The translations under genes were made by a program, and so were the position numbers. Shown piece by piece: positions 1-64,000 of a stretch of 64,000 bases of DNA; position 1 is the stretch's first letter, and every line of letters starts with the position of its first letter. The stretch is taken from the NCBI RefSeq assembly GCF_006335115.1, contig NZ_VDMJ01000015.1:62001-126000 (forward strand), written 5' to 3'. The notes below the pieces were generated by a model. It ran no database searches and was not told the origin of the DNA. It was given only the letters and a program-made list of their open reading frames with translations. Source of the stretch: Streptomyces sp. NP160 (lineage in GTDB: Bacteria; Actinomycetota; Actinomycetes; Actinomycetales; Quadrisphaeraceae).

Positions 1-151
1 GACACAGCCTCTTCGCAGGGGCAAGTTCTGAGATGGACGCGGCGCGGTTACGGCACTCCAAGCTCTGTTGGCGGGGATGCATCGGGCAAAGGCGCTGCTG
101 GGCGAAGAAGCTCTGGTGGCCAGCCCCCTCCGCTCGCGTGCTGAACGGCGC

Positions 152-781
152 CTACTTAACGAAGGCGAGCAAGGACAGGACCACGGCACCGAGAGCCGCT
201 CCGGCGGTCACCTGCGCCGAGGTGTGGTCCCGCAGCACGACGCGTCCCCACGAGACCGCGACCACGGCGATACCGGCCAGCAGCGCCCAGGGCCCTAGGG
301 CGACGACGAGGGCCGCCGCCGTTCCCGCTGCCACCGCGGAGTGCATCGAAATCTTCCAGAATTTCGAAATCACCAGGCAGGCAAGGACCAGCAGAACCTC
401 GCTCGCCAACAGGCAGACCAGCAGCGGCGGCGCTCCTAGGAGCACGAGCACCGAGATACCAGCTGCCAGGCATATCAGGACAGCCACGAGAACCTTCGGG
501 CGGTCTTCCCGGCGGGACACGTGCCGGTCGGTCGCCCCGCCGGTGCGGATCAGCCACGCGATGTAGGCGTACGGCAGCCCGATAGCGAAGACCGCGCCCA
601 GTAGGCCCAGACCCGCGCCGCGCCAGGCGTGCGCGTCGCTGAGCGCACCGACAGCCACGGGGCAGATGACGCCGACGACCGACGGGGCCAGAAGTTCGGT
701 GAATACCCGCGCCAGCCGCAGGCGCAAGCCGCCGCTCTCGCCGTCTGAGGTCCTCGCCTTGACGTCCACCTGCTCGGTCAT
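152..781 (-). CDS. PAP2-like integral membrane protein (last gene of element operon)
   Basis: A 209-residue protein with about six hydrophobic segments. It keeps an outline of the three PAP2 phosphatase motifs: a basic stretch ending in RP (RHVSRREDRP, near residue 90), KISMHSA where PAP2 enzymes have PSGH (near 145), and an Arg...DHT...AG segment near the C-terminus (VVLRDHTSAQVTAG). PAP2 enzymes dephosphorylate lipid or isoprenoid phosphates at the membrane. The altered second motif leaves activity uncertain. The ATG at 781 overlaps the stop of the upstream gene (ATGA), so I prefer it to the longer GTG/ATG options. It is the fourth gene of a coupled operon with an XRE regulator, an ImmA-type peptidase and a 7-TM protein. 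The superfamily is likely; the substrate is unknown. Confidence 0.7.
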   Translation of the reverse strand: MTEQVDVKARTSDGESGGLRLRLARVFTELLAPSVVGVICPVAVGALSDAHAWRGAGLGLLGAVFAIGLPYAYIAWLIRTGGATDRHVSRREDRPKVLVAVLICLAAGISVLVLLGAPPLLVCLLASEVLLVLACLVISKFWKISMHSAVAAGTAAALVVALGPWALLAGIAVVAVSWGRVVLRDHTSAQVTAGAALGAVVLSLLAFVK

Positions 782-2025
782 GACGTGGCCTCGTTCCGCT
801 GGTTCTTGACACGTCGGTTCGCTTGCCTGCGGCGCACCCGGTACCGGTGGGCCACCTTGGTCCACCAGGCCACTTCCTGCTCGACAGTGGCCGCCGTTGG
901 GGGCACCGGAATGGTCATCTTCGGCATCGGCGCCCCTACAGACTCGGCGACGACGACCTCGGCCAGCGCTGTCGCCGCCCGGTCGGCCTTCTCATTGGAG
1001 ACTCGGGGTGAGACCAGCGCATCGGGCGTGACCGGTCTGACGGTCACGCGCCGGCCGCCCAGGATCCGCACGGCGTCGAGCAGCTCGATGACGCGCCGGT
1101 AGAGCCGCCATGCCCCGGTGCGAACGGACAGGACCTCCCGGACCGGTCCGGGGTCCGGCTCCATCGCGACGCCGGGACGCAGGCGCACCAGGTCCCTCCA
1201 CAGCGGGTACAGACGGACGCTCCTTGTGTGGGCCGTCAGCCCGTCCGAAGCCGCACGTGCTCTGGCCACAGCGGCCAGCCACAGGGTTCCTGCGACCAGC
1301 AGGATGCTGGCGGTCGCGGCGAGGACCGCGCCCGGCCAGGCCAGCGCCTCCAACACGCCGGGGCGATCGGCGGCGAGCGCGCCGAGCCCGACCAGGCGCA
1401 GCGCCACGTAGAGGCAGCCCGCCGAAGCGCCGAGGGTGATCAGCCAGCCGCTGGTCGCCAGCCGGCCGGTCATGGTCGCGTGCATCTGCCACCCCAACCG
1501 CAGCAGCTCGGCGAAGGCGCCTCCGACGAAGGCGACGAAGACCAGCGTGTAGATCTGTACCGGTGCTTGGTCGCCGAAGGTCACCATGTAGGACCGGACT
1601 TGCTGGCCGTGCGGCCCGAATCCGAAGCAGGCCCACAGGACGACGACGGCGACCGCCAGCCACGTCCGGCGGCGCCGCCCCCAGCCCGTCCGTCGTCGCC
1701 ACGGATCTGCACCACCGGCATCAACGCCCGCGTGAACGGCGAAGTGACCGACCATCGTCAAGATGCCTATGGCACATGCCATGAGGGCGGTGCGGGCGAT
1801 CGGCTCGCCGATGTTCGCGACACCCGTCAGCCGCGTCAGTGCCGCGTACACGGGGGAGGCCAGCGCCGTCGTCCCCACGGTCAGACCCCACAGTGCGACG
1901 GCCAGGCCCTGGCGGTCACGACGGCTCCCGGGCAGCAGGTCCCTGGCGCGCAGCAGAGCGGCGATGCCGACGAAGACGGCCACCGCGGGGATGGCGTACG
2001 TCGAGACGACGTCGGCCAGGTTCAC
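778..2025 (-). CDS. 7-TM putative transporter/receptor-like protein (MAB_1171c / DUF6545 type)
   Basis: A 415-residue protein. Seven hydrophobic segments fill roughly residues 8-255 and are followed by a cytosolic C-terminal part of about 160 residues rich in Arg and Lys. This layout, next to an XRE regulator and an ImmA peptidase, matches the actinobacterial family annotated as MAB_1171c-like putative transporter. No experimental function is known to me. It starts with GTG at 2025 overlapping the peptidase stop (GTGA), and its own stop overlaps the next start, so the operon is translationally coupled. The cytosolic tail contains a 'WWTKVAHRYRVRRRQANRR' basic end. The name 'transporter' is a family label, not something the sequence proves. 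Confidence 0.75.
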   Translation of the reverse strand: MNLADVVSTYAIPAVAVFVGIAALLRARDLLPGSRRDRQGLAVALWGLTVGTTALASPVYAALTRLTGVANIGEPIARTALMACAIGILTMVGHFAVHAGVDAGGADPWRRRTGWGRRRRTWLAVAVVVLWACFGFGPHGQQVRSYMVTFGDQAPVQIYTLVFVAFVGGAFAELLRLGWQMHATMTGRLATSGWLITLGASAGCLYVALRLVGLGALAADRPGVLEALAWPGAVLAATASILLVAGTLWLAAVARARAASDGLTAHTRSVRLYPLWRDLVRLRPGVAMEPDPGPVREVLSVRTGAWRLYRRVIELLDAVRILGGRRVTVRPVTPDALVSPRVSNEKADRAATALAEVVVAESVGAPMPKMTIPVPPTAATVEQEVAWWTKVAHRYRVRRRQANRRVKNQRNEATS

Positions 2026-2552
2026 CGGGCGTCTCGGCGGCGGGAACCGAAGGTGGCCGTGAGGTCCGCCGCCCGCCGACGGGCGTCAACAGGCAGGGCG
2101 TTGAGGTCGTCGGCCACTGGGTGAGTAGAGAGCTGCAGGAGCATGGAGGCGAAGACCTCAGCCTCTCGCTCCTCGTCGGTGGAGTAGGAGCCGCGCTGCA
2201 GCATCCGCCGCACGGTGCGTGGGTCGACGTCAGGGAGCAGGGTCGCCAGCACGTCCGGTGCCAGCGGCTCGTCATGCCCGTGCTCGAAGGCGATGTGCGC
2301 GAGCTCGTGGGCGATGACGTGCTGCTGGTGCACTCCGGCGAGTCCGTCGTCGAAGAAGACGATGTCCACGCCCTCCAGTTCGATCCAAGTGCCCGAGAGC
2401 TCCTCGCCGAGCTGGGGGTGAGCGACGAGGCGGATGGGGCGGCCGCGCTGATGGGTCAGCTGCTCCGCAAGCTGCTCGACACTGGTGGGGCCGTCGATGC
2501 CCAGGGTGGCCAGCATCTGGGCGCAACGGGTGCGCACGACGTTGAGCCGCAC
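2022..2552 (-). CDS. ImmA/IrrE-type zinc metallo-endopeptidase
   Basis: A 176-residue soluble protein with the zincin motif HELAH inside 'VIAHELAHIAFEHGHDE', followed by 'EREAEVFASMLL', which would supply the third zinc ligand. In the ImmA/IrrE family such peptidases cleave a partner XRE repressor and so switch on mobile-element or stress genes. The XRE gene lies immediately upstream, so it is the obvious candidate partner. I chose the GTG at 2552 because a strong ribosome site (GAGAGGGG) lies 7 nt before it and the gene then begins 13 nt after the XRE stop. The ORF could extend in frame to 2633, which would overlap the XRE gene by 68 nt. Confidence 0.85.
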   Translation of the reverse strand: MRLNVVRTRCAQMLATLGIDGPTSVEQLAEQLTHQRGRPIRLVAHPQLGEELSGTWIELEGVDIVFFDDGLAGVHQQHVIAHELAHIAFEHGHDEPLAPDVLATLLPDVDPRTVRRMLQRGSYSTDEEREAEVFASMLLQLSTHPVADDLNALPVDARRRAADLTATFGSRRRDAR

Positions 2553-2565
2553 CCGGTCACCCCTC

Positions 2566-3096
2566 TCAGCCGGAGGTGTGGCCCCTTCCGGCGCCATCCG
2601 AGGCCGCGCCGCCGGCGTCAGAGCCCTCGGCACCCTCGGGCAGGCCCTCCAAGGCGCGCACCCGTTCGATCATGTCCACGATGGTCCCGAGGCTCTCGGA
2701 GGAGAGACCGGAAGCCCTCATGGCGATCTTGCGTACCCCGGCATCGCGCATGGCTGCAACCAGAGACAGTTGCTCGTTGACGGCCTTGGAGACCTCGTCG
2801 TCGAAGAAGTAGGCCGCCGGAACGCCGAAGAACGACGCCATCGCTTCCAGGTGCTTCATCGTCGGGTTGTCGCGTTTGCCGTTGCGGAGCATCCAGACGT
2901 ACGCAGCGCTGATGGTCGGCCCCCCAGCGTCACGGATCTCACTGGCGACCTGCTCGTAGGTGTACTCGCCGCGCGAGGAGCGGACGGTGCGGAACAGGTG
3001 GTCGACCTTCTCGGCGAGGCTTCGCGAAGATCCACCATTCGGAGCAGCCTCGCCCGCGGCCATGTCGACATCTGCGTCGACCGCGTCCTCGGCCAC
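2566..3096 (-). CDS. XRE-family helix-turn-helix regulator
   Basis: A 176-residue protein. The helix-turn-helix covers about residues 25-95 ('YTYEQVASEIRDAGG' and 'ISAAYVWMLRNGKRDNPT', then 'MKHLEAMASFFGVPAAYFF'), the usual layout of XRE regulators paired with ImmA peptidases. The C-terminal half would carry the interaction or cleavage region. The GTG at 3096 has a good ribosome site (CTGAGAGGGG, spacing about 7), the same sequence that precedes the next gene; an internal ATG at 3063 lacks one. As first gene of the operon it probably controls its own promoter in the 3097-3375 region, which also holds the promoter of the divergent secreted protein. Operator sequence not proven. Confidence 0.85.
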   Translation of the reverse strand: MAEDAVDADVDMAAGEAAPNGGSSRSLAEKVDHLFRTVRSSRGEYTYEQVASEIRDAGGPTISAAYVWMLRNGKRDNPTMKHLEAMASFFGVPAAYFFDDEVSKAVNEQLSLVAAMRDAGVRKIAMRASGLSSESLGTIVDMIERVRALEGLPEGAEGSDAGGAASDGAGRGHTSG

Positions 3097-3155
3097 GTCC
3101 TGCCCCTCTCAGCCCTGCGACGGCACTCGGGCGCACTGGTCGTGCACCCCACGTC

Positions 3156-3183
3156 TTGACAGTGGTTCACGTGGGCATAGCAT
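3156..3183 (+). promoter_or_regulatory. Candidate sigma-70-type promoter in the divergent region
   Basis: TTGACA (3156-3161), a 16-nt spacer and TAGCAT (3178-3183) face the gene starting at 3376. Just downstream, CGTCAT (3190-3195) and ATGACG (3210-3215) form an inverted repeat that could be an operator for the divergent XRE regulator. The 3097-3375 gap shows no convincing gene. Match by eye only. Confidence 0.35.
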
Positions 3184-3375
3184 CTGGGGCGTCATCACAA
3201 CTGATGTAAATGACGGGGGGCCGGACACCAACCCGGAGCGCCGGTTCGCACCGCCACCCCTGCATCCACACCCGCCGACGAGACGCCAGCGGGCATCAAT
3301 CCATCCACAGTGCCGCCTCTCCGCAGATGCGTCGAGAGCGGCATCTCAAGGCTAGCCGCATGGGGGTGACCGAAC

Positions 3376-3963
3376 GTGAGCACCGCGACCACCTCGACGA
3401 CGACGTGGGCGGCCGTGGTCGCGCTCGGCCTCATCTCGACGGTCGTCCTGGTTGGCGGGGCCATGAGCCTGGAGGCCTCCCAGGTAGACGGCCCGCCCGC
3501 GGGGACGGTCTCCGACACCGGCGACGCCGTCCCCTTCACCGGCGCGAGCGGCGGCTGCACGATCTCCGACCCCACCGGTACCGGCGGCTGCGTCACCCCG
3601 ACCACGGCCTGGCTACTCCAGCAGGCCAGCGCCCACTTCGGACGCCAGCCCACCAGCTGCTGGGACGCCCACGCCTGGAACCCGACGTCGGACCACCCCA
3701 AGGGCCGGGGCTGCGACATCACCTTCGGGACGGCCGGCCGCTTCCCCGGCGACGCCGATAAGGCCGCCGGCTGGACGTTCGCTAGCTGGCTCGTCGCCAA
3801 CGCGAAGGCCCTGCGGGTGTCCTACGTGATCTGGCAGGGCCAGATCTGGTCGGCGGCCCGCGCTGACGAGGGCTGGCGCACGTACACCGGGGGAGGCGTT
3901 TACGACCCCACCAGTCCGGTCGGCGGCCACTACGACCACGTCCACGTGTCGGTGCTGCCGTGA
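3376..3963 (+). CDS. Secreted or membrane-anchored M15/LAS-like peptidase-domain protein
   Basis: A 195-residue protein with an N-terminal hydrophobic segment (about residues 10-30), a signal peptide or anchor, then an extracellular domain. 'HPKGRGCDI' and 'GHYDHVHVS' match the zinc-binding pattern of M15/LAS peptidoglycan peptidases (His...Asp...His-x-His), and a cysteine lies beside the Asp. Proteins of this type are common on actinobacterial integrative elements and phages, where wall cleavage helps DNA transfer. That role is inferred here from the adjacent integrase. The GTG at 3376 starts the frame; the ATG at 3360 is out of frame. It is the first plus-strand gene, followed 52 nt later by the excisionase-like gene. 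Confidence 0.7.
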   Translation: MSTATTSTTTWAAVVALGLISTVVLVGGAMSLEASQVDGPPAGTVSDTGDAVPFTGASGGCTISDPTGTGGCVTPTTAWLLQQASAHFGRQPTSCWDAHAWNPTSDHPKGRGCDITFGTAGRFPGDADKAAGWTFASWLVANAKALRVSYVIWQGQIWSAARADEGWRTYTGGGVYDPTSPVGGHYDHVHVSVLP

Positions 3964-4015
3964 ACGCTGACCTTCCACCACCAGCCCCGCGGGGCGACAA
4001 GCCTCCGGAGGCACC

Positions 4016-4225
4016 GTGACGACACTGACGTTGACCGAGGAAGAGGTGCGGACGCTCCCGCCGGTCGTGAACGTTCCGACGGCGGCCGCTGTGCTCGGCA
4101 TCAGCCCCGCGACGGCCTACCGGCTCATCAGGGCCGAGGAGTGGCCGACCCCGGTGCTCCACCTCGGCCGCTACATCCGCATACCGCGTGCGGCTTTGCT
4201 CGACATGCTGGAGCTGCGCCCGTGA
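4016..4225 (+). CDS. Excisionase-like helix-turn-helix protein
   Basis: A 69-residue protein that is almost entirely one MerR/Xis-like helix-turn-helix: 'VPTAAAVLGISPATAYRLIR' followed by a wing ('GRYIRIPRAALLDML'). Small proteins of this kind bind near the attachment site and direct recombination toward excision. The GTG at 4016 has a GGAGG ribosome site 5 nt upstream. Its stop overlaps the GTG of the recombinase (GTGA), so the two are translationally coupled, the usual xis-int arrangement of actinomycete elements. A transcriptional role instead of excision cannot be excluded. Confidence 0.8.
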   Translation: MTTLTLTEEEVRTLPPVVNVPTAAAVLGISPATAYRLIRAEEWPTPVLHLGRYIRIPRAALLDMLELRP

Positions 4226-5421
4226 AGGCGGGCACGGTCCGCCGTCGGCACACGCGGGACTGCCCACCCTCCTCCGGCGGCGACCGACCGCAACACCGCT
4301 GCCGCGGCTCATGGGAGTACGTCATCGACCTGGGGCTCGACGGACGAGGCAGTCGACGCCAGGAGACCAAAAGCGGTTACCCCACGAAGGCCGCTGCTGC
4401 TGCCGCCCTACGCGAGTTCCGCGAGACCATCGATGGCGGCGTGCACGTCACCGACACCACCGTCGGCCAGTACCTGGACCGCTGGTTGCAGGGGAAGCAC
4501 GCGCTGCGCCCCAGCACCCGCGCCAGCTACGCCGACCACATCGAGACCTACATCAAGCCCCACCTCGGGCACGTCGAGCTCCTCCAGCTCCGTGCTCACC
4601 ACCTCGACCGCTTCTACGCGGCGATCGCGACCGGCTCCCGGGGACGCGTGCTGAGCGCCTCGACGGTGAGGCGCATCCACGCGACCCTCCGCTCGGCTCT
4701 GAACAGCGCAGTCAAGCGGCGGCTGATGCCGCACAACCCGACCGACCAGATCGAGTTGGCGCCCGAGCGGCCCAAGCGTCCTGAGCCGTGGACGGTGCAG
4801 GAGTGCCTGAGCTTCCTGGAAGCCGCACGGGGTGACCGGCTCTACCCGCTCTACCACCTGTACCTGCTCGGCGGTCTGCGCCGCGGAGAAGGGATCGGGC
4901 TGCGCTGGACGTCCGTCGACCTCGGGAAGCGCACGGTGTCGGTCAGCGAACAGATCACCGCGGTGCGGAACCGCTCGCAGACGGGGGAGCCCAAGACGCG
5001 CAGCGGGGTTCGACGAGTTCGTCTCGACGAGGCCACGACCGCGCTCCTCGCCGGACACCGCACCGCGCAGGCGGCCGAGCGCCGGGAGTGGGGGCTGCCG
5101 CTCGTCGATGACGGCCTCGTTTTCACCAAGGAGGACGGCTCCGCGCTGGTCCCGGGTTACGTCACCAAGCACTTCTACGTGCTGGCGCGCCGCGCGGGTC
5201 TGCGCCAGGTCCGCCTCCACGACCTGCGGCACACGAGTGCGAGTCTCGCGCTCGAGGCGGGCGTCGCCATGAAGGTCGTCTCGGACCGCCTCGGGCACTC
5301 GTCGATCGCCATCACGGCGAACCTCTACACGCACGTCTACGACACGGTCGCCCTCGATGGCGCCGACCGTCTCGCAGCTCTGCTGACGAACGCGGCTGAT
5401 GCAGATGTGAGCAAAACGTGA
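4222..5421 (+). CDS. Tyrosine recombinase (site-specific integrase)
   Basis: A 399-residue integrase. An AP2-like N-terminal arm-binding region (about 1-65) is followed by a core-binding domain ('TVGQYLDRWLQGKHALRPST') and a catalytic domain. The catalytic set is visible: Arg in 'GGLRRGEGIGLRW', a Lys in the beta-hairpin ('GEPKTRSGVRRVRL'), His-x-x-Arg in 'HDLRHTSASL', 'LGHSSI' and the nucleophile in 'NLYTHVY'. The GTG at 4222 couples it to the upstream Xis-like gene; the reading frame runs back to 4141 but that would overlap xis heavily. It ends 110 nt from the 3' end of a tRNA-Arg gene, so that tRNA is the likely integration target. Confidence 0.95.
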   Translation: MKAGTVRRRHTRDCPPSSGGDRPQHRCRGSWEYVIDLGLDGRGSRRQETKSGYPTKAAAAAALREFRETIDGGVHVTDTTVGQYLDRWLQGKHALRPSTRASYADHIETYIKPHLGHVELLQLRAHHLDRFYAAIATGSRGRVLSASTVRRIHATLRSALNSAVKRRLMPHNPTDQIELAPERPKRPEPWTVQECLSFLEAARGDRLYPLYHLYLLGGLRRGEGIGLRWTSVDLGKRTVSVSEQITAVRNRSQTGEPKTRSGVRRVRLDEATTALLAGHRTAQAAERREWGLPLVDDGLVFTKEDGSALVPGYVTKHFYVLARRAGLRQVRLHDLRHTSASLALEAGVAMKVVSDRLGHSSIAITANLYTHVYDTVALDGADRLAALLTNAADADVSKT

Positions 5422-5531
5422 GCATTCAGCCCCGCTCCAAGCCGTCAGCACCGGCGCGAGCCCCACCAACTTCGGTCGCCTCGGCGACATCTTCCCTGCT
5501 CAGAGACCTGGACCCCGCGATGGGCGGTCGG

Positions 5532-5578
5532 CGCCCCCGGCTGGATTCGAACCAGCGACCATCGGATTAGAAGTCCGG
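5532..5578. other. Probable attachment-site core in the tRNA-Arg 3' half
   Basis: Tyrosine recombinases of actinomycete elements usually integrate into the 3' half of a tRNA gene, leaving the gene intact on one side and a partial copy on the other. The integrase ends 110 nt away on the 3' side of this tRNA. The second copy should lie left of base 1; I find none at the left edge of the window. The core limits are a guess. Confidence 0.4.
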
Positions 5579-5604
5579 TGCTCTTCCGCTGAGCTACGAG
5601 GGCG
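5532..5604 (-). tRNA. tRNA-Arg (anticodon TCT)
   Basis: A 73-nt cloverleaf on the minus strand. The 7-bp acceptor stem (CGCCCTC with GGGGGCG, one G-U pair) closes the fold. The D-arm is GCTC...GAGC, the anticodon arm CCGGACTTCTAATCCG gives anticodon TCT, and the T-arm GCTGGTTCGAATCCAGC has the invariant TTCGAAT. CCA is not encoded. The intact gene means the integrated element restored its 3' end. Confidence 0.95.
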
Positions 5605-5769
5605 GGGCGCGTCACCGCGCCGCAGCACAGCGTAGGCGGCGCGACGCGCCAGCGAGCACGGCGGGACGCGCCGGGAACGCGGAGGGACGCGCCGCCGGAC
5701 ACCGCGAGATCCGCACGGACAGAGCACCCGGTGGTGGCGCGGACCAGGGGCTGACGGCAGGCTGGCGGG

Positions 5770-7551
5770 GTGAGCACCCCGGCGGCAGCGGCACCTTCGC
5801 CGCCGTCATCCCCGGTACTGCTGGAGCCGGTGGAGCGCCTGCGCGCGCTCGTCGGCGGCCTGGAGCTCCCTCTCGACGCCGCGGGCGTGGACCGCGCCCG
5901 CACCGAGCGGGACCAGCTCCTGGCCCAGCTGGACGACTACCTCCTCCCGCGCCTGCGCCGCCTGGACGCGCCGCTGCTCGCCGTCGTCGGCGGGTCCACG
6001 GGGGCGGGCAAGTCCACCCTCGTGAACAGCCTGGTGGGCTCGCACGTCACGACGTCGGGGGTGCTGCGCCCGACCACGCGCTACCCCGTCCTCGTGCACA
6101 GCCCGGCCGACGCGCAGCACTTCCTGTCCGGCGCGGTGCTGCCGGGCCTGGCCCGCACCACCGGCGCCGAGGTCCCCGACCCCGCGCACCCGGGCAGCGC
6201 CGCGAAGGGCCTGCGCCTCGTGGAGGTGCCCGACCAGCCGGCCGGTCTCGCGCTGCTCGACGCTCCCGACGTCGACTCGGTGGTCGAGGCGAACCGCGAC
6301 CTCGCCGTCCAGCTGCTCGGCGCCGCCGACCTGTGGCTGTTCACCACCACCGCGTCCCGCTACGCCGACGCGGTGCCGTGGGAGGTGCTGCGCACCGCCA
6401 CCGAGCGCGGCACCGCCGTGGCCGTGGTGCTGGACCGCATCCCGCCGGACGCGCTGGTGGAGGTCCGCGCCGACCTGTCCCGCATGCTCGCCGACGCCGG
6501 CCTGAAGAGCGCGCCGCTGTTCACCGTCGCCGAGTCCGCGCTGGAGGGCGGCCTGCTGCCGGCGCAGCAGACGGCGCCGCTGCGCCGCTGGCTGGCCGGC
6601 ATCAGCGCCGACGCGCGCAGCCGCGACGTCGTCGTCCGCCGCACCCTGTCCGGGGCGCTGGCCTCGCTCGCCACCCGCGTGCCGCGCCTCGCCGACGCCG
6701 CGGACGCGCAGGCCGCCGAGGACAGCTCCCTGCGCGCCGACCTGCACGGCGCCTACGCCGACGCCACCGAGTCCCTCCAGGAGCACCTGTCCGACGGCAC
6801 GCTGCTGCGCGGGGAGGTGCTGGCCCGCTGGCAGGAGTTCGTCGGCACCGGCGAGCTGTTCGCCAGCCTGCAGGCCGGCGTCGGGCGCGTGCGCGACCGG
6901 ATCGCCGCCGCCGTCCGCCGCAAGGCCCCTCCTGCCGACCGGCTGGGCGAGGCCCTGGCCACGGGCGTCGCCGCGCTGGTGGTCGACGCCGCCGGTCGCG
7001 CCCGCCAGAGCGCCCTGCTGCGCTGGCGCGCCCGACCCTCGGGTGCGGCGCTGCTGGCCGCCGCGCCGCCCGCCGCCTCCGACCCGCAGCTGCGACCCGG
7101 CTTCACGGCCGAGGTCGAGAGGCTCGTCCGCGACTGGCAGCAGCACGTGCTGGACCTCGTCCGCGCCCAGGGGGAGGGCAAGCGCAGCCGCGCGCTCCTG
7201 TACAGCCTCGGCGTCAGCGGCGCCGGCGCGGTGCTCATGCTCGTCGTCTTCGCCGCCAGCGCCGGGCTGACCGGCGCGGAGGCCGGCATCGCCGCTCTGA
7301 CGGCCGCCCTCGCGCAGCGCGTGCTGGAGGCCGCCTTCGGCGACCAGGCGGTGCGCACGCTGGCCGCGGCGGCCCGCGCCGACCTCGTCGCCCGCGTCGA
7401 GGACCTCCTCGAGCGCGAGCAGGCCTCCCTCGTGCGCCTGCTGCCCGACCGCGGCGCCGGGGACGAGGCAGCGCTGACGGGGTCCCAGCTGCGCCAGGCC
7501 GCCGCGGAGGTCGCGCGAGCCGGGGACGTCGGCCGGGGGAGCACAGCATGA
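5770..7551 (+). CDS. Dynamin-like GTPase A, membrane-associated
   Basis: A 593-residue protein with an N-terminal GTPase domain: P-loop 'GGSTGAGKST' near residue 77 and switch/G3 'LLDAPDVDS' near 165. A classical NKxD is not obvious; 'LDRIP' sits at the expected place. Helical middle regions follow, then a hydrophobic segment near 485-510 ('AVLMLVVFAASAGLTG'). This is the bacterial dynamin-like/YfjP layout. Streptomyces encodes adjacent DynA and DynB that stabilise FtsZ rings at sporulation septa; this pair is probably equivalent, which is an inference from tandem arrangement and neighbours. GTG start at 5770. The stop overlaps the next start (ATGA), so the two GTPases are made together. Confidence 0.75.
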   Translation: MSTPAAAAPSPPSSPVLLEPVERLRALVGGLELPLDAAGVDRARTERDQLLAQLDDYLLPRLRRLDAPLLAVVGGSTGAGKSTLVNSLVGSHVTTSGVLRPTTRYPVLVHSPADAQHFLSGAVLPGLARTTGAEVPDPAHPGSAAKGLRLVEVPDQPAGLALLDAPDVDSVVEANRDLAVQLLGAADLWLFTTTASRYADAVPWEVLRTATERGTAVAVVLDRIPPDALVEVRADLSRMLADAGLKSAPLFTVAESALEGGLLPAQQTAPLRRWLAGISADARSRDVVVRRTLSGALASLATRVPRLADAADAQAAEDSSLRADLHGAYADATESLQEHLSDGTLLRGEVLARWQEFVGTGELFASLQAGVGRVRDRIAAAVRRKAPPADRLGEALATGVAALVVDAAGRARQSALLRWRARPSGAALLAAAPPAASDPQLRPGFTAEVERLVRDWQQHVLDLVRAQGEGKRSRALLYSLGVSGAGAVLMLVVFAASAGLTGAEAGIAALTAALAQRVLEAAFGDQAVRTLAAAARADLVARVEDLLEREQASLVRLLPDRGAGDEAALTGSQLRQAAAEVARAGDVGRGSTA

Positions 7552-9308
7552 GCGCACAGACCCGCGAGGACCTCGAGGACTTCGACGACGACGAGCGCGG
7601 CGACGTGGAGGCACTGCCGGCCGCGCTGTCCCTCGACACGCCGCTGGGCGCCGCGCTCGCCGAGCTCGAGGCGGCGCTGGAGCTCGGCGGTGACGAGCTG
7701 GACCCGGCCGCCGCCGAGCGCGCCCGCGCCGTCGCCGCCCGCGCCCGCCAGCGCCTGGCCGGCGACACCGGCGCGTCCGTCGTGGCGCTCGCCGGGGCCA
7801 CGGGCAGCGGCAAGTCCAGCCTGTTCAACGCCATCGCCGGTCTCGACGTCGCCACCGTCGGCGTGCGCCGGCCCACGACGTCCTCCCCGACCGCCTGCGT
7901 GTGGGGCGAGGTACCGGAGGCGCTGCTCGACTGGCTGGAGGTGCCGCGCCGGCACCGCACCGAGCGGGTCAGCGAGCTCGACGCCCACCGGGAGGACGCC
8001 CTCACCGGCCTGGTGCTGCTCGACCTGCCCGACCACGACTCCACGCAGCTGTCGCACCGGCTCCAGGTGGACCGGCTCGTCGGGCTGGCCGACCTCGTCG
8101 TGTGGGTGGCCGACCCGCAGAAGTACGCCGACGCCGCGCTGCACTCCCGCTACCTGAGCCACCTCGCCGACCACCAGGACGTCGTGGTGGTGGTGCTCAA
8201 CCAGGTCGACACCCTCGACGAGGCCTCCGCCGCCGTCTGCGAGGCCGACCTGCGCCGCCTGCTCGCCGCCGACGGGCTCGACCGGGTCCGGCTGCTGTCC
8301 ACCTCGGCGCGCACCGGCCAGGGCGTCAGCGCGCTGCGCCAGGTCCTCACCGACGTCGTCCAGGCCCGCACCGCCGCCCGCCGCCGCTCCGAGGCCGACG
8401 TGCTGGCCGCCGTCCGCGAGCTGCAGGGCTCGGTGGGCCCCGACGAGCCCGACGTCGCGACCGCCGAGGGCACGCCCGCGCTGGTCGACGCCCTCGCCGT
8501 GGCGGCGGGCGTGCCCGCCATCGGCGACGCCGTGCGCGGCAGCGAGCTGCGCGCGGGCGTCGGCCGCACCGGCTGGCCGTTCACGCGGTGGGTGCGGCGG
8601 CTGCGACCGGACCCGCTCAAGCGGCTGCACCTGCCGTCGTCGTCCTCGTCGGACCGGGGGAGGGACGCGGCGGCGCTGCCCGACACCGCGCTCACCCGCA
8701 CGTCGGTCCCCGTGCCGACGCCCTCCCAGCGCGCGCAGGTCTCCACGGCCGTGCGGGGCGTGGTGACGTCCGTGGCGGAGGACCTGCCCCAGCGGTGGGG
8801 CGACGCCGTGCGCGCGGCCTCCGGGCCGGTCAGCGACGACCTCGCCGACTCCCTCGACCAGGCCGTGCAGACGGTGCCCCTGGCGACGCCGGCCCCCCGC
8901 TGGTGGGGCGCCGTCGAGTCGCTGCAGCTGCTGCTCGCGCTGTGCGCCGTGGTCGGCGCGCTGTGGCTGGCCGCGCTCGGCGTGATCGGCTACCTGCAGC
9001 TGCCCGCCCCGCCGCTGCCGCGCGTCGGACCGCCCGCCGGGTCCGGCTACGAGCAGTGGGCCGTGCCGCTGCCCACGCTGCTGCTGGTGGGCGGGGTGCT
9101 GCTCGGCTGGCTCCTCGCAGCGCTGTCGCGCTCGCTGGTGCGCCGCCGGGCCGAGCGCCTGCGCCGCCGCGTGCGCGAGCAGCTGCGCGAGGTGGTGGCG
9201 CGCACCGCGCAGGAGCGGCTGCTGGCCGCGGTCGCAGCCGTGGTCGCACGCCACCACGAGGTGCGGGAGGCGCTCGCAGCAGCGGGCGCGTGGCTCAGCC
9301 GCCGCTGA
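7548..9308 (+). CDS. Dynamin-like GTPase B, membrane-associated
   Basis: A 586-residue partner of the preceding GTPase. P-loop 'GATGSGKSS' (near residue 80), G3 'LLDLPDHDS', and a fairly standard G4 'NQVD'. Two transmembrane segments lie near 465-490 and 510-535, then a basic helical C-terminus. The longest frame extends far upstream, but the ATG at 7548 overlaps the previous stop and is clearly the start. The two tandem GTPases differ in their nucleotide-recognition motif (NQVD here, no clear motif in the other), consistent with a heteromeric pair. ssb and ettA lie close downstream. Confidence 0.75.
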   Translation: MSAQTREDLEDFDDDERGDVEALPAALSLDTPLGAALAELEAALELGGDELDPAAAERARAVAARARQRLAGDTGASVVALAGATGSGKSSLFNAIAGLDVATVGVRRPTTSSPTACVWGEVPEALLDWLEVPRRHRTERVSELDAHREDALTGLVLLDLPDHDSTQLSHRLQVDRLVGLADLVVWVADPQKYADAALHSRYLSHLADHQDVVVVVLNQVDTLDEASAAVCEADLRRLLAADGLDRVRLLSTSARTGQGVSALRQVLTDVVQARTAARRRSEADVLAAVRELQGSVGPDEPDVATAEGTPALVDALAVAAGVPAIGDAVRGSELRAGVGRTGWPFTRWVRRLRPDPLKRLHLPSSSSSDRGRDAAALPDTALTRTSVPVPTPSQRAQVSTAVRGVVTSVAEDLPQRWGDAVRAASGPVSDDLADSLDQAVQTVPLATPAPRWWGAVESLQLLLALCAVVGALWLAALGVIGYLQLPAPPLPRVGPPAGSGYEQWAVPLPTLLLVGGVLLGWLLAALSRSLVRRRAERLRRRVREQLREVVARTAQERLLAAVAAVVARHHEVREALAAAGAWLSRR

Positions 9309-9338
9309 CCGTCGTCGTCGGTGCTGACGCCGTCGTCC

Positions 9339-9959
9339 TCAGCCGTGGCGGACCAGGGAGGCGTGCAGGGTGGCGCGGACCGCGGGCCACTCGTGGGGGA
9401 GCACGGAGTAGACCGCGGTGTCCCGCAGCACGCCGTCGGGTCCGATCCTGTGGTTGCGCAGCACGCCGTCGAGCTTGGCGCCGAGCCGCTCGATGGCCGC
9501 CCGCGACTGCCGGTTGTGCCAGTGGGTGCGCAGCTCGACGGCGATCGCGTCGCACGCCTCGAAGGCGTGGCCGAGCAGCAGCAGCTTGGCGGCGCTGTTG
9601 ACGGCGGTGCGCTGGGCGGAGGGGACCAGCCAGGTGGCGCCGACCTCGACGTGCCGGTCCGGCTGGGCGATGTTGCAGAACGTGGTGCAGCCGACGAGCG
9701 CGCCGCTGTCCAGGCGGCGGACGGCCCACGGGTTCATGCTGCCGGCGGCGTGCAGGCGCAGCCGGTCGGCGACGTCGTCGGCGACGGTCTGCGGGGTGGG
9801 GACGGCGGTGTACCAGGTGTGCTCCAGGCCGCCCTCGGCGAGCGCGGCGGCGAGCTCGCCGACGTGGTCGGGCGAGAGCGGCTCGAGGCGCACGTGCGCG
9901 TCCTCGAGGACCACGCGGTCGGTCAGCAGCACCGGCTCAGAGGCCGAGGGTGGGGTCAC
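9339..9959 (-). CDS. GNAT-family N-acetyltransferase (RimJ/RimL type)
   Basis: A 206-residue protein with the RimJ/RimL-like acetyltransferase outline: an N-terminal substrate strand ('LTDRVVLEDAHVRLEPLSPDHV'-like pattern, residues 10-31), 'VEVGATWLVPSAQRTAVNSAAK' as the acetyl-CoA binding segment near 110-130, and 'HWHNRQSRAAIERLG' near 155, a signature seen in enzymes that modify protein N-termini or small molecules. The GTG at 9959 aligns best with the family start; the frame continues to a GTG at 10019. It lies convergent to the dynamin pair and divergent from ssb. Substrate unknown. Confidence 0.75.
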   Translation of the reverse strand: MTPPSASEPVLLTDRVVLEDAHVRLEPLSPDHVGELAAALAEGGLEHTWYTAVPTPQTVADDVADRLRLHAAGSMNPWAVRRLDSGALVGCTTFCNIAQPDRHVEVGATWLVPSAQRTAVNSAAKLLLLGHAFEACDAIAVELRTHWHNRQSRAAIERLGAKLDGVLRNHRIGPDGVLRDTAVYSVLPHEWPAVRATLHASLVRHG

Positions 9960-10111
9960 GGGCGCGCACGCTAGCGCTGTCGCGTGCCCACAGGCGGGGC
10001 GCGCGAGACCTCCGTCCACAGGCCGGGGGTGGCCGGTGGTGGCCCTGGCGACGACGACGGCAGTGTCGCCGGGAGCGCTCGCGCTGGGCGGGCCGGAAGG
10101 AGGAGGCCTGC

Positions 10112-10741
10112 ATGCCGAAGTCGACGTTCACCCTGGTGGGGCACCTCGGGGCGGACCCCGAGCTGCGCGTGACGACGTCGGGGACCCCGTACACCAAGTT
10201 CCGCGTCGCCGAGAGCGACTCCTGGCGCGACCAGAGCACGGGCGTGTGGGTGGACGGCCCGCCCAACTGGTGGGACGTCACCTGCTGGGAGGAGCTCGCG
10301 GAGAACGTCGCCGCCTCGGTCAAGAAGGGCTCCCGCGTCGTGGTCTCGGGGACCTTCGAGCACCGCGAGTACGAGGTCCGTGACGGCGAGCGGACCGAGC
10401 GGCGGCGCGCCATCACGCTCAGGGCTCGGTCGGTCTCGCTGGACCTGCGACGGGGACCGGCCGACCAGCGCGTGCGCGACCGCGCGGCGCAGCCGACGGT
10501 CGACGGGGCGCGCGTGGAGCGCAGCACCGGGGTCCTGACCGGTCCGTGGGAGGGCGGCGACCTCCCCACCCAGGCGGAGGCCCCGCCCACCGAGCGGATG
10601 GACTCCCGCTCCCTGACCGACTACCGCGACGAGGACGCCGCCAGCCCTGACGACGCGCTGCGCGACGCCCCGATCGACGGCACCGGCGACGGCACCGGCG
10701 ACGGCGCGCAGGAGGAGGTGGAGCTGGCCCGCAGCGCCTGA
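10112..10741 (+). CDS. Single-stranded DNA-binding protein without acidic tip (SsbB-like)
   Basis: A 209-residue protein with an N-terminal OB fold (residues 1-112): 'TLVGHLGADPELRVTTSGTP', 'NWWDVTCWEELAENVAASVKKG', 'VVVSGTFEHREYE'. SSBs coat single-stranded DNA in replication and repair. Housekeeping SSBs end in an acidic tip near DDDIPF that recruits partners; this one ends 'EVELARSA' and has no such tip. Streptomyces has a second SSB (SsbB) that also lacks it and acts in chromosome segregation during sporulation, so this is probably the paralogue and not the replicative SSB. ATG at 10112 follows a strong GGAAGGAGGA site. A repeated GTGDG tract (near residue 192) lies close to the end. Confidence 0.85.
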   Translation: MPKSTFTLVGHLGADPELRVTTSGTPYTKFRVAESDSWRDQSTGVWVDGPPNWWDVTCWEELAENVAASVKKGSRVVVSGTFEHREYEVRDGERTERRRAITLRARSVSLDLRRGPADQRVRDRAAQPTVDGARVERSTGVLTGPWEGGDLPTQAEAPPTERMDSRSLTDYRDEDAASPDDALRDAPIDGTGDGTGDGAQEEVELARSA

Positions 10742-10751
10742 CCTGCCGGCC

Positions 10752-10785
10752 GGGGCGGGCGGCGTGTGGGGCCGCCGTCCGCCCC
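10752..10785 (+). terminator. Hairpin between ssb and ettA
   Basis: Stem of 12 bp: GGGGCGGGCGGC (10752-10763) with GCCGTCCGCCCC (10774-10785), one G-U pair, 10-nt loop, no T-run. It lies between ssb stop and the ettA ribosome site, so it could end the ssb transcript or attenuate into ettA. Confidence 0.5.
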
Positions 10786-10798
10786 TAGGCTGGAGGTC

Positions 10799-12481
<1,683 letters not shown>

Positions 12482-12520
12482 CGCAGCGCGTCACCGCTGC
12501 GCCACCACCCGACGGCCGAC

Positions 12521-12556
12521 CGGGCCCGCCGCTGCACCTGAGCAGCGGCGGGCCCG
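12521..12556 (+). terminator. Strong hairpin downstream of ettA
   Basis: Perfect 15-bp stem: CGGGCCCGCCGCTGC (12521-12535) and its complement (12542-12556) around a 6-nt loop, 40 nt after the ettA stop. The rest of the 12482-12935 gap between convergent genes shows no gene I can support. Confidence 0.75.
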
Positions 12557-12935
12557 TCGTCGTCCTGCCCCCTCCCGACGGCGCGCGAGCGCCTGCGCCA
12601 CCACCCCGAGGCGAGCGGGGAAGCCGCGGCCGCTGGGCGCCGCACCTGCGCACTCCGGGGGCGTCGTGCCGCCGGTGACGCCCCTGGTCTGCCCACCCGC
12701 GCCCCAGACCGACGACGACCGTGCGCCTGTGCACCCGGCATCCGGGTGGCGGTCCGCACGCAGCACGCTCGCTCCGGTGGGGCGAGGGGGCCGGCGCACC
12801 CGTCTGCTGTCCGCGCAGTGCTCCTCGGCCGCCTCCGTGGTGCGCAGGCGCGTGGTCGTCGGAGGGACGTGGCGCGGAGCCCGTCGAGCGTCGCGGAGGT
12901 CGCGGGGCGCGGTGGTGGAGAAGGGGGAGCGAGGG

Positions 12936-13691
12936 TCAGGCGGGGGAGGACTGCGCGTGGACGCCTGCGATGCGGCCGAGCTCGTCGAAGCTGACCCGCA
13001 CCTCGACCTGCGGGCCCGACAGCTGCACGCCCTCGTGGTCCGGCTCCCAGCGCTGCTGCAGGCCTCGCCACCCGGCGTACGCGGCGACGGCGCGGCGCGC
13101 GTCGGACAGCGGCGGGCCCAGGAGCCTCTCGGTGAGGACCCGCGCGACCCGGGGGGCCGACGGGGCCGGCAGCGCGAACCCGGGGTGGTCGAGCAGGAAC
13201 GCCGCCCGGGTCCCGCCGCCCGCGTCGCCGTTGTAGGAGGTCCAGCGCCGGGAAGCCGCCTTCGCGGCGTCGAGGAGCACGCCCACCGCGCCGGTGGGCT
13301 CCTGCGGCGAGCCGGGCAGCTCGGCGAAGGGGACCTCGGGCCGGGTCAGCTCGGTCACCCCGTGGCGGTCTCCGAAGTCGCGCAGCCACCGGGCGAGGTC
13401 GGTGGTGTCCTCGCCGAAGCCCGACGGGTTGGCCCACGACCACAGCCACGACCGCGGACCGGGGGCGGCGGTGCCCAGCAGGTGCACCCGCTCCGCCACG
13501 AGCTCACCGCCCGGCGCCGACGCCAGCAGCGGCCCAGCCCCCTCGCCGGCAGCGCGGAACGCGAAGCGGCCCAGCGCGAGGTCGACGTCCCACGAGTGCT
13601 CGCCGAGCACCTCCCCGAGGTGCAGCTGGTGCTCCAGGGAGAGGAAGGCGGCGTCGTCGAGCAGCTCCTGGGCGGTCACCGGGTCGCTCAC
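12936..13691 (-). CDS. DUF6882-type hypothetical protein
   Basis: A 251-residue soluble protein with no signal peptide or membrane segment. The pattern 'EHSWDVDLALGRFAF', 'SWLWSWANPSGF' and 'LDHPGFALP' resembles the DUF6882 family of actinobacteria, for which I know no function. Tryptophans and glycine-rich loops dominate the middle. The GTG at 13691 was preferred to the longer frame (start at 13727), whose extra residues look non-conserved. It is convergent with ettA and lies downstream of the thioesterase gene on the same strand (88 nt gap). Function unknown. Confidence 0.65.
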   Translation of the reverse strand: MSDPVTAQELLDDAAFLSLEHQLHLGEVLGEHSWDVDLALGRFAFRAAGEGAGPLLASAPGGELVAERVHLLGTAAPGPRSWLWSWANPSGFGEDTTDLARWLRDFGDRHGVTELTRPEVPFAELPGSPQEPTGAVGVLLDAAKAASRRWTSYNGDAGGGTRAAFLLDHPGFALPAPSAPRVARVLTERLLGPPLSDARRAVAAYAGWRGLQQRWEPDHEGVQLSGPQVEVRVSFDELGRIAGVHAQSSPA

Positions 13692-13779
13692 GGCGTCGAG
13701 TCTGCCGCAGCAGCGCGACCGCGGCACCGGAGCCGCCCGTGGTCGCGCGAGCGTCCTCGACCGTGGCGGAGGGGGCGGG

Positions 13780-14700
13780 TCAGCGGGGAGGGAGGCGGGT
13801 CATGCCCTCCTGGGCGACGGTCGCCACCAGGGTGCCCGCCCGGTCGTAGACCCGCGCCAGCCCCAGCCCGCGCGCCCCGGACGCCGACGGCGTCTCCTGC
13901 ACGAACAGCATCCACTCGTCGGCGCGCACCGGCCGGTGCCACCACAGCGCGTGGTCCAGGCTGGCCACCCGGATGCCGGGCGTCGCCCACGCAGCCCCGT
14001 GGCGGCGCAGCACCGGCTCGAGCACCGTGACGTCACTGGCCCAGGCCAGCACCGCCCGGTGCAGCGCCTGGTCGTCGCCGAGGGGCCCGGCGACGCGCAG
14101 CCACACCGCCTGGGAGCCGTCGCCGCTCTCCCCGGGCTGCCCCGGAGCCGTGGGGAGGTAGATCGGGCCCCCGACGTGGCGGACGTCCACGGGCCGCTCC
14201 CGCGCCCAGTACCGGGCGAACGGGTGGTCGAGGCGGCCGACGAGGTCGGCGATGCTCGGGAGGTCCTCCGGGGCGGGCACCTGCGGGGCCGGGGCGGCGT
14301 GGTCGACGCCGTCCTGGTCCTCCTGGAACGAGGCGATCATCGACAGGATCGGCTGCCCGTGCTGGATGGCGTGCACGCGCCGCGCGCTGAAGGAGCCGCC
14401 GTCGCGCAGGCGCTCCACCGCGAAGGTGATGGGCGTGCCCGGGTCTCCGGGCCGCAGGAAGTACCCGTGCATCGAGTGCACGCGGCGGGCCGGCTCGACC
14501 GTGCGCGTGGCCGCCACCACCGACTGCCCCAGCACCTGCCCGCCGAAGACGCGCCCGTGCGGGGAGCGCTGGTTCTCCCCGGTGAACAGGTCCTGCCCGG
14601 AGGCGTCGACGCCGCTCGGCGTCAGGTCCAGCACGTGCAGCAGCCCCGCGAGGCCCTCGGCCCGGGCAGCGCCGTCTTCGTCGTCGAGGTGTCCGGCCAC
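13780..14700 (-). CDS. Acyl-CoA thioesterase II (TesB type)
   Basis: A 306-residue double hot-dog thioesterase that hydrolyses acyl-CoA to free fatty acid and CoA. Family marks: 'GRVFGGQVLGQSVVAATRTV' near residue 50, 'VHSMHGYFLRPGDP' and 'GGSFSARRVHAIQHG' in the first half; 'WWHRPVRADEWMLFVQ' and 'ASLDHALWWH' in the second half with the catalytic Asp. Length fits TesB (about 290). GTG at 14700 gives a normal N-terminus; the frame continues well upstream without sense. The promoter region (14701-14764) is shared with a divergent 4HBT thioesterase. Confidence 0.88.
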   Translation of the reverse strand: MAGHLDDEDGAARAEGLAGLLHVLDLTPSGVDASGQDLFTGENQRSPHGRVFGGQVLGQSVVAATRTVEPARRVHSMHGYFLRPGDPGTPITFAVERLRDGGSFSARRVHAIQHGQPILSMIASFQEDQDGVDHAAPAPQVPAPEDLPSIADLVGRLDHPFARYWARERPVDVRHVGGPIYLPTAPGQPGESGDGSQAVWLRVAGPLGDDQALHRAVLAWASDVTVLEPVLRRHGAAWATPGIRVASLDHALWWHRPVRADEWMLFVQETPSASGARGLGLARVYDRAGTLVATVAQEGMTRLPPR

Positions 14701-14764
14701 CCGCCGGAGACTAGGGGGGCGGGGTGCGCGCCGCAGCGGGCACCGGGTGCGCCAGCATGGCGGC

Positions 14765-15217
14765 GTGGCGAAGAGGTGCGTCCCGGTGACGGTGCGGTGG
14801 TCCGACATGGACGCGTTCGGGCACGTCAACAACGTGCAGGTGCTCAGGCTGCTGGAGGAGGTGCGCGTGCACGCCTTCGAGGACCTGCGCGACGGCGGTG
14901 GGCCCAGCCTCCTCGAGAGCGGCGTGGTGGTGGCCCGCCACGAGGTCGAGTACCTCGCGCCGCTGGTCTGGCGCCTCGCGCCCGTCCCCGCCGACCTGTG
15001 GATCACCTCGGTGGGCGGGGCGAGCTTCGAGATCGGCTACGAGGTCTACGACGAGGACGCCGACAGCGGCGCCCGCACCGTCTACGTGCGCGCCGCCACC
15101 ACCTGCGTGGCGTACGACCTCACCAGCGGGGCCACCCGCCGCCTGTCCGCCCACGAGCGGGAGGTGCTCGAGGGCTGGCTCGACGAGCCCGTGCCGTTCC
15201 GGAGGCGCTCGCGGTGA
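14765..15217 (+). CDS. 4HBT-family acyl-CoA thioesterase
   Basis: A 150-residue single hot-dog protein of the 4-hydroxybenzoyl-CoA thioesterase family. The active-site segment 'VRWSDMDAFGHVNNVQVLRLLEEVR' carries the Asp of the family (W-SDMD-x-x-GHVNN), followed by 'ARHEVEYLAPL' and 'FEIGYEVYDED'. Likely hydrolyses a medium- or long-chain acyl-CoA. GTG start at 14765. Its stop overlaps the GTG of the next gene (GTGA), so the two are coupled. It is divergent from the TesB-type gene, placing two unrelated thioesterases around one promoter region. Confidence 0.85.
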   Translation: MAKRCVPVTVRWSDMDAFGHVNNVQVLRLLEEVRVHAFEDLRDGGGPSLLESGVVVARHEVEYLAPLVWRLAPVPADLWITSVGGASFEIGYEVYDEDADSGARTVYVRAATTCVAYDLTSGATRRLSAHEREVLEGWLDEPVPFRRRSR

Positions 15218-15858
15218 GCGTCCCGCCGCCGCGCCACGAGCCGCCCGGGGAGCCGCCCGCACCGCTCGTCCCCGCCGACCCGCGCGCCCTGGACGACCTG
15301 GCCGTGCTGGTCTCGCGGGCGGCCCGGGCCGACGCCGGCGGCGCCGCCCGCCTCGTGGCGGCGCAGGGGGTGCTCGCCGTGTGGGTGAGTCCGCTGCACG
15401 GCTCCGGGCTGCCCACCGTGCTCGGCCTGCGCACCGTCGCGCTGGCACCGGGGGCCGGGGAGCAGCACCTCGACGTCGTCGTCGAGCTGGCGGCCCTGGC
15501 CGACCGCCTCGCCCGGCGCAGCGGCCTCGGCGGCGACCCGCCGAGCGGGCCGCTCACCGAGCTGGCGGTGCCCCCGGTGGACGTCGGCCCCGGCACCGCC
15601 TGGGCGGGTCTCCTGCCGCCGCGCAGCGGCTGGGTCCCGACCCCGCCGCAGGAGGCCTCCGCGCTGCGCGCACAGGCCGCCGCCGACCCGCGCGACCTCG
15701 CGGCCGCCCTCGCACGCGCCGCCGACGCGCTGGGGTTCCTGCCTCCCGCCGACCACCCGGACGCCGGGGCGCCGGTGGCGACGGCCGCGGCCGGGCCGTG
15801 GCGGCGCCTGTCCACGCGACGGGGTCACGTGCTGGGGCGCCGCCCGCTGCTGGCCTGA
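15214..15858 (+). CDS. Hypothetical protein coupled to thioesterase
   Basis: A 214-residue soluble protein of unknown function. The C-terminal half alternates Ala-rich helices with strands ('VLAVWVSPLHGSGLP', 'TVLGLRTVALAP', 'AWAGLLPPRSGW'). No catalytic or membrane motif is visible. It starts at the GTG overlapping the thioesterase stop (GTGA) and ends 13 nt before the convergent ABC permease gene. Coupling suggests a role with the thioesterase; nothing in the sequence tells which. Confidence 0.6.
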   Translation: MSVPPPRHEPPGEPPAPLVPADPRALDDLAVLVSRAARADAGGAARLVAAQGVLAVWVSPLHGSGLPTVLGLRTVALAPGAGEQHLDVVVELAALADRLARRSGLGGDPPSGPLTELAVPPVDVGPGTAWAGLLPPRSGWVPTPPQEASALRAQAAADPRDLAAALARAADALGFLPPADHPDAGAPVATAAAGPWRRLSTRRGHVLGRRPLLA

Positions 15859-15871
15859 CCGCGGCCGCCGG

Positions 15872-16630
15872 TCAGGACGACTCGCGCCGGAACGTCCGGG
15901 TGCCGTACCAGAGCCCGAGCGCCACGAGCGCGAGCGTGATGAGCGCGCCGACCCAGGACGCCGTGTCAGTGATGCCGCCGGCGAAGGCCGCGCGCACCCC
16001 GTCGACGACGTGCTTGAACGGGTTGACCTCGGACAGCGTCTCGAGCCAGCCGGGCGCCAGCGACATCGGCAGCAGGATCCCCGAGAGCAGCAGCACGGGG
16101 AACGCCACCGCGTTGAGCAGGGGCGCCATGACGTCCTCGCTCTTCACCGTGAGGGCCACCGCGTAGGAGACCGAGCTCAGCGACGCCCCCAGCAGCGCCA
16201 CGACCACCACGCCGAGCACCACCCCCGCCACCGGGGCGCGCAGCCCCATCGGCAGGGCCACCAGCACGAGCAGCACCGCCTGGACGAACAGGACGACGAC
16301 GTCGCGCAGCACCCTGCCCAGCAGCAGCGCGGTGCGGGAGGCGGGCGTGACGCGCTGGCTCTCCACCACGCCGGCGCGCAGCTCGGCGATGAGGCCGAAG
16401 CCCACGAACATCGCCCCGAAGATGCCCAGCTGCACCATGATCCCCGGCACGAAGAGCTGGTAGGCGTTGCCCGTGCCGAGCTGCCCGGCCAGCGGCTCCA
16501 GCAGCGGCCCGAAGAACACCAGGTAGAGCACCGGCTGGGCCAGCCCGATGATCACCCACGCCGGGTTGCGCAGCGACATGCGCATGGCCCTCCAGAACAC
16601 CGTCCAGGTGTCGCGCCAGAAGACGCGCAT
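15872..16630 (-). CDS. ABC-2 type exporter permease (DrrB-like)
   Basis: A 252-residue permease with six hydrophobic segments: about 25-45, 60-80, 105-130, 138-160, 168-190 and 225-245. 'MRMSLRNPAWVIIGLAQPVLYLVFFG' is the ABC-2 N-terminus and 'FPVLLLSGILLPM' is the conserved segment near 175. DrrB-like permeases work with the neighbouring ATPase to export drugs or lipids. Its ATG shares one base with the ATPase stop (TGATG), so the two are coupled. Substrate unknown. Confidence 0.88.
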   Translation of the reverse strand: MRVFWRDTWTVFWRAMRMSLRNPAWVIIGLAQPVLYLVFFGPLLEPLAGQLGTGNAYQLFVPGIMVQLGIFGAMFVGFGLIAELRAGVVESQRVTPASRTALLLGRVLRDVVVLFVQAVLLVLVALPMGLRAPVAGVVLGVVVVALLGASLSSVSYAVALTVKSEDVMAPLLNAVAFPVLLLSGILLPMSLAPGWLETLSEVNPFKHVVDGVRAAFAGGITDTASWVGALITLALVALGLWYGTRTFRRESS

Positions 16631-17601
16631 CAGCCCTCTCCTCCCTCGCGCAGCGACCTGCCGGTCATCTCCAGGAACACGTCGTCGAGCGTCGGGCGGC
16701 GCACGTCCACGGCGGCCAGCGCCACGCCGGCGGCGTCGAGCTGGCGCAGCAGGCCGGGCAGCGCCCGTCCGCCGGAGGGCACGCGGACCCGCACCCTCGG
16801 CGTGGCGCCGGAGGTGTCGACGACGGCGTCGGTCGCGCCCTGCAGCGCCCTGACCAGGGCGAGGGCATCGCCGGTGCGGCTGGCGTCGTCGAGCTCGAGC
16901 TCCACGGCGTCACCGCTGACGCGCTGCTTCAGCGCGTCGGGGGTGCCCTCGGCCACGATCGACCCGTGGTCGATGACGAGGATGCGGTCGCACAGCGCGT
17001 CGGCCTCGTCGAGGTAGTGCGTGGTGAGGAACACCGTGGTGCCGTGGGTGTCGCGCAGCCCGGAGATGTGGGTCCACAGGTTGGCGCGCGACTGCGGGTC
17101 CAGGCCCGTGGTCGGCTCGTCGAGGAAGACGAGCTCCGGGTCGTGCACGAGGCCCTTGGCGATGTCGAGGCGGCGGCGCTGCCCACCGGACAGCGTGCGG
17201 ACGGTGCGGTCCCAGACGCCGTCGAGGTCGAGGCGGGAGAACAGCTCCTGGCCCCGCGCTTTCCCGGTGGCCTTGGGGATGCCGTAGAGGGCGGCGTGGT
17301 CGACCAGCTCCTCGCCGACCCGGGCCTCCGGGGACGACGAGCCCGACTGCGGCACGTACCCGATGCGCCGGCGCACGCCGACCGGGTCGGTGCGCAGGTC
17401 GCAGCCCACCACCTGCGCCTCGCCCGCGGTGGGGGCGAGCAGCGTGGTGAGCATGCGCATGGTGGTGGTCTTGCCGGCCCCGTTGGGACCGAGGAAGCCG
17501 ACCACCTCGCCGCGGGCGACGTCGAGGTCGACCCCCTGGACCGCGTGGACGGCCCCTCGGCGGGTGGTGAACGTGCGGGCGAGCCCGCGGGCGCGGATCA
17601 A
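16630..17601 (-). CDS. ABC exporter ATP-binding protein (DrrA-like)
   Basis: A 323-residue ATPase. Walker A 'GPNGAGKTT' (near residue 41), Q-loop 'YVPQSG', signature 'LSGGQRRR', Walker B 'LVFLDEPTTGLDPQSR' and switch His 'TTHYLDEAD'. The C-terminal 100 residues form the DrrA-type extension ('VRRPTLDDVFLEMTGRSL'), which contacts the permease. DrrA/DrrB systems confer daunorubicin resistance in their type member; the family also exports other compounds. First gene of a two-gene operon. No TetR regulator lies next to it; the 17602-17766 gap, shared with a divergent SDR gene, must hold the promoter. Confidence 0.9.
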   Translation of the reverse strand: MIRARGLARTFTTRRGAVHAVQGVDLDVARGEVVGFLGPNGAGKTTTMRMLTTLLAPTAGEAQVVGCDLRTDPVGVRRRIGYVPQSGSSSPEARVGEELVDHAALYGIPKATGKARGQELFSRLDLDGVWDRTVRTLSGGQRRRLDIAKGLVHDPELVFLDEPTTGLDPQSRANLWTHISGLRDTHGTTVFLTTHYLDEADALCDRILVIDHGSIVAEGTPDALKQRVSGDAVELELDDASRTGDALALVRALQGATDAVVDTSGATPRVRVRVPSGGRALPGLLRQLDAAGVALAAVDVRRPTLDDVFLEMTGRSLREGGEG

Positions 17602-17766
17602 GCGGTGCCTCCTGTGGCGCAGTGGTGGTGGCGTGAGCGCTGCTCGTCAGCGTGGTGTCTGCAGGCACACGAGTCGACCGGTCCCGCCGAGAGGACTCAT
17701 CGGTCGGCCCCGATGTCGATCGTCGCCACCGTCGCTCGGGCGCCGCGGACGGGGTAGGGGACGGGC

Positions 17767-18585
17767 ATGAGCCGCCCCGAGAACGCCACCGCCATCGTCA
17801 CCGCCTCCGACTCCGGCATCGGCCGGGCCACCGCCGTCGCCCTGGCCCGGGACGGGATGGACGTCGGCATCACCTTCCACTCCGACGAGCAGGGGGCGCA
17901 GGAGGCCGCCGAGGAGGTCCGGGCGCTGGGCCGGCGCGCCGTCGTCCGGCAGCTCGACCTCGCGCACGACCTGCCCGCCGGTGCTGCGGTCATCGACGAG
18001 ATCGCCGACGAGCTCGGCGGGCGCCTGTGGGCGTTCGTCTCCAACGCCGGCGGCGGCACGGCGAGCCAGCCGTTCCTCGAGCTCCCCTACGACGTCTGGC
18101 GCCACGACGTGGCGCTCAACCTCGACGGCGCCTTCGTGGCGCTGCAGGCGGCCGCCCGCCGCATGACCGACGGGCAGGGCGGCCGGCTGGTGGCCATCAC
18201 GAGCGTCCACGAGCACACCCCGCGCGTGACCTCCGACCCGTACGTGGCCGCCAAGCACGGCCTGGGCGGGCTGGTGAAGAACGCCGCGCAGGAGCTGGCG
18301 CAGCACGGGATCACCGTCAACGCCGTCGCCCCGGGAGAGATCGCCACGCCGCTGACGGGCAACGAGGACGCCGACGTCACCTCCGGCTCCGACGACGTCC
18401 GCCGCCCCGGCGTGCCGCTGGGACGGGTCGGGTCCGCGTGGGAGATCGCCGAGGTGGTGGCGTTCCTGTGCCGCGACGCCGCCTCCTACGTCACGGGCGC
18501 CAGCATCCCCGTGGACGGCGGCATGCTGCTGCAGGCAGCGATGGGCGCCTCGACGCTGACCGACGACACCTGGCGCGAGGGCTGA
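17767..18585 (+). CDS. SDR-family oxidoreductase
   Basis: A 272-residue classical short-chain dehydrogenase. Cofactor motif 'TASDSGIGRATAVALARDG' (the usual TGxxxGIG with Ala-Ser in place of Gly), 'FVSNAGGG' in place of NNAG, catalytic Ser in 'VAITSVHEH', Tyr-x-x-x-Lys as 'YVAAKHGLGG', and the C-terminal 'GEIATPLTG'. 'RASFVCRDAASYVTGASIPVDGGM'-type ending matches 3-oxoacyl-ACP reductase-like or glucose dehydrogenase-like members. Substrate cannot be told. ATG at 17767; its promoter is shared with the divergent exporter operon. Confidence 0.88.
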   Translation: MSRPENATAIVTASDSGIGRATAVALARDGMDVGITFHSDEQGAQEAAEEVRALGRRAVVRQLDLAHDLPAGAAVIDEIADELGGRLWAFVSNAGGGTASQPFLELPYDVWRHDVALNLDGAFVALQAAARRMTDGQGGRLVAITSVHEHTPRVTSDPYVAAKHGLGGLVKNAAQELAQHGITVNAVAPGEIATPLTGNEDADVTSGSDDVRRPGVPLGRVGSAWEIAEVVAFLCRDAASYVTGASIPVDGGMLLQAAMGASTLTDDTWREG

Positions 18586-18650
18586 GCGACGCGCCGGGCG
18601 GGCGCCGCCTCGGCGGGCGGGCGAGCGCCCTGATCGCTAGCGTTCGGGGC

Positions 18651-19004
18651 ATGCCAGTTCGTGTGGGGAACATCCGCGAGTGGAGCGGTGAGGACGTCGT
18701 CGACGAGGCCGGTGACAAGATCGGCAAGCTCGAGTCGATCTACGTCGACACCGCCTCCGACGAGCCCGCCTTCGCCACCGTCACGGTGGGCGTGATGAGC
18801 AAGAAGCTCGTCTTCGTGCCCATCGACGACGCCGTCGTCGGCCCCGGCTACGTGAAGGTCGCCTACCCCAAGAACCGGGTCAAGGACGCGCCCTCCATCG
18901 AGACCGACGGAGAGCTGCGCGCCGAGCAGGAGGGCGACGTCTTCGCCCACTACGGCCTCACCTACACCGCGGCGCCCTCCGAGCGCCGCCTCGGTCGCCG
19001 CTGA
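18651..19004 (+). CDS. PRC-barrel domain protein
   Basis: A 117-residue protein with an N-terminal PRC-barrel of about 80 residues ('GEDVVDEAGDKIGKLESIYVD', 'FATVTVGVMSKKLVFVPIDDA') and a tail 'EQEGDVFAHYGLTYTAAPSE'. In actinobacteria short stand-alone PRC-barrel proteins of this form are common and mostly stress-related; their partner is unknown. ATG at 18651; upstream in-frame sequence is from another frame and not conserved. Downstream are a long hairpin and the first palindrome pair. Confidence 0.85.
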   Translation: MPVRVGNIREWSGEDVVDEAGDKIGKLESIYVDTASDEPAFATVTVGVMSKKLVFVPIDDAVVGPGYVKVAYPKNRVKDAPSIETDGELRAEQEGDVFAHYGLTYTAAPSERRLGRR

Positions 19005-19015
19005 CGCGACCCCCA

Positions 19016-19069
19016 CGAGACGCCCGAGGCCCTCGCCCCTGATGGGGACGGGGGCCTCGCGGCGTCTCG
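19016..19069 (+). terminator. Long hairpin after the PRC-barrel gene
   Basis: CGAGACGCC (19016-19024) pairs with GGCGTCTCG (19061-19069), then GAGGCCC with GGGCCTC, then CCCC with GGGG. Starts 12 nt after the stop. It serves as the terminator, which leaves the palindrome pair just downstream without that role. Confidence 0.75.
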
Positions 19070-19076
19070 CGCGGTG

Positions 19077-19144
19077 TCCTCCTCGCACTTTCCGCCGGAA
19101 GTGCGAGGAGGAGGGGGTCTTGGTGCACTTCCCGCGGAAAGTGC
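19077..19144. repeat. Paired palindrome, copy A
   Basis: Long-armed copy at 19077-19112 (core 19085-19104, arms TCCTCCTC/GAGGAGGA) and short copy at 19125-19144, centres 40 bp apart. Both match the core GCACTTTCCGCGGAAAGTGC with one or two changes. Lies between the PRC-barrel gene and the convergent globin gene. Confidence 0.85.
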
Positions 19145-19165
19145 GCAGGGCGGTGGACGGTGGGG

Positions 19166-19615
19166 TCAGTCCTCGAAGGTGTTCAGCAGGCTGTGGGCCG
19201 CGCGGTCGAGGTAGTCCCACAGCACCTCGTGCTGCATCGGGGGCAGCGCCAGCGAGTCGACCGCGGCGCGCATGTGCGTCAGCCACGCGTCCCGCGCCGC
19301 CGGCCCGATGTGGAACCCCGCGTGCCGCATCCGCAGCCGCGGGTGCCCGCGGGTCTCCGAGTAGGTGCTCGGCCCGCCCCAGTACTGCTCCAGGAACAGC
19401 GTCAGGCGCTCGCGGGCGCCGTCCAGCTGCTCCTCCGGGTACATCGGGCGGAGCAGCGGGTCCTGCGCGACACCCTCGTAGAACGCATCGACCAGGCGCA
19501 CGAAGGTCTCGTGCCCACCCACCAGCGCGTAGAAGCTCTGCTGCTCGGCCGGCACGGAACGGCCCAGGCCGATCCCCGCGCGGGGGCCCTGCTGGGGAGA
19601 GGAGGACGACGGCAT
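19166..19615 (-). CDS. glbO: Group II truncated haemoglobin (GlbO/trHbO)
   Basis: A 149-residue protein with a globin fold of about 120 residues: 'FYALVGGHETFVRLVDAFYE' (A-B helices), 'LTLFLEQYWGGPSTYSE' and 'GHPRLRMRHAGFHIGPAARD', where the His of 'MRHAGF' is the proximal haem ligand and the Trp-Gly-Gly pattern marks group II. Binds oxygen or reacts with nitric oxide and peroxide. ATG at 19615 follows the TetR stop by about 20 nt on the same strand, so it may be the last gene of the permease-TetR-TetR transcript. A longer GTG start is possible a few codons upstream. Confidence 0.9.
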   Translation of the reverse strand: MPSSSSPQQGPRAGIGLGRSVPAEQQSFYALVGGHETFVRLVDAFYEGVAQDPLLRPMYPEEQLDGARERLTLFLEQYWGGPSTYSETRGHPRLRMRHAGFHIGPAARDAWLTHMRAAVDSLALPPMQHEVLWDYLDRAAHSLLNTFED

Positions 19616-19635
19616 CACCCGTCCATCATCGCCGC

Positions 19636-20250
19636 TCACCGCGGCGCGGCGTCCCAGCGGCTGGGCTGCAGGACCACCTCGGCGGCCCAGGCCGCGGCGT
19701 CGGCGGCGTCCCGGTCGTCCATCTGCAGCTCTCGGCGCAGCACCACCCAGGTGGCGGCGGAGTCGAGGTGGGTGAGGGCCGCGGCCAGGTGGCCCTGCGC
19801 GGAGTCCTCGGTGCCCACCAGCTCCTCGCGCACCAGGCGCGCCGCGGCCGGCTCGGACGGCGCCAGCGGCGGCTCCTCGAGCTCCGTGCGCAGCGTGGTC
19901 TCCGCCACGACGTGCGCCAGCTCCGGCCGCTCGGCGTAGCCGCGCATCGACTCGCGCACCGTGAGCGGCAGGTCGAACACGGAGGCGGCGGGCTCGCGGG
20001 CGAACACGGTGGCCTCCAGCCAGGCGGCGGTGGCCGCCAGCAGCTGGGCACGGGTGGGGTAGCTGCGGTAGACGGTGCGCTCGGCCACGCCGGAGCGGCG
20101 GGCGATGAGGCGGAAGGGCACGTCGTCGGTGCCCAGCTCCTCGATGAGCGCCACGTAGGCGGTGAGGACCGCGAGCTGGGACCGCGTCAGGTCCGGCGCA
20201 GGGGTCTGGTCGGGGTGCCGGGCCGCGCCGCCCGACGGCACCGCGCTCAT
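19636..20250 (-). CDS. TetR-family transcriptional regulator 1
   Basis: A 204-residue protein with an N-terminal helix-turn-helix (residues 27-72: 'LIARRSGVAERTVYRSYPTRAQLL') and a variable helical ligand domain. ATG at 20250 overlaps the stop of the preceding TetR gene (ATGA). The two TetR proteins share the helix-turn-helix pattern ('GVAERTV..' then 'PTRA.LL'), suggesting a duplication, while the ligand halves differ. They lie directly downstream of an NCS1 permease on the same strand and may sense the permease substrate. Target operator not identified. Confidence 0.85.
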   Translation of the reverse strand: MSAVPSGGAARHPDQTPAPDLTRSQLAVLTAYVALIEELGTDDVPFRLIARRSGVAERTVYRSYPTRAQLLAATAAWLEATVFAREPAASVFDLPLTVRESMRGYAERPELAHVVAETTLRTELEEPPLAPSEPAAARLVREELVGTEDSAQGHLAAALTHLDSAATWVVLRRELQMDDRDAADAAAWAAEVVLQPSRWDAAPR

Positions 20251-20849
20251 GCGCTCGGGTCCGCGGACGCCGCCTGGGGCGCGGGCGCACCGGCGGTCCG
20301 CAGTGCCCCCAGGACCCGCTCGGTCACCGCGTCGAGCACGTCCGCGGCTCCGGCGCCGTCGACCCCGAGGCGGGTGCGGGCGTGCGCCCAGAACAGCGGC
20401 GCGGCGAAGGTGCGCAGCGCTCCTGTGGCCCGCCGCAGGTCCCGGCGGTTGACGCCGGGGAGCTCGTGCTCCACCACCGCCGTGACGGCGTGGGTGAGGA
20501 AGTCGGGCTCGGTGCTGCTGACCGGGGAGACGGCGGCCGAGCGGGCGAGCACCCCCGCCTTGCGGGGGGCGGCGTCGAAGGCGAGGAAGCGCTGGCGGGT
20601 CGAGGCGCGGAACTCGGTGGCCGTGAGGAAGGGCTGGAAGGGCATCTCCAGCTCGTCGATGCGCTGGGCCAGGCCCGTCAGCAGGTGCGCGCGGGTGGGG
20701 AAGTGGCGGAAGACCGTGCGCTCGGCCACGCCGACGGCGTCCCCCAGCAGCCGGTAGGAGATGTCGTCGAGGGGCAGCTCGTCGAGCATCGCGCTGGCGG
20801 CGGCGAGCACGGCGGACGCGGTGTCGCGGCCCTCGCGGCTGTCACCCAT
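20247..20849 (-). CDS. TetR-family transcriptional regulator 2
   Basis: A 200-residue TetR protein. Helix-turn-helix at about residues 30-60 ('LLGDAVGVAERTVFRHFPTRAHLL'), ligand domain to the C-terminus. I chose ATG 20849, with a GGGAGG site about 10 nt upstream; a GTG at 20861 would overlap the permease stop (GTGA) and is also possible. Similar recognition helices to the next regulator suggest both bind related operators, or one another. Confidence 0.8.
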   Translation of the reverse strand: MGDSREGRDTASAVLAAASAMLDELPLDDISYRLLGDAVGVAERTVFRHFPTRAHLLTGLAQRIDELEMPFQPFLTATEFRASTRQRFLAFDAAPRKAGVLARSAAVSPVSSTEPDFLTHAVTAVVEHELPGVNRRDLRRATGALRTFAAPLFWAHARTRLGVDGAGAADVLDAVTERVLGALRTAGAPAPQAASADPSA

Positions 20850-20857
20850 CGCTGTGC

Positions 20858-22576
20858 TCACCTCCCTCGCGCCTCGGTCCGGTGCGGACCGGGAGCGGGC
20901 TCCGGCGGCAGCAGGTACCTGTCGGTGGGGTCCAGGGTGAGCGCCAGCGAGGAGACGTACAAGGGCTCTCCGGAGGACCCCACCTGGGTGGACGCGAGCA
21001 TATCCGGGCGCTCGAACAGGTACCCGGTGACGTGGCAGCGCAGGCGCTGGCCCGACGGGTTGCCGTCGCCGTCGACGAGCGGGGAGCCGATGCCGTCGTC
21101 CGTCCGCCGCAGGTACCAGCGTCCCCGGGTGAGCGCGGCCACAGCAGGCGTGGTCAGGGCTGCGACGCTGATGGCGACGAGCACCGAGAACGACCGGGCG
21201 GCCTCGCCGAACGCGCCGAAGAACGTCAGGAGGGACAGCGCCGACGACAACCCCACGGAGACCAGCCCCACGGGGTTCCACCCGTGCAGCATGCCCTTGC
21301 GGAACTCGGGGTGGCGCGGCCCGAGGCCGAGCACGCGGCGCACCACCACGAGGTCGACGGCGATCGTCACCAGCCACGCCATCACGACGTTGGCGTACAG
21401 GCTGAGCACGAAGCCGATGAGCGAGAAGACGTCGAGCAGCATCAGCCCCAGCGCCATCGCGAGGTTGAACAGCACGAACACGGTGCGCCCCGGGTAGCTG
21501 CGCCGCACCCGGGTCCAGACGTTGAGCCACGCCAGGGACCCGGAGTAGGCGTTGGTGACGTTGATCTTCACCTGTGCGACGACGATGAGCAGCAGCGTCG
21601 CGACGGCCCCGAGCCACGCGGGCACCAGCTCGCTGTACAGGGCGAGGAACTGCTGCACGGGCTCCACCGCGCGGGCGCCCATCCCCGGGTCGACGCGGGT
21701 GAGCAGGTAGGCCGCGAGCAGCGCACCGAGCACCTGCTTCACGCCGCTGAACAGCACCCACCCCGGCCCGGCGAGCACCGTCCAGGTCCACCACGAGCGG
21801 CGGTTGGCGGGGGTCCGCGGGGGCATCGAGCGCAGGTAGTCGACCTGCTCGGCCAGCTGCGGGGTCAGGGCGAAGCAGACCGCCGCGCTCGCCACGACGC
21901 CGCTGAGCGTGGCGGCGCCGCCGGCGGACGAGGTCCCCGGGAAGCTCGCGAAGTCGTCCAGGACCGCGGGGTCGGACACCACCAGCCACGCCAGCGGCAG
22001 CAGCGCCAGCACCAGCCACAGCGGGGTGGTCCAGGCCTGCAGCGGCTCGAGCGCCCGCATCCCGTGCACGACGATCGGCACCACCACCACCGTGGAGACG
22101 AGGTAGCCGAGCGGCAGCGGGACCCCCAGCACCGCGTGCAGGCCCTGCGCCATGATCGCGCCCTCGAGCGCGAAGAAGATGCAGGTGAAGCCCGCGAAGA
22201 CGAGCGTCGTGATGATCGAGCCGTAGTAGCCGAAGCCGGCGCCGCGGGCCACCAGGTCGAGGTCGAGGTTGTACCGCGCCGCGCAGTGCGCCACGGGTGC
22301 CCCGACCACGAAGATGATCGCCGAGGCGAGCGCGATGCCCAGGACCGCACTGGTGCTGCCGTGGACCACGGCGACGCTCGCGCCGATGGAGAAGTCGGCC
22401 AGGAACGCGATGGAGCCCAGCGAGGTGACCCCGACCGCAGAGGTGCTCCAGCGGCGGAAGCTGCGCGGCACGTACCGGAAGGCGTAGTCCTCCAAGGAGT
22501 CCTGGGCGGCGTCCAGCGCGTCCCCGCCCCGCGACCGCCGCACCCCTCGTCCTCCTCGCGCGTCCAGCACCACCAA
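20858..22576 (-). CDS. NCS1-family purine/cytosine/allantoin-type permease
   Basis: A 572-residue membrane protein with about 12 hydrophobic segments between residues 50 and 480. The N-terminal 'SLEDYAFRYVPRSFRRWS' precedes TM1, and 'AFAGFTCIFFALEGAIM'-like segments, 'QVKINVTNAYSGSLAWLN' and 'GWNPVGLVSVGLS' match NCS1 nucleobase/allantoin transporters (Na+ or H+ symporters). The charged C-terminal extension of about 80 residues is unusual for the family. It starts 101 nt downstream of urtE on the same strand with a hairpin in between, and heads a cluster of two TetR genes and a globin. Substrate not determinable, but nitrogen-rich compounds fit the neighbourhood. Confidence 0.85.
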   Translation of the reverse strand: MVVLDARGGRGVRRSRGGDALDAAQDSLEDYAFRYVPRSFRRWSTSAVGVTSLGSIAFLADFSIGASVAVVHGSTSAVLGIALASAIIFVVGAPVAHCAARYNLDLDLVARGAGFGYYGSIITTLVFAGFTCIFFALEGAIMAQGLHAVLGVPLPLGYLVSTVVVVPIVVHGMRALEPLQAWTTPLWLVLALLPLAWLVVSDPAVLDDFASFPGTSSAGGAATLSGVVASAAVCFALTPQLAEQVDYLRSMPPRTPANRRSWWTWTVLAGPGWVLFSGVKQVLGALLAAYLLTRVDPGMGARAVEPVQQFLALYSELVPAWLGAVATLLLIVVAQVKINVTNAYSGSLAWLNVWTRVRRSYPGRTVFVLFNLAMALGLMLLDVFSLIGFVLSLYANVVMAWLVTIAVDLVVVRRVLGLGPRHPEFRKGMLHGWNPVGLVSVGLSSALSLLTFFGAFGEAARSFSVLVAISVAALTTPAVAALTRGRWYLRRTDDGIGSPLVDGDGNPSGQRLRCHVTGYLFERPDMLASTQVGSSGEPLYVSSLALTLDPTDRYLLPPEPAPGPHRTEARGR

Positions 22577-22592
22577 GGGTCACCCGATGACG

Positions 22593-22650
22593 CCCCACGA
22601 GTGTTGCGCCCCCGTTGCGACGGCGTTGCAGGTGGTGACCACTCGTGGGG
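22593..22650 (-). terminator. Inverted repeat after urtE
   Basis: CCCCACGAGTG (22593-22603) and CACTCGTGGGG (22640-22650) form a perfect 11-bp stem with a long loop of 36 nt, in the 101-nt gap between urtE and the NCS1 permease. It could terminate urtABCDE transcripts or act as an operator for the permease genes. Confidence 0.4.
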
Positions 22651-22677
22651 GCCCAGCCACCTCGGGTGCCCGGCGCC

Positions 22678-23375
<698 letters not shown>

Positions 23376-23379
<4 letters not shown>

Positions 23380-24230
23380 GCGCGTGCCCCCTCGTCGTCG
23401 TCGGTCGTCGAGCCGGAGCCGGAGCCCTCGTGCCCGCGGCCCGCCGAGGTGCCCAGGTAGACCTCCTGGACGCGCGGGTCGGCCTGCACCTGCGCGATCG
23501 ACCCCTCGCTGATGACCGCGCCCTGGTGCAGCACCGTCACCCGGGAGGCGAAGCGCCGCACGAAGTCCATGTCGTGCTCGACGACGACGACGGCCCGGTG
23601 CTCGGCGATCCGCTGCAGCAGCTGCCCGGTAGCCGTGCGCTCGTCGTGGCTCATCCCGGCCACCGGCTCGTCCAGCAGCAGCACGCGAGCGTCCTGCACG
23701 AGGAGCATCCCGATCTCGAGCCACTGCTTCTGCCCGTGCGACAGGGTCCCGGCGCGCTGGCCGAGGGCGCCGGCCAGCCCGATCTGCTCGGCGGCCGCTT
23801 CGACGCGGGGGTCGGCGCCGCGGCGGGGCCGCACGAGCGCCACCGGTCTGCGGTGCATCCCCGCGGCGATGTCGAGGTTCTGCAGCACCGACATCTCCTC
23901 GAAGACGCTGGCCGTCTGGAAGGTGCGGCCCACCCCCAGCCGCGCGGTGCGGTGCACCGGGCGGCCGAGCAGCTCGTCGTCGCCGAGCTTGGCCGAGCCG
24001 GTGCCCTTCACCAGACCGGTGACGGCGTCGATGCAGGTGGTCTTGCCGGCTCCGTTGGGCCCGATGAGGAAGCGGACCTCCCCGGGGTGGGCGTCGAAGC
24101 TGGCGTCCGAGACGGCCGTGAAGCCGCCGAACTGCACGCGCAGCCCGGTGACCACCAGCGAGACGGGGCTGGCCTGGCCGGTGGCGACGTCCTCGGGGGC
24201 TCCCAGGACGTCGACGGTGCGCGGGCTCAC
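23376..24230 (-). CDS. urtD: Urea ABC transporter ATP-binding protein UrtD
   Basis: A 284-residue ATPase. Walker A 'GPNGAGKTT' near residue 58, signature 'LSHGQKQWLEIGMLL' and Walker B 'LLLLDEPVAGMSHDE', the UrtD/LivG form. A charged acidic C-terminal tail ('GSGSGSTTDDDEGARA') extends past the usual end. GTG at 24230 overlaps the urtC stop (GTGA), and its own stop overlaps urtE, so translation is coupled across the operon. Confidence 0.92.
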
Positions 24231-25396
24231 GGGTGGACCTCCTGTCCGGTGGGCTGGTCGGTGGGCTGGTCGGCCCGAGCCGCGGCCGACCGTCGCGGCT
24301 CCTCGGGATCCTCTGGCGGGGTGGCCCCGACCGAGCCGCGCGGCCGAAGGCGCTCGCGCAGCCGGTCGACCAGCGAGGCCGCTCCTCCGGGGAGGAGGGC
24401 GATGACGGCGATGAGCAGCGCGCCCTGGAAGTAGCTCCAGAAGGAGGGGAACGCCTCCGACAGGCTGGTCTCCGCCCAGGCGACGCCGATCGCTCCCAGC
24501 ACGGGACCGAACAGCCCCGCCCGGCCGCCCACGGCCACGCCGACGATGAAGATGATCGACGGGACGACGCCGATGTCGGCGGGGGAGATGATGCCGACGA
24601 TCGGCACGAACAGCGCCCCCGCGACACCCGCGAGCACGGCCGCCAGCGCGAAGGCGGCGGTCTTGACCAGGGCCGGGTCGTAGCCGAGGAAGCGCACCCG
24701 CTCCTCGGCGTCGCGGGTGGCCACGAGCAGCTCCCCGAAGCGGCTGCGCTGCAGCGCGGCTGACAGCGCCACCGAGGCGATGAGCACGCCGGCTGCCAGG
24801 TAGTACAGCGTGGTCCGGTTGGCGGGGTCGGCCAGCGAGTAGCCGAAGAACGACCGGAAGCCGTTGAGGCCGTTCGTGCCGCCGGTGGTCTGCTGCTGGC
24901 CGACGAGCAGCACGACGAACGCCGCGACCAGCGCCTGGGAGAGGATGGCGAAGTAGGCGCCCTTGATGCGGCGGGTGAAGATCGCCAGTCCCAGCGCGGT
25001 GGCGACGAGCGCGGGGAGGAGCAGCACGGCCAGCAGGGTCACCAGCGGGCTGCGGAACGGCTCCCACCACCACGGCACGGTGCCGTCGCCGTACAGGAGC
25101 ATGAAGTCCGGCACGCCGGAGCCGCCGCCCAGCTCGGCGTCGGCGAGCTTGAGGTGCATGGCCATGGCGTAGCCGCCGATGCCGAAGAAGACCCCCTGGC
25201 CGAGGGTCAGCATGCCGCCGCGGCCCCAGGCGATGCCGATGCCCACCGCGACGATGGCGAAGCAGATGAACTTGCCGAGCAGGGCGAGCCGGAAGTCGGA
25301 CAGCACGAGCGGGGCGAGCACGAGCAGCGCCACCGCCAGGGCCCCGGTGCCCACGAGCGAGCCGCGGCGGCTGGGAACCCCCAGCCCGCCGTTCAC
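24227..25396 (-). CDS. urtC: Urea ABC transporter permease UrtC
   Basis: A 389-residue permease with about nine hydrophobic segments between residues 15 and 340. The motifs 'GRGGMLTLGQGVFFGIGGYAMA'-like region, 'GTNGLNGFRSFFGYSLAD' and 'RFLGYDPALVKTAAFALAAV' match UrtC. The C-terminal 45 residues are hydrophilic and repeat-like (ADQPTDQPTGQ). GTG at 25396 overlaps the urtB stop. Confidence 0.92.
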   Translation of the reverse strand: MNGGLGVPSRRGSLVGTGALAVALLVLAPLVLSDFRLALLGKFICFAIVAVGIGIAWGRGGMLTLGQGVFFGIGGYAMAMHLKLADAELGGGSGVPDFMLLYGDGTVPWWWEPFRSPLVTLLAVLLLPALVATALGLAIFTRRIKGAYFAILSQALVAAFVVLLVGQQQTTGGTNGLNGFRSFFGYSLADPANRTTLYYLAAGVLIASVALSAALQRSRFGELLVATRDAEERVRFLGYDPALVKTAAFALAAVLAGVAGALFVPIVGIISPADIGVVPSIIFIVGVAVGGRAGLFGPVLGAIGVAWAETSLSEAFPSFWSYFQGALLIAVIALLPGGAASLVDRLRERLRPRGSVGATPPEDPEEPRRSAAARADQPTDQPTGQEVHP

Positions 25397-26277
25397 GCGA
25401 GGCTCCGCGTGCGCACCGTGAACAGACCCTGCGGGCGGACCTGCAAGAAGGCCACGACGATCACGAGGATGAGGAACTTGGCGATGCTCGCCGTCGTCGA
25501 CAGCTCGATGAAGGCCTGCAGCAGCCCCAGACCGAAGGCGGCGAGCACGGCGCCGCGGATCTGCCCGATGCCCCCGGCCACGACCACGAGGAACGCGTCG
25601 ACGATGTAGCTCGTGCCGAGCGTCGGCCCGGTGGAGCCCACGAGGGTCAGCACCACGCCCGCCACGCCGGCCAGCCCGGAGCCGATCACGAAGGTCAGCC
25701 GGTCGGTGGCGCGGGTGGAGATGCCGGAGGTCTCGGCGAGGTCGCGGTTCAGGACGACGGCGCGGATGCGCCGGCCGAGCGCGGTGGTGGTCAGCAGCAG
25801 CGCGAGCCCGCCGACCGCCACGACCACCACACCGAGGATGAACAGGCGGGCCAGCGGCACGGCCGTGCCGAGCACCTCGACGTTGCCCTGCAGCCAGGCG
25901 GGCGTGCGCACGTCGACGGCGGGAGCGCCGAAGACGTCGCGCGCCGCCTGCTGCAGCACGAGCGAGACGCCGAAGGTGGCCAGCAGCGTGTCGAGCGGCC
26001 GGTGGTACATGTGCCGCACGAGCAGCTGCTCGAGCAGCGCCCCGAGCAGGCCGCCCACGGCGAAGGCCACCGGCAGCGACACGAGCAGCGACAGCCCGGC
26101 GTCGCCGAGCAGCTGCTGCACCACGTAGGCGGTGTAGGCCCCGGCCATGATGAACTCGCCGTGGGCCATGTTGATCACCCCCATCTGGCCGAAGGTCAGC
26201 GAGAGCCCGATGGCCACCAGCAGCAGCACGGAGCCGATGCTCGCTCCGGCCACCACCTGCGACGCGATGACGTCCAC
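25393..26277 (-). CDS. urtB: Urea ABC transporter permease UrtB
   Basis: A 294-residue permease with eight hydrophobic segments. 'GLSLTFGQMGVINMAHGEFIMAG'-type motif (residues 25-47), 'TLLATFGVSLVLQQAARDVFGAP' region and 'GGIGQIRGAVLAAFGLG' are UrtB features. It ends by overlapping urtC (GTGA) and begins 31 nt after the urtA stop. Confidence 0.92.
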   Translation of the reverse strand: MDVIASQVVAGASIGSVLLLVAIGLSLTFGQMGVINMAHGEFIMAGAYTAYVVQQLLGDAGLSLLVSLPVAFAVGGLLGALLEQLLVRHMYHRPLDTLLATFGVSLVLQQAARDVFGAPAVDVRTPAWLQGNVEVLGTAVPLARLFILGVVVVAVGGLALLLTTTALGRRIRAVVLNRDLAETSGISTRATDRLTFVIGSGLAGVAGVVLTLVGSTGPTLGTSYIVDAFLVVVAGGIGQIRGAVLAAFGLGLLQAFIELSTTASIAKFLILVIVVAFLQVRPQGLFTVRTRSLA

Positions 26278-26308
26278 GACGCCTCCCTCCTCGCGCGCCC
26301 CGCCGGCC

Positions 26309-27562
26309 TCAGCCCGCGATGCCCGCCGCCCAGGGGTAGGTCTTGAGGTAGGGGTCGGGCTCGACGGGCTGCGGGGCCTCCCAGACGGTGTCGATGAGGC
26401 CGGTGGCGTCCACCTGGCCGATGCGCGGGGTCTTGGTGATGTGGTTGTTGTCGCCCTCGACCGTGACGGTGCCCTCGGGGGCGTCGAAGCTGACGCCGTC
26501 GGCGGCGTCGTTGACGGCGTCCGTCTCGAACGAGCCGGCCTTCTCCACCATCGCCTTCCACAGGTAGACCGAGGTGTAGGCGGCCTCCATCGGGTCTGAG
26601 GTGACGCGGTCGGCGCCGTAGGCCGCCTTGAAGTCGTTGACGAAGGTGGTGTTCGCGGGGGTGTCGAGGGTCTGGTAGTAGTCCCACGCCGTGTACTGGC
26701 CGACGAGGTTCTCCACGCCGATGCCCCCGACCTCCTCCTCGGCGATGGACACGGAGACCACCGGCAGCGTCTCGGGGGCGAGCCCCAGGCTCTTGTACTG
26801 GCGGAAGAAGGCGACGTTGGAGTCGCCGTTGAGGGTGTTGAAGACCGCGTCCGCGCCCGAGGAGGCGACCTTGTTGGCGATCGTGGTGAAGTCGGTCGAG
26901 CCCAGCGGGGTGTACTCCTCGCCGACCACGGTCATGCCGTTGGCGGCCGCGTAGGCGTTGATGATCTTGTTGGCCGTGCGGGGGAAGACGTAGTCGGAGC
27001 CGACCAGGAAGATCTTGGACTTCCCCTGCTGCTTCAGCCAGTCCAGGGCGGGGATGATCTGCTGGTTGGTGGTCGCCCCGGTGTAGTAGATGTTCGGCGA
27101 CGACTCGAGGCCCTCGTACTGCACGGGGTAGAAGAGCAGGCTGTTGTTGGTCTCGAAGACCGGCAGCATCGCCTTGCGCGAGGAGGAGGTCCAGCCGCCG
27201 AAGACGGCGGCGACGCAGTCCTGGCGGACCAGCTTCTCGGCCTTCTCCGCGAAGGTCGCCGGCTCGGAGGCGCCGTCCTCGGCCACCACGTCGAGCTGCT
27301 TGCCCGCGACGCCGCCCGCGGCGTTGATCTCGTCGACGGCCATCTGCAGCGACTCGCTGACGGTCGTCTCCGAGATGGCCATGGTGCCGGACAGCGAGTT
27401 GATGAAGCCCACCTTGACGCTGTCGCCGGACGTGTCCACGCAGCTGTCGGCAGCGCCGCCGGCGGCGGACTCGCCGGCCTTGGCGCCGCAGGAGGTCAGG
27501 GCGAGGGCCCCGGTGAGGACGACGGCGGGGACGGTGAGCAGGCGGCGGGTCAGGGGCAGCAC
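26309..27562 (-). CDS. urtA: Urea ABC transporter substrate-binding lipoprotein UrtA
   Basis: A 417-residue secreted lipoprotein: signal peptide with lipobox 'LTSC' (Cys near residue 26), then a type-I periplasmic-binding fold ('SVKVGFINSLSGTMAISE', 'QDCVAAVFGGWTSSSRKAMLP', 'NIYYTGATTNQQIIPALDWL'). The Tyr/Asn-rich segments and length match UrtA, which captures urea outside the cell. First gene of the operon; the region 27563-27745 upstream carries a perfect palindrome and a GlnR-like box, consistent with nitrogen control. Confidence 0.93.
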   Translation of the reverse strand: MLPLTRRLLTVPAVVLTGALALTSCGAKAGESAAGGAADSCVDTSGDSVKVGFINSLSGTMAISETTVSESLQMAVDEINAAGGVAGKQLDVVAEDGASEPATFAEKAEKLVRQDCVAAVFGGWTSSSRKAMLPVFETNNSLLFYPVQYEGLESSPNIYYTGATTNQQIIPALDWLKQQGKSKIFLVGSDYVFPRTANKIINAYAAANGMTVVGEEYTPLGSTDFTTIANKVASSGADAVFNTLNGDSNVAFFRQYKSLGLAPETLPVVSVSIAEEEVGGIGVENLVGQYTAWDYYQTLDTPANTTFVNDFKAAYGADRVTSDPMEAAYTSVYLWKAMVEKAGSFETDAVNDAADGVSFDAPEGTVTVEGDNNHITKTPRIGQVDATGLIDTVWEAPQPVEPDPYLKTYPWAAGIAG

Positions 27563-27630
27563 GGGACACCTCTTCTGGTCTGCGCGGGCCGGCGGCTGGG
27601 TGGGTCACCGGCCGGCGAGGCAGATCAGAC

Positions 27631-27650
27631 GGCAGTGTCATGACACTGCC
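27631..27650. promoter_or_regulatory. Perfect 20-bp palindrome upstream of urtA
   Basis: GGCAGTGTCATGACACTGCC at 27631-27650, 69 nt upstream of the urtA start. A perfect inverted repeat without spacer here is operator-like. No matching regulator is in the window, and I recognise no known consensus. Confidence 0.55.
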
Positions 27651-27660
27651 ATTTCCCTGT

Positions 27661-27685
27661 GTAACGCGCGCGTAACGAGCGTTTC
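27661..27685. promoter_or_regulatory. Possible GlnR box upstream of urtA
   Basis: GTAAC-N6-GTAAC-N4-GTTTC (27661-27685). Actinobacterial GlnR sites follow gTnAC-n6-GaAAC; the first two half-sites fit with one mismatch at the right spacing. Nitrogen-limited urea uptake is a known GlnR target elsewhere. The fit is partial. Confidence 0.35.
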
Positions 27686-27745
27686 AGTGCAGGTCAGGGC
27701 TGTTCTCCGAGGTGTCGGAGGACTGTCAGGTGGCCGGTGGCGCGG

Positions 27746-28648
27746 CTACCGCCGCTGGCGCAGACCCTCTTCGTGAGGCTGCGGCGCGAGCACGTTGCCC
27801 GGCCCGTTCGGGCGCTTGCCGAGCGCGAAGCCCAGCGTCCGCATCGCCGGGCGCGACAGGAGGTCGAACAGCCCGGGGGCCAGCGCGTACGCCGCCTTCA
27901 TGGCCGGGTTGGCCCACCCGGCGTCCAGCTCGCGGTGCCAGGCGGAGCCGCGGTCGGCGGCGCGCAGCACCTTCTCCGCGACGTGCTCCGGGGAGGAGAC
28001 CGGGTACGGCGGTCGGTTGCGCCTCCCCAGCACGGTGGCCGACTGGTCGTAGATCGGCGTGTCCACGCCGCCGGGCGCCACCAGCGAGATGCGGATCCCC
28101 GGCACGTCGCGGTTCTCCTGCTGCATGGTGCGCACCAGGCCCCGCAGCGCGAACTTCGTCGCGTTGTAGGCGCCCATCCACGGCACGGTGATGCGCCCCA
28201 GCACCGACCCGACCACCACGAGCGTCCCCTGGCCCTGGTGGCGGAACGTCCTCACCGCCTCCGAGGCCACGAGCGCCGCGCCGAGCACGTTGGTGCGCAG
28301 CACGCCCTCGAGCACCTCCGCCGGGACCTCGTCGACGCGGCCGTAGGCCGCCACCCCGGCGTTCTGGACGACGACGTCGAGGCGCCCCCAGCGCTGCACC
28401 GCCGTGGCCGAGGCGCGGCGGACGGCGTCGTCGTCGGCGATGTCCAGGGCAGCGACCAGCACGTCGGCGGAGCCGAGGGCGCGGCACTGCCGGGCCGCCT
28501 CCTGCAGCGGCCCCTCGGCGCGGCTCGACAGCAGCAGGCGGTCACCGCGGCGGGCGCACGCCAGTGCGGTCGCCAGTCCGATCCCGCTGCTCGCCCCCGT
28601 GATCCAGACCACCCGCGGTGACCCCGGGGTCAGCGGCTCAGGAGGCAC
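27746..28648 (-). CDS. SDR-family oxidoreductase (SDR1-type)
   Basis: A 300-residue short-chain dehydrogenase: cofactor site 'TGASSGIGLATALACARRG' (residues 17-35), 'NAGVAAYG', catalytic Ser in 'VVVGSVLGR', 'YNATKFALRG' with Tyr-x-x-x-Lys, then 'VAPGGVDTPIY'. C-terminal 60 residues are membrane-leaning, as in ketone/fatty alcohol reductases of actinobacteria. ATG at 28648 overlaps the end of the upstream multidomain SDR gene by 11 bases, so the two are co-transcribed and possibly serve one pathway. Confidence 0.88.
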   Translation of the reverse strand: MPPEPLTPGSPRVVWITGASSGIGLATALACARRGDRLLLSSRAEGPLQEAARQCRALGSADVLVAALDIADDDAVRRASATAVQRWGRLDVVVQNAGVAAYGRVDEVPAEVLEGVLRTNVLGAALVASEAVRTFRHQGQGTLVVVGSVLGRITVPWMGAYNATKFALRGLVRTMQQENRDVPGIRISLVAPGGVDTPIYDQSATVLGRRNRPPYPVSSPEHVAEKVLRAADRGSAWHRELDAGWANPAMKAAYALAPGLFDLLSRPAMRTLGFALGKRPNGPGNVLAPQPHEEGLRQRR

Positions 28649-30263
28649 GCGACGGCTTCCAGCGCTCGTCGCTCTCCTTGACCGCCGCCGCGGCCGAGGC
28701 GATGTTCCGCTGCATGCCGCCGAACACCACGCCGTGGAAGGGCTTGATGGCCTGCCAGTAGAGGAAGCCGCTCAGCCCCTTGGGGTGGAAGATCGCGCGC
28801 TGGCGGAAGACCGTGCGGCCGAAGTCGTCGGTCTCCACGCACAGGTCCAGCCACGCCTCACCGGGCAGGCGCATCTCGGCGCGCAGGCGCAGCAGCTCCA
28901 GGTCGCGGATCTCCTCCACCCGCCACCAGTCGAGGGCGTCGCCGACGGTGAGGTCGTAGGGGTTGGCGCGGCCGCGCCGCAGCCCGGGGCCCCCGACGCC
29001 GATGTCCATGAGCCCGCGCACGCGCCAGCCGAGCGACCACGAGTACCAGCCGTTGACGCCGCCGATGCCCTCGATGACGGTCCACAGCTGGCGCGGCGTG
29101 GCGTCGACGGTGCTCGACCTGTCGTCCACGTACAGCGCGCCGCCGGACCAGTCGGGGTCGCTGGGGAGCGGGTCGGAGGGCGCGCCCGGGGTGGACGCGG
29201 AGCGCCAGGACGTCTGGACGTCGAAGTCCTGCACCCTCGCCAGGGCCAGCTCCATGGCCTCGTCGACGCCCAGCAGGCCGCCGGGCGGGTCGGGGACGTA
29301 CTGGGTGATGTCGCGCTCCTTCACCACCACCTCGTGCACGATCGAGCCGATGAGGGCGCCCGCGATGGTGTGCGGCACCGGCGTGACGAGGTTGACCCAG
29401 TGGCTGGACAGGTGCGGCGTGAGCACCGGCACGGGGATCGCGTACCGCTTGGGCAGGCCGGCCACCTTGGCGTAGCGCTGCATGAGCTGCAGGTACGTGA
29501 CGACGTCGGGGCCGCCGATGTCGAAGCCGCGGCTCACGTCGTCCGGGATGGCCGCCGCGCCCACGAGGTAGCGCAGCACGTCGCGGACGGCGATCGGCTG
29601 GATCCGGTTGGCCAGCCACTTGGGGCGGATCATGATCGGGAGGCGCTCGGTGAGGTAGCGCAGCATCTCGAAGCTCGCCGAGCCGGACCCCAGGATGACG
29701 GCGGCGCGCAGCACGGTCACGGGGACGCCGGAGGCCAGGAGGATGTCCTCGACCTCCTTGCGGCCCAGCAGGTGCGGGGAGAGCTCCTCGCCGGACGGGT
29801 AGAGGCCGCCGAGGTAGACGACGCGGCCGACGTGCGCCTCGCGAGCGGCCTTGCCGAAGATCAGCGCGAGGTGCCGGTCGCGGGACTCGAAGGTGCGCCC
29901 GGTGCCGAGGGAGTGCAGCAGGTAGTAGGCGACGTCGACGCCGTCGATCGCCTTCGCGACGGACTCGGCGTCGGAGGCGTCCCCCTCGACCATCTCCACG
30001 TGCTCGGCCCACGGCCTGTCGCGCAGTCGCTGGGGGTTCCTGGCGAAGGCCCGCACGCGGTAGCCGGCGGCCAGCAGCTCGGGCACCAGGCGGCCCCCGA
30101 TGTAGCCGGTGACGCCCGTGACGAGGGCGAGGCGACCCTCGCCGCGGGGCAGCCCGGCGAGGTCGATGCGGGCGGGGGCGGGGGAGTCGGCAGGGGAGTC
30201 CGGAGCGTCTGCCGCGGATCCGGTGCGGTCTGGAGTGCCCGTGGTGCCGGACGTTTCGGCCAT
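28638..30263 (-). CDS. NAD(P)-binding protein with C-terminal DUF2867-like domain
   Basis: A 541-residue two-part protein. N-terminal atypical SDR domain: 'LVTGVTGYIGGRLVPELLAAG' (near residue 46), 'DVAYYLLHSLG', 'VVYLGGLYPSG'. Residues about 370-530 form a START-like DUF2867 region ('LGWRVRGLMDIGVGGPGLRRG', 'FHPKGLSGFLYWQAIKPFHGVVF'). This fused layout is seen across actinobacteria and cyanobacteria; function unproven. ATG 30263 was chosen over the longer frame (30350), whose N-terminal extension reads through the palindrome pair. Confidence 0.82.
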   Translation of the reverse strand: MAETSGTTGTPDRTGSAADAPDSPADSPAPARIDLAGLPRGEGRLALVTGVTGYIGGRLVPELLAAGYRVRAFARNPQRLRDRPWAEHVEMVEGDASDAESVAKAIDGVDVAYYLLHSLGTGRTFESRDRHLALIFGKAAREAHVGRVVYLGGLYPSGEELSPHLLGRKEVEDILLASGVPVTVLRAAVILGSGSASFEMLRYLTERLPIMIRPKWLANRIQPIAVRDVLRYLVGAAAIPDDVSRGFDIGGPDVVTYLQLMQRYAKVAGLPKRYAIPVPVLTPHLSSHWVNLVTPVPHTIAGALIGSIVHEVVVKERDITQYVPDPPGGLLGVDEAMELALARVQDFDVQTSWRSASTPGAPSDPLPSDPDWSGGALYVDDRSSTVDATPRQLWTVIEGIGGVNGWYSWSLGWRVRGLMDIGVGGPGLRRGRANPYDLTVGDALDWWRVEEIRDLELLRLRAEMRLPGEAWLDLCVETDDFGRTVFRQRAIFHPKGLSGFLYWQAIKPFHGVVFGGMQRNIASAAAAVKESDERWKPSRAS

Positions 30264-30321
30264 GCCGAGATCCTCCGCCGGGGCCCCGCCGCCCGCGACC
30301 CGACCGCCGCCCGCCTTTCCT

Positions 30322-30387
30322 GCACTTTCCGCGGCAAGTGCGCCACCCACGCGCCCGGTGACGCACTTTCCGCGGAAAGTGCGTCAC
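30322..30387. repeat. Paired palindrome, copy B
   Basis: Short copy 30322-30341 (one mismatch from the core) and a perfect long-armed copy 30358-30387 (core plus GTGAC/GTCAC arms), centres 41 bp apart. Lies between the mscS stop and the start of the NAD(P)-binding protein gene (both on minus strand). Confidence 0.9.
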
Positions 30388-30438
30388 GGCGGGGCGACGT
30401 CAACGCTCTCGAGGAGGCTGCGCAGAGGGGCCGGTGGG

Positions 30439-31638
30439 TCAGCGGTGGGGGGACGGGCCCGTGGGCGGGCCCTGGCTGCCCGGCGGCAGCGAGGGGCCGG
30501 CGGGCGCGGCGGCGGCCGGCGCAGGGGCGTCGTCGGCGGGCTCGGCGGGCTCGTCGACGGGGTGGCCGATGCCTTCGGCGTCGAAGCGCGCCTTGATGCG
30601 CGCCCGCAGCTCCCGCGAGACAGACCACTGCTGCAGCGGTGCGGTCCGCACCGCGAGGCGCACCACCACCTTGTCGAGGCTGAGGGCCTCGATGCCCCAC
30701 ACCTGCGGCTCCTCCAGCAGGTGGCGCCGCCACTCCTCGTCGGCGTGGAGCTGCTCGCCCACCTCGTCGAGGACCTCCGCCACCCGCGCGGCGTCGGCGG
30801 AGTACGGCACGTCGACGTCGAGCACCGCGCGCGACCAGCCCTGCGACCGGTTGCCCACCCGCAGCACGTCGCCGTTCCTGACGTACCAGACGGTGCCGTC
30901 CACGCCGCGCAGCCGCGTCACGCGCAGGCTCACGGCCTCGACCGTGCCCTGGGCGTCGGCGGAGAGGTTGACCGAGTCGCCGACGCCGAACTGGTCCTCG
31001 GCGATGATGAAGATGCCGGCGAGGAAGTCCTTGACCAGCGTCTGCGCCCCGAAGCCGACGGCGACGCCGACCACGCTGACACCGGCGAGCAGCGGTCCCA
31101 GCGGGATGCCGAGCTGGCCGATGACGAGCAGGGCGACGACGGTCACGACCACGGCCGTGGTGAGGCTGCGCAGCACCGAGCCGAGGGTCCGGGCCCGCTG
31201 GGCCCGCCGCTCGTAGGCGAGCGTGCCTCCGTGGTGGGCGGTGCTCGCCTCCGAGGCGCGCGTCTCGCGGCCGCGCCCGGCGCGCCACCAGCGGGACTGG
31301 CCGGGCTGCGCCTCGCCGCTGGCGATCCGCTCCGAGAGGGCGCCGATCGCCCGGTGCGCGACGCTGCGCAGGACGAGCCCCGCGACGATCGTGAGGACGA
31401 CCTTGAGCACCGGCGTGCCGTAGAGGATGAGGAACTGCGCCCACCGCACGTCCACGCCGACGTCGACCAGCAGGCCGCAGAACGTGCCGTTCCCCGGGAT
31501 GCACGGGATCGACGTCACCGAGTCGTTGAACTGCGTGATGGCCGCGGTCGCCTCCGAGGCGGCCGACGAGGACTGCGACGGCGTCGGGGTGGCCGTCGCC
31601 GTGCTGGCGAGGACGTGCAGCAGGGCAGCGGGGATCAC
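30439..31638 (-). CDS. MscS-family mechanosensitive channel
   Basis: A 399-residue membrane protein. Three main hydrophobic segments (about 65-90, 150-175, 185-210); the last holds the MscS pore pattern 'LLAGVSVVGVAVGFGAQTLVKDFLAGIF'-like stretch, followed by a beta domain 'EDQFGVGDSVNLS' and the cytosolic vestibule. These channels open on membrane tension and release solutes on osmotic downshift. An N-terminal extracellular loop with two Cys ('SIPCIPGNGTFCG') and a Pro/Ala-rich C-terminus are additions. GTG at 31638 overlaps the S9 peptidase stop (GTGA). Confidence 0.85.
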   Translation of the reverse strand: MIPAALLHVLASTATATPTPSQSSSAASEATAAITQFNDSVTSIPCIPGNGTFCGLLVDVGVDVRWAQFLILYGTPVLKVVLTIVAGLVLRSVAHRAIGALSERIASGEAQPGQSRWWRAGRGRETRASEASTAHHGGTLAYERRAQRARTLGSVLRSLTTAVVVTVVALLVIGQLGIPLGPLLAGVSVVGVAVGFGAQTLVKDFLAGIFIIAEDQFGVGDSVNLSADAQGTVEAVSLRVTRLRGVDGTVWYVRNGDVLRVGNRSQGWSRAVLDVDVPYSADAARVAEVLDEVGEQLHADEEWRRHLLEEPQVWGIEALSLDKVVVRLAVRTAPLQQWSVSRELRARIKARFDAEGIGHPVDEPAEPADDAPAPAAAAPAGPSLPPGSQGPPTGPSPHR

Positions 31639-33905
31639 GCGGGCGTCCCGTCGCCGTCCTGACCGAGCGGCAGGCCGGTGTGCGCGGCGGCGAAGCACAG
31701 CGTGTCGGCGGCCAGCTGGACCGTCCGGGAGACCGCGCGGGCGCCGTGGCCGACACCGGCCTCGCGCCGCAGCAGCACCGGCCGCTCGCGCGGGTCGGAG
31801 CGGGTGGCGTGCTGCAGCGCCGCGCACAGCTTGCGGGCGTGGAGGGGGTCGACGCGGGAGTCGCCGTCGAAGACGGTGAAGAGCACCGCCGGGTAGTCCA
31901 CGGACGCCGGGTCGGGCGAGCACGCGTGGTACGGGGAGTAGGCGAGGAGCCAGCCGAGGTCGTCGGGGTCGTCCGCGTCGCCGTACTCCGGTGACCACGT
32001 GGCCCCGAGCCCGTGCAGCTGGTACCTGACCATGTCGAGCAGCGGCGCCGAGCACAGCACCGCGGCGAACGCCTGGGGCTTCTGCGTGAGCGCCGCCCCG
32101 ACGAGCAGCCCGCCGTTGGAGCCGCCGCTGATGGTGAGCTGCGCGGGCGTGGTCCAGCCGCGCTCGGCGAGCGCGTCGGCCACGGCGAGGAAGTCGTCGA
32201 AGACGTTCTGCTTGGCGGCGAGCATGCCCGCGCGGTGCCACGCCTCGCCCTCCTCGTTGCCACCGCGCAGCCCGGCGACCACCCACACCCCGCCGGCCTC
32301 GACCCACGCCAGCGCCGTGGCGGAGTAGCCCGGCGTCATGGTGTGGCCGAAGCCGCCGTAGCCGTACAGGACGGTCGGCGCGGGGGCCGCCGGAGCGGCC
32401 GCGCCGGCGGGCGCGAAGGCGTCGGCGCGGGCGACGGCGAGGGCCCGCACCACGGTGCCGTCCAGGCTCGTCACCTCGAGCTGGCGGGTGACGACGGCGG
32501 GCAGCTCGCCCATCGACGCCAGACCCGGCGCCGTGGCCTCGACGGTCAGCTCGCCCGTGCGGGCGTCCCAGTGCAGGACGCTCGGCAGCTCGGCGGTGGA
32601 GGTCCAGGTGAACCACGCCTCGTGGCCGCCGTCCGGCCGGCCGCGCAGCCCGCCGAGGCTGCCCGCGCCGGGCAGCGCCACCGCCCCCCGGTCGCCGGGG
32701 AGCTGCTCGCCGCTGGCGAGGTCGTGCACGGTGAGCCGGGCGACGGCGTGCTGCGTCCATGCGACCAGCAGCAGCGGCTGCTCGAGCTCCGGGCCGTCCA
32801 GGACGGCGTAGTCCTCCAGGACGGCGTCCTCGCGCTCGCCGACGAGGTCGCGCCAGCGGTCCGGTCCGAGCCCCTCGGGGTCGGCCGGGTCGGCGACGGC
32901 GAGGCGCCCGCGCGGCGCGCCGAGGTCGGTGCCCACGTAGAGGCGGCCGTCGCGGCCGACGCCGGCGCTGGTGTGCGCGTCGAGCCCCACGGCCACGGGC
33001 TGCAGCTGGGGGACGCCCGCGGCGAGGCCGCCGTCGGCGGCCAGGTCCGCGAGGTAGCAGTCCGAGCGCGGGGACGTGCCCACCGACGTCGTCACCGCCA
33101 GCCAGCGCCCGTCCAGCGACGTGCCGACGCCGTAGTAGGTGGTGGTGGGCTGGCCGGCGCCGAACACCTCGACGTCGCCGCCGTCGCCGGGCTCGGCGTC
33201 CGGGTCGGCGCCGACCCGGTGCAGCCACACGCGGCGGTGGTACTTCTCCTCGCCGGCCGGCAGGCCCTCCGGCGCGAGCCGGCGGACGTAGAAGAAGCGC
33301 GCGCCGTCCTCCTCCGAGGCCGGCAGCCAGGAGACGGGGGAGTAGCGGACCCGCTCGACGGGACCGTCGACCACCTCGCCGGTGGCGACGTCGAGCACGC
33401 GCAGCACGCTCTCCTCGCTGCCGCCCTCGGACAGCTGGAAGGCGAGCAGGTGGCCCTCCCGCGAGGGCTGCCACGCGTCGAGCGTCGTCCTGCCGGTGGG
33501 GTCCCACACCAGCGGGTCGATGAGCACCCTCTCCTCGACGGCGCCGCCCGCTCCCCTCTCGCAGACGAGGAGCTGCGGGTGGTCGCGGCCCGGGTCGCGG
33601 CGGGCGCGGAAGCACCGGTCGCCGCGCCACACCGGCGGGCCGACCGCTCCCGCCGACAGCAGCTGCGCGATGCGAGCGGCGACGGCGTCGCGGCCCGGCC
33701 AGGTGGCCCGCTCGGCGGCGAACAGGGCGTCCTGCGCCGCGGACCAGGCGCGGGTGCGCTCGTCGTCGTCGTCCTCCAGCCACCGGTAGGGGTCGGCGAC
33801 GCGGTAGCGGGGATCGTGCGTGGGGAGCTCCTCGACGAGGTCGAGCCGCTCGGCGGGCGGGTACGCCACGGGGGCTGCGGGGGCAGACGGCGAGGACGAC
33901 GACAC
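31635..33905 (-). CDS. Prolyl oligopeptidase-family serine peptidase (S9)
   Basis: A 756-residue cytosolic enzyme: N-terminal seven-bladed beta-propeller (about 60-420) that filters substrates, then an alpha/beta hydrolase domain. Ser in 'SGGSNGG' (near residue 590), Asp in 'FDGDSRVDPLHA' and His in 'AGVGHGA' form the triad. Cleaves after proline in short peptides. GTG 33905 was chosen because the family N-terminus ('YPPAERLDLVEELP') starts soon after. Overlaps mscS by 4 nt, so both are one transcript; the promoter lies in 33906-34102, shared with divergent malQ. Confidence 0.9.
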   Translation of the reverse strand: MSSSSPSAPAAPVAYPPAERLDLVEELPTHDPRYRVADPYRWLEDDDDERTRAWSAAQDALFAAERATWPGRDAVAARIAQLLSAGAVGPPVWRGDRCFRARRDPGRDHPQLLVCERGAGGAVEERVLIDPLVWDPTGRTTLDAWQPSREGHLLAFQLSEGGSEESVLRVLDVATGEVVDGPVERVRYSPVSWLPASEEDGARFFYVRRLAPEGLPAGEEKYHRRVWLHRVGADPDAEPGDGGDVEVFGAGQPTTTYYGVGTSLDGRWLAVTTSVGTSPRSDCYLADLAADGGLAAGVPQLQPVAVGLDAHTSAGVGRDGRLYVGTDLGAPRGRLAVADPADPEGLGPDRWRDLVGEREDAVLEDYAVLDGPELEQPLLLVAWTQHAVARLTVHDLASGEQLPGDRGAVALPGAGSLGGLRGRPDGGHEAWFTWTSTAELPSVLHWDARTGELTVEATAPGLASMGELPAVVTRQLEVTSLDGTVVRALAVARADAFAPAGAAAPAAPAPTVLYGYGGFGHTMTPGYSATALAWVEAGGVWVVAGLRGGNEEGEAWHRAGMLAAKQNVFDDFLAVADALAERGWTTPAQLTISGGSNGGLLVGAALTQKPQAFAAVLCSAPLLDMVRYQLHGLGATWSPEYGDADDPDDLGWLLAYSPYHACSPDPASVDYPAVLFTVFDGDSRVDPLHARKLCAALQHATRSDPRERPVLLRREAGVGHGARAVSRTVQLAADTLCFAAAHTGLPLGQDGDGTPA

Positions 33906-34102
33906 GCCTCCCGACCTTAGGCGGCGCCGCCGACCGCCGGGCGGGGCCCGGGTGGCGTCCACCGCGCGGGAGTGCGGGTGGGGCGCGACCGTTCCGGCGC
34001 GCCCGCTCGCGCGGCGGGCCCCCGGCGGGCAGGCTGGCGCCGTACCCTCCCAAGACGCCAGACGACGCGCGCAGCCGCGCCCGCACCACCCAGGAGCTCC
34101 GC

Positions 34103-36388
34103 GTGAGTGACAGCCCGCAGTCCGTGCTGGCCCGCAGCGAGGACGACGGGCGGGGCGGCACCGCCACCACCTCCGGACCGGACCTGGAGGTCCGCACCAC
34201 CGTGCACGGCAACGAGCCGACCCTCTCCATCGACCCGTCGGAGCAGCCCTCGCCCCGGCTCGTGGAGCTGGCCGCCGCGCACGGCGTGGCCACCGAGTAC
34301 TGGGACTGGAAGGGCGGCCACATCACCGTCTCGCGCGCCACGGTCGTGGCGGTGCTGAGCGCGATGGGCATCGCCTGCAGCAGCGAGGACGACGTCGAGG
34401 CCGCCCTGGCCGCGCACGAGCTGGCGCCGTGGCGCCGGGCGCTGCCGCCGGTCGTCGTCGTGAGGTCCGGCCGGGAGGCCACCGTGCCGGTGCACGTGGC
34501 CGCCGGCACGCAGGTGCACGTCTCGGTGGTGCTGGAGGACGGCGGGCAGCACGAGCTGGCGCGCGCGTCCTCCGGTGACGCCGCCGGTGCCCGCGAGGTG
34601 GACGGCGAGCGGCGTGAGGAGCAGCTGTACGCCCTGCCCACCGACCTCCCGACGGGCTACCACGAGCTGCTCGTCACTACCGGGGGCGGGGCCTCCGCGG
34701 TCCGGGAGGCCACCGCGCCGCTCGTGGTCACCCCCGACCTGCTGGAGCTGCCCGAGGCGATCGCCGGCCCCGGTCACCGCTGGGGCTTCATGGCGCAGCT
34801 GTACTCGGTGCGCAGTCGCGCCTCGTGGGGCCTCGGTGACCTGGCCGACCTCGGCGAGCTGCTCGACTGGTCCGGCCGCGACCTGGGCGCCGACTTCCTG
34901 CTCATCAACCCGCTGCTCGCCGCCGAGCCGGTCGGCCACCAGCAGGACAGCCCCTACCTGCCCACCACGCGCCGGTTCACCAACCCGATCTACCTGCGGG
35001 TGGAGGACGTGCGGGAGTTCGCCTACCTGCCCGCCACCGACCACGCCCTCGTGGAGTGGCAGGCCGAGCCGCTCATGGCCCGCAACACCGACCCCGGCCA
35101 GCTCGACAGGGACTCCGTGTGGGCCGCCAAGCGCACCGCGCTGAAGACCGTCTTCGAGGCGGGGCGCAGCCCCGCCCGGCAGGCCGCCTTCGACGCGTTC
35201 CGGGTCCGCGAGGGCCAGGGCCTCGCCGACTACGCCCTGTGGGCCGCGATGATCGAGCACTTCGGCGAGGGGCAGCCCTGGCCGCAGGAGGCCTCCCGCG
35301 TCGGCTCGCCGCTGGTCGAGCGGCTGCGCGAGGAGCTCTCGGGCGCCATCGAGTTCCACGAGTGGCTGCAGTGGCAGTGCGACGAGCAGCTGGCCCGCGC
35401 CCAGGCGACCGCCACCGAGGCCGGCATGGCCCTCGGCGTCATGCACGACCTCGCCGTGGGCGTGCACCCGTCCGGTGCCGACGCCTGGGCGCTGCGCGAC
35501 GTGCTCGCCACCGGCGTCTCCGTGGGTGCCCCGCCGGACGCCTTCAACCAGCAGGGCCAGGACTGGTCCCAGCCGCCGTGGCAGCCGGTGGCCCTGGCCG
35601 AGGCCGGGTACGCGCCGTGGCGCGACATGGTCCGCACGATCCTGCGCCACGCCGGGGGCATCCGCGTCGACCACGTCCTCGGCCTGTTCCGCCTGTGGTG
35701 GGTGCCCAACGGCTCCGGGCCGGGCGCGGGCACCTACGTCCGCTACGACCACGACGCGCTCGTCGGCATCCTCTGCCTGGAGGCCGCCCGCGCCGGCGCC
35801 GTCGTCGTCGGGGAGGACCTGGGCCTGGTCGAGCCCTGGGTGCGCGGCTACCTCACCGAGCGCGGCGTGCTCGGCACGTCCGTGCTCTGGTTCGAGAAGG
35901 ACGGCGAGGGCCAGCCGCTGCCGCCGCAGTCCTGGCGCGAGCTGTGCCTGGCCACGGTCAACACCCACGACCTGCCGCCGACCGCCGGCTACCTCGCCGG
36001 GGAGCACATCGACCTGCGCGACCGCCTCGGCCTGCTCACGCGCTCGGTGGAGGAGGAGCGCGCCGCGGACGAGGCCGACCGCGCCGCGGTGCTGGCGCAG
36101 CTGCGCGACCTCGGCCTGCTGGGGGAGCGGCCCACCGAGCGCGAGGTGGTGGAGGCCCTGCACGCGTTCCTGCTGGCCACGCCCGCCAAGCTGGTCGGCG
36201 TCGCGCTCACCGACGCCGTCGGCGACCGCCGCACGCAGAACCAGCCCGGCACCTCCGACGAGTACCCCAACTGGCGCGTCCCGCTGACGGACGGCGCCGG
36301 CGAGGTGGTCCTCGTCGAGGAGCTGCGGGAGCGCCCGCGGGTGCTGTCGCTGGCCGAGCTGGTCAGCAGCAGCGGCGACGACGACTGA
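34103..36388 (+). CDS. malQ: 4-alpha-glucanotransferase MalQ
   Basis: A 761-residue GH77 enzyme that transfers glucan segments between maltodextrins in glycogen or maltose metabolism. Residues: nucleophile Asp in 'GIRVDHVLGLFRLWW' (near 520), acid/base Glu in 'VVGEDLGLV' (near 575) and third carboxylate in 'NTHDLPPTAG' (near 620). An N-terminal extension of about 220 residues with the beta-rich actinobacterial domain precedes the barrel. GTG start at 34103 with GGAGCTCC upstream. Confidence 0.95.
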   Translation: MSDSPQSVLARSEDDGRGGTATTSGPDLEVRTTVHGNEPTLSIDPSEQPSPRLVELAAAHGVATEYWDWKGGHITVSRATVVAVLSAMGIACSSEDDVEAALAAHELAPWRRALPPVVVVRSGREATVPVHVAAGTQVHVSVVLEDGGQHELARASSGDAAGAREVDGERREEQLYALPTDLPTGYHELLVTTGGGASAVREATAPLVVTPDLLELPEAIAGPGHRWGFMAQLYSVRSRASWGLGDLADLGELLDWSGRDLGADFLLINPLLAAEPVGHQQDSPYLPTTRRFTNPIYLRVEDVREFAYLPATDHALVEWQAEPLMARNTDPGQLDRDSVWAAKRTALKTVFEAGRSPARQAAFDAFRVREGQGLADYALWAAMIEHFGEGQPWPQEASRVGSPLVERLREELSGAIEFHEWLQWQCDEQLARAQATATEAGMALGVMHDLAVGVHPSGADAWALRDVLATGVSVGAPPDAFNQQGQDWSQPPWQPVALAEAGYAPWRDMVRTILRHAGGIRVDHVLGLFRLWWVPNGSGPGAGTYVRYDHDALVGILCLEAARAGAVVVGEDLGLVEPWVRGYLTERGVLGTSVLWFEKDGEGQPLPPQSWRELCLATVNTHDLPPTAGYLAGEHIDLRDRLGLLTRSVEEERAADEADRAAVLAQLRDLGLLGERPTEREVVEALHAFLLATPAKLVGVALTDAVGDRRTQNQPGTSDEYPNWRVPLTDGAGEVVLVEELRERPRVLSLAELVSSSGDDD

Positions 36389-36435
36389 CGGCTGACGGCT
36401 GACACCTGCGGGCCGTCGCCTGGCAGCATCGGGGT

Positions 36436-37236
36436 GTGACCCGGTCGACGACGGCGCTCGCGGTGGGCGCCGGCGCCCTCGCCGTCGCCCTGCTGGCGTC
36501 CGCCTGCACCGGGGGGACGGGCTCGGGGGGCGGGTCGTCCTCCTCCTCCGCCACCGGCGGCGCGACGACGACGAGCCCGGCGCCGACCACGGGCCTCGTG
36601 CGCGCCGACGCCACCGACGCCGCGCCACCGCCGCGCCCCACCCCGCGGGAGGGGCTGGGACGCCTCGAGGACCAGCCCTACGGGTGCGGCACGAGCGCCC
36701 CGCCGTGCGAGGTGTGGCTGCCCGTCGTCGCCACGGGCCCGGCCGAGCTCGTCAACAGCAGGCTGCGCGCGTCGGCGGACTACGGCGTGCGCGTGGCCTC
36801 CGCCTCCGACGGCCCCCACGCCGTCTCCGGCCGCAGCGAGGTGACCGTCAACGACGGGCGGACCCTGCAGGTGCTCATCGAGCTGTACGACGAGCCGTCG
36901 GTGGACGCCGAGCCCGTCGAGTCGGTGACGACCGTGGCGCTCACCGCCGACGACGCCTCGCCGGTCTTCCTGGCCGACCAGCTGGCCGACCCCGACGCGG
37001 CCTGGGCCGTGCTCGTGCAGGAGGCCACCGACGCCGGCGCCGAGGACGGGCTCGTCGCCGAGCGCCCGCTGGAGGCGTCGGCGGAGCAGTTCGCCGACTG
37101 GCAGGCGGGGACGAGCGGCGTGGAGGTCTGGTTCCAGCGCGGGGAGTTCGGCCCGGGTGTGACGAGCGTGGTGCTGCCCTGGGAGGCGGTCCTGCCGCTG
37201 ATGACCCCCGGGGGACGGGCGCTGCTGGCCCCCTAG
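36436..37236 (+). CDS. Putative secreted lipoprotein, unknown function
   Basis: A 266-residue protein with a lipoprotein signal peptide ('LLASACTGG', Cys near residue 23), a Gly/Ser/Thr-rich linker to about residue 60, and a folded domain of 190 residues with two cysteines ('YGCGTSAPPCEVW') near its start. Family unrecognised. GTG 36436 (a GTG two bases before is out of frame). It lies 47 nt after malQ and nearly abuts the Eis-like gene, so all three may be one operon. Confidence 0.65.
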   Translation: MTRSTTALAVGAGALAVALLASACTGGTGSGGGSSSSSATGGATTTSPAPTTGLVRADATDAAPPPRPTPREGLGRLEDQPYGCGTSAPPCEVWLPVVATGPAELVNSRLRASADYGVRVASASDGPHAVSGRSEVTVNDGRTLQVLIELYDEPSVDAEPVESVTTVALTADDASPVFLADQLADPDAAWAVLVQEATDAGAEDGLVAERPLEASAEQFADWQAGTSGVEVWFQRGEFGPGVTSVVLPWEAVLPLMTPGGRALLAP

Positions 37237-37237
37237 C

Positions 37238-38518
37238 GTGGAGGCCGTGAGCTCACGTCGGCAGCACGGGCAGCAGGTCGAGGTCAGGGCGGTCGATCCG
37301 GACGAGCAGCTGGCGTGGCTGTCGTCCTCCCGCCGGACGTTCCTGCACCCCAGGACCGTCACGCCCGAGCACGTCGAGCACCGCCGGCCCGCGTGGGAGG
37401 GGCAGCGGCTGACCGGCGCCTTCGACGGCGAGCGCGTGGTGGGCACGTACCGCTCGTGGGACTGGCCGCTGCCCGTGCCCGGCGGCCCGGGGCACGCGCT
37501 GCTCACCGACCACGTCAGCTCCGTCACCGTGGCGCCGACCCACCGCCGCCGCGGGATCCTCACCCGGATGATCACCGCCGATCTGCGGGCGGCGAAGGAG
37601 CGCGGCGTGCCGATGGCCTACCTCGTCGCCGGGGAGGCGCCCATCTACGGGCGGTACGGCTTCGGTGCCGCCGTCGGCGGGCAGGTCCTCGAGGTGCGCG
37701 CCCCGGCGCCGCTCGCGCACCTGCCCGCTCCGGTGGAGGACGTGGTGGTCGAGCTGGTCGAGGACGCCGACCTGCGCGCCGAGGCCCCTGCGCTGCACGC
37801 CGCCGTCGCCGCCTCCCGCCCGGGCGCGGTGCGGCGCCCGGAGCGGTATTGGGACGAGGTGCTCGGCCTGGCTCCCGGGCCCGGCGAGGAGTCCTCGGAC
37901 CGCCGGCCGGCGCTGCTGGCGCGCGACGCCACCGGCGCCGCCGCGGGCGTCGCGCGCTACCGCACCCACGAGCGGTGGGAGGGTATGCGGCACGACACCA
38001 CCCTCGAGGTCAGCGACCTCTTCGCCGCCACGCCCGCCGCGCAGGCGGCGCTGTGGCAGCACCTGCTGTCGGTGGACATCGTCGACCGCGTCCGCGTCAC
38101 CGACCGACCCCTGGACGACCCGCTGCCCGAGCTCCTCCACGACCGCCGCCGAGCCCTGCCGGTGGAGGCCAGCGACCACCTGTGGACCCGGCTGCTCGAC
38201 GTGCCCGCGGCGCTCGCGGCCCGCGGGTGGCTGGGGCCGGAGGGGGCGTGCGTGCTGGAGGTGCACGACGCGCTGGGGCTGGCCGGCGGCCGGTGGCGCC
38301 TCGACCTGGAGGCGGGGAGCGTCGTGGCCGTGGCCACGGCGGCGGAGCCCGACGTCTCGTGCGACATCGGCGCGCTGTCGGCCGCCTACCTGGGGGAGAC
38401 CCCCCTCGTGGCGCTGGCGGCGGCCGGACGGGTGCGCGGGGAGGCGGCCGCGGTGGCGCGGCTGTCAGCGCAGCTGGCCTGGCGGCCGACCACCTGGCCG
38501 ACGCTCGGCCACTTCTGA
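37238..38518 (+). CDS. Eis-like GNAT acetyltransferase
   Basis: A 426-residue enzyme of the Eis family, with two GNAT-like domains and a C-terminal sterol-carrier-like region. 'SSVTVAPTHRRRGILTRMI' (about residues 90-108) holds the acetyl-CoA R-x-x-G/A motif; 'YGRYGFGAAV' follows. Eis in mycobacteria acetylates aminoglycosides and protein lysines; the target here is unknown. GTG 37238 is used; GTG 37247 is equally possible. Confidence 0.85.
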   Translation: MEAVSSRRQHGQQVEVRAVDPDEQLAWLSSSRRTFLHPRTVTPEHVEHRRPAWEGQRLTGAFDGERVVGTYRSWDWPLPVPGGPGHALLTDHVSSVTVAPTHRRRGILTRMITADLRAAKERGVPMAYLVAGEAPIYGRYGFGAAVGGQVLEVRAPAPLAHLPAPVEDVVVELVEDADLRAEAPALHAAVAASRPGAVRRPERYWDEVLGLAPGPGEESSDRRPALLARDATGAAAGVARYRTHERWEGMRHDTTLEVSDLFAATPAAQAALWQHLLSVDIVDRVRVTDRPLDDPLPELLHDRRRALPVEASDHLWTRLLDVPAALAARGWLGPEGACVLEVHDALGLAGGRWRLDLEAGSVVAVATAAEPDVSCDIGALSAAYLGETPLVALAAAGRVRGEAAAVARLSAQLAWRPTTWPTLGHF

Positions 38519-38522
38519 CACC

Positions 38523-38592
38523 GGAACCGCAGCCGAGCGCCCGGCTGCGGTTCCCGAGGGGTCAGGAGCCGCAACCGGGCGCTCGGCTGCGG
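38523..38592. repeat. Paired palindrome of a second family, copy D
   Basis: GGAACCGCAGCCG with CGGCTGCGGTTCC (38523-38554, 13-bp perfect stem, 6-nt loop) and a related imperfect palindrome CCGCAACCGGGCG...TGCGG (38569-38592), centres 42 bp apart. Begins 4 nt after the Eis-like gene and faces a convergent gene. Confidence 0.75.
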
Positions 38593-38601
38593 GAAGGGGG
38601 G

Positions 38602-39651
38602 TCAGTGGTCCTTGCCGGAGCCCTTGCCCTGGCCGTTCGAGGAGCCCTTCGCCTCGGAGCCCGACCCCTTGCCGGAGCCCTTGCCCGAGCCGCCGTCGTC
38701 GCCGCTCTCGACCTCGGAGGACGACGACGAGGCGCTCGGAGCGGTCGCGGTCGCGCTCGTCGAGGGCGCCGGCGCGCTGCTGGACGAGGAGGTGGGGGTG
38801 CCGCCGGAGCGCGCCTCGCGCCGGGCGTCGTTGCGGGCGTGCGCCGCGCCGCTGACGGCCTGGCCGTCCACGCCGCCGGAGCGCGCCTGGCTGCTCACCC
38901 AGGGACCCATCCCGCCGCTGGTCGGCGGCGCGACGGGGACGGACGTCGGGCCGTCGGACGGGGTCGAGCCGCCGTCGTCGTCGCCGTCCTCGGAGGGCTC
39001 ACCGGTGGAGGGCGCCTCGGCCGGGGCGGACGTCGGGTCGGACGTCGCGCCGGTGCGGGGGGTGCCGGAGGGCTCCTCGGTGGGCGCGTCGGTGGGGGTG
39101 TCCGTCGGAGCGGTGCTGGGGTCGGTGCTCGGGTCCGTGCTGGGATCCGTGGTCGGGTCAGCGGCGGGGTCGGTGCTGCTGTCGCTGGTCGGTGCCTCCA
39201 GCGGCGTCACCGCCGAGACCGTGGCCGCGAAACCGTCCTGCACCGGACCGGGCAGCGCGCCGGCAGCACCCGCTCCGACCACGGCGACGACGAGGACCGC
39301 GCCGGCGGCGGCGCCGGCGCGGGCAGCGCTGACAGCGGCCACGCGGCGGCCGACGGCGGTGAGGGTCTGGCGGGTCAGGGTCACGGGGTGCCTCCACGAG
39401 AGCGCAGGCCGCACCGGTGCGGGGGCGGCCGGGTCCGCGCCGTCGGCCCGGGCGGGCGTCACGGCGGTGTCGGTGAGGTGACCGGTGGCCAGCAGGACGG
39501 CGAGGTCGGCGCTGGGGCGGTGCGGCTGGCGGGCCACGGCGCGCACGTCGCGCGCGAAGGCCTCCAGCCGCGCCGCCGACGGCGCGTCGCCGCCCGCGCG
39601 CAGCGCGCGGACGTCCTCGTCGAAGGATCGCGTCCTCGGGTCGTCGGTCAT
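38602..39651 (-). CDS. Membrane protein with low-complexity extracellular tail (anti-sigma-like)
   Basis: A 349-residue protein. N-terminal cytosolic region of about 90 residues ('RSFDEDVRALRAGGDAPSAARLEAF', pattern seen in proteins cotranscribed with ECF sigmas), one hydrophobic segment near 110-130, then 220 residues rich in Thr, Ser, Pro, Asp, Gly and Lys with repeats such as TDPSTDPSTDPST and GSGKGSGKG. Its start overlaps the sigma-factor stop (ATGA), so it probably binds or restrains that sigma. The repetitive tail reflects extracellular or wall localisation. No zinc-type anti-sigma motif seen. Confidence 0.7.
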   Translation of the reverse strand: MTDDPRTRSFDEDVRALRAGGDAPSAARLEAFARDVRAVARQPHRPSADLAVLLATGHLTDTAVTPARADGADPAAPAPVRPALSWRHPVTLTRQTLTAVGRRVAAVSAARAGAAAGAVLVVAVVGAGAAGALPGPVQDGFAATVSAVTPLEAPTSDSSTDPAADPTTDPSTDPSTDPSTAPTDTPTDAPTEEPSGTPRTGATSDPTSAPAEAPSTGEPSEDGDDDGGSTPSDGPTSVPVAPPTSGGMGPWVSSQARSGGVDGQAVSGAAHARNDARREARSGGTPTSSSSSAPAPSTSATATAPSASSSSSEVESGDDGGSGKGSGKGSGSEAKGSSNGQGKGSGKDH

Positions 39652-40283
39652 CTCGTCTCCGTCATCGCCGGGGAGGTCCGCGGGGTCGCGCGGTCGTCGC
39701 GGCACTGGGCCGACAGGGTGAGCAGGCCCCGGCGCTGCAGGGCCTTCACGGACGCGGGCGTCTTCCCGAGCACCCGGGAGACCTCGTCCACCGACAGGTC
39801 GCCGAGCACCCGCAGGAGGACGACGGCGCGCTGGTCGCGGGGCAGCTGCGCGCACAGGTCGTGTACGCGGGAGGTGCCGAGGGAGGCGAGCGCCTCCTCC
39901 TCGGCGTCGCCACCGGGCAGGCCAGCGGTCGTGGTGTCGTCGTGGACGTCGACGTCGGCGAGCGCCGGCCGGCGCGAGGCCCGCCGCCAGGAGTCGGCCA
40001 GGCGCCGGTGGGCGATGGTGAAGACCCAGGCGCGGAAGCCCGCCTCGTCGCCCGCGAAGCGGCCGATGCCGGTGAGCACGCCGACGAAGACCTCGCTGGC
40101 GAGGTCGTCGGGCTCCGCGGCGCCGTGCAGGCGCAGGTACCCGGTGACCGGGCCGGCGAGCTCGCGGTAGAGGGTCTCCAGCGCCCACGGCGCGCCGGTG
40201 CGCGCGGCGTCGAGGACCTGCGGGAAGGCCGGACCGATCACCGGACGGCCGCGCGCAGAGCGGGGTGGTGCACGCCGCAGCAT
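39648..40283 (-). CDS. ECF-type RNA polymerase sigma factor
   Basis: A 211-residue protein with sigma region 2 ('LYRELAGPVTGYLRLHGAAEPDDLASEVFVG' then 'FRAWVFTIAHRRLADSWRR', the -10 recognition helices) and region 4 ('LPRDQRAVVLLRVLGDLSVDEVSRVLGKTPASVKALQRRGL', -35 binding). Redirects RNA polymerase to a stress or envelope regulon. ATG 40283 is used; a GTG at 40239 would give a more compact protein, and neither has a good ribosome site. Coupled to a membrane protein downstream. Confidence 0.88.
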   Translation of the reverse strand: MLRRAPPRSARGRPVIGPAFPQVLDAARTGAPWALETLYRELAGPVTGYLRLHGAAEPDDLASEVFVGVLTGIGRFAGDEAGFRAWVFTIAHRRLADSWRRASRRPALADVDVHDDTTTAGLPGGDAEEEALASLGTSRVHDLCAQLPRDQRAVVLLRVLGDLSVDEVSRVLGKTPASVKALQRRGLLTLSAQCRDDRATPRTSPAMTETR

Positions 40284-40330
40284 CGGCGGTCGCGCTCGGT
40301 CCCTTGAGCCTCCCGTCCCGTCCCGGCTCC

Positions 40331-40407
40331 TGCGCACCTTCCGCGGAAAGTGCGCACAGAAGGGCCCCCTTCTCGCACTTTCCGCGGAAAGTGCGAGAAG
40401 GGGGCCC
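40331..40407. repeat. Paired palindrome, copy C
   Basis: Short copy 40331-40356 (one mismatch) and a 46-bp perfect palindrome 40362-40407 (arms GGGCCCCCTTCTC outside the core), centres 41 bp apart, between the pepN stop (40421) and the sigma-factor start. Confidence 0.92.
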
Positions 40408-40420
40408 GGGGGGTGGGGGG

Positions 40421-43078
40421 TCAGCGCAGCAGGTCGCGCTCCTGGGCGCGCAGCGCGCGGGCCACGCCGTCGCGCTGCTCGCTGACGAGCCGCTTGAGCG
40501 CCGGCAGGTCCTCCGGGGCCTGGGCGAGCCAGGCGTCGGTGCGGTCGAGCAGCGCCGGCGAGGCGAGCAGCACCGGGTAGAGCCCGGTCACCACCTGCTG
40601 GGCGATCTCGTTGGTGCGCATCCGCCAGGTGCCCTCGATCGAGGCGAAGTACGGCTCGACGAACGGCTCCAGCAGCGCTGCGTCGTGGACGCGGGCGAAG
40701 CCGCCGATGACGGCGGCCCGCTCGGCGTTGGCCAGGCCGGGCTCCGCCGAGGAGGCCACCAGCTGCGACCACGCCGCCTGCTTGGCGCCCGGGTCCGGCA
40801 CGGCCGCCCGGGCCCCGGCGGCGGCGAGCCGGCCGGAGGCGGTGTCGTCGCGGGCGAGCTCCGCCGCGATCTCCGCCTCCCCGGCGCGGCCCTCGACGAC
40901 GAGCGCGGTGAGCAGCTCCCAGCGCAGGTCGGTGTCCACGGACAGGCCCTCCAGCGAGGCGTCGCCGGACAGCCACCCGGCCACGGCGTCCAGCTGCTCC
41001 GGCGTGCGCCCCCACCCCGCGGCGGCGGTGGCCAGCTGCAGCTGCGCGTCGCTGCCGGGCTCGGCGGCCAGCGCCAGGTCCATGAGCGAGGCCGCGACGC
41101 CGGCCACGACGTCGTCGCGGTGGCCGGGCGCGGTGTACAGCCGCGTCGCGGAGGTCAGCTGCTGCAGCAGCGTGCGCAGCACCGAGGAGGTCGCCGGGGT
41201 CGACTCGACCGCGACGTTGTCGAGGACGAGGTCCACGAAGTCGCGGGCCGCCATCTCCGCGTCGCGGGCCATGTCCCACGCGGCCGACCACACGAGCGTG
41301 CGGGGGAGGGCGTCCTCGATGGCCGACAGGTGCTCCACCGCGGTGGCGAGCGACGACGGGTCGAGCCGGACCTTCGCGTAGGCGAGGTCGTCGTCGTTGA
41401 GGAGCAGCAGGTCGGGAGCGTCGCGCCCGGCCAGCTCGCCGAGCTGGCCGGCGATGTCGGTGCGCTCGCCGTCGACGTCGACCTCCACCCGGCCCGTCCG
41501 GACCAGGCGCGGGGCGGCGCCGGCGGCCGGTGCGTCGCCCGCGTCGTCGTCCTCAGCGGCAGCGCTGGCCGGGTGCCCGCCGTCCGCAGGCACGTGGAGG
41601 TCGTAGAAGCCCACCGCGAGGCGGTGGGGGCGCTGCACCGGGTGCTCGGGCGGCGTGGTCTGGGTGACCACGAGCGACGTGATGGCGCCGTCGTCAGAGG
41701 TGTGCACCTCCGGCTTCAGCGTGGTCACGCCGGCCTTCTCCAGCCACACGCTCGACCAGGCGGCCAGGTCGCGGCCCGAGGTCGCCTCCAGCTCCCGCAG
41801 CAGGTCGGCCAGGGTGGCGTTGGAGAAGGAGTGCGCGCGCAGGTAGCGGCGCACGCCCTCGAAGAACGCGTCGCGGCCCACGTAGGTGACCAGCTGCTTG
41901 AGCACGCTGGCGCCCTTGGCGTAGGTGATGCCGTCGAAGTTCACCTCCACCGCCTCGAGGTCGACCATGTCGGCCACGATCGGGTGCGTGCTCGGCAGCT
42001 GGTCCTGCCGGTACGCCCACGCCTTCTCCATCGAGGCGAACGTGGTCCACGCGTCGGTCCAGCGGGTGGCCTCGGCGGTGGCGAGCGTGGAGGCGTACTC
42101 CGCGAAGCTCTCGTTGAGCCAGAGGTCGTCCCACCAGCGCATGGTCACGAGGTCGCCGAACCACATGTGCGCCAGCTCGTGGAGGATCGTCACCGCACGG
42201 CGCTCGACCACGGCCTCGGTGGGCTTGGACCGGAAGACGTAGCGCTCCAGGAAGGTCACGGCGCCGGCGTTCTCCATGGCCCCGGCGTTGAACTCCGGCA
42301 CGAACAGCTGGTCGTACTTGGGGAACGGGTAGGGGATCTCGAAGAGGCCCTCGTAGAAGGCGAAGCCCGCCCGGGTGATGTCCATGACCTCGTCGGCGTC
42401 GAGGTGCTCGGCGAGGCTCTGGCGGCAGAACACCCCGAGCGGCACGGTGCGGCCGTCACTGCTCGTGAGCTCGCCGCGCTCGACGTGGTACGGCCCGGCG
42501 ACGATCGCGGTGACGTAGCTGGACAGCACCGGAGTCGGCGCGAAGCGCCAGGTCGCCGCGCCCTCGTGCGCGGGCGTCGGCTCCGGCGTGGGGGAGACCG
42601 AAACGACCGTCCAGTGGTCGGGAGCGGTCACCGTGAACGTGAAGACGGCCTTGAGGTCGGGCTGCTCGAACACCGCGAAGACGCGGCGCGAGTCGGCCAC
42701 CTCGAACTGCGAGTAGAGGTACACCTCGCCGTCGACCGGGTCGACGAAGCGGTGCAGCCCCTCGCCGGTGTTCATGTAGGCGCAGTCGGCGACGACGACG
42801 ACCTCGTTCTCCGCCGCGAGCCCGTGCAGCTGCACGCGCACCCCGTCGGCGACCTCGTGCGCGTCGAGCGCGGTGCCGTTGAGCACCACCTCGTGCACGT
42901 GCGGGGCGACCAGGTCGAGGAACGTCGAGGCGCCCTCGCGCGCGGTGAACCGCACGGTGGTCTTCGAGCGGAACGTCGTCGGGGCCCCGCCACGACCGGT
43001 GAGGTCCAGCTCGACGTCGTAGGAGCTGACGTCGACGAGCGCGGCGCGCTCGGCGGCCTCCGCCCGGGAGAGGTTCAT
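40421..43078 (-). CDS. pepN: Aminopeptidase N (M1 family)
   Basis: An 885-residue zinc aminopeptidase that removes N-terminal residues from peptides in the cytosol. '[11 protein letters not shown]' (near residue 275), zinc motif 'HELAHMWFG' (near 310) with downstream Glu in '[10 protein letters not shown]', and ERAP1-like C-terminal helical domain. ATG 43078 gives the family start '[15 protein letters not shown]'; the longer frame is not supported. The palindrome pair follows 13 nt after its stop. Confidence 0.95.
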
Positions 43079-43199
43079 GCCCTGCTGGTGGTCCGCCGGC
43101 TGCCCGGCGCCGTCTTCGTGGTGGCTGGTCCGCACCCGTCCGATGCTCCCACGCGGGCGCGCCGGGCAGACGAGCCGGGCCGGTGGTGTTATCGGTGGC

Positions 43200-43844
43200 A
43201 TGACTGACGCAGCGCAGAGCGCCTCGAAGAGCCCCGTCGACTTCTGGTTCGACCCCATCTGCCCGTGGGCGTGGATGACGTCGCGCTGGATCCTCGAGGC
43301 GGCGAAGGTGCGCGACATCGACGTCACCTTCCGCGTCATGAGCCTCGCTGTGCTCAACGACGGGCGCGACCTGCCCGAGGAGTACCAGGAGATGATGAAG
43401 AAGGCGTGGGGCCCGGTGCGCGTGGTGACCGCCGCCAAGGAGCTGCACGGCCAGGAGGTCGTCGAGCCGCTCTACACGGCCATCGGCACCCGCATCCACC
43501 CGGGCGGTGAGAAGGACTTCGAGGCCGCCGTCGTCGGCGGTCTCGCCGACGTCGGGCTGCCGGCCGAGCTCATCCGCTTCGCCGGCCTCACCGAGTACGA
43601 CGAGCTGCTCAAGGCCTCCCACTACGAGGCGATCAACCGCGTCGGTGACGACGTCGGCACCCCCGTCATCGGCGTGGCCGGGAAGGACGGCGAGCAGGGG
43701 CCGGCGTTCTTCGGCCCCGTCATCACGCCGGCGCCCAAGGGCGAGGAGGCCGGGAAGCTGTGGGACGGCGTCACCGCGGTGGCCGCCTACCCGGGCTTCT
43801 ACGAGCTGAAGCGCACCCGCACGCAGGGCCCGGTCTTCGACTGA
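43200..43844 (+). CDS. Mycothiol-dependent nitroreductase-like DsbA-family protein (Rv2466c type)
   Basis: A 214-residue thioredoxin-fold protein with '[17 protein letters not shown]' at residues 16-32; Cys of the CPWAW motif is the redox centre. The close match to Rv2466c, which reduces oxidised species with mycothiol and activates nitro prodrugs, suggests the same role. ATG 43200; frame upstream is not conserved. Confidence 0.9.
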
Positions 43845-43862
43845 CCCACCCCTCCCGAGCGT

Positions 43863-43909
43863 GACCACGGGCGGTCGGCCACCCAGGCGGTGGTCGACCG
43901 CCCGTGGTC
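43863..43909 (+). terminator. Hairpin after the Rv2466c-like gene
   Basis: A 21-bp stem (43863-43883 with 43889-43909) with one G-U pair and a 5-nt loop, 18 nt after the stop and 16 nt before the rpiB start. Confidence 0.75.
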
Positions 43910-43925
43910 GCCCGGGGGTGCCAGG

Positions 43926-44408
43926 ATGTGCGCCGTGCGCGTCCACATCGCCAGCGACCACGCCGCCTTCGAGCTCAAGCAGCACCTGGTGGCGCACCTG
44001 ACCGCCGCCGGCCACGAGGTGGTCGACCACGGCCCCGAGGCCTACGACGCCCTCGACGACTACCCGACGTTCTGCATCCCCTGCGCCGTCGCGGTCCGCA
44101 GCGACGTCCGCGCCGGCGTCGACGCCCTCGGCATCGTGCTCGGCGGCTCCGGCAACGGCGAGCAGCTGGCCGCCAACCGCGTCCCCGGCATCCGCGCCGC
44201 GCTGGCGTGGAGCCTGGAGACCGCGGAGCTGGCCCGCCAGCACAACGACGCGCACGTCGTCAGCGTGGGCGCCCGCATGCACTCGGTCGAGGACGCCACC
44301 GCCATCGTCGACACCTTCCTCGCCACGCCGTTCAGCGGTGACGAGCGCCACCAGCGCCGCCTCGACCTCATGACCGCCTGGGAGGCGGAGCACCTCACCG
44401 AGCGGTGA
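43926..44408 (+). CDS. rpiB: Ribose-5-phosphate isomerase B
   Basis: A 160-residue enzyme converting ribose-5-phosphate and ribulose-5-phosphate in the pentose phosphate pathway. 'GIVLGGSGNGEQLAANRVPGI' (residues 67-87) is the actinobacterial RpiB active-site loop; 'SDHAAFELK' near the start and 'HNDAHVVSVGARMHS' are also typical. ATG 43926 or GTG 43935. Followed by a Nei-type gene 39 nt on, with GATCGCGCGCGATC (44407-44420) in between. Confidence 0.93.
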   Translation: MCAVRVHIASDHAAFELKQHLVAHLTAAGHEVVDHGPEAYDALDDYPTFCIPCAVAVRSDVRAGVDALGIVLGGSGNGEQLAANRVPGIRAALAWSLETAELARQHNDAHVVSVGARMHSVEDATAIVDTFLATPFSGDERHQRRLDLMTAWEAEHLTER

Positions 44409-44447
44409 TCGCGCGCGATCGGCGAGGAGGAGGCAGGCTCGACCCTC

Positions 44448-45404
44448 GTGCCTGAAGGTCACACCCTCCACCGCCTCGCCCGGTCCGTGCGCGACGCCTT
44501 CGGCGGCCGCGTCGTCGAGGCCAGCAGCCCCCAGGGCCGCTTCGCCGACGGCGCCGCGCTGCTCGACGGCCACCGCGTGGTGCGCTCCGACGCCGTCGGC
44601 AAGCACCTCCTCGTGGGGTTCTCCCCGGCGGACGCCAGCCCCCGCCGCACGCCGCAGCGGTGGCTGCACGTGCACCTGGGCCTGTACGGGAAGGTCTTCT
44701 TCGGCAGCTCCGACGGCGCGGTCGACGGTGGCGACCAGGACGACGACGGCGCGGGCGCCGAGGGCTTCGCCGCGCCACCGGCGCCGGTCGGGCAGGTGCG
44801 GCTGAGGCTCGTGACGCTCGACGCCGCCGAGGGCGCTGGCCCGTTGCGCTGGGCTGACCTGCGCGGCCCGACGGCGTGCGAGGTCATGGTCCGCCCGGAG
44901 GTCGACGAGCTGCGCGCCCGCCTCGGGCCCGACCCGCTGCGGCCCGACGACGGCCCGGAGCGCTTCCTGGAGCGGGCGGGGCGCTCGCGGGTGACCGTCG
45001 GCGCGCTGCTCATGCACCAGGACGTGCTGGCCGGCGCCGGCAACATCTACCGCGCGGAGGCGCTGTTCCGGGCGGGCATCGACCCGTTCGCCGCCGGCCG
45101 TGACGTGGAGCCGGAGCGGCTCGAGGCCGTCTACGAGGACCTCCGCGTGCTGATGCGCGCGGGGGTGCGGTCGGGGCGGATCGTCACCACGCGCCCGGTC
45201 GACCGCGGCAGGCGCGACGACGAGGCCGACGGCACGCCCGTGCGCCGCGGCCAGGCGGGTGCGCACTACGTGTACCGGCGCACCGGCCTGCCGTGCCGGA
45301 TCTGCTCGACGCCGGTCTCGACCACCGTGGTGGAGGGGCGCAACCTCTTCTGGTGCCCCACCTGCCAGGCACCGGGCACGCAGGTATCACCCTTCGACGC
45401 CTGA
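44448..45404 (+). CDS. Fpg/Nei-family DNA glycosylase (endonuclease VIII-like)
   Basis: A 318-residue base-excision repair enzyme. It begins 'VPEGHTLHRLA', where Pro-2 and Glu-3 (after Met removal) are the catalytic residues; 'PEGH' with His and Thr points to the Nei (not Fpg) branch. Helix-two-turn-helix near residue 185 ('LLMHQDVLAGAGNIYRAEALF') and a C-terminal zinc finger with four Cys ('CRICSTPVSTTVVEGRNLFWCPTC'-like, two CxxC pairs). Removes oxidised bases and nicks the strand. GTG 44448. Confidence 0.9.
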   Translation: MPEGHTLHRLARSVRDAFGGRVVEASSPQGRFADGAALLDGHRVVRSDAVGKHLLVGFSPADASPRRTPQRWLHVHLGLYGKVFFGSSDGAVDGGDQDDDGAGAEGFAAPPAPVGQVRLRLVTLDAAEGAGPLRWADLRGPTACEVMVRPEVDELRARLGPDPLRPDDGPERFLERAGRSRVTVGALLMHQDVLAGAGNIYRAEALFRAGIDPFAAGRDVEPERLEAVYEDLRVLMRAGVRSGRIVTTRPVDRGRRDDEADGTPVRRGQAGAHYVYRRTGLPCRICSTPVSTTVVEGRNLFWCPTCQAPGTQVSPFDA

Positions 45405-45570
45405 CCCCGGGCACCCAGGGTCCTCGCGCACGCCCACGGCGCCGCGGAGCCTCCGCGAAGCAGCACTCGGGTGCGCGAGTGCGGTGGGGTGGCGGCGGCA
45501 GGGGAGGGGACGCGACCGGGAGTCGGCGAACGCCGGATGGGTGCCGAGGGCCCCGGCTAGGGTCGGAGAC

Positions 45571-46707
45571 GTGCGCCTGCGCCTCCACCGCGCCTCGCGC
45601 TGGCTCGACCGGCGCCGCCGGCGCCTGACCCGGCGGCTCGCCGCGCGCTTCCGCCCCCGCACGATGCCGCGCCAGGCGTGGCTGCTGCTGTGGCTGACCG
45701 CGCTCGCCGTCGTCGTCGCCGTCACCGGAGCCCTCGCGCCCCGGTGGGTCCCGGCCAGCGCGATGGTCTTCGTGCTGCTGCTGGGCGGGTTCTTCCTGCG
45801 GCTGCGCACGATGGTGCTGCTGTACCTCGTGGCCGCCGCCGGGGCCGCGCTGACGGTGTCGGTGCCCGACGAGGGCGGCCTGAGCGCCCGCCCGGGAGAC
45901 CTGGTGCTGCTCGGCGCCACCGCGGTGCTCGTGGCGCTGTTCGTGCGCAGCCGCGAGCGCCTCGGCGTGCAGGGCACCCTCGGCGACACGATGCTCGTCG
46001 ACCTGCGGGACCGGCTGCGCAGCCAGGGTCGGGTGCCGCCGCTGCCGCCGCAGTGGCACGTCGAGACGGAGCTGCGGCCCGCGTTCGGCGACTCCTTCAG
46101 CGGTGACTTCGTGGTGGCGACGCGCACTCACGGCGAGCAGGGCGACCTGCTCGAGGTGGTGCTGGTGGACGTCTCCGGCAAGGGGCAGGGCGCCGGCACG
46201 CGCGCACTGCTGCTGTCGGGGGCGTTCGGGGGTCTGCTGGGGGCCATGCCGGTGGAGGGCTTCCTTCCCGCTGCCAACGCCTACCTGCTGCGGCAGGACT
46301 GGGCCGAGGGCTTCGCCACGGCCGTGCACCTCGCGGTGGACCTGGGCACGGGCGACTTCCGCGTCCGGTGCGCGGGCCACCCGCCGCCGGGCACCGGCGG
46401 CGCCGGGGTCCCGTGGCGGCTCCTCGACGACGACGGCGGGCCGGCGCTCGGGCTGGTGCCTGACGCCGACTTCGGCGAGGTGGCGGGGCGGCTGCTGCCC
46501 GGGCAGGCGCTGTACCTGTGCACCGACGGGATGGTCGAGGTGCCGGGGGAGGACCTGTCGGTGGGCACCGAGGCGCTGGTGCGGCTGGCCGAGGAGGCGG
46601 GGCGGTCCGGGTGGCGCGACGGTGCCGCCGAGCGCCTGGTGGACGCCGCGGCCGTCGAGGAGTCCGACGACCGCGCCCTCGTGCTGGTCTGGCGCAGCGG
46701 CGCCTGA
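45571..46707 (+). CDS. Membrane-bound PP2C/SpoIIE-type serine phosphatase
   Basis: A 378-residue protein with an N-terminal membrane region of three segments (about 30-55, 60-85, 105-125) and a C-terminal PPM-type domain (about 165-378): 'AFGDSFSGDFVVATR', 'VVLVDVSGKGQGAGTRA', 'RCAGHPPPG', 'LYLCTDGMVEVPGED' and 'ESDDRALVLVW', the metal-binding Asp and Gly signatures. Such phosphatases act on anti-anti-sigma proteins or Ser/Thr-phosphorylated targets. GTG 45571. Confidence 0.9.
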   Translation: MRLRLHRASRWLDRRRRRLTRRLAARFRPRTMPRQAWLLLWLTALAVVVAVTGALAPRWVPASAMVFVLLLGGFFLRLRTMVLLYLVAAAGAALTVSVPDEGGLSARPGDLVLLGATAVLVALFVRSRERLGVQGTLGDTMLVDLRDRLRSQGRVPPLPPQWHVETELRPAFGDSFSGDFVVATRTHGEQGDLLEVVLVDVSGKGQGAGTRALLLSGAFGGLLGAMPVEGFLPAANAYLLRQDWAEGFATAVHLAVDLGTGDFRVRCAGHPPPGTGGAGVPWRLLDDDGGPALGLVPDADFGEVAGRLLPGQALYLCTDGMVEVPGEDLSVGTEALVRLAEEAGRSGWRDGAAERLVDAAAVEESDDRALVLVWRSGA

Positions 46708-46722
46708 GCCGCTGGTCCGTCC

Positions 46723-48231
46723 TCAGGCGGAGGCCGACGACGCCGGTGGTGCGGCGGCCGCCGCGGCGGGCCCTGCGGCCGGGGCCGCGGTCCGGTCGGG
46801 CTCCGGCAGGTAGCGCGCCAGCGCCAGCTCCGGGCTCATCGGGCGGCCCACCCAGTAACCCTGGAGCTCGTCGCAGCCGAGGTCGCGCAGGCGGTCCGCC
46901 ACGGCGGCGCTCTCGACGCCCTCGGCGACGACGTGCAGCCCGAGGCGGTGCCCCAGGTCGATGATGCTGGCCGCGATGGCCTCGTCCGACGGCCCGCCGA
47001 GCAGGTCGGTGACGAACTGCCGGTCCACCTTGAGGTGGTGCGCTGTGAGCTCCCGGAGCTGCCCCAGGCTGGTGTAGCCGGCGCCGAAGTCGTCCACGGA
47101 GATGCGGATGCCCCGGCCGGCCAGGGAGCTGACCACGTCGAGCGCCTCTCCGGCGTCGCTGGCCACGGCGGTCTCGGTGATCTCCAGCACCAGCTGCTCG
47201 GCGGGCCAGCTGCTGCGGGCGAGGGCCTCGTCGACGATGCCCAGCAGACCGGGCTCGAGCACGGAGGCGCTGACGTTGACCGCCACGGTGGTGTCCAGGC
47301 CCGCCCGGCGCCAGGCGGCGGCCTGGCGGACGGCGGTGAGCACCACCCAGCGGGTCAGCGGCCGCACCAGGGTGGTGCGCTCGGCCAGCGGCAGGAACTC
47401 GGTGGGCAGCAGCAGCCCGCGCGTCGGGTGGTTCCAGCGCAGCAGCGCCTCGAAGGCGCGCAGCTCGCGGGTGCCGGCGTCGACCACCGGCTGGTACAGC
47501 AGGGTCAGCTCGCCCTGGTCCATCGCCTGCCGCAGCAGCGCCAGGGTGGTCAGGCCGTCGCTGGTCTCCGGAGCGAGGTCGGAGGTGTAGGGCAGCACCC
47601 CGGAGCGGGAGCGCTTGGCCTCGTACATGGCCAGGTCCGCGTGGCGCAGCAGCTCGCCGACGGTGCGGCCGGCGGCGGGGGCGACGGCGGCGCCGACGCT
47701 GCTGGTGATGTCGAGGTCCACGCCGTCGGCGGAGAAGCCGCCGGCGCCGAGCGCGGCGAGCAGGCGCTTGCCGTGCAGCACGGCCTGCGCCGTGGTCACC
47801 GGCGAGTCGAGCAGGACGGCGAACTCGTCGCCGCCCAGGCGGGCCACCACAGCACCGGGAGGTGCGGCGCTCGCGAGGCGGTGCGCCACCTGCACCAGCA
47901 GCGTGTCGCCGGCGGCGTGGCCGAGGGTGTCGTTGACGTCCTTGAACCCGTCGAGGTCGAGCAGGAGCAGTCCGGGGCCGTGCCGGCCGTCGCCGTCGAG
48001 GTCGGGCAGCGAGGCGAGGACGCGCTCGCCCTCCTCGGTCAGGAGCACCCGGTTGCCGAGGCCGGTGAGGGGGTCCGTGCGCAGCAGCGCGGTCTGGCGC
48101 TGGTGCTGGCGGCGCAGCAGCACGAGCAGCGTCACCAGCGACACGAACGACACCGTGCCTCCGGCGACGGGCCACAGGACGTCCGCCGGGAGTCCCGACA
48201 GCACTGACAGCGGCGCCAGCGCGGCGGTCAT
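46723..48231 (-). CDS. GGDEF-EAL cyclic-di-GMP enzyme
   Basis: A 502-residue protein. One or two hydrophobic segments (residues 8-40), then GGDEF domain ('[12 protein letters not shown]'; intact 'GGDEF' near 150) and EAL domain ('[10 protein letters not shown]' near 240, '[13 protein letters not shown]', '[13 protein letters not shown]', 'LKVDRQFV'). Both active sites look intact, so it could make or break c-di-GMP. No periplasmic sensor domain is visible. ATG 48231; GTG 48237 close by. Confidence 0.92.
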
Positions 48232-48364
48232 CTGCACGTGCCAGGGCTCCCTTCCGCGGTGGCGCCGTGGAGTGGACGCCACAGGGGGCTTCGTCCCCGC
48301 GGCGCCGGGGCTGGAGGCGCGGGGCGGGGTCTCACCCGGTCGGCCGGGTCGGCCCTGCCGGCGC

Positions 48365-49624
48365 TCAGCCGGGGTGGGGGGCTCCGGCGGACGGCGGCGG
48401 CGGCAGCAGCGAGCGGGTGCGGGCCAGCAGGCCGGTGAGCACCAGGGCCAGCAGGGCAGCGGCGCCGGCGAGGAGCACCACCGAGCCCCACCCGCCGGCC
48501 GACCAGGCAGCGCCCCCGGCGGTGCCGCCCAGGGACGACCCCACGTAGTAGGCGAAGAGGTACGTGGACGCCGCCTGCGCGGTGGCGCGCCCGCCGGCCC
48601 CCGCCCGCGCCGCCACCCAGCCGCTGGCCACGCCGTGGGCGGCGAAGAAGCCGGCGGTGAAGACGGCCATCCCCACCACCACGGCCCACAGGGCCGGCGC
48701 GGCCGTCACGGCCAGGCCGGCGCCCATGACCACCACGGCGACGGGGACGACGACGCGCCGGCCGAGCGAGTCCGCGAGCCGGCCGCCCTGCGCCGAGGTC
48801 ACCGACCCCAGCGCGTAGACGGTGAAGACCAGGCCGGCGACGGCCGGACCGAGGGAGTACGGCGGCGCCTCCAGGCGGAAGCCGATGGCGTTCCACACGG
48901 CCACGAAGGAGCCCATCAGCGCCAGCGACAGCCCGTACAGCCCGAGCAGCGCCGGGTCGGTGACCACCCCGCGCGTGCGCCGCGCGAGGGCCCGCAGCCC
49001 CGCGGGCGCCGGGGTGAAGCGGCGCGAGCGCGGCAGGAGCCACCACACGAGCACCGCGCACACCAGGCCCAGCACCGCCACGCCGCCCTGGGCCGCCTTC
49101 CACCCGCCCAGCTCCGCGAGCCCGGAGGACACGAGCCGGCCGAGCATCCCGCCGATGGCGTTGCCCCCGACGTACAGACCGGTGGCGCGGCCCGCGGCCA
49201 GAGGGTGCACCTCCTCGCGCAGGTAGGCGACGGCGACGGCGGGCAGCCCGGCCAGCGCGAGCCCCTGCACGGCGCGCAGCACCACCAGCCAGTCCCAGGT
49301 GGGGGCCAGCACGGCCAGCAGCCCGAGGGCGCTCGAGGTGGCCAGCGAGGCGTGGACGAGCCGCGTCCGCCCGAAGCGCTCCGAGACGGGACCTGCGACG
49401 AGCAGCCCCACCGCCAGCGCCGCGGTGGTGGCCGAGACCGCCAGCGTGGCCGCGGCGGGGGTGACCGAGAAGTCCGACGAGAGCAGGGGCAGCAGCGGCT
49501 GCGGCGCGTAGAGCAGGGCGAACACGGCGACCCCGGCGAGGAAGAGCGCCCAGGACGCCCGGCGCAGGCCCGCCGACCCCGGCAGGTACCCCTCGGTCGC
49601 GGGCTCGGAGGTCACGACCTCCAC
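48365..49624 (-). CDS. MFS transporter
   Basis: A 419-residue membrane protein with twelve hydrophobic segments. '[17 protein letters not shown]' is the loop 2-3 motif A; the twin motif '[17 protein letters not shown]' lies in the second half. Its closest family pattern is the YnfM-like DHA1 group. Substrate unknown. GTG 49624, alternative GTG 49615. It is divergent from the alcohol dehydrogenase. Confidence 0.85.
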
Positions 49625-49735
49625 GGTAGGGACCCGCGGACGCCGTCGGACGCCCGCACCGACACGTCGTGCGCGACCAGCGCCGCTCCCGCAGGATGGA
49701 AGGGAACCCCACCCCGCACCAGACGGAGGAGAACC

Positions 49736-50791
49736 GTGCCCACCACCGTGCACGCCCGCAGCACCGCCGGCCCCGGCGAGCCCTTCGAGGCGACCACCAT
49801 CGAGCGCCGCGACCTGGGCCCGAAGGACGTCCTCATCGACATCGCCTACGCGGGCATCTGCCACTCCGACATCCACACGGGGCGCGGCGAGTGGGGCGAG
49901 ACCCTCTTCCCGCTGACCCCGGGCCACGAGATCGCCGGTGTGGTCTCCGAGGTCGGCTCCGAGGTCACCAAGCACTCCGTGGGTGACCGCGTGGGCGTCG
50001 GCTGCATGGTCGACTCCTGCCGCGAGTGCTCCGAGTGCACCGCGGGCCGCGAGCAGAACTGCAAGAACGGCAACGTCGGCACCTACAACGCCATCGGCAA
50101 GGACGGGCGCCCCACCGAGGGCGGCTACAGCGAGAAGATCGTCGTCGACGAGGACTTCGTGCTGCGCATCCCCGAGGGCATCGACCTCGACGTCGCCGCC
50201 CCGCTGCTGTGCGCCGGCATCACGCTGTACTCCCCGCTGAGCTTCTGGGACGCCGGGCCCGGCAAGCAGGTGGCGATCGTCGGCATGGGCGGCCTCGGCC
50301 ACATGGGCGTGAAGATCGCGCACGCCATGGGCGCTGAGGTCACGGTGCTGTCGCAGTCGCTGAAGAAGCAGGAGGACGGCCTGCGCCTGGGGGCCGACCA
50401 CTACGTCGCCACCGGTGACGAGGGCGCGCTGGAGTCCCTCAGGGGCACCTTCGACCTGATCATCACCACGATCTCGGCCGACGTCGACATCAAGCCCTAC
50501 ATCGCGGCGCTCAAGCCCGAGGGCGTGCTGTGCACGGTCGGCCTGCCGAGCAAGCCGTTCCAGGTGCCGGCCGGTGCGCTGATCATGGGCCGCAAGAGCC
50601 TGGCCGGCTCGAACATCGGCTCGATCAAGGAGACGCAGGAGATGCTCGACTTCTGCGCCGAGCACCACATCGGTGCCGAGGTCGAGGTCATCAGCGGTGA
50701 CCAGATCGACGAGGCCTGGGACCGCGTCGTGAACTCCGACGTGCGCTACCGCTTCGTCATCGACACCAAGACCCTGGCGCCTTCCGCCTGA
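49736..50791 (+). CDS. NAD(P)-dependent zinc alcohol dehydrogenase (CAD/AdhC type)
   Basis: A 351-residue enzyme. Catalytic zinc residues: Cys in 'AGICHSDIH', His-Glu in 'PGHE', Cys later; structural zinc in '[15 protein letters not shown]'. Cofactor loop '[17 protein letters not shown]' (near 185). CAD-type enzymes reduce aldehydes with NADPH. GTG 49736 with GGAGGA upstream. A perfect 23-bp hairpin follows 12 nt after the stop. Confidence 0.93.
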
Positions 50792-50802
50792 CCCACCTCG
50801 TC

Positions 50803-50856
50803 CGTGATCATGGGCGTCCGCCACCTCTGCCGGGGTGGCGGACGCCCATGATCACG
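50803..50856 (+). terminator. Perfect 23-bp hairpin between convergent genes
   Basis: CGTGATCATGGGCGTCCGCC (50803-50822) continuing three bases, with its complement at 50834-50856, loop of 8 nt. It separates adh and the convergent FAD reductase, and likely stops transcription from both. Confidence 0.75.
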
Positions 50857-50861
50857 AGGGG

Positions 50862-52499
50862 TCAGGGGCGCAGCAGCTCGTCCTCCAGGCGGAGCACCTC
50901 CAGGTCGCGCCCCACACCCGCCACCGCGGTGATGCGGCCGCCGGCGTCGCGGTAGCGGACCACGGCGTCGCCGTCAGCCAGAGAGCCGTCGACCTCCGCC
51001 GAGCCGCTGCCCTCGCCGCCGCTGAGGTCCGGCACCTCGCCCGCCAGCCGGTACTGCCGGCTGAACTGCTTGGTCCAGAAGAAGGCCGGCTCCGCCAGCT
51101 CCTCACCAGCGCCGCGGCTCAGCAGGTCGAGGGCGGCTGCCGCCCCCTGGCGCTGCGCCTGCGCCCAGTGCTCCACCCGGCGGCGCCGGCCCGTGGTGGC
51201 GTCGGGCCAGGCGGCGACGTCGCCGGCGGCCCACACGCCGTCCGCCGAGGTGCGGCCGTGGCCGTCGACGACCACGCCTCCCCCCTCGCTCTCCGGCGCC
51301 AGGGCCAGGTCGGCGCTCTTGGCCAGGTCGAGGCGCGGCGCGACGCCGACGCCGACCACGAGCAGGTCCGCGCGGCCCTCGGCCGGCGCCCGCGTCCCGT
51401 CCTCCAGCTCGAGCACCCCGTCGTTCCAGCGGGCGGCGCGGCCGGTGACGAAGGTGACGCCCTCGGCCTCGTGGGCGGCGCGGACCGCGCGGCCCACGTC
51501 CTCGCCCATCTGGCGGGCCAGCGGCACCTCCGAGGTGGCGACGACGGTGACGTCCACGCCCTTCTCGCGCAGCACCGCGGCGGCCTCGAGCCCGATGAAC
51601 CCCGACCCGAGCACGACGGCGGTCCGTCCCTCCGGCTCCTCGCCGACGGCGGCCAGGAGCGCGTCCGCGTCGGCCAGCGACCGGAGCACGTGCACGTCGT
51701 CGCGGCCGAACCCCGGCAGGTCGGGGCGCACCGGCTCCGAGCCGGGGGCGAGCAGCAGCGACTGGTAGGCGAGCAGCGTGACCGCGCCGTCCGGTCCCTC
51801 GAGGCTGAGCCGCCTCTGGTCGGTGTCGAGCACCGTGGCGCGCGTGCCCAGGCGCAGCTCCACGCCGTGGTCGGCGTACCATTCCTCGGCGAGCAGCGGC
51901 AGCGCGTCCTTCGGCTTGGCACCCGCCAGGTAGAACTTGCTCAGCTGCGTCCTGTCGATCGGCGCGTGCGGCTCCGCGGACACGAGCACCAGCTCGCCCT
52001 CGTAGCCCTCGCGGCGCAGGCGCTCCACGGCGGCGAAGCCCGCCGCCCCGCCGCCGACCACGACGACGCGGCGCAGCGCGCCCTCGGCGCCCGTGGTGGC
52101 TGCGTCCGGGCCGGGCGCCGGCTCGTCCGAGGGGCCGGTGACGCGGACGACGGCCTCGTCGCCCTCACCGGTGACCTCCACCGCGTAGCGGGTGAGCGGC
52201 TCGTACGCCGGGGCCAGCAGCGCCTCGCCGGAGCGCAGGTCGAAGCAGGCGTGGTGGAACGGGCAGCGCACGAGGTTCCCGGTGCGCAGGCCCTTCGCGA
52301 GCGGCGCGCCCACGTGGGTGCACGTCGCGGAGAGCGCGGAGACGCGGGTCTCGCCGTCGTCGTCGACGTACCGGGTCAGCAGCACCTGCTCGGCGTCCTC
52401 GCCGGTGCCGAGGGCCCCGGCGAGCACGCCGTCGAGGGGGAGGTCGCCCAGGCGCACGCCGCGGGTGAGGTCGGGGGTCGTGTCGGTGTCTTCAGCCAC
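50862..52499 (-). CDS. Rieske-FAD/NAD oxidoreductase fusion
   Basis: A 545-residue protein. N-terminal Rieske [2Fe-2S] domain ('CTHVGAPLAKGLRTGNLVRC' then 'PFHH', residues 41-65); FAD and NAD domains with 'VVVVGGGAAGFAAVERLRREG' (near 145) and 'AVVLGSGFIGLEAAAVL' (near 275). The layout matches ferredoxin-reductase-like subunits of dioxygenases (apoptosis-inducing factor type). It could supply electrons to an oxygenase, none of which is in the window. GTG 52499. Confidence 0.88.
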   Translation of the reverse strand: MAEDTDTTPDLTRGVRLGDLPLDGVLAGALGTGEDAEQVLLTRYVDDDGETRVSALSATCTHVGAPLAKGLRTGNLVRCPFHHACFDLRSGEALLAPAYEPLTRYAVEVTGEGDEAVVRVTGPSDEPAPGPDAATTGAEGALRRVVVVGGGAAGFAAVERLRREGYEGELVLVSAEPHAPIDRTQLSKFYLAGAKPKDALPLLAEEWYADHGVELRLGTRATVLDTDQRRLSLEGPDGAVTLLAYQSLLLAPGSEPVRPDLPGFGRDDVHVLRSLADADALLAAVGEEPEGRTAVVLGSGFIGLEAAAVLREKGVDVTVVATSEVPLARQMGEDVGRAVRAAHEAEGVTFVTGRAARWNDGVLELEDGTRAPAEGRADLLVVGVGVAPRLDLAKSADLALAPESEGGGVVVDGHGRTSADGVWAAGDVAAWPDATTGRRRRVEHWAQAQRQGAAAALDLLSRGAGEELAEPAFFWTKQFSRQYRLAGEVPDLSGGEGSGSAEVDGSLADGDAVVRYRDAGGRITAVAGVGRDLEVLRLEDELLRP

Positions 52500-52568
52500 G
52501 ACGATGACCTACCCCGGCGGCGCTCGTCCCAAGCGTGCACGACCGACCCCCCGCCCTCCCGGCTCAGG

Positions 52569-52610
52569 GCGGGTGAGAGCGGGTGAGAGCGGGTGAGAGC
52601 GGGTCAGAGC
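52569..52610. repeat. 10-bp tandem repeat overlapping a stop codon
   Basis: GCGGGTGAGA repeated three times, with a diverged fourth copy, from 52569 to 52610. The stop codon of the ABC ATPase (52604-52606) lies in the last copy. The rest of 52500-52603 shows no gene. Confidence 0.8.
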
Positions 52611-53407
52611 GGGTCGAGCAGGCGGCGCAGGAAGCGGCGGGTGCGCTCCTCGCGCGGGTCGGCGATCACCTGCGCCGCCGGCCCGCGCTCGGCGACCACG
52701 CCGCCGTCGAGGAAGAGCACCTGGTCGGCCACCTGCTGGGCGAACCGGATCTCGTGCGTGACCACCACCATCGTGGTGCCCTGCTCGGCGAGGTCGCGCA
52801 TGACGGCGAGCACCTCGCCCACCAGCTCCGGGTCGAGCGCGGAGGTCGGCTCGTCGAAGAGCACCACCTGGGGGCGGATCGCCAGCGCCCGCGCGATGCC
52901 CACCCGCTGCTGCTGACCGCCGGACAGCTGGGACGGCAGCGCGTCCTCACGGCCCTTCAGACCGACGCGCTCCAGCAGGACCAGCGCCTCCGCGCGGGCC
53001 TCCTCCCGCGGGCGGCCCTGCACCACGACCGGCCCCTCGAGGAGGTTCTCCAGCGCCGTGCGGTGCGGGAAGAGGTGGTGGGCCTGGAAGACCATGCCGC
53101 TCTGCGCCCGCAGCCCGGCCTCCGCGCGCAGCGCGGCGCGGCGCCCCAGCTGCGGCAGGGCGGAGAAGTCCACGGAGACGTCGCCGATCCGCACCGCGCC
53201 CGCCTCCGGACGCTCCAGGGCGTTGAGGCAGCGCAGCACCGTGGTCTTGCCCGAGCCGGACGGCCCGATGAGCACGCTCACGGTGCCGGTCGGCACGGCG
53301 AGGTCCACCCCGCGCAGCACGCGGGTCTCGCCGAAGGACTTCTCCAGGCCGGTGGCCTCGAGGAGCGGCCCGCCGCTCCCGCCGCTCCCGCCGCTCCCGC
53401 CGCTCAC
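52604..53407 (-). CDS. Polar amino-acid ABC transporter ATPase (GlnQ-like)
   Basis: A 267-residue ATPase. N-terminus is a GGSGGSGGSGG linker, unusual for the family, then Walker A 'GPSGSGKTT', Q-loop 'MVFQAHHLFPHRTALEN', signature 'LSGGQQQR' and Walker B 'VVLFDEPTSALDPELV'. Works with the downstream-encoded permease and binding protein to import a polar amino acid. GTG 53407 overlaps the permease stop (GTGA). Confidence 0.92.
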   Translation of the reverse strand: MSGGSGGSGGSGGPLLEATGLEKSFGETRVLRGVDLAVPTGTVSVLIGPSGSGKTTVLRCLNALERPEAGAVRIGDVSVDFSALPQLGRRAALRAEAGLRAQSGMVFQAHHLFPHRTALENLLEGPVVVQGRPREEARAEALVLLERVGLKGREDALPSQLSGGQQQRVGIARALAIRPQVVLFDEPTSALDPELVGEVLAVMRDLAEQGTTMVVVTHEIRFAQQVADQVLFLDGGVVAERGPAAQVIADPREERTRRFLRRLLDPL

Positions 53408-54066
53408 GCGGTCACGTACCTGTTCAAGCGGACCTCCAGCCGGTCCTGCAGCGCCGCGAGCACCGCGCAGACCACCCAGTAGTAGACGGCGGCCAGGCCG
53501 TACAGCGTGAGGAACTGGAAGGTGGGCGCGGCGATCTGCTGCGCCACCCGGAACATCTCCGTCACGAGCACCACCGACACCAGGGAGGTGTCCTTGAGCA
53601 GCGAGATGAGCGTGTTGCTCAGCGGCGGCACCGCCAGGCGCGCGGCCTGCGGGGCCACCACGCGCCGCAGCGTGGTCCCGTAGCCCATGCCCACCGTGGC
53701 GGCGGCCTCCCACTGCCCGCGCGGCACGGACAGGATCGCGCTGCGGACCACCTCCGCGGCGTACCCGCCCACGTTGAGGCTGAGCGCGAGGATGGCGCTC
53801 GGCCACGGGGCGATGGTCAGACCGACCGCCGGCAGCGCGTAGAACACGATGAACAGCTGCACCAGCAGCGGCGTCCCGCGGATGGCCGAGACGTACACCC
53901 GCGCCGCGCCCGAGACCAGCTTCACGGGTGAGAGCCGCATGAGGGCGACGACGACGGCGATGGCCAGCCCGACGGCGAACGACATCGCCGTCAGGGGGAT
54001 GGTGCCGAGCACCAGCCCCTGCAGCAGCGGCCACGCCGAGGTGCGCAGCAGGTCCCAGTCGAGCAC
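53404..54066 (-). CDS. Polar amino-acid ABC transporter permease (HisM/GlnP-like)
   Basis: A 220-residue permease with five hydrophobic segments. 'GTPLLVQLFIVFYALPAVG' (residues 59-77) and the cytosolic EAA loop 'WEAAATVGMGYGTTLRRVVAPQA' match this group. GTG 54066, 34 nt after the binding-protein stop. Confidence 0.92.
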   Translation of the reverse strand: MLDWDLLRTSAWPLLQGLVLGTIPLTAMSFAVGLAIAVVVALMRLSPVKLVSGAARVYVSAIRGTPLLVQLFIVFYALPAVGLTIAPWPSAILALSLNVGGYAAEVVRSAILSVPRGQWEAAATVGMGYGTTLRRVVAPQAARLAVPPLSNTLISLLKDTSLVSVVLVTEMFRVAQQIAAPTFQFLTLYGLAAVYYWVVCAVLAALQDRLEVRLNRYVTA

Positions 54067-54100
54067 CGGTCTCCTCCGGGTCCCGGGTCAGCCGCCCGCG

Positions 54101-54928
54101 TCAGCCCGAGACGTCCTCGCCGAAGTACTTCTGCGAGATCTGGGCGAGCGTCCCGTCGGCCTTGAGCTCGGCGAGCGCCTCGTCGACCTTCGGCGTGAGC
54201 TCCGAGCCCTTGGCGAGGGCGAACGCCTGCTGGCTGGTGTCGGTGGTCTTGGCGGCCACCTTCACGGAGGTGTCACCGGTGGTCTTGAGGTAGTCCAGCG
54301 CGGCGAGGTCGTCGTTGACGGTGGCGTCGACGCGGCCCTGCTTGAGCAGGGTGACGGCCTGGGCGAACCCCTCCACGCCCTCGACGTCCGCGCCGGCGTC
54401 CTTCGCCACCTGCGCCCAGTTGCTGGTCAGCGACTGGGCCGTGGTCTTGCCGGCCAGCGACTGCAGCGACGTGATCGAGGTGTCGTCGGCGCGCGTGATG
54501 ATCGCGCCGGTGGAGGTCGTGTACGGGGTGGAGAAGTCGTACAGGGCCTGGCGCTCGGGGTTCACCGTGACCTGGTTGGCGATGACGTCGTAGCGGCCCG
54601 CCTCCAGCCCCGCGAAGATGGCGTCCCAGGTGACGTCGGTGAACTCCACCTGCATGCCCATCTTCTGCCCGACCGCGGTGATGACGTCGACGTCGTAGCC
54701 GGTGAGCTTCCCGCCGTCGGCCTGGTCGTGGTAGGTGAAGGGCGAGTAGGTGCCCTCGGAGGCCACGCGCAGCACGCCGCCCCCTGAGTCGCCGCCGGAC
54801 GCCGAGCCGGACGGCGCGGCGCTGGAGCTCCCGCCGACGATGCCGTCGGCGGGCGAGCTGCCGCCGCAGGCGGACAGGGCCAGAGCGGCAGCGGCGGCGA
54901 GCAGGACGAGGGGGGAGCGGCGGAGCAC
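54101..54928 (-). CDS. Polar amino-acid ABC transporter binding lipoprotein
   Basis: A 275-residue secreted lipoprotein: signal with lipobox 'LSACGGS' (Cys near 21), Ser/Gly linker, then an SBP_bac_3 fold ('YSPFTYHDQADGGKLTGYDVDVITAV', residues 61-86; 'WDAIFAGLEAGRYDVIANQVT'). Binds an amino acid (cystine or glutamine group most likely) for import. First gene of a three-gene operon. Confidence 0.9.
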   Translation of the reverse strand: MLRRSPLVLLAAAAALALSACGGSSPADGIVGGSSSAAPSGSASGGDSGGGVLRVASEGTYSPFTYHDQADGGKLTGYDVDVITAVGQKMGMQVEFTDVTWDAIFAGLEAGRYDVIANQVTVNPERQALYDFSTPYTTSTGAIITRADDTSITSLQSLAGKTTAQSLTSNWAQVAKDAGADVEGVEGFAQAVTLLKQGRVDATVNDDLAALDYLKTTGDTSVKVAAKTTDTSQQAFALAKGSELTPKVDEALAELKADGTLAQISQKYFGEDVSG

Positions 54929-54979
54929 GGGTGACCTCCGGGGTCGGTGGTGGTGCGAGGGCCCGGGGGTGTCCGGGGC

Positions 54980-55012
54980 GGGGGCGGCGCTGCGCTGCTG
55001 AGCACCGCCCCC
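54980..55012 (-). terminator. Hairpin after the CoA-binding protein gene
   Basis: GGGGGCGG (54980-54987) pairs with CCGCCCCC (55005-55012), extended by GCT with AGC inside. Lies 15 nt after the stop of the acs-metY-CoA-binding operon. Confidence 0.5.
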
Positions 55013-55027
55013 GGCTGCAACGCTGGA

Positions 55028-55555
55028 TCAGGCGCGGATCTGCCGCCGGCTCGAGATGACGCCGGTGTCGAAGCCCGCGAGGTGCAGGCCGCCGTGGAAC
55101 CGGGCGTGCTCGATCTTCACGCAGCGGTCCATGACCACGGAGAGGCCGGCCTCCTCGGCCCGGCGGGCGACCTCCTCGTGCCACGAGCCGAGCTGCAGCC
55201 AGAGCACGTTCGGGGCCTTCCCCCCGCCCTTCGACTCGCGCAGGGCGAGCACCTCGTCGAGCACGCTCGGCAGGTCCTCGTGGCGGCGGAAGACGTCCAC
55301 GACGTCGGGCACCACCGGCAGGTCGGCCAGGCTCGCGTAGACGGGGCGCCCGAGGATCTCCTTGGCGCGCGGGTTGATGAAGTAGACGTCGTAGGGCGAG
55401 CTCGACAGCAGGTAGGTCGCCACGAAGAAGCTGGCGCGGGCCTGGTTCTCCGAGGCCCCGACGATGGCGATGCTCGTGGCCTCGCGCAGCAGCGCGAGGC
55501 GCTCCGGCGCGGTCGGCCCCACCCAGGTGCGGGTGTTGTCCACGGTGAGAGTCAC
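55028..55555 (-). CDS. CoA-binding domain protein
   Basis: A 175-residue Rossmann-type protein of the CoA_binding_2 family: 'SIAIVGASENQARASFFVATYLL' near residue 30, 'YDVYFINPRAKEILGRPVYASL' and 'VLWLQLGSWHEEVARRAEEAG' near 115. In proteobacteria it pairs with thiol or sulfur enzymes; here it starts 3 nt after the metY stop. Function unproven; a role in homocysteine or acyl-CoA metabolism is an inference. Confidence 0.85.
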   Translation of the reverse strand: MTLTVDNTRTWVGPTAPERLALLREATSIAIVGASENQARASFFVATYLLSSSPYDVYFINPRAKEILGRPVYASLADLPVVPDVVDVFRRHEDLPSVLDEVLALRESKGGGKAPNVLWLQLGSWHEEVARRAEEAGLSVVMDRCVKIEHARFHGGLHLAGFDTGVISSRRQIRA

Positions 55556-55558
55556 GCG

Positions 55559-56977
55559 TCAGCTCTCCTTCACGGCCGCGGTCAGGGCCTGGTCGAGGTC
55601 CCAGAGGATGTCGTCGAGGTCTTCCAGCCCGACGGAGATGCGCACCAGCTCCGGCTTCACGCCGCCGGCCTCGAGCTGCTCGGCGCTCAGCTGCTGGTGC
55701 GTGGTGGACGCCGGGTGGATGACGAGGGTGCGGGTGTCGCCCACGTTCGCGAGGTGCGAGGCGAGCTGCACCGCCTCGATGAAGCGCCGCCCGGCCTCGC
55801 GGTCACCGGCCACGCCGAAGGAGAACACCGACGACGGGCCCAGCGGCAGGTACTTCCTGGCCCGCTCGAAGTGGACGTGCGAGGGCAGGCCCGCCCAGTT
55901 GACCCAGGCGACGCGGGGGTCGCGGTCGAGCCACTCGGCCACGCCGCGGGCGTTGCGCAGGTGCTCCTCCATGCGCGGGGCGAGGGTCTCCACGCCCTGC
56001 AGCAGCTGGAACGCCGACTGCGCGGACAGCGAGGGCCCGGTGTCGCGCAGCTGCTCGGAGCGCAGCTTGGTGAGGAAGCCGTACTCGCCGAAGTTCTGCC
56101 ACCAGCGGATGCCGTTGTAGCTGGGCACCGGCTCGGTCATCTGCGGGAAGCGGCCGCTGCCCCAGTCGAACCGGCCGCTCTCCACCACGACGCCGCCGAG
56201 GGTGGTCCCGTGGCCGCCGAGGAACTTGGTGGCGGAGTGGATGACGATGTCCGCGCCGTGCTCGATGGGGCGCACGAGGTACGGCGGGGTGAGCGTCGCG
56301 TCCACGACGAGCGGCACCCCCGCGGCGTGCGCCACCTCGGCGAGCCCGGCCAGGTCGGCGACCTCGCCCGAGGGGTTGGCCACCACCTCGGTGTAGACGG
56401 CCTTGGTCTGGTCGGTGATGGCCGCGGCGTAGTCGGCGGGGTCGGTGCCCGCGACGAACGTCGTGTCGACGCCGAACCGGCGCAGCGTCACGTCGAGCAG
56501 CGTCACCGTGCCGCCGTACAGCTGCGAGCTCGCCACGACGTGGTCACCGGCACCGGCCAGCGCGGCCAGCGTGATGAACTCCGCGCTCATGCCCGAGGCG
56601 GTGGCGACCGCGCCGATGCCGCCCTCGAGGGAGGCGATGCGCTCCTCGAACGCCGCGACGGTGGGGTTGGCCAGGCGGCTGTAGATGTTGCCGTACTTCT
56701 GCAGGCTGAAGAGGTTGGCGGCGTCGGCGGTGTCCTCGAAGACGAACGACGTCGACTGGTAGATCGGCACGGCGCGGGCGCCGGTGGCCGAGTCGGGCGT
56801 GCCGCCCGCGTGCAGCGAGCGGGTGCGGAAGCCCCACGTGCGCTCGGCGCCGGGCCTGTCGGCCACGGGGTCGGGGGAGACCGCGCCGGGCACGGTCTGC
56901 GGGGTGGCGTCCTCGGTGCTGACCTGGCCCGCGGTCTGCGGGTCCACGGCGGCGCCGCCGGGGGTGTCCTGGCTCAT
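55559..56977 (-). CDS. metY: O-acetylhomoserine sulfhydrylase (MetY)
   Basis: A 472-residue PLP enzyme converting O-acetyl-L-homoserine and sulfide to homocysteine. PLP lysine in 'HSATKFLGGHGT' (near residue 245), N-terminal 'FRTRSLHAGGTPDSATGARAVPIYQSTSFVF'-type region, C-terminal 'VGLEDLDDILWDLDQAL'. About 40 residues of extra N-terminal sequence. Lies in a likely acs-metY-CoA-binding operon (30-nt and 3-nt gaps). Confidence 0.93.
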   Translation of the reverse strand: MSQDTPGGAAVDPQTAGQVSTEDATPQTVPGAVSPDPVADRPGAERTWGFRTRSLHAGGTPDSATGARAVPIYQSTSFVFEDTADAANLFSLQKYGNIYSRLANPTVAAFEERIASLEGGIGAVATASGMSAEFITLAALAGAGDHVVASSQLYGGTVTLLDVTLRRFGVDTTFVAGTDPADYAAAITDQTKAVYTEVVANPSGEVADLAGLAEVAHAAGVPLVVDATLTPPYLVRPIEHGADIVIHSATKFLGGHGTTLGGVVVESGRFDWGSGRFPQMTEPVPSYNGIRWWQNFGEYGFLTKLRSEQLRDTGPSLSAQSAFQLLQGVETLAPRMEEHLRNARGVAEWLDRDPRVAWVNWAGLPSHVHFERARKYLPLGPSSVFSFGVAGDREAGRRFIEAVQLASHLANVGDTRTLVIHPASTTHQQLSAEQLEAGGVKPELVRISVGLEDLDDILWDLDQALTAAVKES

Positions 56978-57007
56978 GCGTCCATCCTCTCTCTGGCTGT
57001 CGTGGGG

Positions 57008-59107
57008 TCAGCGGGCCGCGCGGGCGCGACGGGCCTCGATGCCGTCGCGGACGGCGTCGACGGCGCGCTCGTCGGACAGCGACGTCGTGTCGCCCGGCGC
57101 CCGCCCCTCGAGCAGGTCCCCGAGGATGCGCCGCATGATCTTGCCGCTGCGGGTCTTGGGCAGGTCGCGGACCACCACGACGTGCTTGGGCTTGGCCACC
57201 GGCCCGATGACGGTGGCCACCTGCTGGCGCAGGGCGGCCTCGAGGCCGGCGTGCCCGTCGGCGTCCTCGAGCACCGACCGCCTCGACGGGATGACGAAGG
57301 CGGCCACCGCCTGGCCGGTCAGCTCGTCACCGACGCCCACCACGCCGGCCTCGGCGACGTCGGGGTGCGCCACCAGCGCCGACTCCACCTCCGTGGTCGA
57401 CAGGCGGTGCCCGGAGACGTTGACGACGTCGTCCAGGCGGCCGAGCAGCCACAGGTACCTGTCGGCGTCGTAGCGGGCGCCGTCACCGGCGGCGTAGTAG
57501 CCCTGCACGGCGAACTGCCGCCAGTAGGCGTCGCGGTAGCGCTCGGGGTTCCCCCACACCGTGCGGGCCATGCCCGGCCACGGCGTGCGGACGACCAGCC
57601 AGCCGCCCTCCCCGGGCTGCACCTCGGCCCCCGTGTCGTCGACGACGGCGGCGTCCAGGCCCGGCAGCGGTCGGGTCGCCGAGCCCGGCTTGAGCGTGGT
57701 GGCGCCCGGCAGCGGCGCCACCACCGTGGCGCCCGTCTCGGACTGCCACCACGTGTCGACGACGGGCGCGCTGCCCCCGCCGACGTTCTCGCGGAACCAC
57801 ATCCACACCTCGGGGTTGATGGGCTCCCCGACGCTGCCCAGCAGCTTCAGCGAGGACAGGTCGTACCGGGCGGGCACGTCGTCGCCCCACGTCATGCAGG
57901 CCCGCACCAGGGTGGGTGCCGTGTAGTAGGTCGTCACCCGGTGCTTCTCGATGATCTCGAAGTGCCGGCCCGGGGCGGGGAAGTCCGGGACGCCCTCGTA
58001 CATGACCTGCGTGACGCCGTTGAGCAGCGGCCCGTAGATGGCGAAGGAGTGCGCCGTCACCCAGGCGAGGTCGGCGGTGCACCAGTGGACGTCGGTCTCG
58101 GGGTGGGCGTCGAAGTGCGCCCAGTGCGCGTACCGCGCGTGGGTGAGGTAGCCGCCCGTGGTGTGCAGCAGGCCCTTCGGCTTCCCGGTGGAGCCGGAGG
58201 TGTAGATGATGAAGAGCGGGTGCTCGGCGGGGAACGCCACGGCCTCGTGGACCGGCTCCGCGACGTCGACGGTCTCGTGCCACCACACGTCGCGGCCCGG
58301 CGTCCACGGGATCGCCTCGCCGGCGTAGGCCTCCTCGCCGGTGCGGCGCACCACGAGCACGTGCTCGACGTGGTCGAGCCCGGCGACCGCCTCGTCGACG
58401 GCGGCCTTCACCGGCACCGCCCTGCCGCGGCGGAACTGCCCGTCGGTGGCCACGACGACCTTCGCCGTCGTGTCCGCCACCCGGAACCGCAGCGCCTCCG
58501 CGGAGAAGCCGCCGAAGACGAGGGAGTGCACCGCGCCGATGCGCGCGCACGCCAGCACCGTCACCAGCGTCTCGGGGATCACCGGCAGGTACAGGACCAC
58601 GCGGTCACCGGGCTCGACGCCGAGCGCCGTGAGCGCGTTCGCAGCGCGGCTGACCTCGGCGAGCAGGTCGGCGTAGGTGACCGTGCGGGTGTCGCCCCGC
58701 TCGCCCTCGAAGTGCGTGGCCACCCGGTCGCCGTTCCCCGCAGCGACGTGCCGGTCCAGGCAGTTGACGGCCGCGTTGAGCGTGCCGCCGTCGAACCACC
58801 GCGCCGACGGCACGGACAGCTCCGCGAGCGGGTCCGTGACGTCGGCGCCGTCGGCGAACTCCGGCGGCGACCACTGGAGCACCGTGTGCCACGGCGTCTC
58901 CCAGTCCAGGTGCCCCGCCTGCTCCGCCCAGAAGCCCTCCGGGTCCTCCTCGCCCCGCTGGCGCCAGGTCTCCGCGGTCGCGGCGTCGAGGTTGGCCACC
59001 CGGGCGACGGCCTCCGGTGCGGGGAAGGTGCGCTCCTCGGCGAGCAGGGTGGTGAGGGTGGCGCTGGAGGGCTGCGCCGAGAGCGGGGCGGCGACGGGGC
59101 GGGACAT
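57008..59107 (-). CDS. acs: Acetyl-CoA synthetase
   Basis: A 699-residue AMP-forming enzyme making acetyl-CoA from acetate, ATP and CoA. 'YTSGSTGKPKG' (near residue 295) binds AMP, 'TWWQSETGA' near 445, and C-terminal 'KTRSGKIMRR' has the Lys controlled by acetylation. Length slightly above the usual 650. ATG 59107; the frame reads on upstream without conservation. First gene of the acs-metY-CoA-binding operon. Confidence 0.95.
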   Translation of the reverse strand: MSRPVAAPLSAQPSSATLTTLLAEERTFPAPEAVARVANLDAATAETWRQRGEEDPEGFWAEQAGHLDWETPWHTVLQWSPPEFADGADVTDPLAELSVPSARWFDGGTLNAAVNCLDRHVAAGNGDRVATHFEGERGDTRTVTYADLLAEVSRAANALTALGVEPGDRVVLYLPVIPETLVTVLACARIGAVHSLVFGGFSAEALRFRVADTTAKVVVATDGQFRRGRAVPVKAAVDEAVAGLDHVEHVLVVRRTGEEAYAGEAIPWTPGRDVWWHETVDVAEPVHEAVAFPAEHPLFIIYTSGSTGKPKGLLHTTGGYLTHARYAHWAHFDAHPETDVHWCTADLAWVTAHSFAIYGPLLNGVTQVMYEGVPDFPAPGRHFEIIEKHRVTTYYTAPTLVRACMTWGDDVPARYDLSSLKLLGSVGEPINPEVWMWFRENVGGGSAPVVDTWWQSETGATVVAPLPGATTLKPGSATRPLPGLDAAVVDDTGAEVQPGEGGWLVVRTPWPGMARTVWGNPERYRDAYWRQFAVQGYYAAGDGARYDADRYLWLLGRLDDVVNVSGHRLSTTEVESALVAHPDVAEAGVVGVGDELTGQAVAAFVIPSRRSVLEDADGHAGLEAALRQQVATVIGPVAKPKHVVVVRDLPKTRSGKIMRRILGDLLEGRAPGDTTSLSDERAVDAVRDGIEARRARAAR

Positions 59108-59155
59108 CGGGCGGGTCCTCCGGGCGGGGTCGGGCTTCAGGGGCGAGGGTGGGGT

Positions 59156-59650
59156 GTGATCTCTGGTGCGCAGCCTGTCGGGCTCGTGCTGCTCGTGGTG
59201 GCCACGGCGCTGCACCTGGGCTTCCAGCTGGTGGTGACCGTGCTGGTCTACCCGGCGCTGCTGGCCCCCGAGGCGGCGCAGGACGACGGCGGCGAGGGGG
59301 CGGTGCGCGCCGAGGCGCGCTGGCGCCTGGCGCACGAGCGGCACCGCCGGCGGATCACGCCGGTGGTCGCCCTGGTGTACGGGCTGCTCGGGCTCGCTGA
59401 CGGGTGGGTGCTCGTGGCGGGGCCGCACGACGGGTGGCGGGGCGCAGCAGCGCTGGTGTCGGTGGCCGCGGCCGCCGTCGTCGTCGTGGTGACGGCGACG
59501 ACGGCCGGCCCGGCGCACGGGGTGCTCGCCAGCCGCGGCCGGTCCGAGGCGCTGGTGCGCCGTCTGCGGCGCGCAGACGCCGTCCGGCTGCTGTTCGCGG
59601 CGGTGGCGGCCGGCGCCGCGGTGGCGGCCGTGGTGGTGAGGACCGGCTGA
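59156..59650 (+). CDS. Four-TM hypothetical membrane protein
   Basis: A 164-residue protein with four hydrophobic segments near 8-32, 70-88, 93-113 and 140-160. Loop 'RWRLAHERHRRRITPVVALVYG' (residues 55-76) has the basic cluster. Family unrecognised. GTG 59156 is chosen; the much longer frame upstream is antisense shadow of acs. It is divergent from acs and ends 5 nt before the convergent ssu-like permease. Confidence 0.65.
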   Translation: MISGAQPVGLVLLVVATALHLGFQLVVTVLVYPALLAPEAAQDDGGEGAVRAEARWRLAHERHRRRITPVVALVYGLLGLADGWVLVAGPHDGWRGAAALVSVAAAAVVVVVTATTAGPAHGVLASRGRSEALVRRLRRADAVRLLFAAVAAGAAVAAVVVRTG

Positions 59651-59654
59651 GCGC

Positions 59655-60545
59655 TCACGCCCACCGCCGCAGCGCCCAGCGCTCGAACAGGCCGACCACG
59701 GCGTCGCTGAGCTTGCCCAGCACCGCGAGGGTGATGATCGCCAGGAAGATCCTGTCGGTGCGGCCGTTGTTGACGCTCTCGGTGAGCAGGTAGCCCAGGC
59801 CGATGGAGGAGGCGAGCAGCTCCGCGGCCACGAGGAACAGCCAGGACTGCGCCAGCGCCAGCCGCAGCCCCGCGATGACCGCCGGGACCGCTGCGGGCAG
59901 CTGCACCTGGGTGAGCAGCGAGACGCCGCGCAGCCCGTAGGCGCGGCCCGCCTCGACGAGCCCGGCGTCGACGTGGCGCAGCGCCGAGGCCGTGGTGGTG
60001 AAGACCGGGAAGAAGGCGCCGATGGCGACCAGCGTCAGCTTGGGCGGCTCGCCCAGGCCGATCCAGAGCAGGAGCAGCGGGACCCACGCCAGGGAGGGGA
60101 CCGCGCGCAGCGCGCCGATCGTCGAGCCGAGCAGGGCGTCCGCCCAGCGCGAGAGCCCCACCAGCGAGCCCACCGCCAGGCCCGCCGCGGCGCCGAGCGC
60201 GAAGCCCACGAAGACGCGCTGGGCGGAGATGGCGATGTGCTGCTGCAGCAGGCCGCGCTCCCACAGGTCGCCGGCGGCCCGGACGACGGCGGCGGGGGAG
60301 GGCAGCTGGGAGGGCGGGTAGGCGCCGGAGCTCGCGGCCAGCTGCCACGCGGCGAGCAGCACGAGCGGCAGCACCGCGCCCCACCACGGCGAGAGCCGCG
60401 TGCGGGCGCCGGCCGCGCTGGCGGCAGCGGCCTTGCGCGGGCCGTGGCCGGCGCGCCGGCCGCGGGGCGACGACGGGTCGTCGGCACCGCCGAGGCCGGC
60501 CGCCTCGGCGCTCCGCCCGGTGAGCGCCACGGGGTCGACGGTCAC
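59655..60545 (-). CDS. Sulfonate/nitrate-type ABC transporter permease (SsuC-like)
   Basis: A 296-residue permease with six hydrophobic segments (about 57-75, 105-130, 140-160, 165-185, 218-240, 265-285). EAA loop 'VEAGRAYGLRGVSLLTQVQLPAAVP' (residues 197-221). Probably moves a sulfonate, taurine or another small sulfur compound. GTG 60545 overlaps the binding-protein stop (GTGA). The SAM riboswitch at the head of the operon points to sulfur or methionine precursors. Confidence 0.9.
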   Translation of the reverse strand: MTVDPVALTGRSAEAAGLGGADDPSSPRGRRAGHGPRKAAAASAAGARTRLSPWWGAVLPLVLLAAWQLAASSGAYPPSQLPSPAAVVRAAGDLWERGLLQQHIAISAQRVFVGFALGAAAGLAVGSLVGLSRWADALLGSTIGALRAVPSLAWVPLLLLWIGLGEPPKLTLVAIGAFFPVFTTTASALRHVDAGLVEAGRAYGLRGVSLLTQVQLPAAVPAVIAGLRLALAQSWLFLVAAELLASSIGLGYLLTESVNNGRTDRIFLAIITLAVLGKLSDAVVGLFERWALRRWA

Positions 60546-61606
60546 GAGGGGTCGGCCTTCTGCGCGTAGGCCGGCTCGAACAGGCTCTCCAGCGCCGCGT
60601 CCACGGTGCCCTGGTCGGCGACGTCGCCGTTGGCCACGAACAGCGGGCCGATCTTCTCCAGCACCGCCGCCTGCGTCGCGCCGGGCACGGGGGAGATGTC
60701 GAGCTTGGTGCGCCCCAGCGTGGTGGTGGCCACCTGCGGGTCGATGCCGGCGACCTCCGCCAGCAGCGCGGTGGCGGCCTCGAGGTTGGCGGGGACCCAG
60801 GCGCGCGCCTTCTCGTAGGCGTTGACGACGGCCTGGGCGAGGTCGGGGTGCTCGGACAGGAAGTCCTCGCGGGCGTTGAGGACGCCGTAGGAGTTGAAGT
60901 CGATGTTGTCGTACACGATCTTCGCGCCGCTCTCGGCCTGCGCGGCCGCCATGATCGGGTCGAGCCCGGCCCAGGCGTCCACGTTGCCGGCGTCCAGCGC
61001 GGAGCGGCCGTCGGCGTGCTGGAGGTTCTCCAGGGTGATGTCCGACGTGGTCAGCCCGGCGGTGCCGAGCGCCTGCACGAGGAAGAAGTAGGGGTCGGTG
61101 CCGGTGGTGGCGGCCACGCGCTTGCCGCGCAGGTCGGCGACGCCGGTGATGGGGGAGTCCTTCCCGACCACCACGCCGGACCAGTTCGGCTGGCTGAAGA
61201 CGTCGACCACCTTGATCGGCGATCCGTTCGACCGGGCCAGCAGCGCCGCGGCCCCGGCGGTGGAGCCGATCTGGATGTTGCCGTTGCGGAGGAACTCGTT
61301 GGCCTTGTTCGACCCGGCGGACTGCACCCACTCCACGGTGACGCCCTGGCCGCCGAGCTCGGACTCGAGCCAGCCCTGGTCCCGGATGACCAGGCTGAGC
61401 GGGTTGTAGGTGGCGAAGTCGAGCGTGAGCGTGCGCGCGGCCTGGGAGCCGGAGGCGGAGCCCTCGGCGGAGGCGGCGGGCGCGGCGCCGGAGGCGTCCT
61501 CCCCCTGGGCGCAGGCGGCGAGCCCGGCGGCGCCCAGCGGCGCGAGGGCGAGCAGGCCGAGCAGGGAGCGGCGGGAGGGCTGGCTGGGCAGGGCGGTGCT
61601 GGGCAT
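60542..61606 (-). CDS. Sulfonate-type ABC transporter substrate-binding lipoprotein (SsuA-like)
   Basis: A 354-residue lipoprotein: twin-arginine-like start ('SRRSLLGLLALAPLGAAG') with lipobox 'LAACAQ' (Cys near residue 32), Ser/Ala linker, then an NMT1/SsuA-like fold with 'TLDFATYNPLSLVIRDQGWLE' and '[20 protein letters not shown]'. The ligand group (sulfonate, taurine or related) is inferred from the family and the SAM riboswitch. ATG 61606, GGAGG upstream. Confidence 0.9.
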   Translation of the reverse strand: MPSTALPSQPSRRSLLGLLALAPLGAAGLAACAQGEDASGAAPAASAEGSASGSQAARTLTLDFATYNPLSLVIRDQGWLESELGGQGVTVEWVQSAGSNKANEFLRNGNIQIGSTAGAAALLARSNGSPIKVVDVFSQPNWSGVVVGKDSPITGVADLRGKRVAATTGTDPYFFLVQALGTAGLTTSDITLENLQHADGRSALDAGNVDAWAGLDPIMAAAQAESGAKIVYDNIDFNSYGVLNAREDFLSEHPDLAQAVVNAYEKARAWVPANLEAATALLAEVAGIDPQVATTTLGRTKLDISPVPGATQAAVLEKIGPLFVANGDVADQGTVDAALESLFEPAYAQKADPS

Positions 61607-61701
61607 CGGGAGCCTCCGGAGGTCCGTCGAGGTGCAGGCGGGCACGGGGTGGGTGGTCGGGGTGGTGCGTGGGGCGGCGCGGGGCGCCGGCGGGGGTGCG
61701 C

Positions 61702-62535
61702 TCAGGCGCGCGGGACGCCGAGGAGCTCGAGGAGCTCCGCGCGCAGCGAGGCCAGGTGGGCGTCGCCGCGGTCGCGCGGGTGCGCGACGTCCACGGCGGT
61801 GGTGCGCAGCACGCCCGCGCCGGCCTCGGGCGGGGCGCCGTCGGGGCGACCCAGGACGACGACGCGGTCGGCCAGGTGCAGCGCCTCGTCGACGTCGTGC
61901 GTGACGAGCAGCACGGTGGTCGGCGTGGCCGCCAGGACCTCGAGCAGCAGGTCCTGCATGGTCAGGCGGGTCAGGGCGTCCAGCGCGGCGAACGGCTCGT
62001 CGAGGACGAGCACCCCGGGGCGCCGGGCGAGGGCGCGGGCCAGCGCCGCGCGCTGCGCCATGCCCCCCGACACGCTGCGCGGCCGGTGCTCGGAGAAGCG
62101 CGCCAGCCCGACGACGTCGAGCAGGGCGGCGACGCGCTCGCGGCCCTCGGCCCTCGGCGTGCCGCGGGGCAGCCCGAGGGCGGTGTTGCCCGCGAGCGTG
62201 CGCCAGGGCAGCAGGCGGGGCTCCTGGAAGGCGACGGCGCAGCGCGGGTCGTGGTCTCGCACCGGGCCGCCGTCGAGCAGGACCGTGCCGGAGTCCGGGG
62301 AGTCCAGCCCGGCGACGGCGCGCAGCAGCGTCGACTTCCCGCAGCCGGAGGGCCCGAGCAGCGCCACCACCTCGCCGGCGGCGACGTCGAGGTCGACGCC
62401 CTCGAGCACGACGTGGTCGCCGAACCGGCGCCCCACGCCCTCGAGCCGGACGGGGACCGCGGCCCCGCCGCCGCGCGCTCCGGGCAGCGCGGTGCCGGTG
62501 GGGTGCTGAGCGGGTGCGCTGACGGCGCTGGACAC
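61702..62535 (-). CDS. Sulfonate-type ABC transporter ATPase (SsuB-like)
   Basis: A 277-residue ATPase. Walker A 'GPSGCGKST' (near residue 60), signature 'VSGGMAQRAAL', Walker B 'VLVLDEPFAALDALTR', switch 'THDVDEAL'. Typical SsuB/TauB form. GTG 62535 was chosen because GGAGG (62541-62545) lies 5 nt upstream; the ATG at 62547 sits in the riboswitch P1 stem and has a weaker site. First gene of the operon. Confidence 0.9.
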   Translation of the reverse strand: MSSAVSAPAQHPTGTALPGARGGGAAVPVRLEGVGRRFGDHVVLEGVDLDVAAGEVVALLGPSGCGKSTLLRAVAGLDSPDSGTVLLDGGPVRDHDPRCAVAFQEPRLLPWRTLAGNTALGLPRGTPRAEGRERVAALLDVVGLARFSEHRPRSVSGGMAQRAALARALARRPGVLVLDEPFAALDALTRLTMQDLLLEVLAATPTTVLLVTHDVDEALHLADRVVVLGRPDGAPPEAGAGVLRTTAVDVAHPRDRGDAHLASLRAELLELLGVPRA

Positions 62536-62540
62536 GACGG

Positions 62541-62640
62541 CCTCCATCGGTCCTGGCGGTAGCACCGGTCCGCGGGGGCCCCACGGGTGGTTGCTGCGGC
62601 GTCGCTGAGCCAGGTCTCTCGGCCGCTCGGGATGGTCGTC
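62541..62640 (-). ncRNA. SAM (S-box) riboswitch overlapping the SsuB ribosome site
   Basis: On the minus strand the S-box core reads GAGCGGCCGAGAGACCTGGC (62628-62609), TCAGCGACGCCGCAGCAACC (62608-62589), an 8-bp P3 hairpin (CCGTGGGG/CCCCGCGG) and GGTGCTACC (62566-62558). P1 is CCATC (62635-62631) with GATGG (62548-62544); P2 is GCGGC with GCCGC. The P1 3' strand overlaps GGAGG (62545-62541), so ligand binding should hide the ribosome site. P4 is very short. Related SAM-I/IV variants cannot be excluded. Confidence 0.8.
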
Positions 62641-62765
62641 CCCGATCCTACGGCGTCCGGGCGCGTGCGCTGGTGGGGGAGGTGCCGGCGGCCGCGCGGG
62701 CCGGCCCCCGGGGAACCCCGCCGGGTGACCGGGCCGTCGCCCGGGGGCGTCCGCTCGGGGGAGGA

Positions 62766-62785
62766 CACCCCCCGCGCGGGGGGTG
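62766..62785. repeat. Perfect 20-bp palindrome in the ssuB-blaI gap
   Basis: CACCCCCCGCGCGGGGGGTG (62766-62785). Its place between the divergent ssu operon and the small ORF/blaI genes suggests an operator. Rest of 62641-62837 shows no gene. Confidence 0.4.
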
Positions 62786-62837
62786 GCGTCGCCCGGTCGG
62801 AGTGCTCGCCGGTGGACATCCCCTCGGGAGCCCCTCG

Positions 62838-62969
62838 ATGCTCGCCGACGTGGACACCGCGACGGAGCAGCTGATCGCCTCGCTCGAGGCGCTGCTCGAC
62901 GCCGCCAGCCTCGACGGGCCGACCTCGGAGGTCGTCCCGCTGGAGGACTGGGCCGCTGAGCAGGCATGA
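62838..62969 (+). CDS. Small 43-residue hypothetical protein upstream of blaI
   Basis: Begins MLADVDTATEQLIASLEALL and ends VPLEDWAAEQA; acidic and helical. The third codon position is strongly GC-biased as in neighbouring genes, GGGAG lies about 7 nt before the ATG, and it ends 7 nt before the blaI GTG. Family unrecognised; may be translated with blaI. Confidence 0.5.
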   Translation: MLADVDTATEQLIASLEALLDAASLDGPTSEVVPLEDWAAEQA

Positions 62970-62976
62970 TGAGGCG

Positions 62977-63348
62977 GTGGTGACGGACGGCGCCCGGCGC
63001 GCCCGGGGCGACCTCGAGCGGGAGGTGCTCGCGGCGCTGACCTCCGCCGGCACCCCCTCCACGCCCGCCGAGGTGCGCGAGCGCCTCGGGACCGGCCTGG
63101 CGTACACCACCGTGATGACCACGCTGGTCCGCCTGCACGACAAGGGCCTCGTGGCGCGCGAGCGCGACGGGCGCGCCCACCGCTACTGGGTGGCGGACGC
63201 CGCGGACGTCGCCGCGGCCCGGATGCGCCAGGCCCTCGAGGCCAGCGACCGCCGGGACGCCGTGCTGGCCCGCTTCGTCGGGGACCTGTCCCCGGAGGAC
63301 GTGCCCGTGCTCGAGCGCCTCCTGCGCGACGCCGAGCGGCGCGGCTGA
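62977..63348 (+). CDS. BlaI/MecI-family transcriptional repressor
   Basis: A 123-residue winged-helix protein: 'LEREVLAALTSAGTPSTPAEV' then 'LAYTTVMTTLVRLHDKGLVAR', the DNA-binding helices of BlaI/MecI. BlaI-type repressors control an adjacent M56 metallopeptidase gene and are inactivated when that peptidase cleaves them. GTG 62977 or 62980. The M56 gene starts 11 nt downstream, so the pair is likely self-regulated. Confidence 0.9.
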   Translation: MVTDGARRARGDLEREVLAALTSAGTPSTPAEVRERLGTGLAYTTVMTTLVRLHDKGLVARERDGRAHRYWVADAADVAAARMRQALEASDRRDAVLARFVGDLSPEDVPVLERLLRDAERRG

Positions 63349-63359
63349 GGGCGGCGGAC

Positions 63360-64000
63360 GTGCTCTACGCGCTGCAGGCGCCTGTGGTCGCCAGCCTCCT
63401 GCTCGCGCTGGGCGCCCCCCTCGTGGCGCGCCGGTGCCCGCCCCGGGCGGCCACCGTGGTGCTCGCGGCCTGCGCCGTCGGCACCTCGCTCACCACCGCG
63501 GTGGTGCTGCTGCTCCACCTCGTCGTCCTCGTGGCGCGGGTCCCGGCCGTCGCCTCGCTGCTCGGCTACGACGCCCACCGGCTCGCCCACCACGTGCCGG
63601 TGCCGGCGGGTGCGTCGCTGCTGGCGGTCGGCGTGCTGGTCGCGGGGGTCGTGCGGGTGCTCGTCCTGCGGCGCCGCCGCGCGGCTGCGCTGCGGGCCGC
63701 TGACGACCTCTGCTCCCGCCTGGGCGGCCCGGTGGGCGGCGTCGTGGTGGTCGACGACGGCGCCGAGGCGTTCGCGCTGCCCGGTCGCGGCGGGCGCGTG
63801 GTCGTCTCGCGGGCCCTGATGGACGCGCTCCCGGCGCCCGAGCAGGCGGCGCTGCTGGCCCACGAGCGCGCCCACCTGCGCGACCACCACGACCTGCTGC
63901 GCTCCGCCACGGCCTGGGCCGCCGCCCTCGACCCGCTGCTGGTGGGCCTGCTGCCCGCGGTGCGCTACGCCAGCGAGCGCTGGGCCGACGAGTCCGCGGC
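63360..64000 (+). CDS. M56-family membrane metallopeptidase (truncated by window)
   Basis: At least 213 residues, open to the window end. Three hydrophobic segments (5-25, 32-55, 78-100) precede the zincin motif 'HERAHLRDHHD' (HExxH near residue 168), followed by 'SERWADE' with the expected third ligand. BlaR1/MecR1-like sensors combine such a domain with an antibiotic-binding domain; whether one follows here is unknown. GTG 63360. Confidence 0.88.
   Translation, partial: MLYALQAPVVASLLLALGAPLVARRCPPRAATVVLAACAVGTSLTTAVVLLLHLVVLVARVPAVASLLGYDAHRLAHHVPVPAGASLLAVGVLVAGVVRVLVLRRRRAAALRAADDLCSRLGGPVGGVVVVDDGAEAFALPGRGGRVVVSRALMDALPAPEQAALLAHERAHLRDHHDLLRSATAWAAALDPLLVGLLPAVRYASERWADESA

Follow-up and report, generated by a model that had tools for sequence, protein, structure and literature searches.

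Phased palindromic arrays in the Streptomyces sp. NP160 genome are associated with Vsr-like nuclease genes

The window analysed here, a 64-kb stretch of the Streptomyces sp. NP160 genome (G000), contains six copies of a 20-bp palindrome, each with zero to two mismatches, that are arranged as three pairs (family F1; Table 1). The layout that an earlier note on this DNA had claimed, with centre spacings of 40, 41 and 41 bp, was reproduced, the arm sequences are as that note had written them, and the palindrome did not occur in any of 100 dinucleotide shuffles of the window. In the gap orthologous to that of array 1, an F1 pair is present in G001 and G002 and one F1-like core in G004, while G003 and G005 carry an array of a second family, F2, instead. 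Array 2 was not seen in the orthologous gap of G001, G002, G004 and G005, whereas that of G003 contains a degenerate pair.

The window also contains three more solo elements, which belong to other families and, like the array-linked nuclease genes found elsewhere, had been missed in the earlier note: an F2 array recovered by an unbiased scan, a single F6 core, and an inverted pair of the TGATCA type. Family F6 brackets the second nuclease gene of this genome (G000:C100:72896-73768, L278), and the TGATCA-type pair matches the 5' side of a more distant nuclease homolog (G000:C104, L315) at 21 of 22 bases.

Table 1. Palindromic elements of the window and their settings
Feature	Position	Strand	Cores	Setting
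Solo array 1, F1	19077..19144	.	19085-19104 and 19125-19144, 40 bp apart	Convergent genes, stops 19004 (+) and 19166 (-)
Solo array 2, F1	30322..30387	.	30322-30341 and 30363-30382, 41 bp apart	Gap flanked by two minus-strand genes, 3' of stop 30439
Solo array 3, F1	40334..40407	.	40334-40353 and 40375-40394, 41 bp apart	3' of minus-strand gene with end at 40421
Solo array, F2	38529..38590	.	38529-38548 and 38571-38590, 42 bp apart	Convergent genes, stops 38518 (+) and 38602 (-)
Single core, F6	45463..45482	+	GCACTCGGGTGCGCGAGTGC, exact	3' of plus-strand gene ending 45404
Solo inverted pair, TGATCA type	50801..50857	.	CCGTGATCATGGGCGTCCGCCACC and reverse complement	Convergent gap 50791-50862

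Across its own genome, F1 occurs at 58 places with at most three mismatches, 50 of which were listed by position, while a reversed-pattern control gave none. An unbiased scan for pairs 25-70 bp apart, covering the window and 104 loci from three congeneric species, returned 105 F1-family pairs, of which 102 are spaced at 41 bp (63) or 42 bp (39) and the remainder at 38 bp (1) or 40 bp (2); the three window pairs may be counted twice in this total because loci L032-L034 overlap the window, and the locus set, for which the G001 and G002 places too came from the matches listed, lacks about seven G002 arrays (C38:30115, two on C39, one on C42, two on C46 and one on C48). The period of 41-42 bp is close to four helical turns, as had been proposed. 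Individual arrays contain up to seven well-matched cores, or nine if weak ones are counted, and direct neighbours are common; weaker cores 38-44 bp away (39-44 bp at F6 loci) were accepted as continuing an array, a step that favours such spacing and that formed no part of either the unbiased pair scan or the nuclease-flank lag scan described below.

Where cores reverse orientation within an array, the order is minus-then-plus in 45 cases and the opposite in 4, and among adjacent F1 steps in G001 and G002 we counted 24 inverted b-a, one inverted a-b and 54 direct. The polarity is thus real, yet intrinsic to the array rather than tied to the upstream gene; the order of stop, long-armed copy and short copy holds for all three window pairs, and the idea that the upstream gene dictates array orientation was rejected. 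Similarly, the combination of one long-armed and one short copy describes the window but only 32 of the 80 two-core arrays genome-wide, if four contiguous paired arm bases are required; 45 have no such copy and three have two. Arms with at least five contiguous pairs were found in 48 of 238 F1 cores (2000 shuffles gave 9.6 on average and 21 at most), so that self-complementarity above shuffles concerns about one fifth of the cores, and none of 79 F3 cores has four or more contiguous pairs. Moreover, the arms follow a consensus that is C/T-rich on the left and G/A-rich on the right, so their sequence is not wholly free, and the suggestion that pairing rather than arm sequence is kept is unsupported as a rule. 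Within the core, a one-sided change at pair 7 occurs in 187 of 238 copies and compensatory change is almost nil (8 cells among 238 copies and ten pairs), and we rejected pairing alone as the conserved trait. Mutual pairing of outer arms showed no excess and was likewise rejected, as were palindromic spacers: the spacers, which have a common pattern of a purine run and a pyrimidine run, show no within-spacer covariation beyond composition when unoriented, and covariation of z up to 3.1 when turned G-rich side first.

Consistent with the earlier description, the sites adjoin gene 3' ends: the neighbouring genes are convergent for 65 of 114 clusters, compared with 120 of 582 adjacent gene pairs, a count that leaves out three clusters with an internal gene call (L052, L095, L100) and includes the array-bearing gaps in its background. 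Here as elsewhere, genes and their start codons were called with a codon model and script of our own making. The median distance from a cluster to the facing stop is 24 bp. Random spacing, absence of a placement preference and chance copy number, any of which was to have refuted the pairs in a genome scan, are all contradicted. Orthologous sites keep the core and the spacing, but the spacer sequence drifts; spacing was unchanged or altered by one base in 35 of 36 orthologous steps, as against 11 of 53 for the stop-to-core distance (Fisher 6e-14), the comparisons within three-species groups being non-independent and some groups resting on one flanking gene. Since 26 groups of array sites are common to two or three species, array turnover is slow. 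At the two orthologous sites compared, array boundaries are too diverged for a target-site duplication to be read.

Elsewhere in the genome, the F1 core also stands on both sides of a gene that encodes a Vsr-like endonuclease (MTES_1575/DUF559 family): one array precedes the start, and a second, inverted array follows the stop. In the composite element, a left array of 2-4 cores and a right array of 1-4 cores, inverted relative to the left, enclose a gene about 295 codons long. Among 24 close homologs from 15 genomes, several of which are orthologs at one locus and hence non-independent, 41 or 42 bp was the best or joint best repeat lag in 40 of 48 flanks, in contrast to 89 of 2000 random segments (Fisher 4e-43) drawn as tiles of G006-G008, which include one real F3 array. 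An inverted match of at least 20 of 22 bases across the gene was found in 19 of the 24 homologs and in 3 of 600 controls (tiles of G006-G008 and the window); at a looser cutoff of 18/22, the values were 24/24 and 35/46, with 86/400 in the control. Twelve nuclease loci were compared with their own core, having been picked because a core was already seen there (plus L254); all 12 have arrays on both sides or, on one side of L251, a single readable core, some of the cores being weak (up to seven mismatches; four and six on the 5' side of F7). Eight core families are linked to nucleases, and the core sequence differs between nuclease lineages; the F2 nuclease of G003 was assigned by bracket and locus rather than by tree. 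The TGATCA subfamily has a period of mostly 30-33 bp in flank scans. The nuclease genes occupy conserved loci and so are not visibly mobile, and neither excision nor an intron or intein was seen at them.

The protein has conserved PES, RxD and E-Y-x-G motifs, and WR takes the place of WH in clades A and C. In a PDB profile search the C-terminal part alone was matched, best by 3r3p, a 'mobile intron protein' (E = 8e-4) that we take to be the EDxHD endonuclease I-Bth0305I, and next by the nickase Vsr (E = 0.16). Judged from this profile match, weak in the case of Vsr, and from the conserved acidic motifs, this part is a putative Vsr/EDxHD catalytic domain.

Core abundance tracks the nuclease. 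F1 is present in 52, 74 and 103 copies in genomes that have its nuclease and in 1, 3 and 0 copies in genomes without it; the corresponding figures are 46, 20 and 11 against 2, 0 and 0 for F6/F8, and 35 and 24 against 6, 3, 10 and 2 for F2. F3 occupies 67 places in G006 and between 0 and 7 in 98 other genomes. F6 was first seen beside the second nuclease and afterwards found dispersed in the same genome. All 28 steps measured at 20 F6 loci are of 42 bp; these loci were chosen from the list of matches, 19 of them already had a neighbour, and eight listed single places were left out. The pattern used for this search also matches G006 (two places) and G009, G011 and G012 (one each). In the manner of MITEs, the solo arrays of F1, F3 and F6 match the nuclease brackets in core, period and minus/plus order, and the bracketed nuclease gene would be their autonomous partner.

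We consider it probable that the window pairs are dispersed, non-autonomous members of a REPtron-like system in which the enzyme is an unrelated nuclease that would bind, cut and copy them, and the data point to an enzyme-linked repeat family of a new kind, with a palindrome that differs with each enzyme lineage. Each nuclease would recognise the core of its own lineage, with dimers probably seated on adjacent cores; since the phasing is fixed across unrelated cores, binding to one helix face is predicted. The 61-62 bp span of a pair is close to the target of nearly 60 bp on which I-Bth0305I dimerises, according to PMC3943268. The enzyme may then nick or cut at arrays, and repair or strand transfer may copy or homogenise them, by analogy with the supposed role of RAYTs for REP/REPIN, copies persisting chiefly at gene 3' ends, where they may be tolerated or useful as hairpins. 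Counted against this proposal are the slow turnover of array sites, the failure to see a target-site duplication or excision, the conserved positions of the nuclease genes, direct-orientation matches of at least 20/22 (6/24 and 14/46, control 6/600; the cores are palindromic), locus L261 of G016, where neither flank has a 41/42-bp lag, the score of the F1 nuclease against Pfam MTES_1575 (20-21 bits, below the cutoff of 38.2), the 2-10 copies of F2 in genomes in which its nuclease was not found, and the low number of F4 places in G008, where only five were found and its nuclease accounts for three.

Alternatively, the nuclease could be a resident regulator or defence enzyme, with the arrays as operators, anchors or self-marking sites kept by selection rather than spread by the enzyme, which we think rather unlikely. 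The 5' array ends 83-170 bp ahead of the nuclease start at each of 12 loci, a position that would suit an autoregulatory operator, individual AbiEi models weakly match as many as 4 of the 17 members, and arrays remain at orthologous sites with constrained spacing; however, solo arrays lie at gene 3' ends rather than promoters, the array 1 site holds different families in different species, and array 2 is missing from four relatives (with the degenerate G003 pair, loss is also possible). Nor would regulation account for the inverted array after the nuclease gene or the MITE-like minus/plus order. It is improbable, in our view, that the arrays are bidirectional terminators or mRNA 3'-end hairpins with cores made similar by gene conversion and an incidental nuclease link. 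Convergent placement close to facing stops and arm complementarity above shuffles would fit, as would F3 stem pair 5, changed on both sides with pairing kept in 15 of 76 copies. But terminators do not require a 20-bp core common to the whole genome, or phasing at 41/42 bp, most F1 copies have a stem mismatch, only 2 of 16 F3 arrays are convergent, copy number implies that only a small minority of convergent gaps could hold an array, and the bracket and nuclease-tracking abundance are unaccounted for; as a full account this reading is disfavoured. Clustered-hairpin terminators, with several hairpins after stop codons, including in a high-GC actinobacterium, have no linked gene and, on our reading of PMC8355165, need neither shared sequence nor fixed phase.

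That a RAYT tyrosine transposase moves these arrays as ordinary REP/REPIN elements is hardly credible, despite many likenesses. In those systems, as described in PMC3733652 and PMC3116915, an enzyme gene is flanked by repeats, and species-specific palindromes are dispersed as inverted doublets some 20 bp or less from gene 3' ends. The present arrays likewise flank an enzyme gene and are dispersed as short, extragenic, non-autonomous elements, inverted doublets among them, species-specific and at 3' ends, and F1, like REPs, is an imperfect palindrome of 20-40 bp with many extragenic copies. Y1_Tnp was found in none of six congeneric genomes, whereas it was detected in 5 of 14 controls, and on this the RAYT hypothesis was dropped, and the bracketed enzyme is Vsr-like rather than an HUH tyrosine transposase. 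Unlike REPs, the cores have no unpaired terminal GTAG or CGTC tag: around the 238 F1 cores only a preceding C and a following G are conserved, and the base adjacent to F3 cores is not fixed. Also unlike REP-RAYT are the strict 41/42-bp period, the multi-core arrays with direct neighbours, and a core specific to each nuclease lineage. CGTC-tagged REPs share with F3 a stem of 8 bp and a loop of 4 nt and, according to PMC3733652, are not known to have a dedicated enzyme, in contrast to the untagged cores with a candidate enzyme described here.

Unlike that of EDxHD homing endonucleases, the nuclease gene sits between its own repeat arrays, and unlike a CRISPR array, judged from repeats and spacers alone, the arrays have patterned spacers that drift at orthologous sites and cores that reverse orientation. 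The opinion that no element of such layout had been described agrees with the open-licence PMC literature, in which, among the matches listed, we found nothing similar, nor, in titles and abstract openings, a link between the DUF559/MTES_1575 nucleases and repeats. We see the chances as about balanced that the REPtron-like arrays represent a widespread Actinomycetota class, selfish or domesticated, in which each Vsr-like nuclease lineage would recognise and propagate its own phased array and each subfamily fix its own period (41-42 bp, or mostly 30-33 bp for TGATCA), an independent counterpart of RAYT-REP with recognition and repeat evolving together. The nuclease would then be a candidate enzyme for short palindromic repeats in genomes where a tyrosine transposase is not found, this family of unknown function would gain a possible role, and the eight nuclease-linked core families would form a co-evolution set for how a protein reads DNA.

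The exact 20-mer also turned up in two MAGs, with eight single copies in one from Oligoflexales and one copy in another from Microbacteriaceae; as these are unpaired and in other contexts, we do not regard them as the same element, their occurrence being coincidental or unexplained.

All six palindromes that the earlier note had grouped into three pairs were recovered in place in the window (none in shuffled sequence), with the centre distances it had described, namely 40, 41 and 41 bp. The genome-wide search that it had proposed for their 20-bp core, family F1, found 58 copies at up to three mismatches in the source genome (G000), a 4.77-Mb draft that belongs to the genus of Quadrisphaera granulorum. 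At up to two mismatches, F1 was confined to this genome and its congeners (G001–G005; G002 matches the NZ_QGDQ01 contigs of Q. granulorum DSM 44889 in its coordinates), with no copies in the remaining 93 of 99 genomes examined. The exact 20-mer GCACTTTCCGCGGAAAGTGC occurs eight times in a distant Oligoflexales MAG, CH-Jul18-22 (L016-L018, L023-L025, L027), as single palindromes in contexts unlike those in the genus; they may be chance matches of a 10-bp half-site or a case of convergence.

The F1 loci examined (24 in G000, 37 in G001 and 43 in G002) contain 114 clusters with 124 core-to-core steps, of which 73 measure 41 bp, 47 measure 42 bp, two 40 bp, and one each 38 and 134 bp. Because this count lengthens arrays through weak cores, a fairer one comes from an unbiased scan for similar palindromes 25–70 bp apart; its 105 pairs, as many as three of which may be double counts, are likewise non-randomly spaced, at 38 bp (1), 40 bp (2), 41 bp (63) and 42 bp (39). 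Conservation between congeners, which the earlier note had put forward as a check, is evident: spacing shifts by no more than 1 bp in 35 of 36 orthologous comparisons, against 11 of 53 for the similarly short stop-to-core distance (Fisher 6e-14). Across 26 groups of orthologous array sites, core identity is 0.90, equal to that between random arrays, and identity is 0.66 in the spacer (0.55 between random arrays), 0.68–0.71 in flanks 15–40 bp out (0.58) and 0.79–0.82 in flanks 150–300 bp out (0.61–0.62). Core and spacing are therefore more conserved than the spacer, whose sequence drifts as its intergenic surroundings do while its length is retained.

Placement is non-random as well: 65 of 114 F1 clusters are flanked by convergent genes, an arrangement shown by 120 of 582 adjacent gene pairs from the same loci and the window. 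The median gap is 24 bp to a facing 3' end (n = 168) and 95.5 bp to a facing 5' end (n = 54), and 34 of the 42 arrays between co-directional genes sit closer to the upstream stop. The F1 core has a direction, because most copies (85 of 94 in G001, 83 of 88 in G002) are altered on one side only, at position 7 or at position 14. Neighbouring cores in these two genomes stand 24 times in minus-then-plus order and once in the reverse, an order that recurs in F3 (12 versus 3, the 3 partly via weak end cores) and F6 (9 versus 0).

In each of G000, G001 and G002 a pair of F1 arrays encloses one gene, and a homologous gene (47% identity) lies between two F3 arrays in G006, from another genus of the family. 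A profile of the gene product matched PDB entry 3r3p ('mobile intron protein') best (E 8e-4), which we take to be the EDxHD homing endonuclease I-Bth0305I, followed by Vsr (E 0.16). E194 and D226 are invariant and E237 is present in at least 90%; these are likely the catalytic acids. PADLOC, applied to 17 members, assigned AbiEi to up to four per model, homing endonuclease to two and Vsr to one, and from this we infer a putative AbiEi-like N-terminal half. At E <= 0.01, Pfam MTES_1575, a nuclease domain of Vsr fold according to an excerpt of PMC3710099, matched 17 of 17 aligned members and DUF559 13 of 17; the F1 member scores 20–21 bits against MTES_1575, under the cutoff of 38.2. In the source genome, an apparent further core downstream of the F1 nuclease contains five N bases (L030), some 40 bp ahead of the core at 2461.

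Core families at nuclease genes and in the window (G000, source genome; G001–G005, congeners; G006–G008, other genera)
Feature	Location	Strand	Basis
F1	nuclease bracket in G000-G002		
F2	nuclease bracket in G003, G005		
F3	nuclease bracket in G006		
F4, F7	nuclease brackets in G008		
F5	nuclease bracket in G007		
F6	nuclease bracket in G000, G004		
F8	nuclease bracket in G001		
F2 pair	window 38529	.	unbiased scan + sequence
F6	window 45463; also L040	+ (window copy)	core search
Solo copy, TGATCA type	window 50801-50857		

The bracket is general among close homologs of this nuclease. Homolog loci came from a search of 39 relatives (30 loci), followed by 20 more and another 20. In the 12 mapped using the core of each, the 5' array always ends 83–170 bp upstream of the start codon and the 3' array begins 6–58 bp past the stop, L251 having one readable core there. 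In a lag test that neither preselected loci nor required palindromes, a lag of 41 or 42 bp came first or tied for first in 40 of the 48 flanks belonging to 24 close homologs (15 genomes); the corresponding figures were 1 of 52 for the flanks of 26 more remote homologs and 89 of 2000 for random segments. Of the 24 close homologs, 23 have at least one such flank. The exception, L261 (in G016, which represents a different family of the order), is bracketed by inverted repeats of about 30 bp, has no arrays and is transposon-like. An inverted match of at least 20/22 spans the gene in 19 of the 24 (control 3 of 600), with a direct match as well in six palindromic cases. Among the readable cases at 10 loci, the core nearest the gene has minus orientation upstream of it in 8 of 8 and plus orientation downstream of it in 8 of 9, so that a solo minus-plus array resembles a cassette minus its gene. 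Several more distant homologs, of a TGATCA subfamily, are bracketed by inverted arrays with a period of 30–33 bp (others 35, 37, 40 or 44) whose unit includes CCGTGATCATG or a close form; inverted matches of at least 20/22 were found in 27 of 46 distant homologs and direct ones in 14 of 46.

In G003 and G005, the site orthologous to the first window pair carries a different 20-bp palindrome, F2, with a period of 42 bp, and F2 is abundant in both genomes. F3, CGACTTCG-GCAG-CGAAGTCG, occupies 67 places in G006 against 0–7 in each of 98 other genomes; its arrays, with up to seven well-matched cores and a 41-bp period, also lie near gene 3' ends, in convergent context in only 2 of 16. F6, first noticed beside the second nuclease of the source genome and then sought elsewhere as a test, proved to be dispersed, with 41/46 strand matches across that genome; at 20 chosen loci it steps 42 bp in 28 of 28 cases and is convergent in eight. 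Four genomes from a single other genus (L300-L303: G006, G009, G011, G012) carry a palindrome resembling TCACTCTCGTGCGAGAGTGC.

Nuclease gene and arrays co-occur and co-vary. Within the genus, each core family is abundant (taking the larger of two strand counts) only where its nuclease is found: F1, at up to two mismatches, has 52, 74 and 103 copies in G000–G002, with the gene, and 1, 3 and 0 in G003–G005, without it; F6/F8 have 46, 20 and 11 with and 2, 0 and 0 without; F2 has 35 and 24 with and 6, 3, 10 and 2 without. F4, at five places in G008, three of them at its nuclease, counts against uniform dispersal. Same-locus nucleases of G007, G008 and G010 (three genomes, two genera) bear different cores. 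Close together in the tree, the clade B nucleases of G000 and G004 both have F6, whereas F8 goes with the G001 member, which lies farther off; a change of core thus seems to accompany change in the resident gene. The F1 (G000-G002) and F2 (G003/G005) nucleases adjoin the same neighbour gene in opposite orientations (L249/L253/L256), which suggests an inversion or one site used repeatedly. The F2-linked gene at L256 (G003:C2:564215-566159) is split, with some 1 kb of other sequence between its parts, while F2 is abundant in G003.

The nuclease may itself be the factor that reads the cores, the spacing of about four helical turns would set neighbouring sites on one helix face, and arrays might be copied through break repair or nicking. 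I-Bth0305I dimerises on nearly 60 bp, according to a portion of PMC3943268. The main alternative is that the nuclease is a resident regulator or defence enzyme. Sites common to species and conserved nuclease loci count against free mobility, as does the lack of any target duplication at two compared sites with diverged boundaries.

The nuclease-array system would work like a REPtron, and the arrays share with REPs, as an extract of PMC3733652 portrays them, the 3'-end habit; however, the terminal tag of REPs is absent from the cores, and no RAYT, the Y1_Tnp tyrosine transposase of REP systems, was found in the genus. Among the open-licence PMC papers listed, none ties this nuclease family to repeats.

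Several F1 arrays, L038, L041, L057 and L119 among them, have a recurrent CGTCGTCGTCC / GGACGACGACG motif in the intergenic DNA beside them. Between the stop and the first array, at window 19020-19080, is a separate strong hairpin (GAGGCCCTCGCCCC...GGGGGCCTC), conserved in G001, G003, G004 and G005, which is probably the upstream gene's own terminator.
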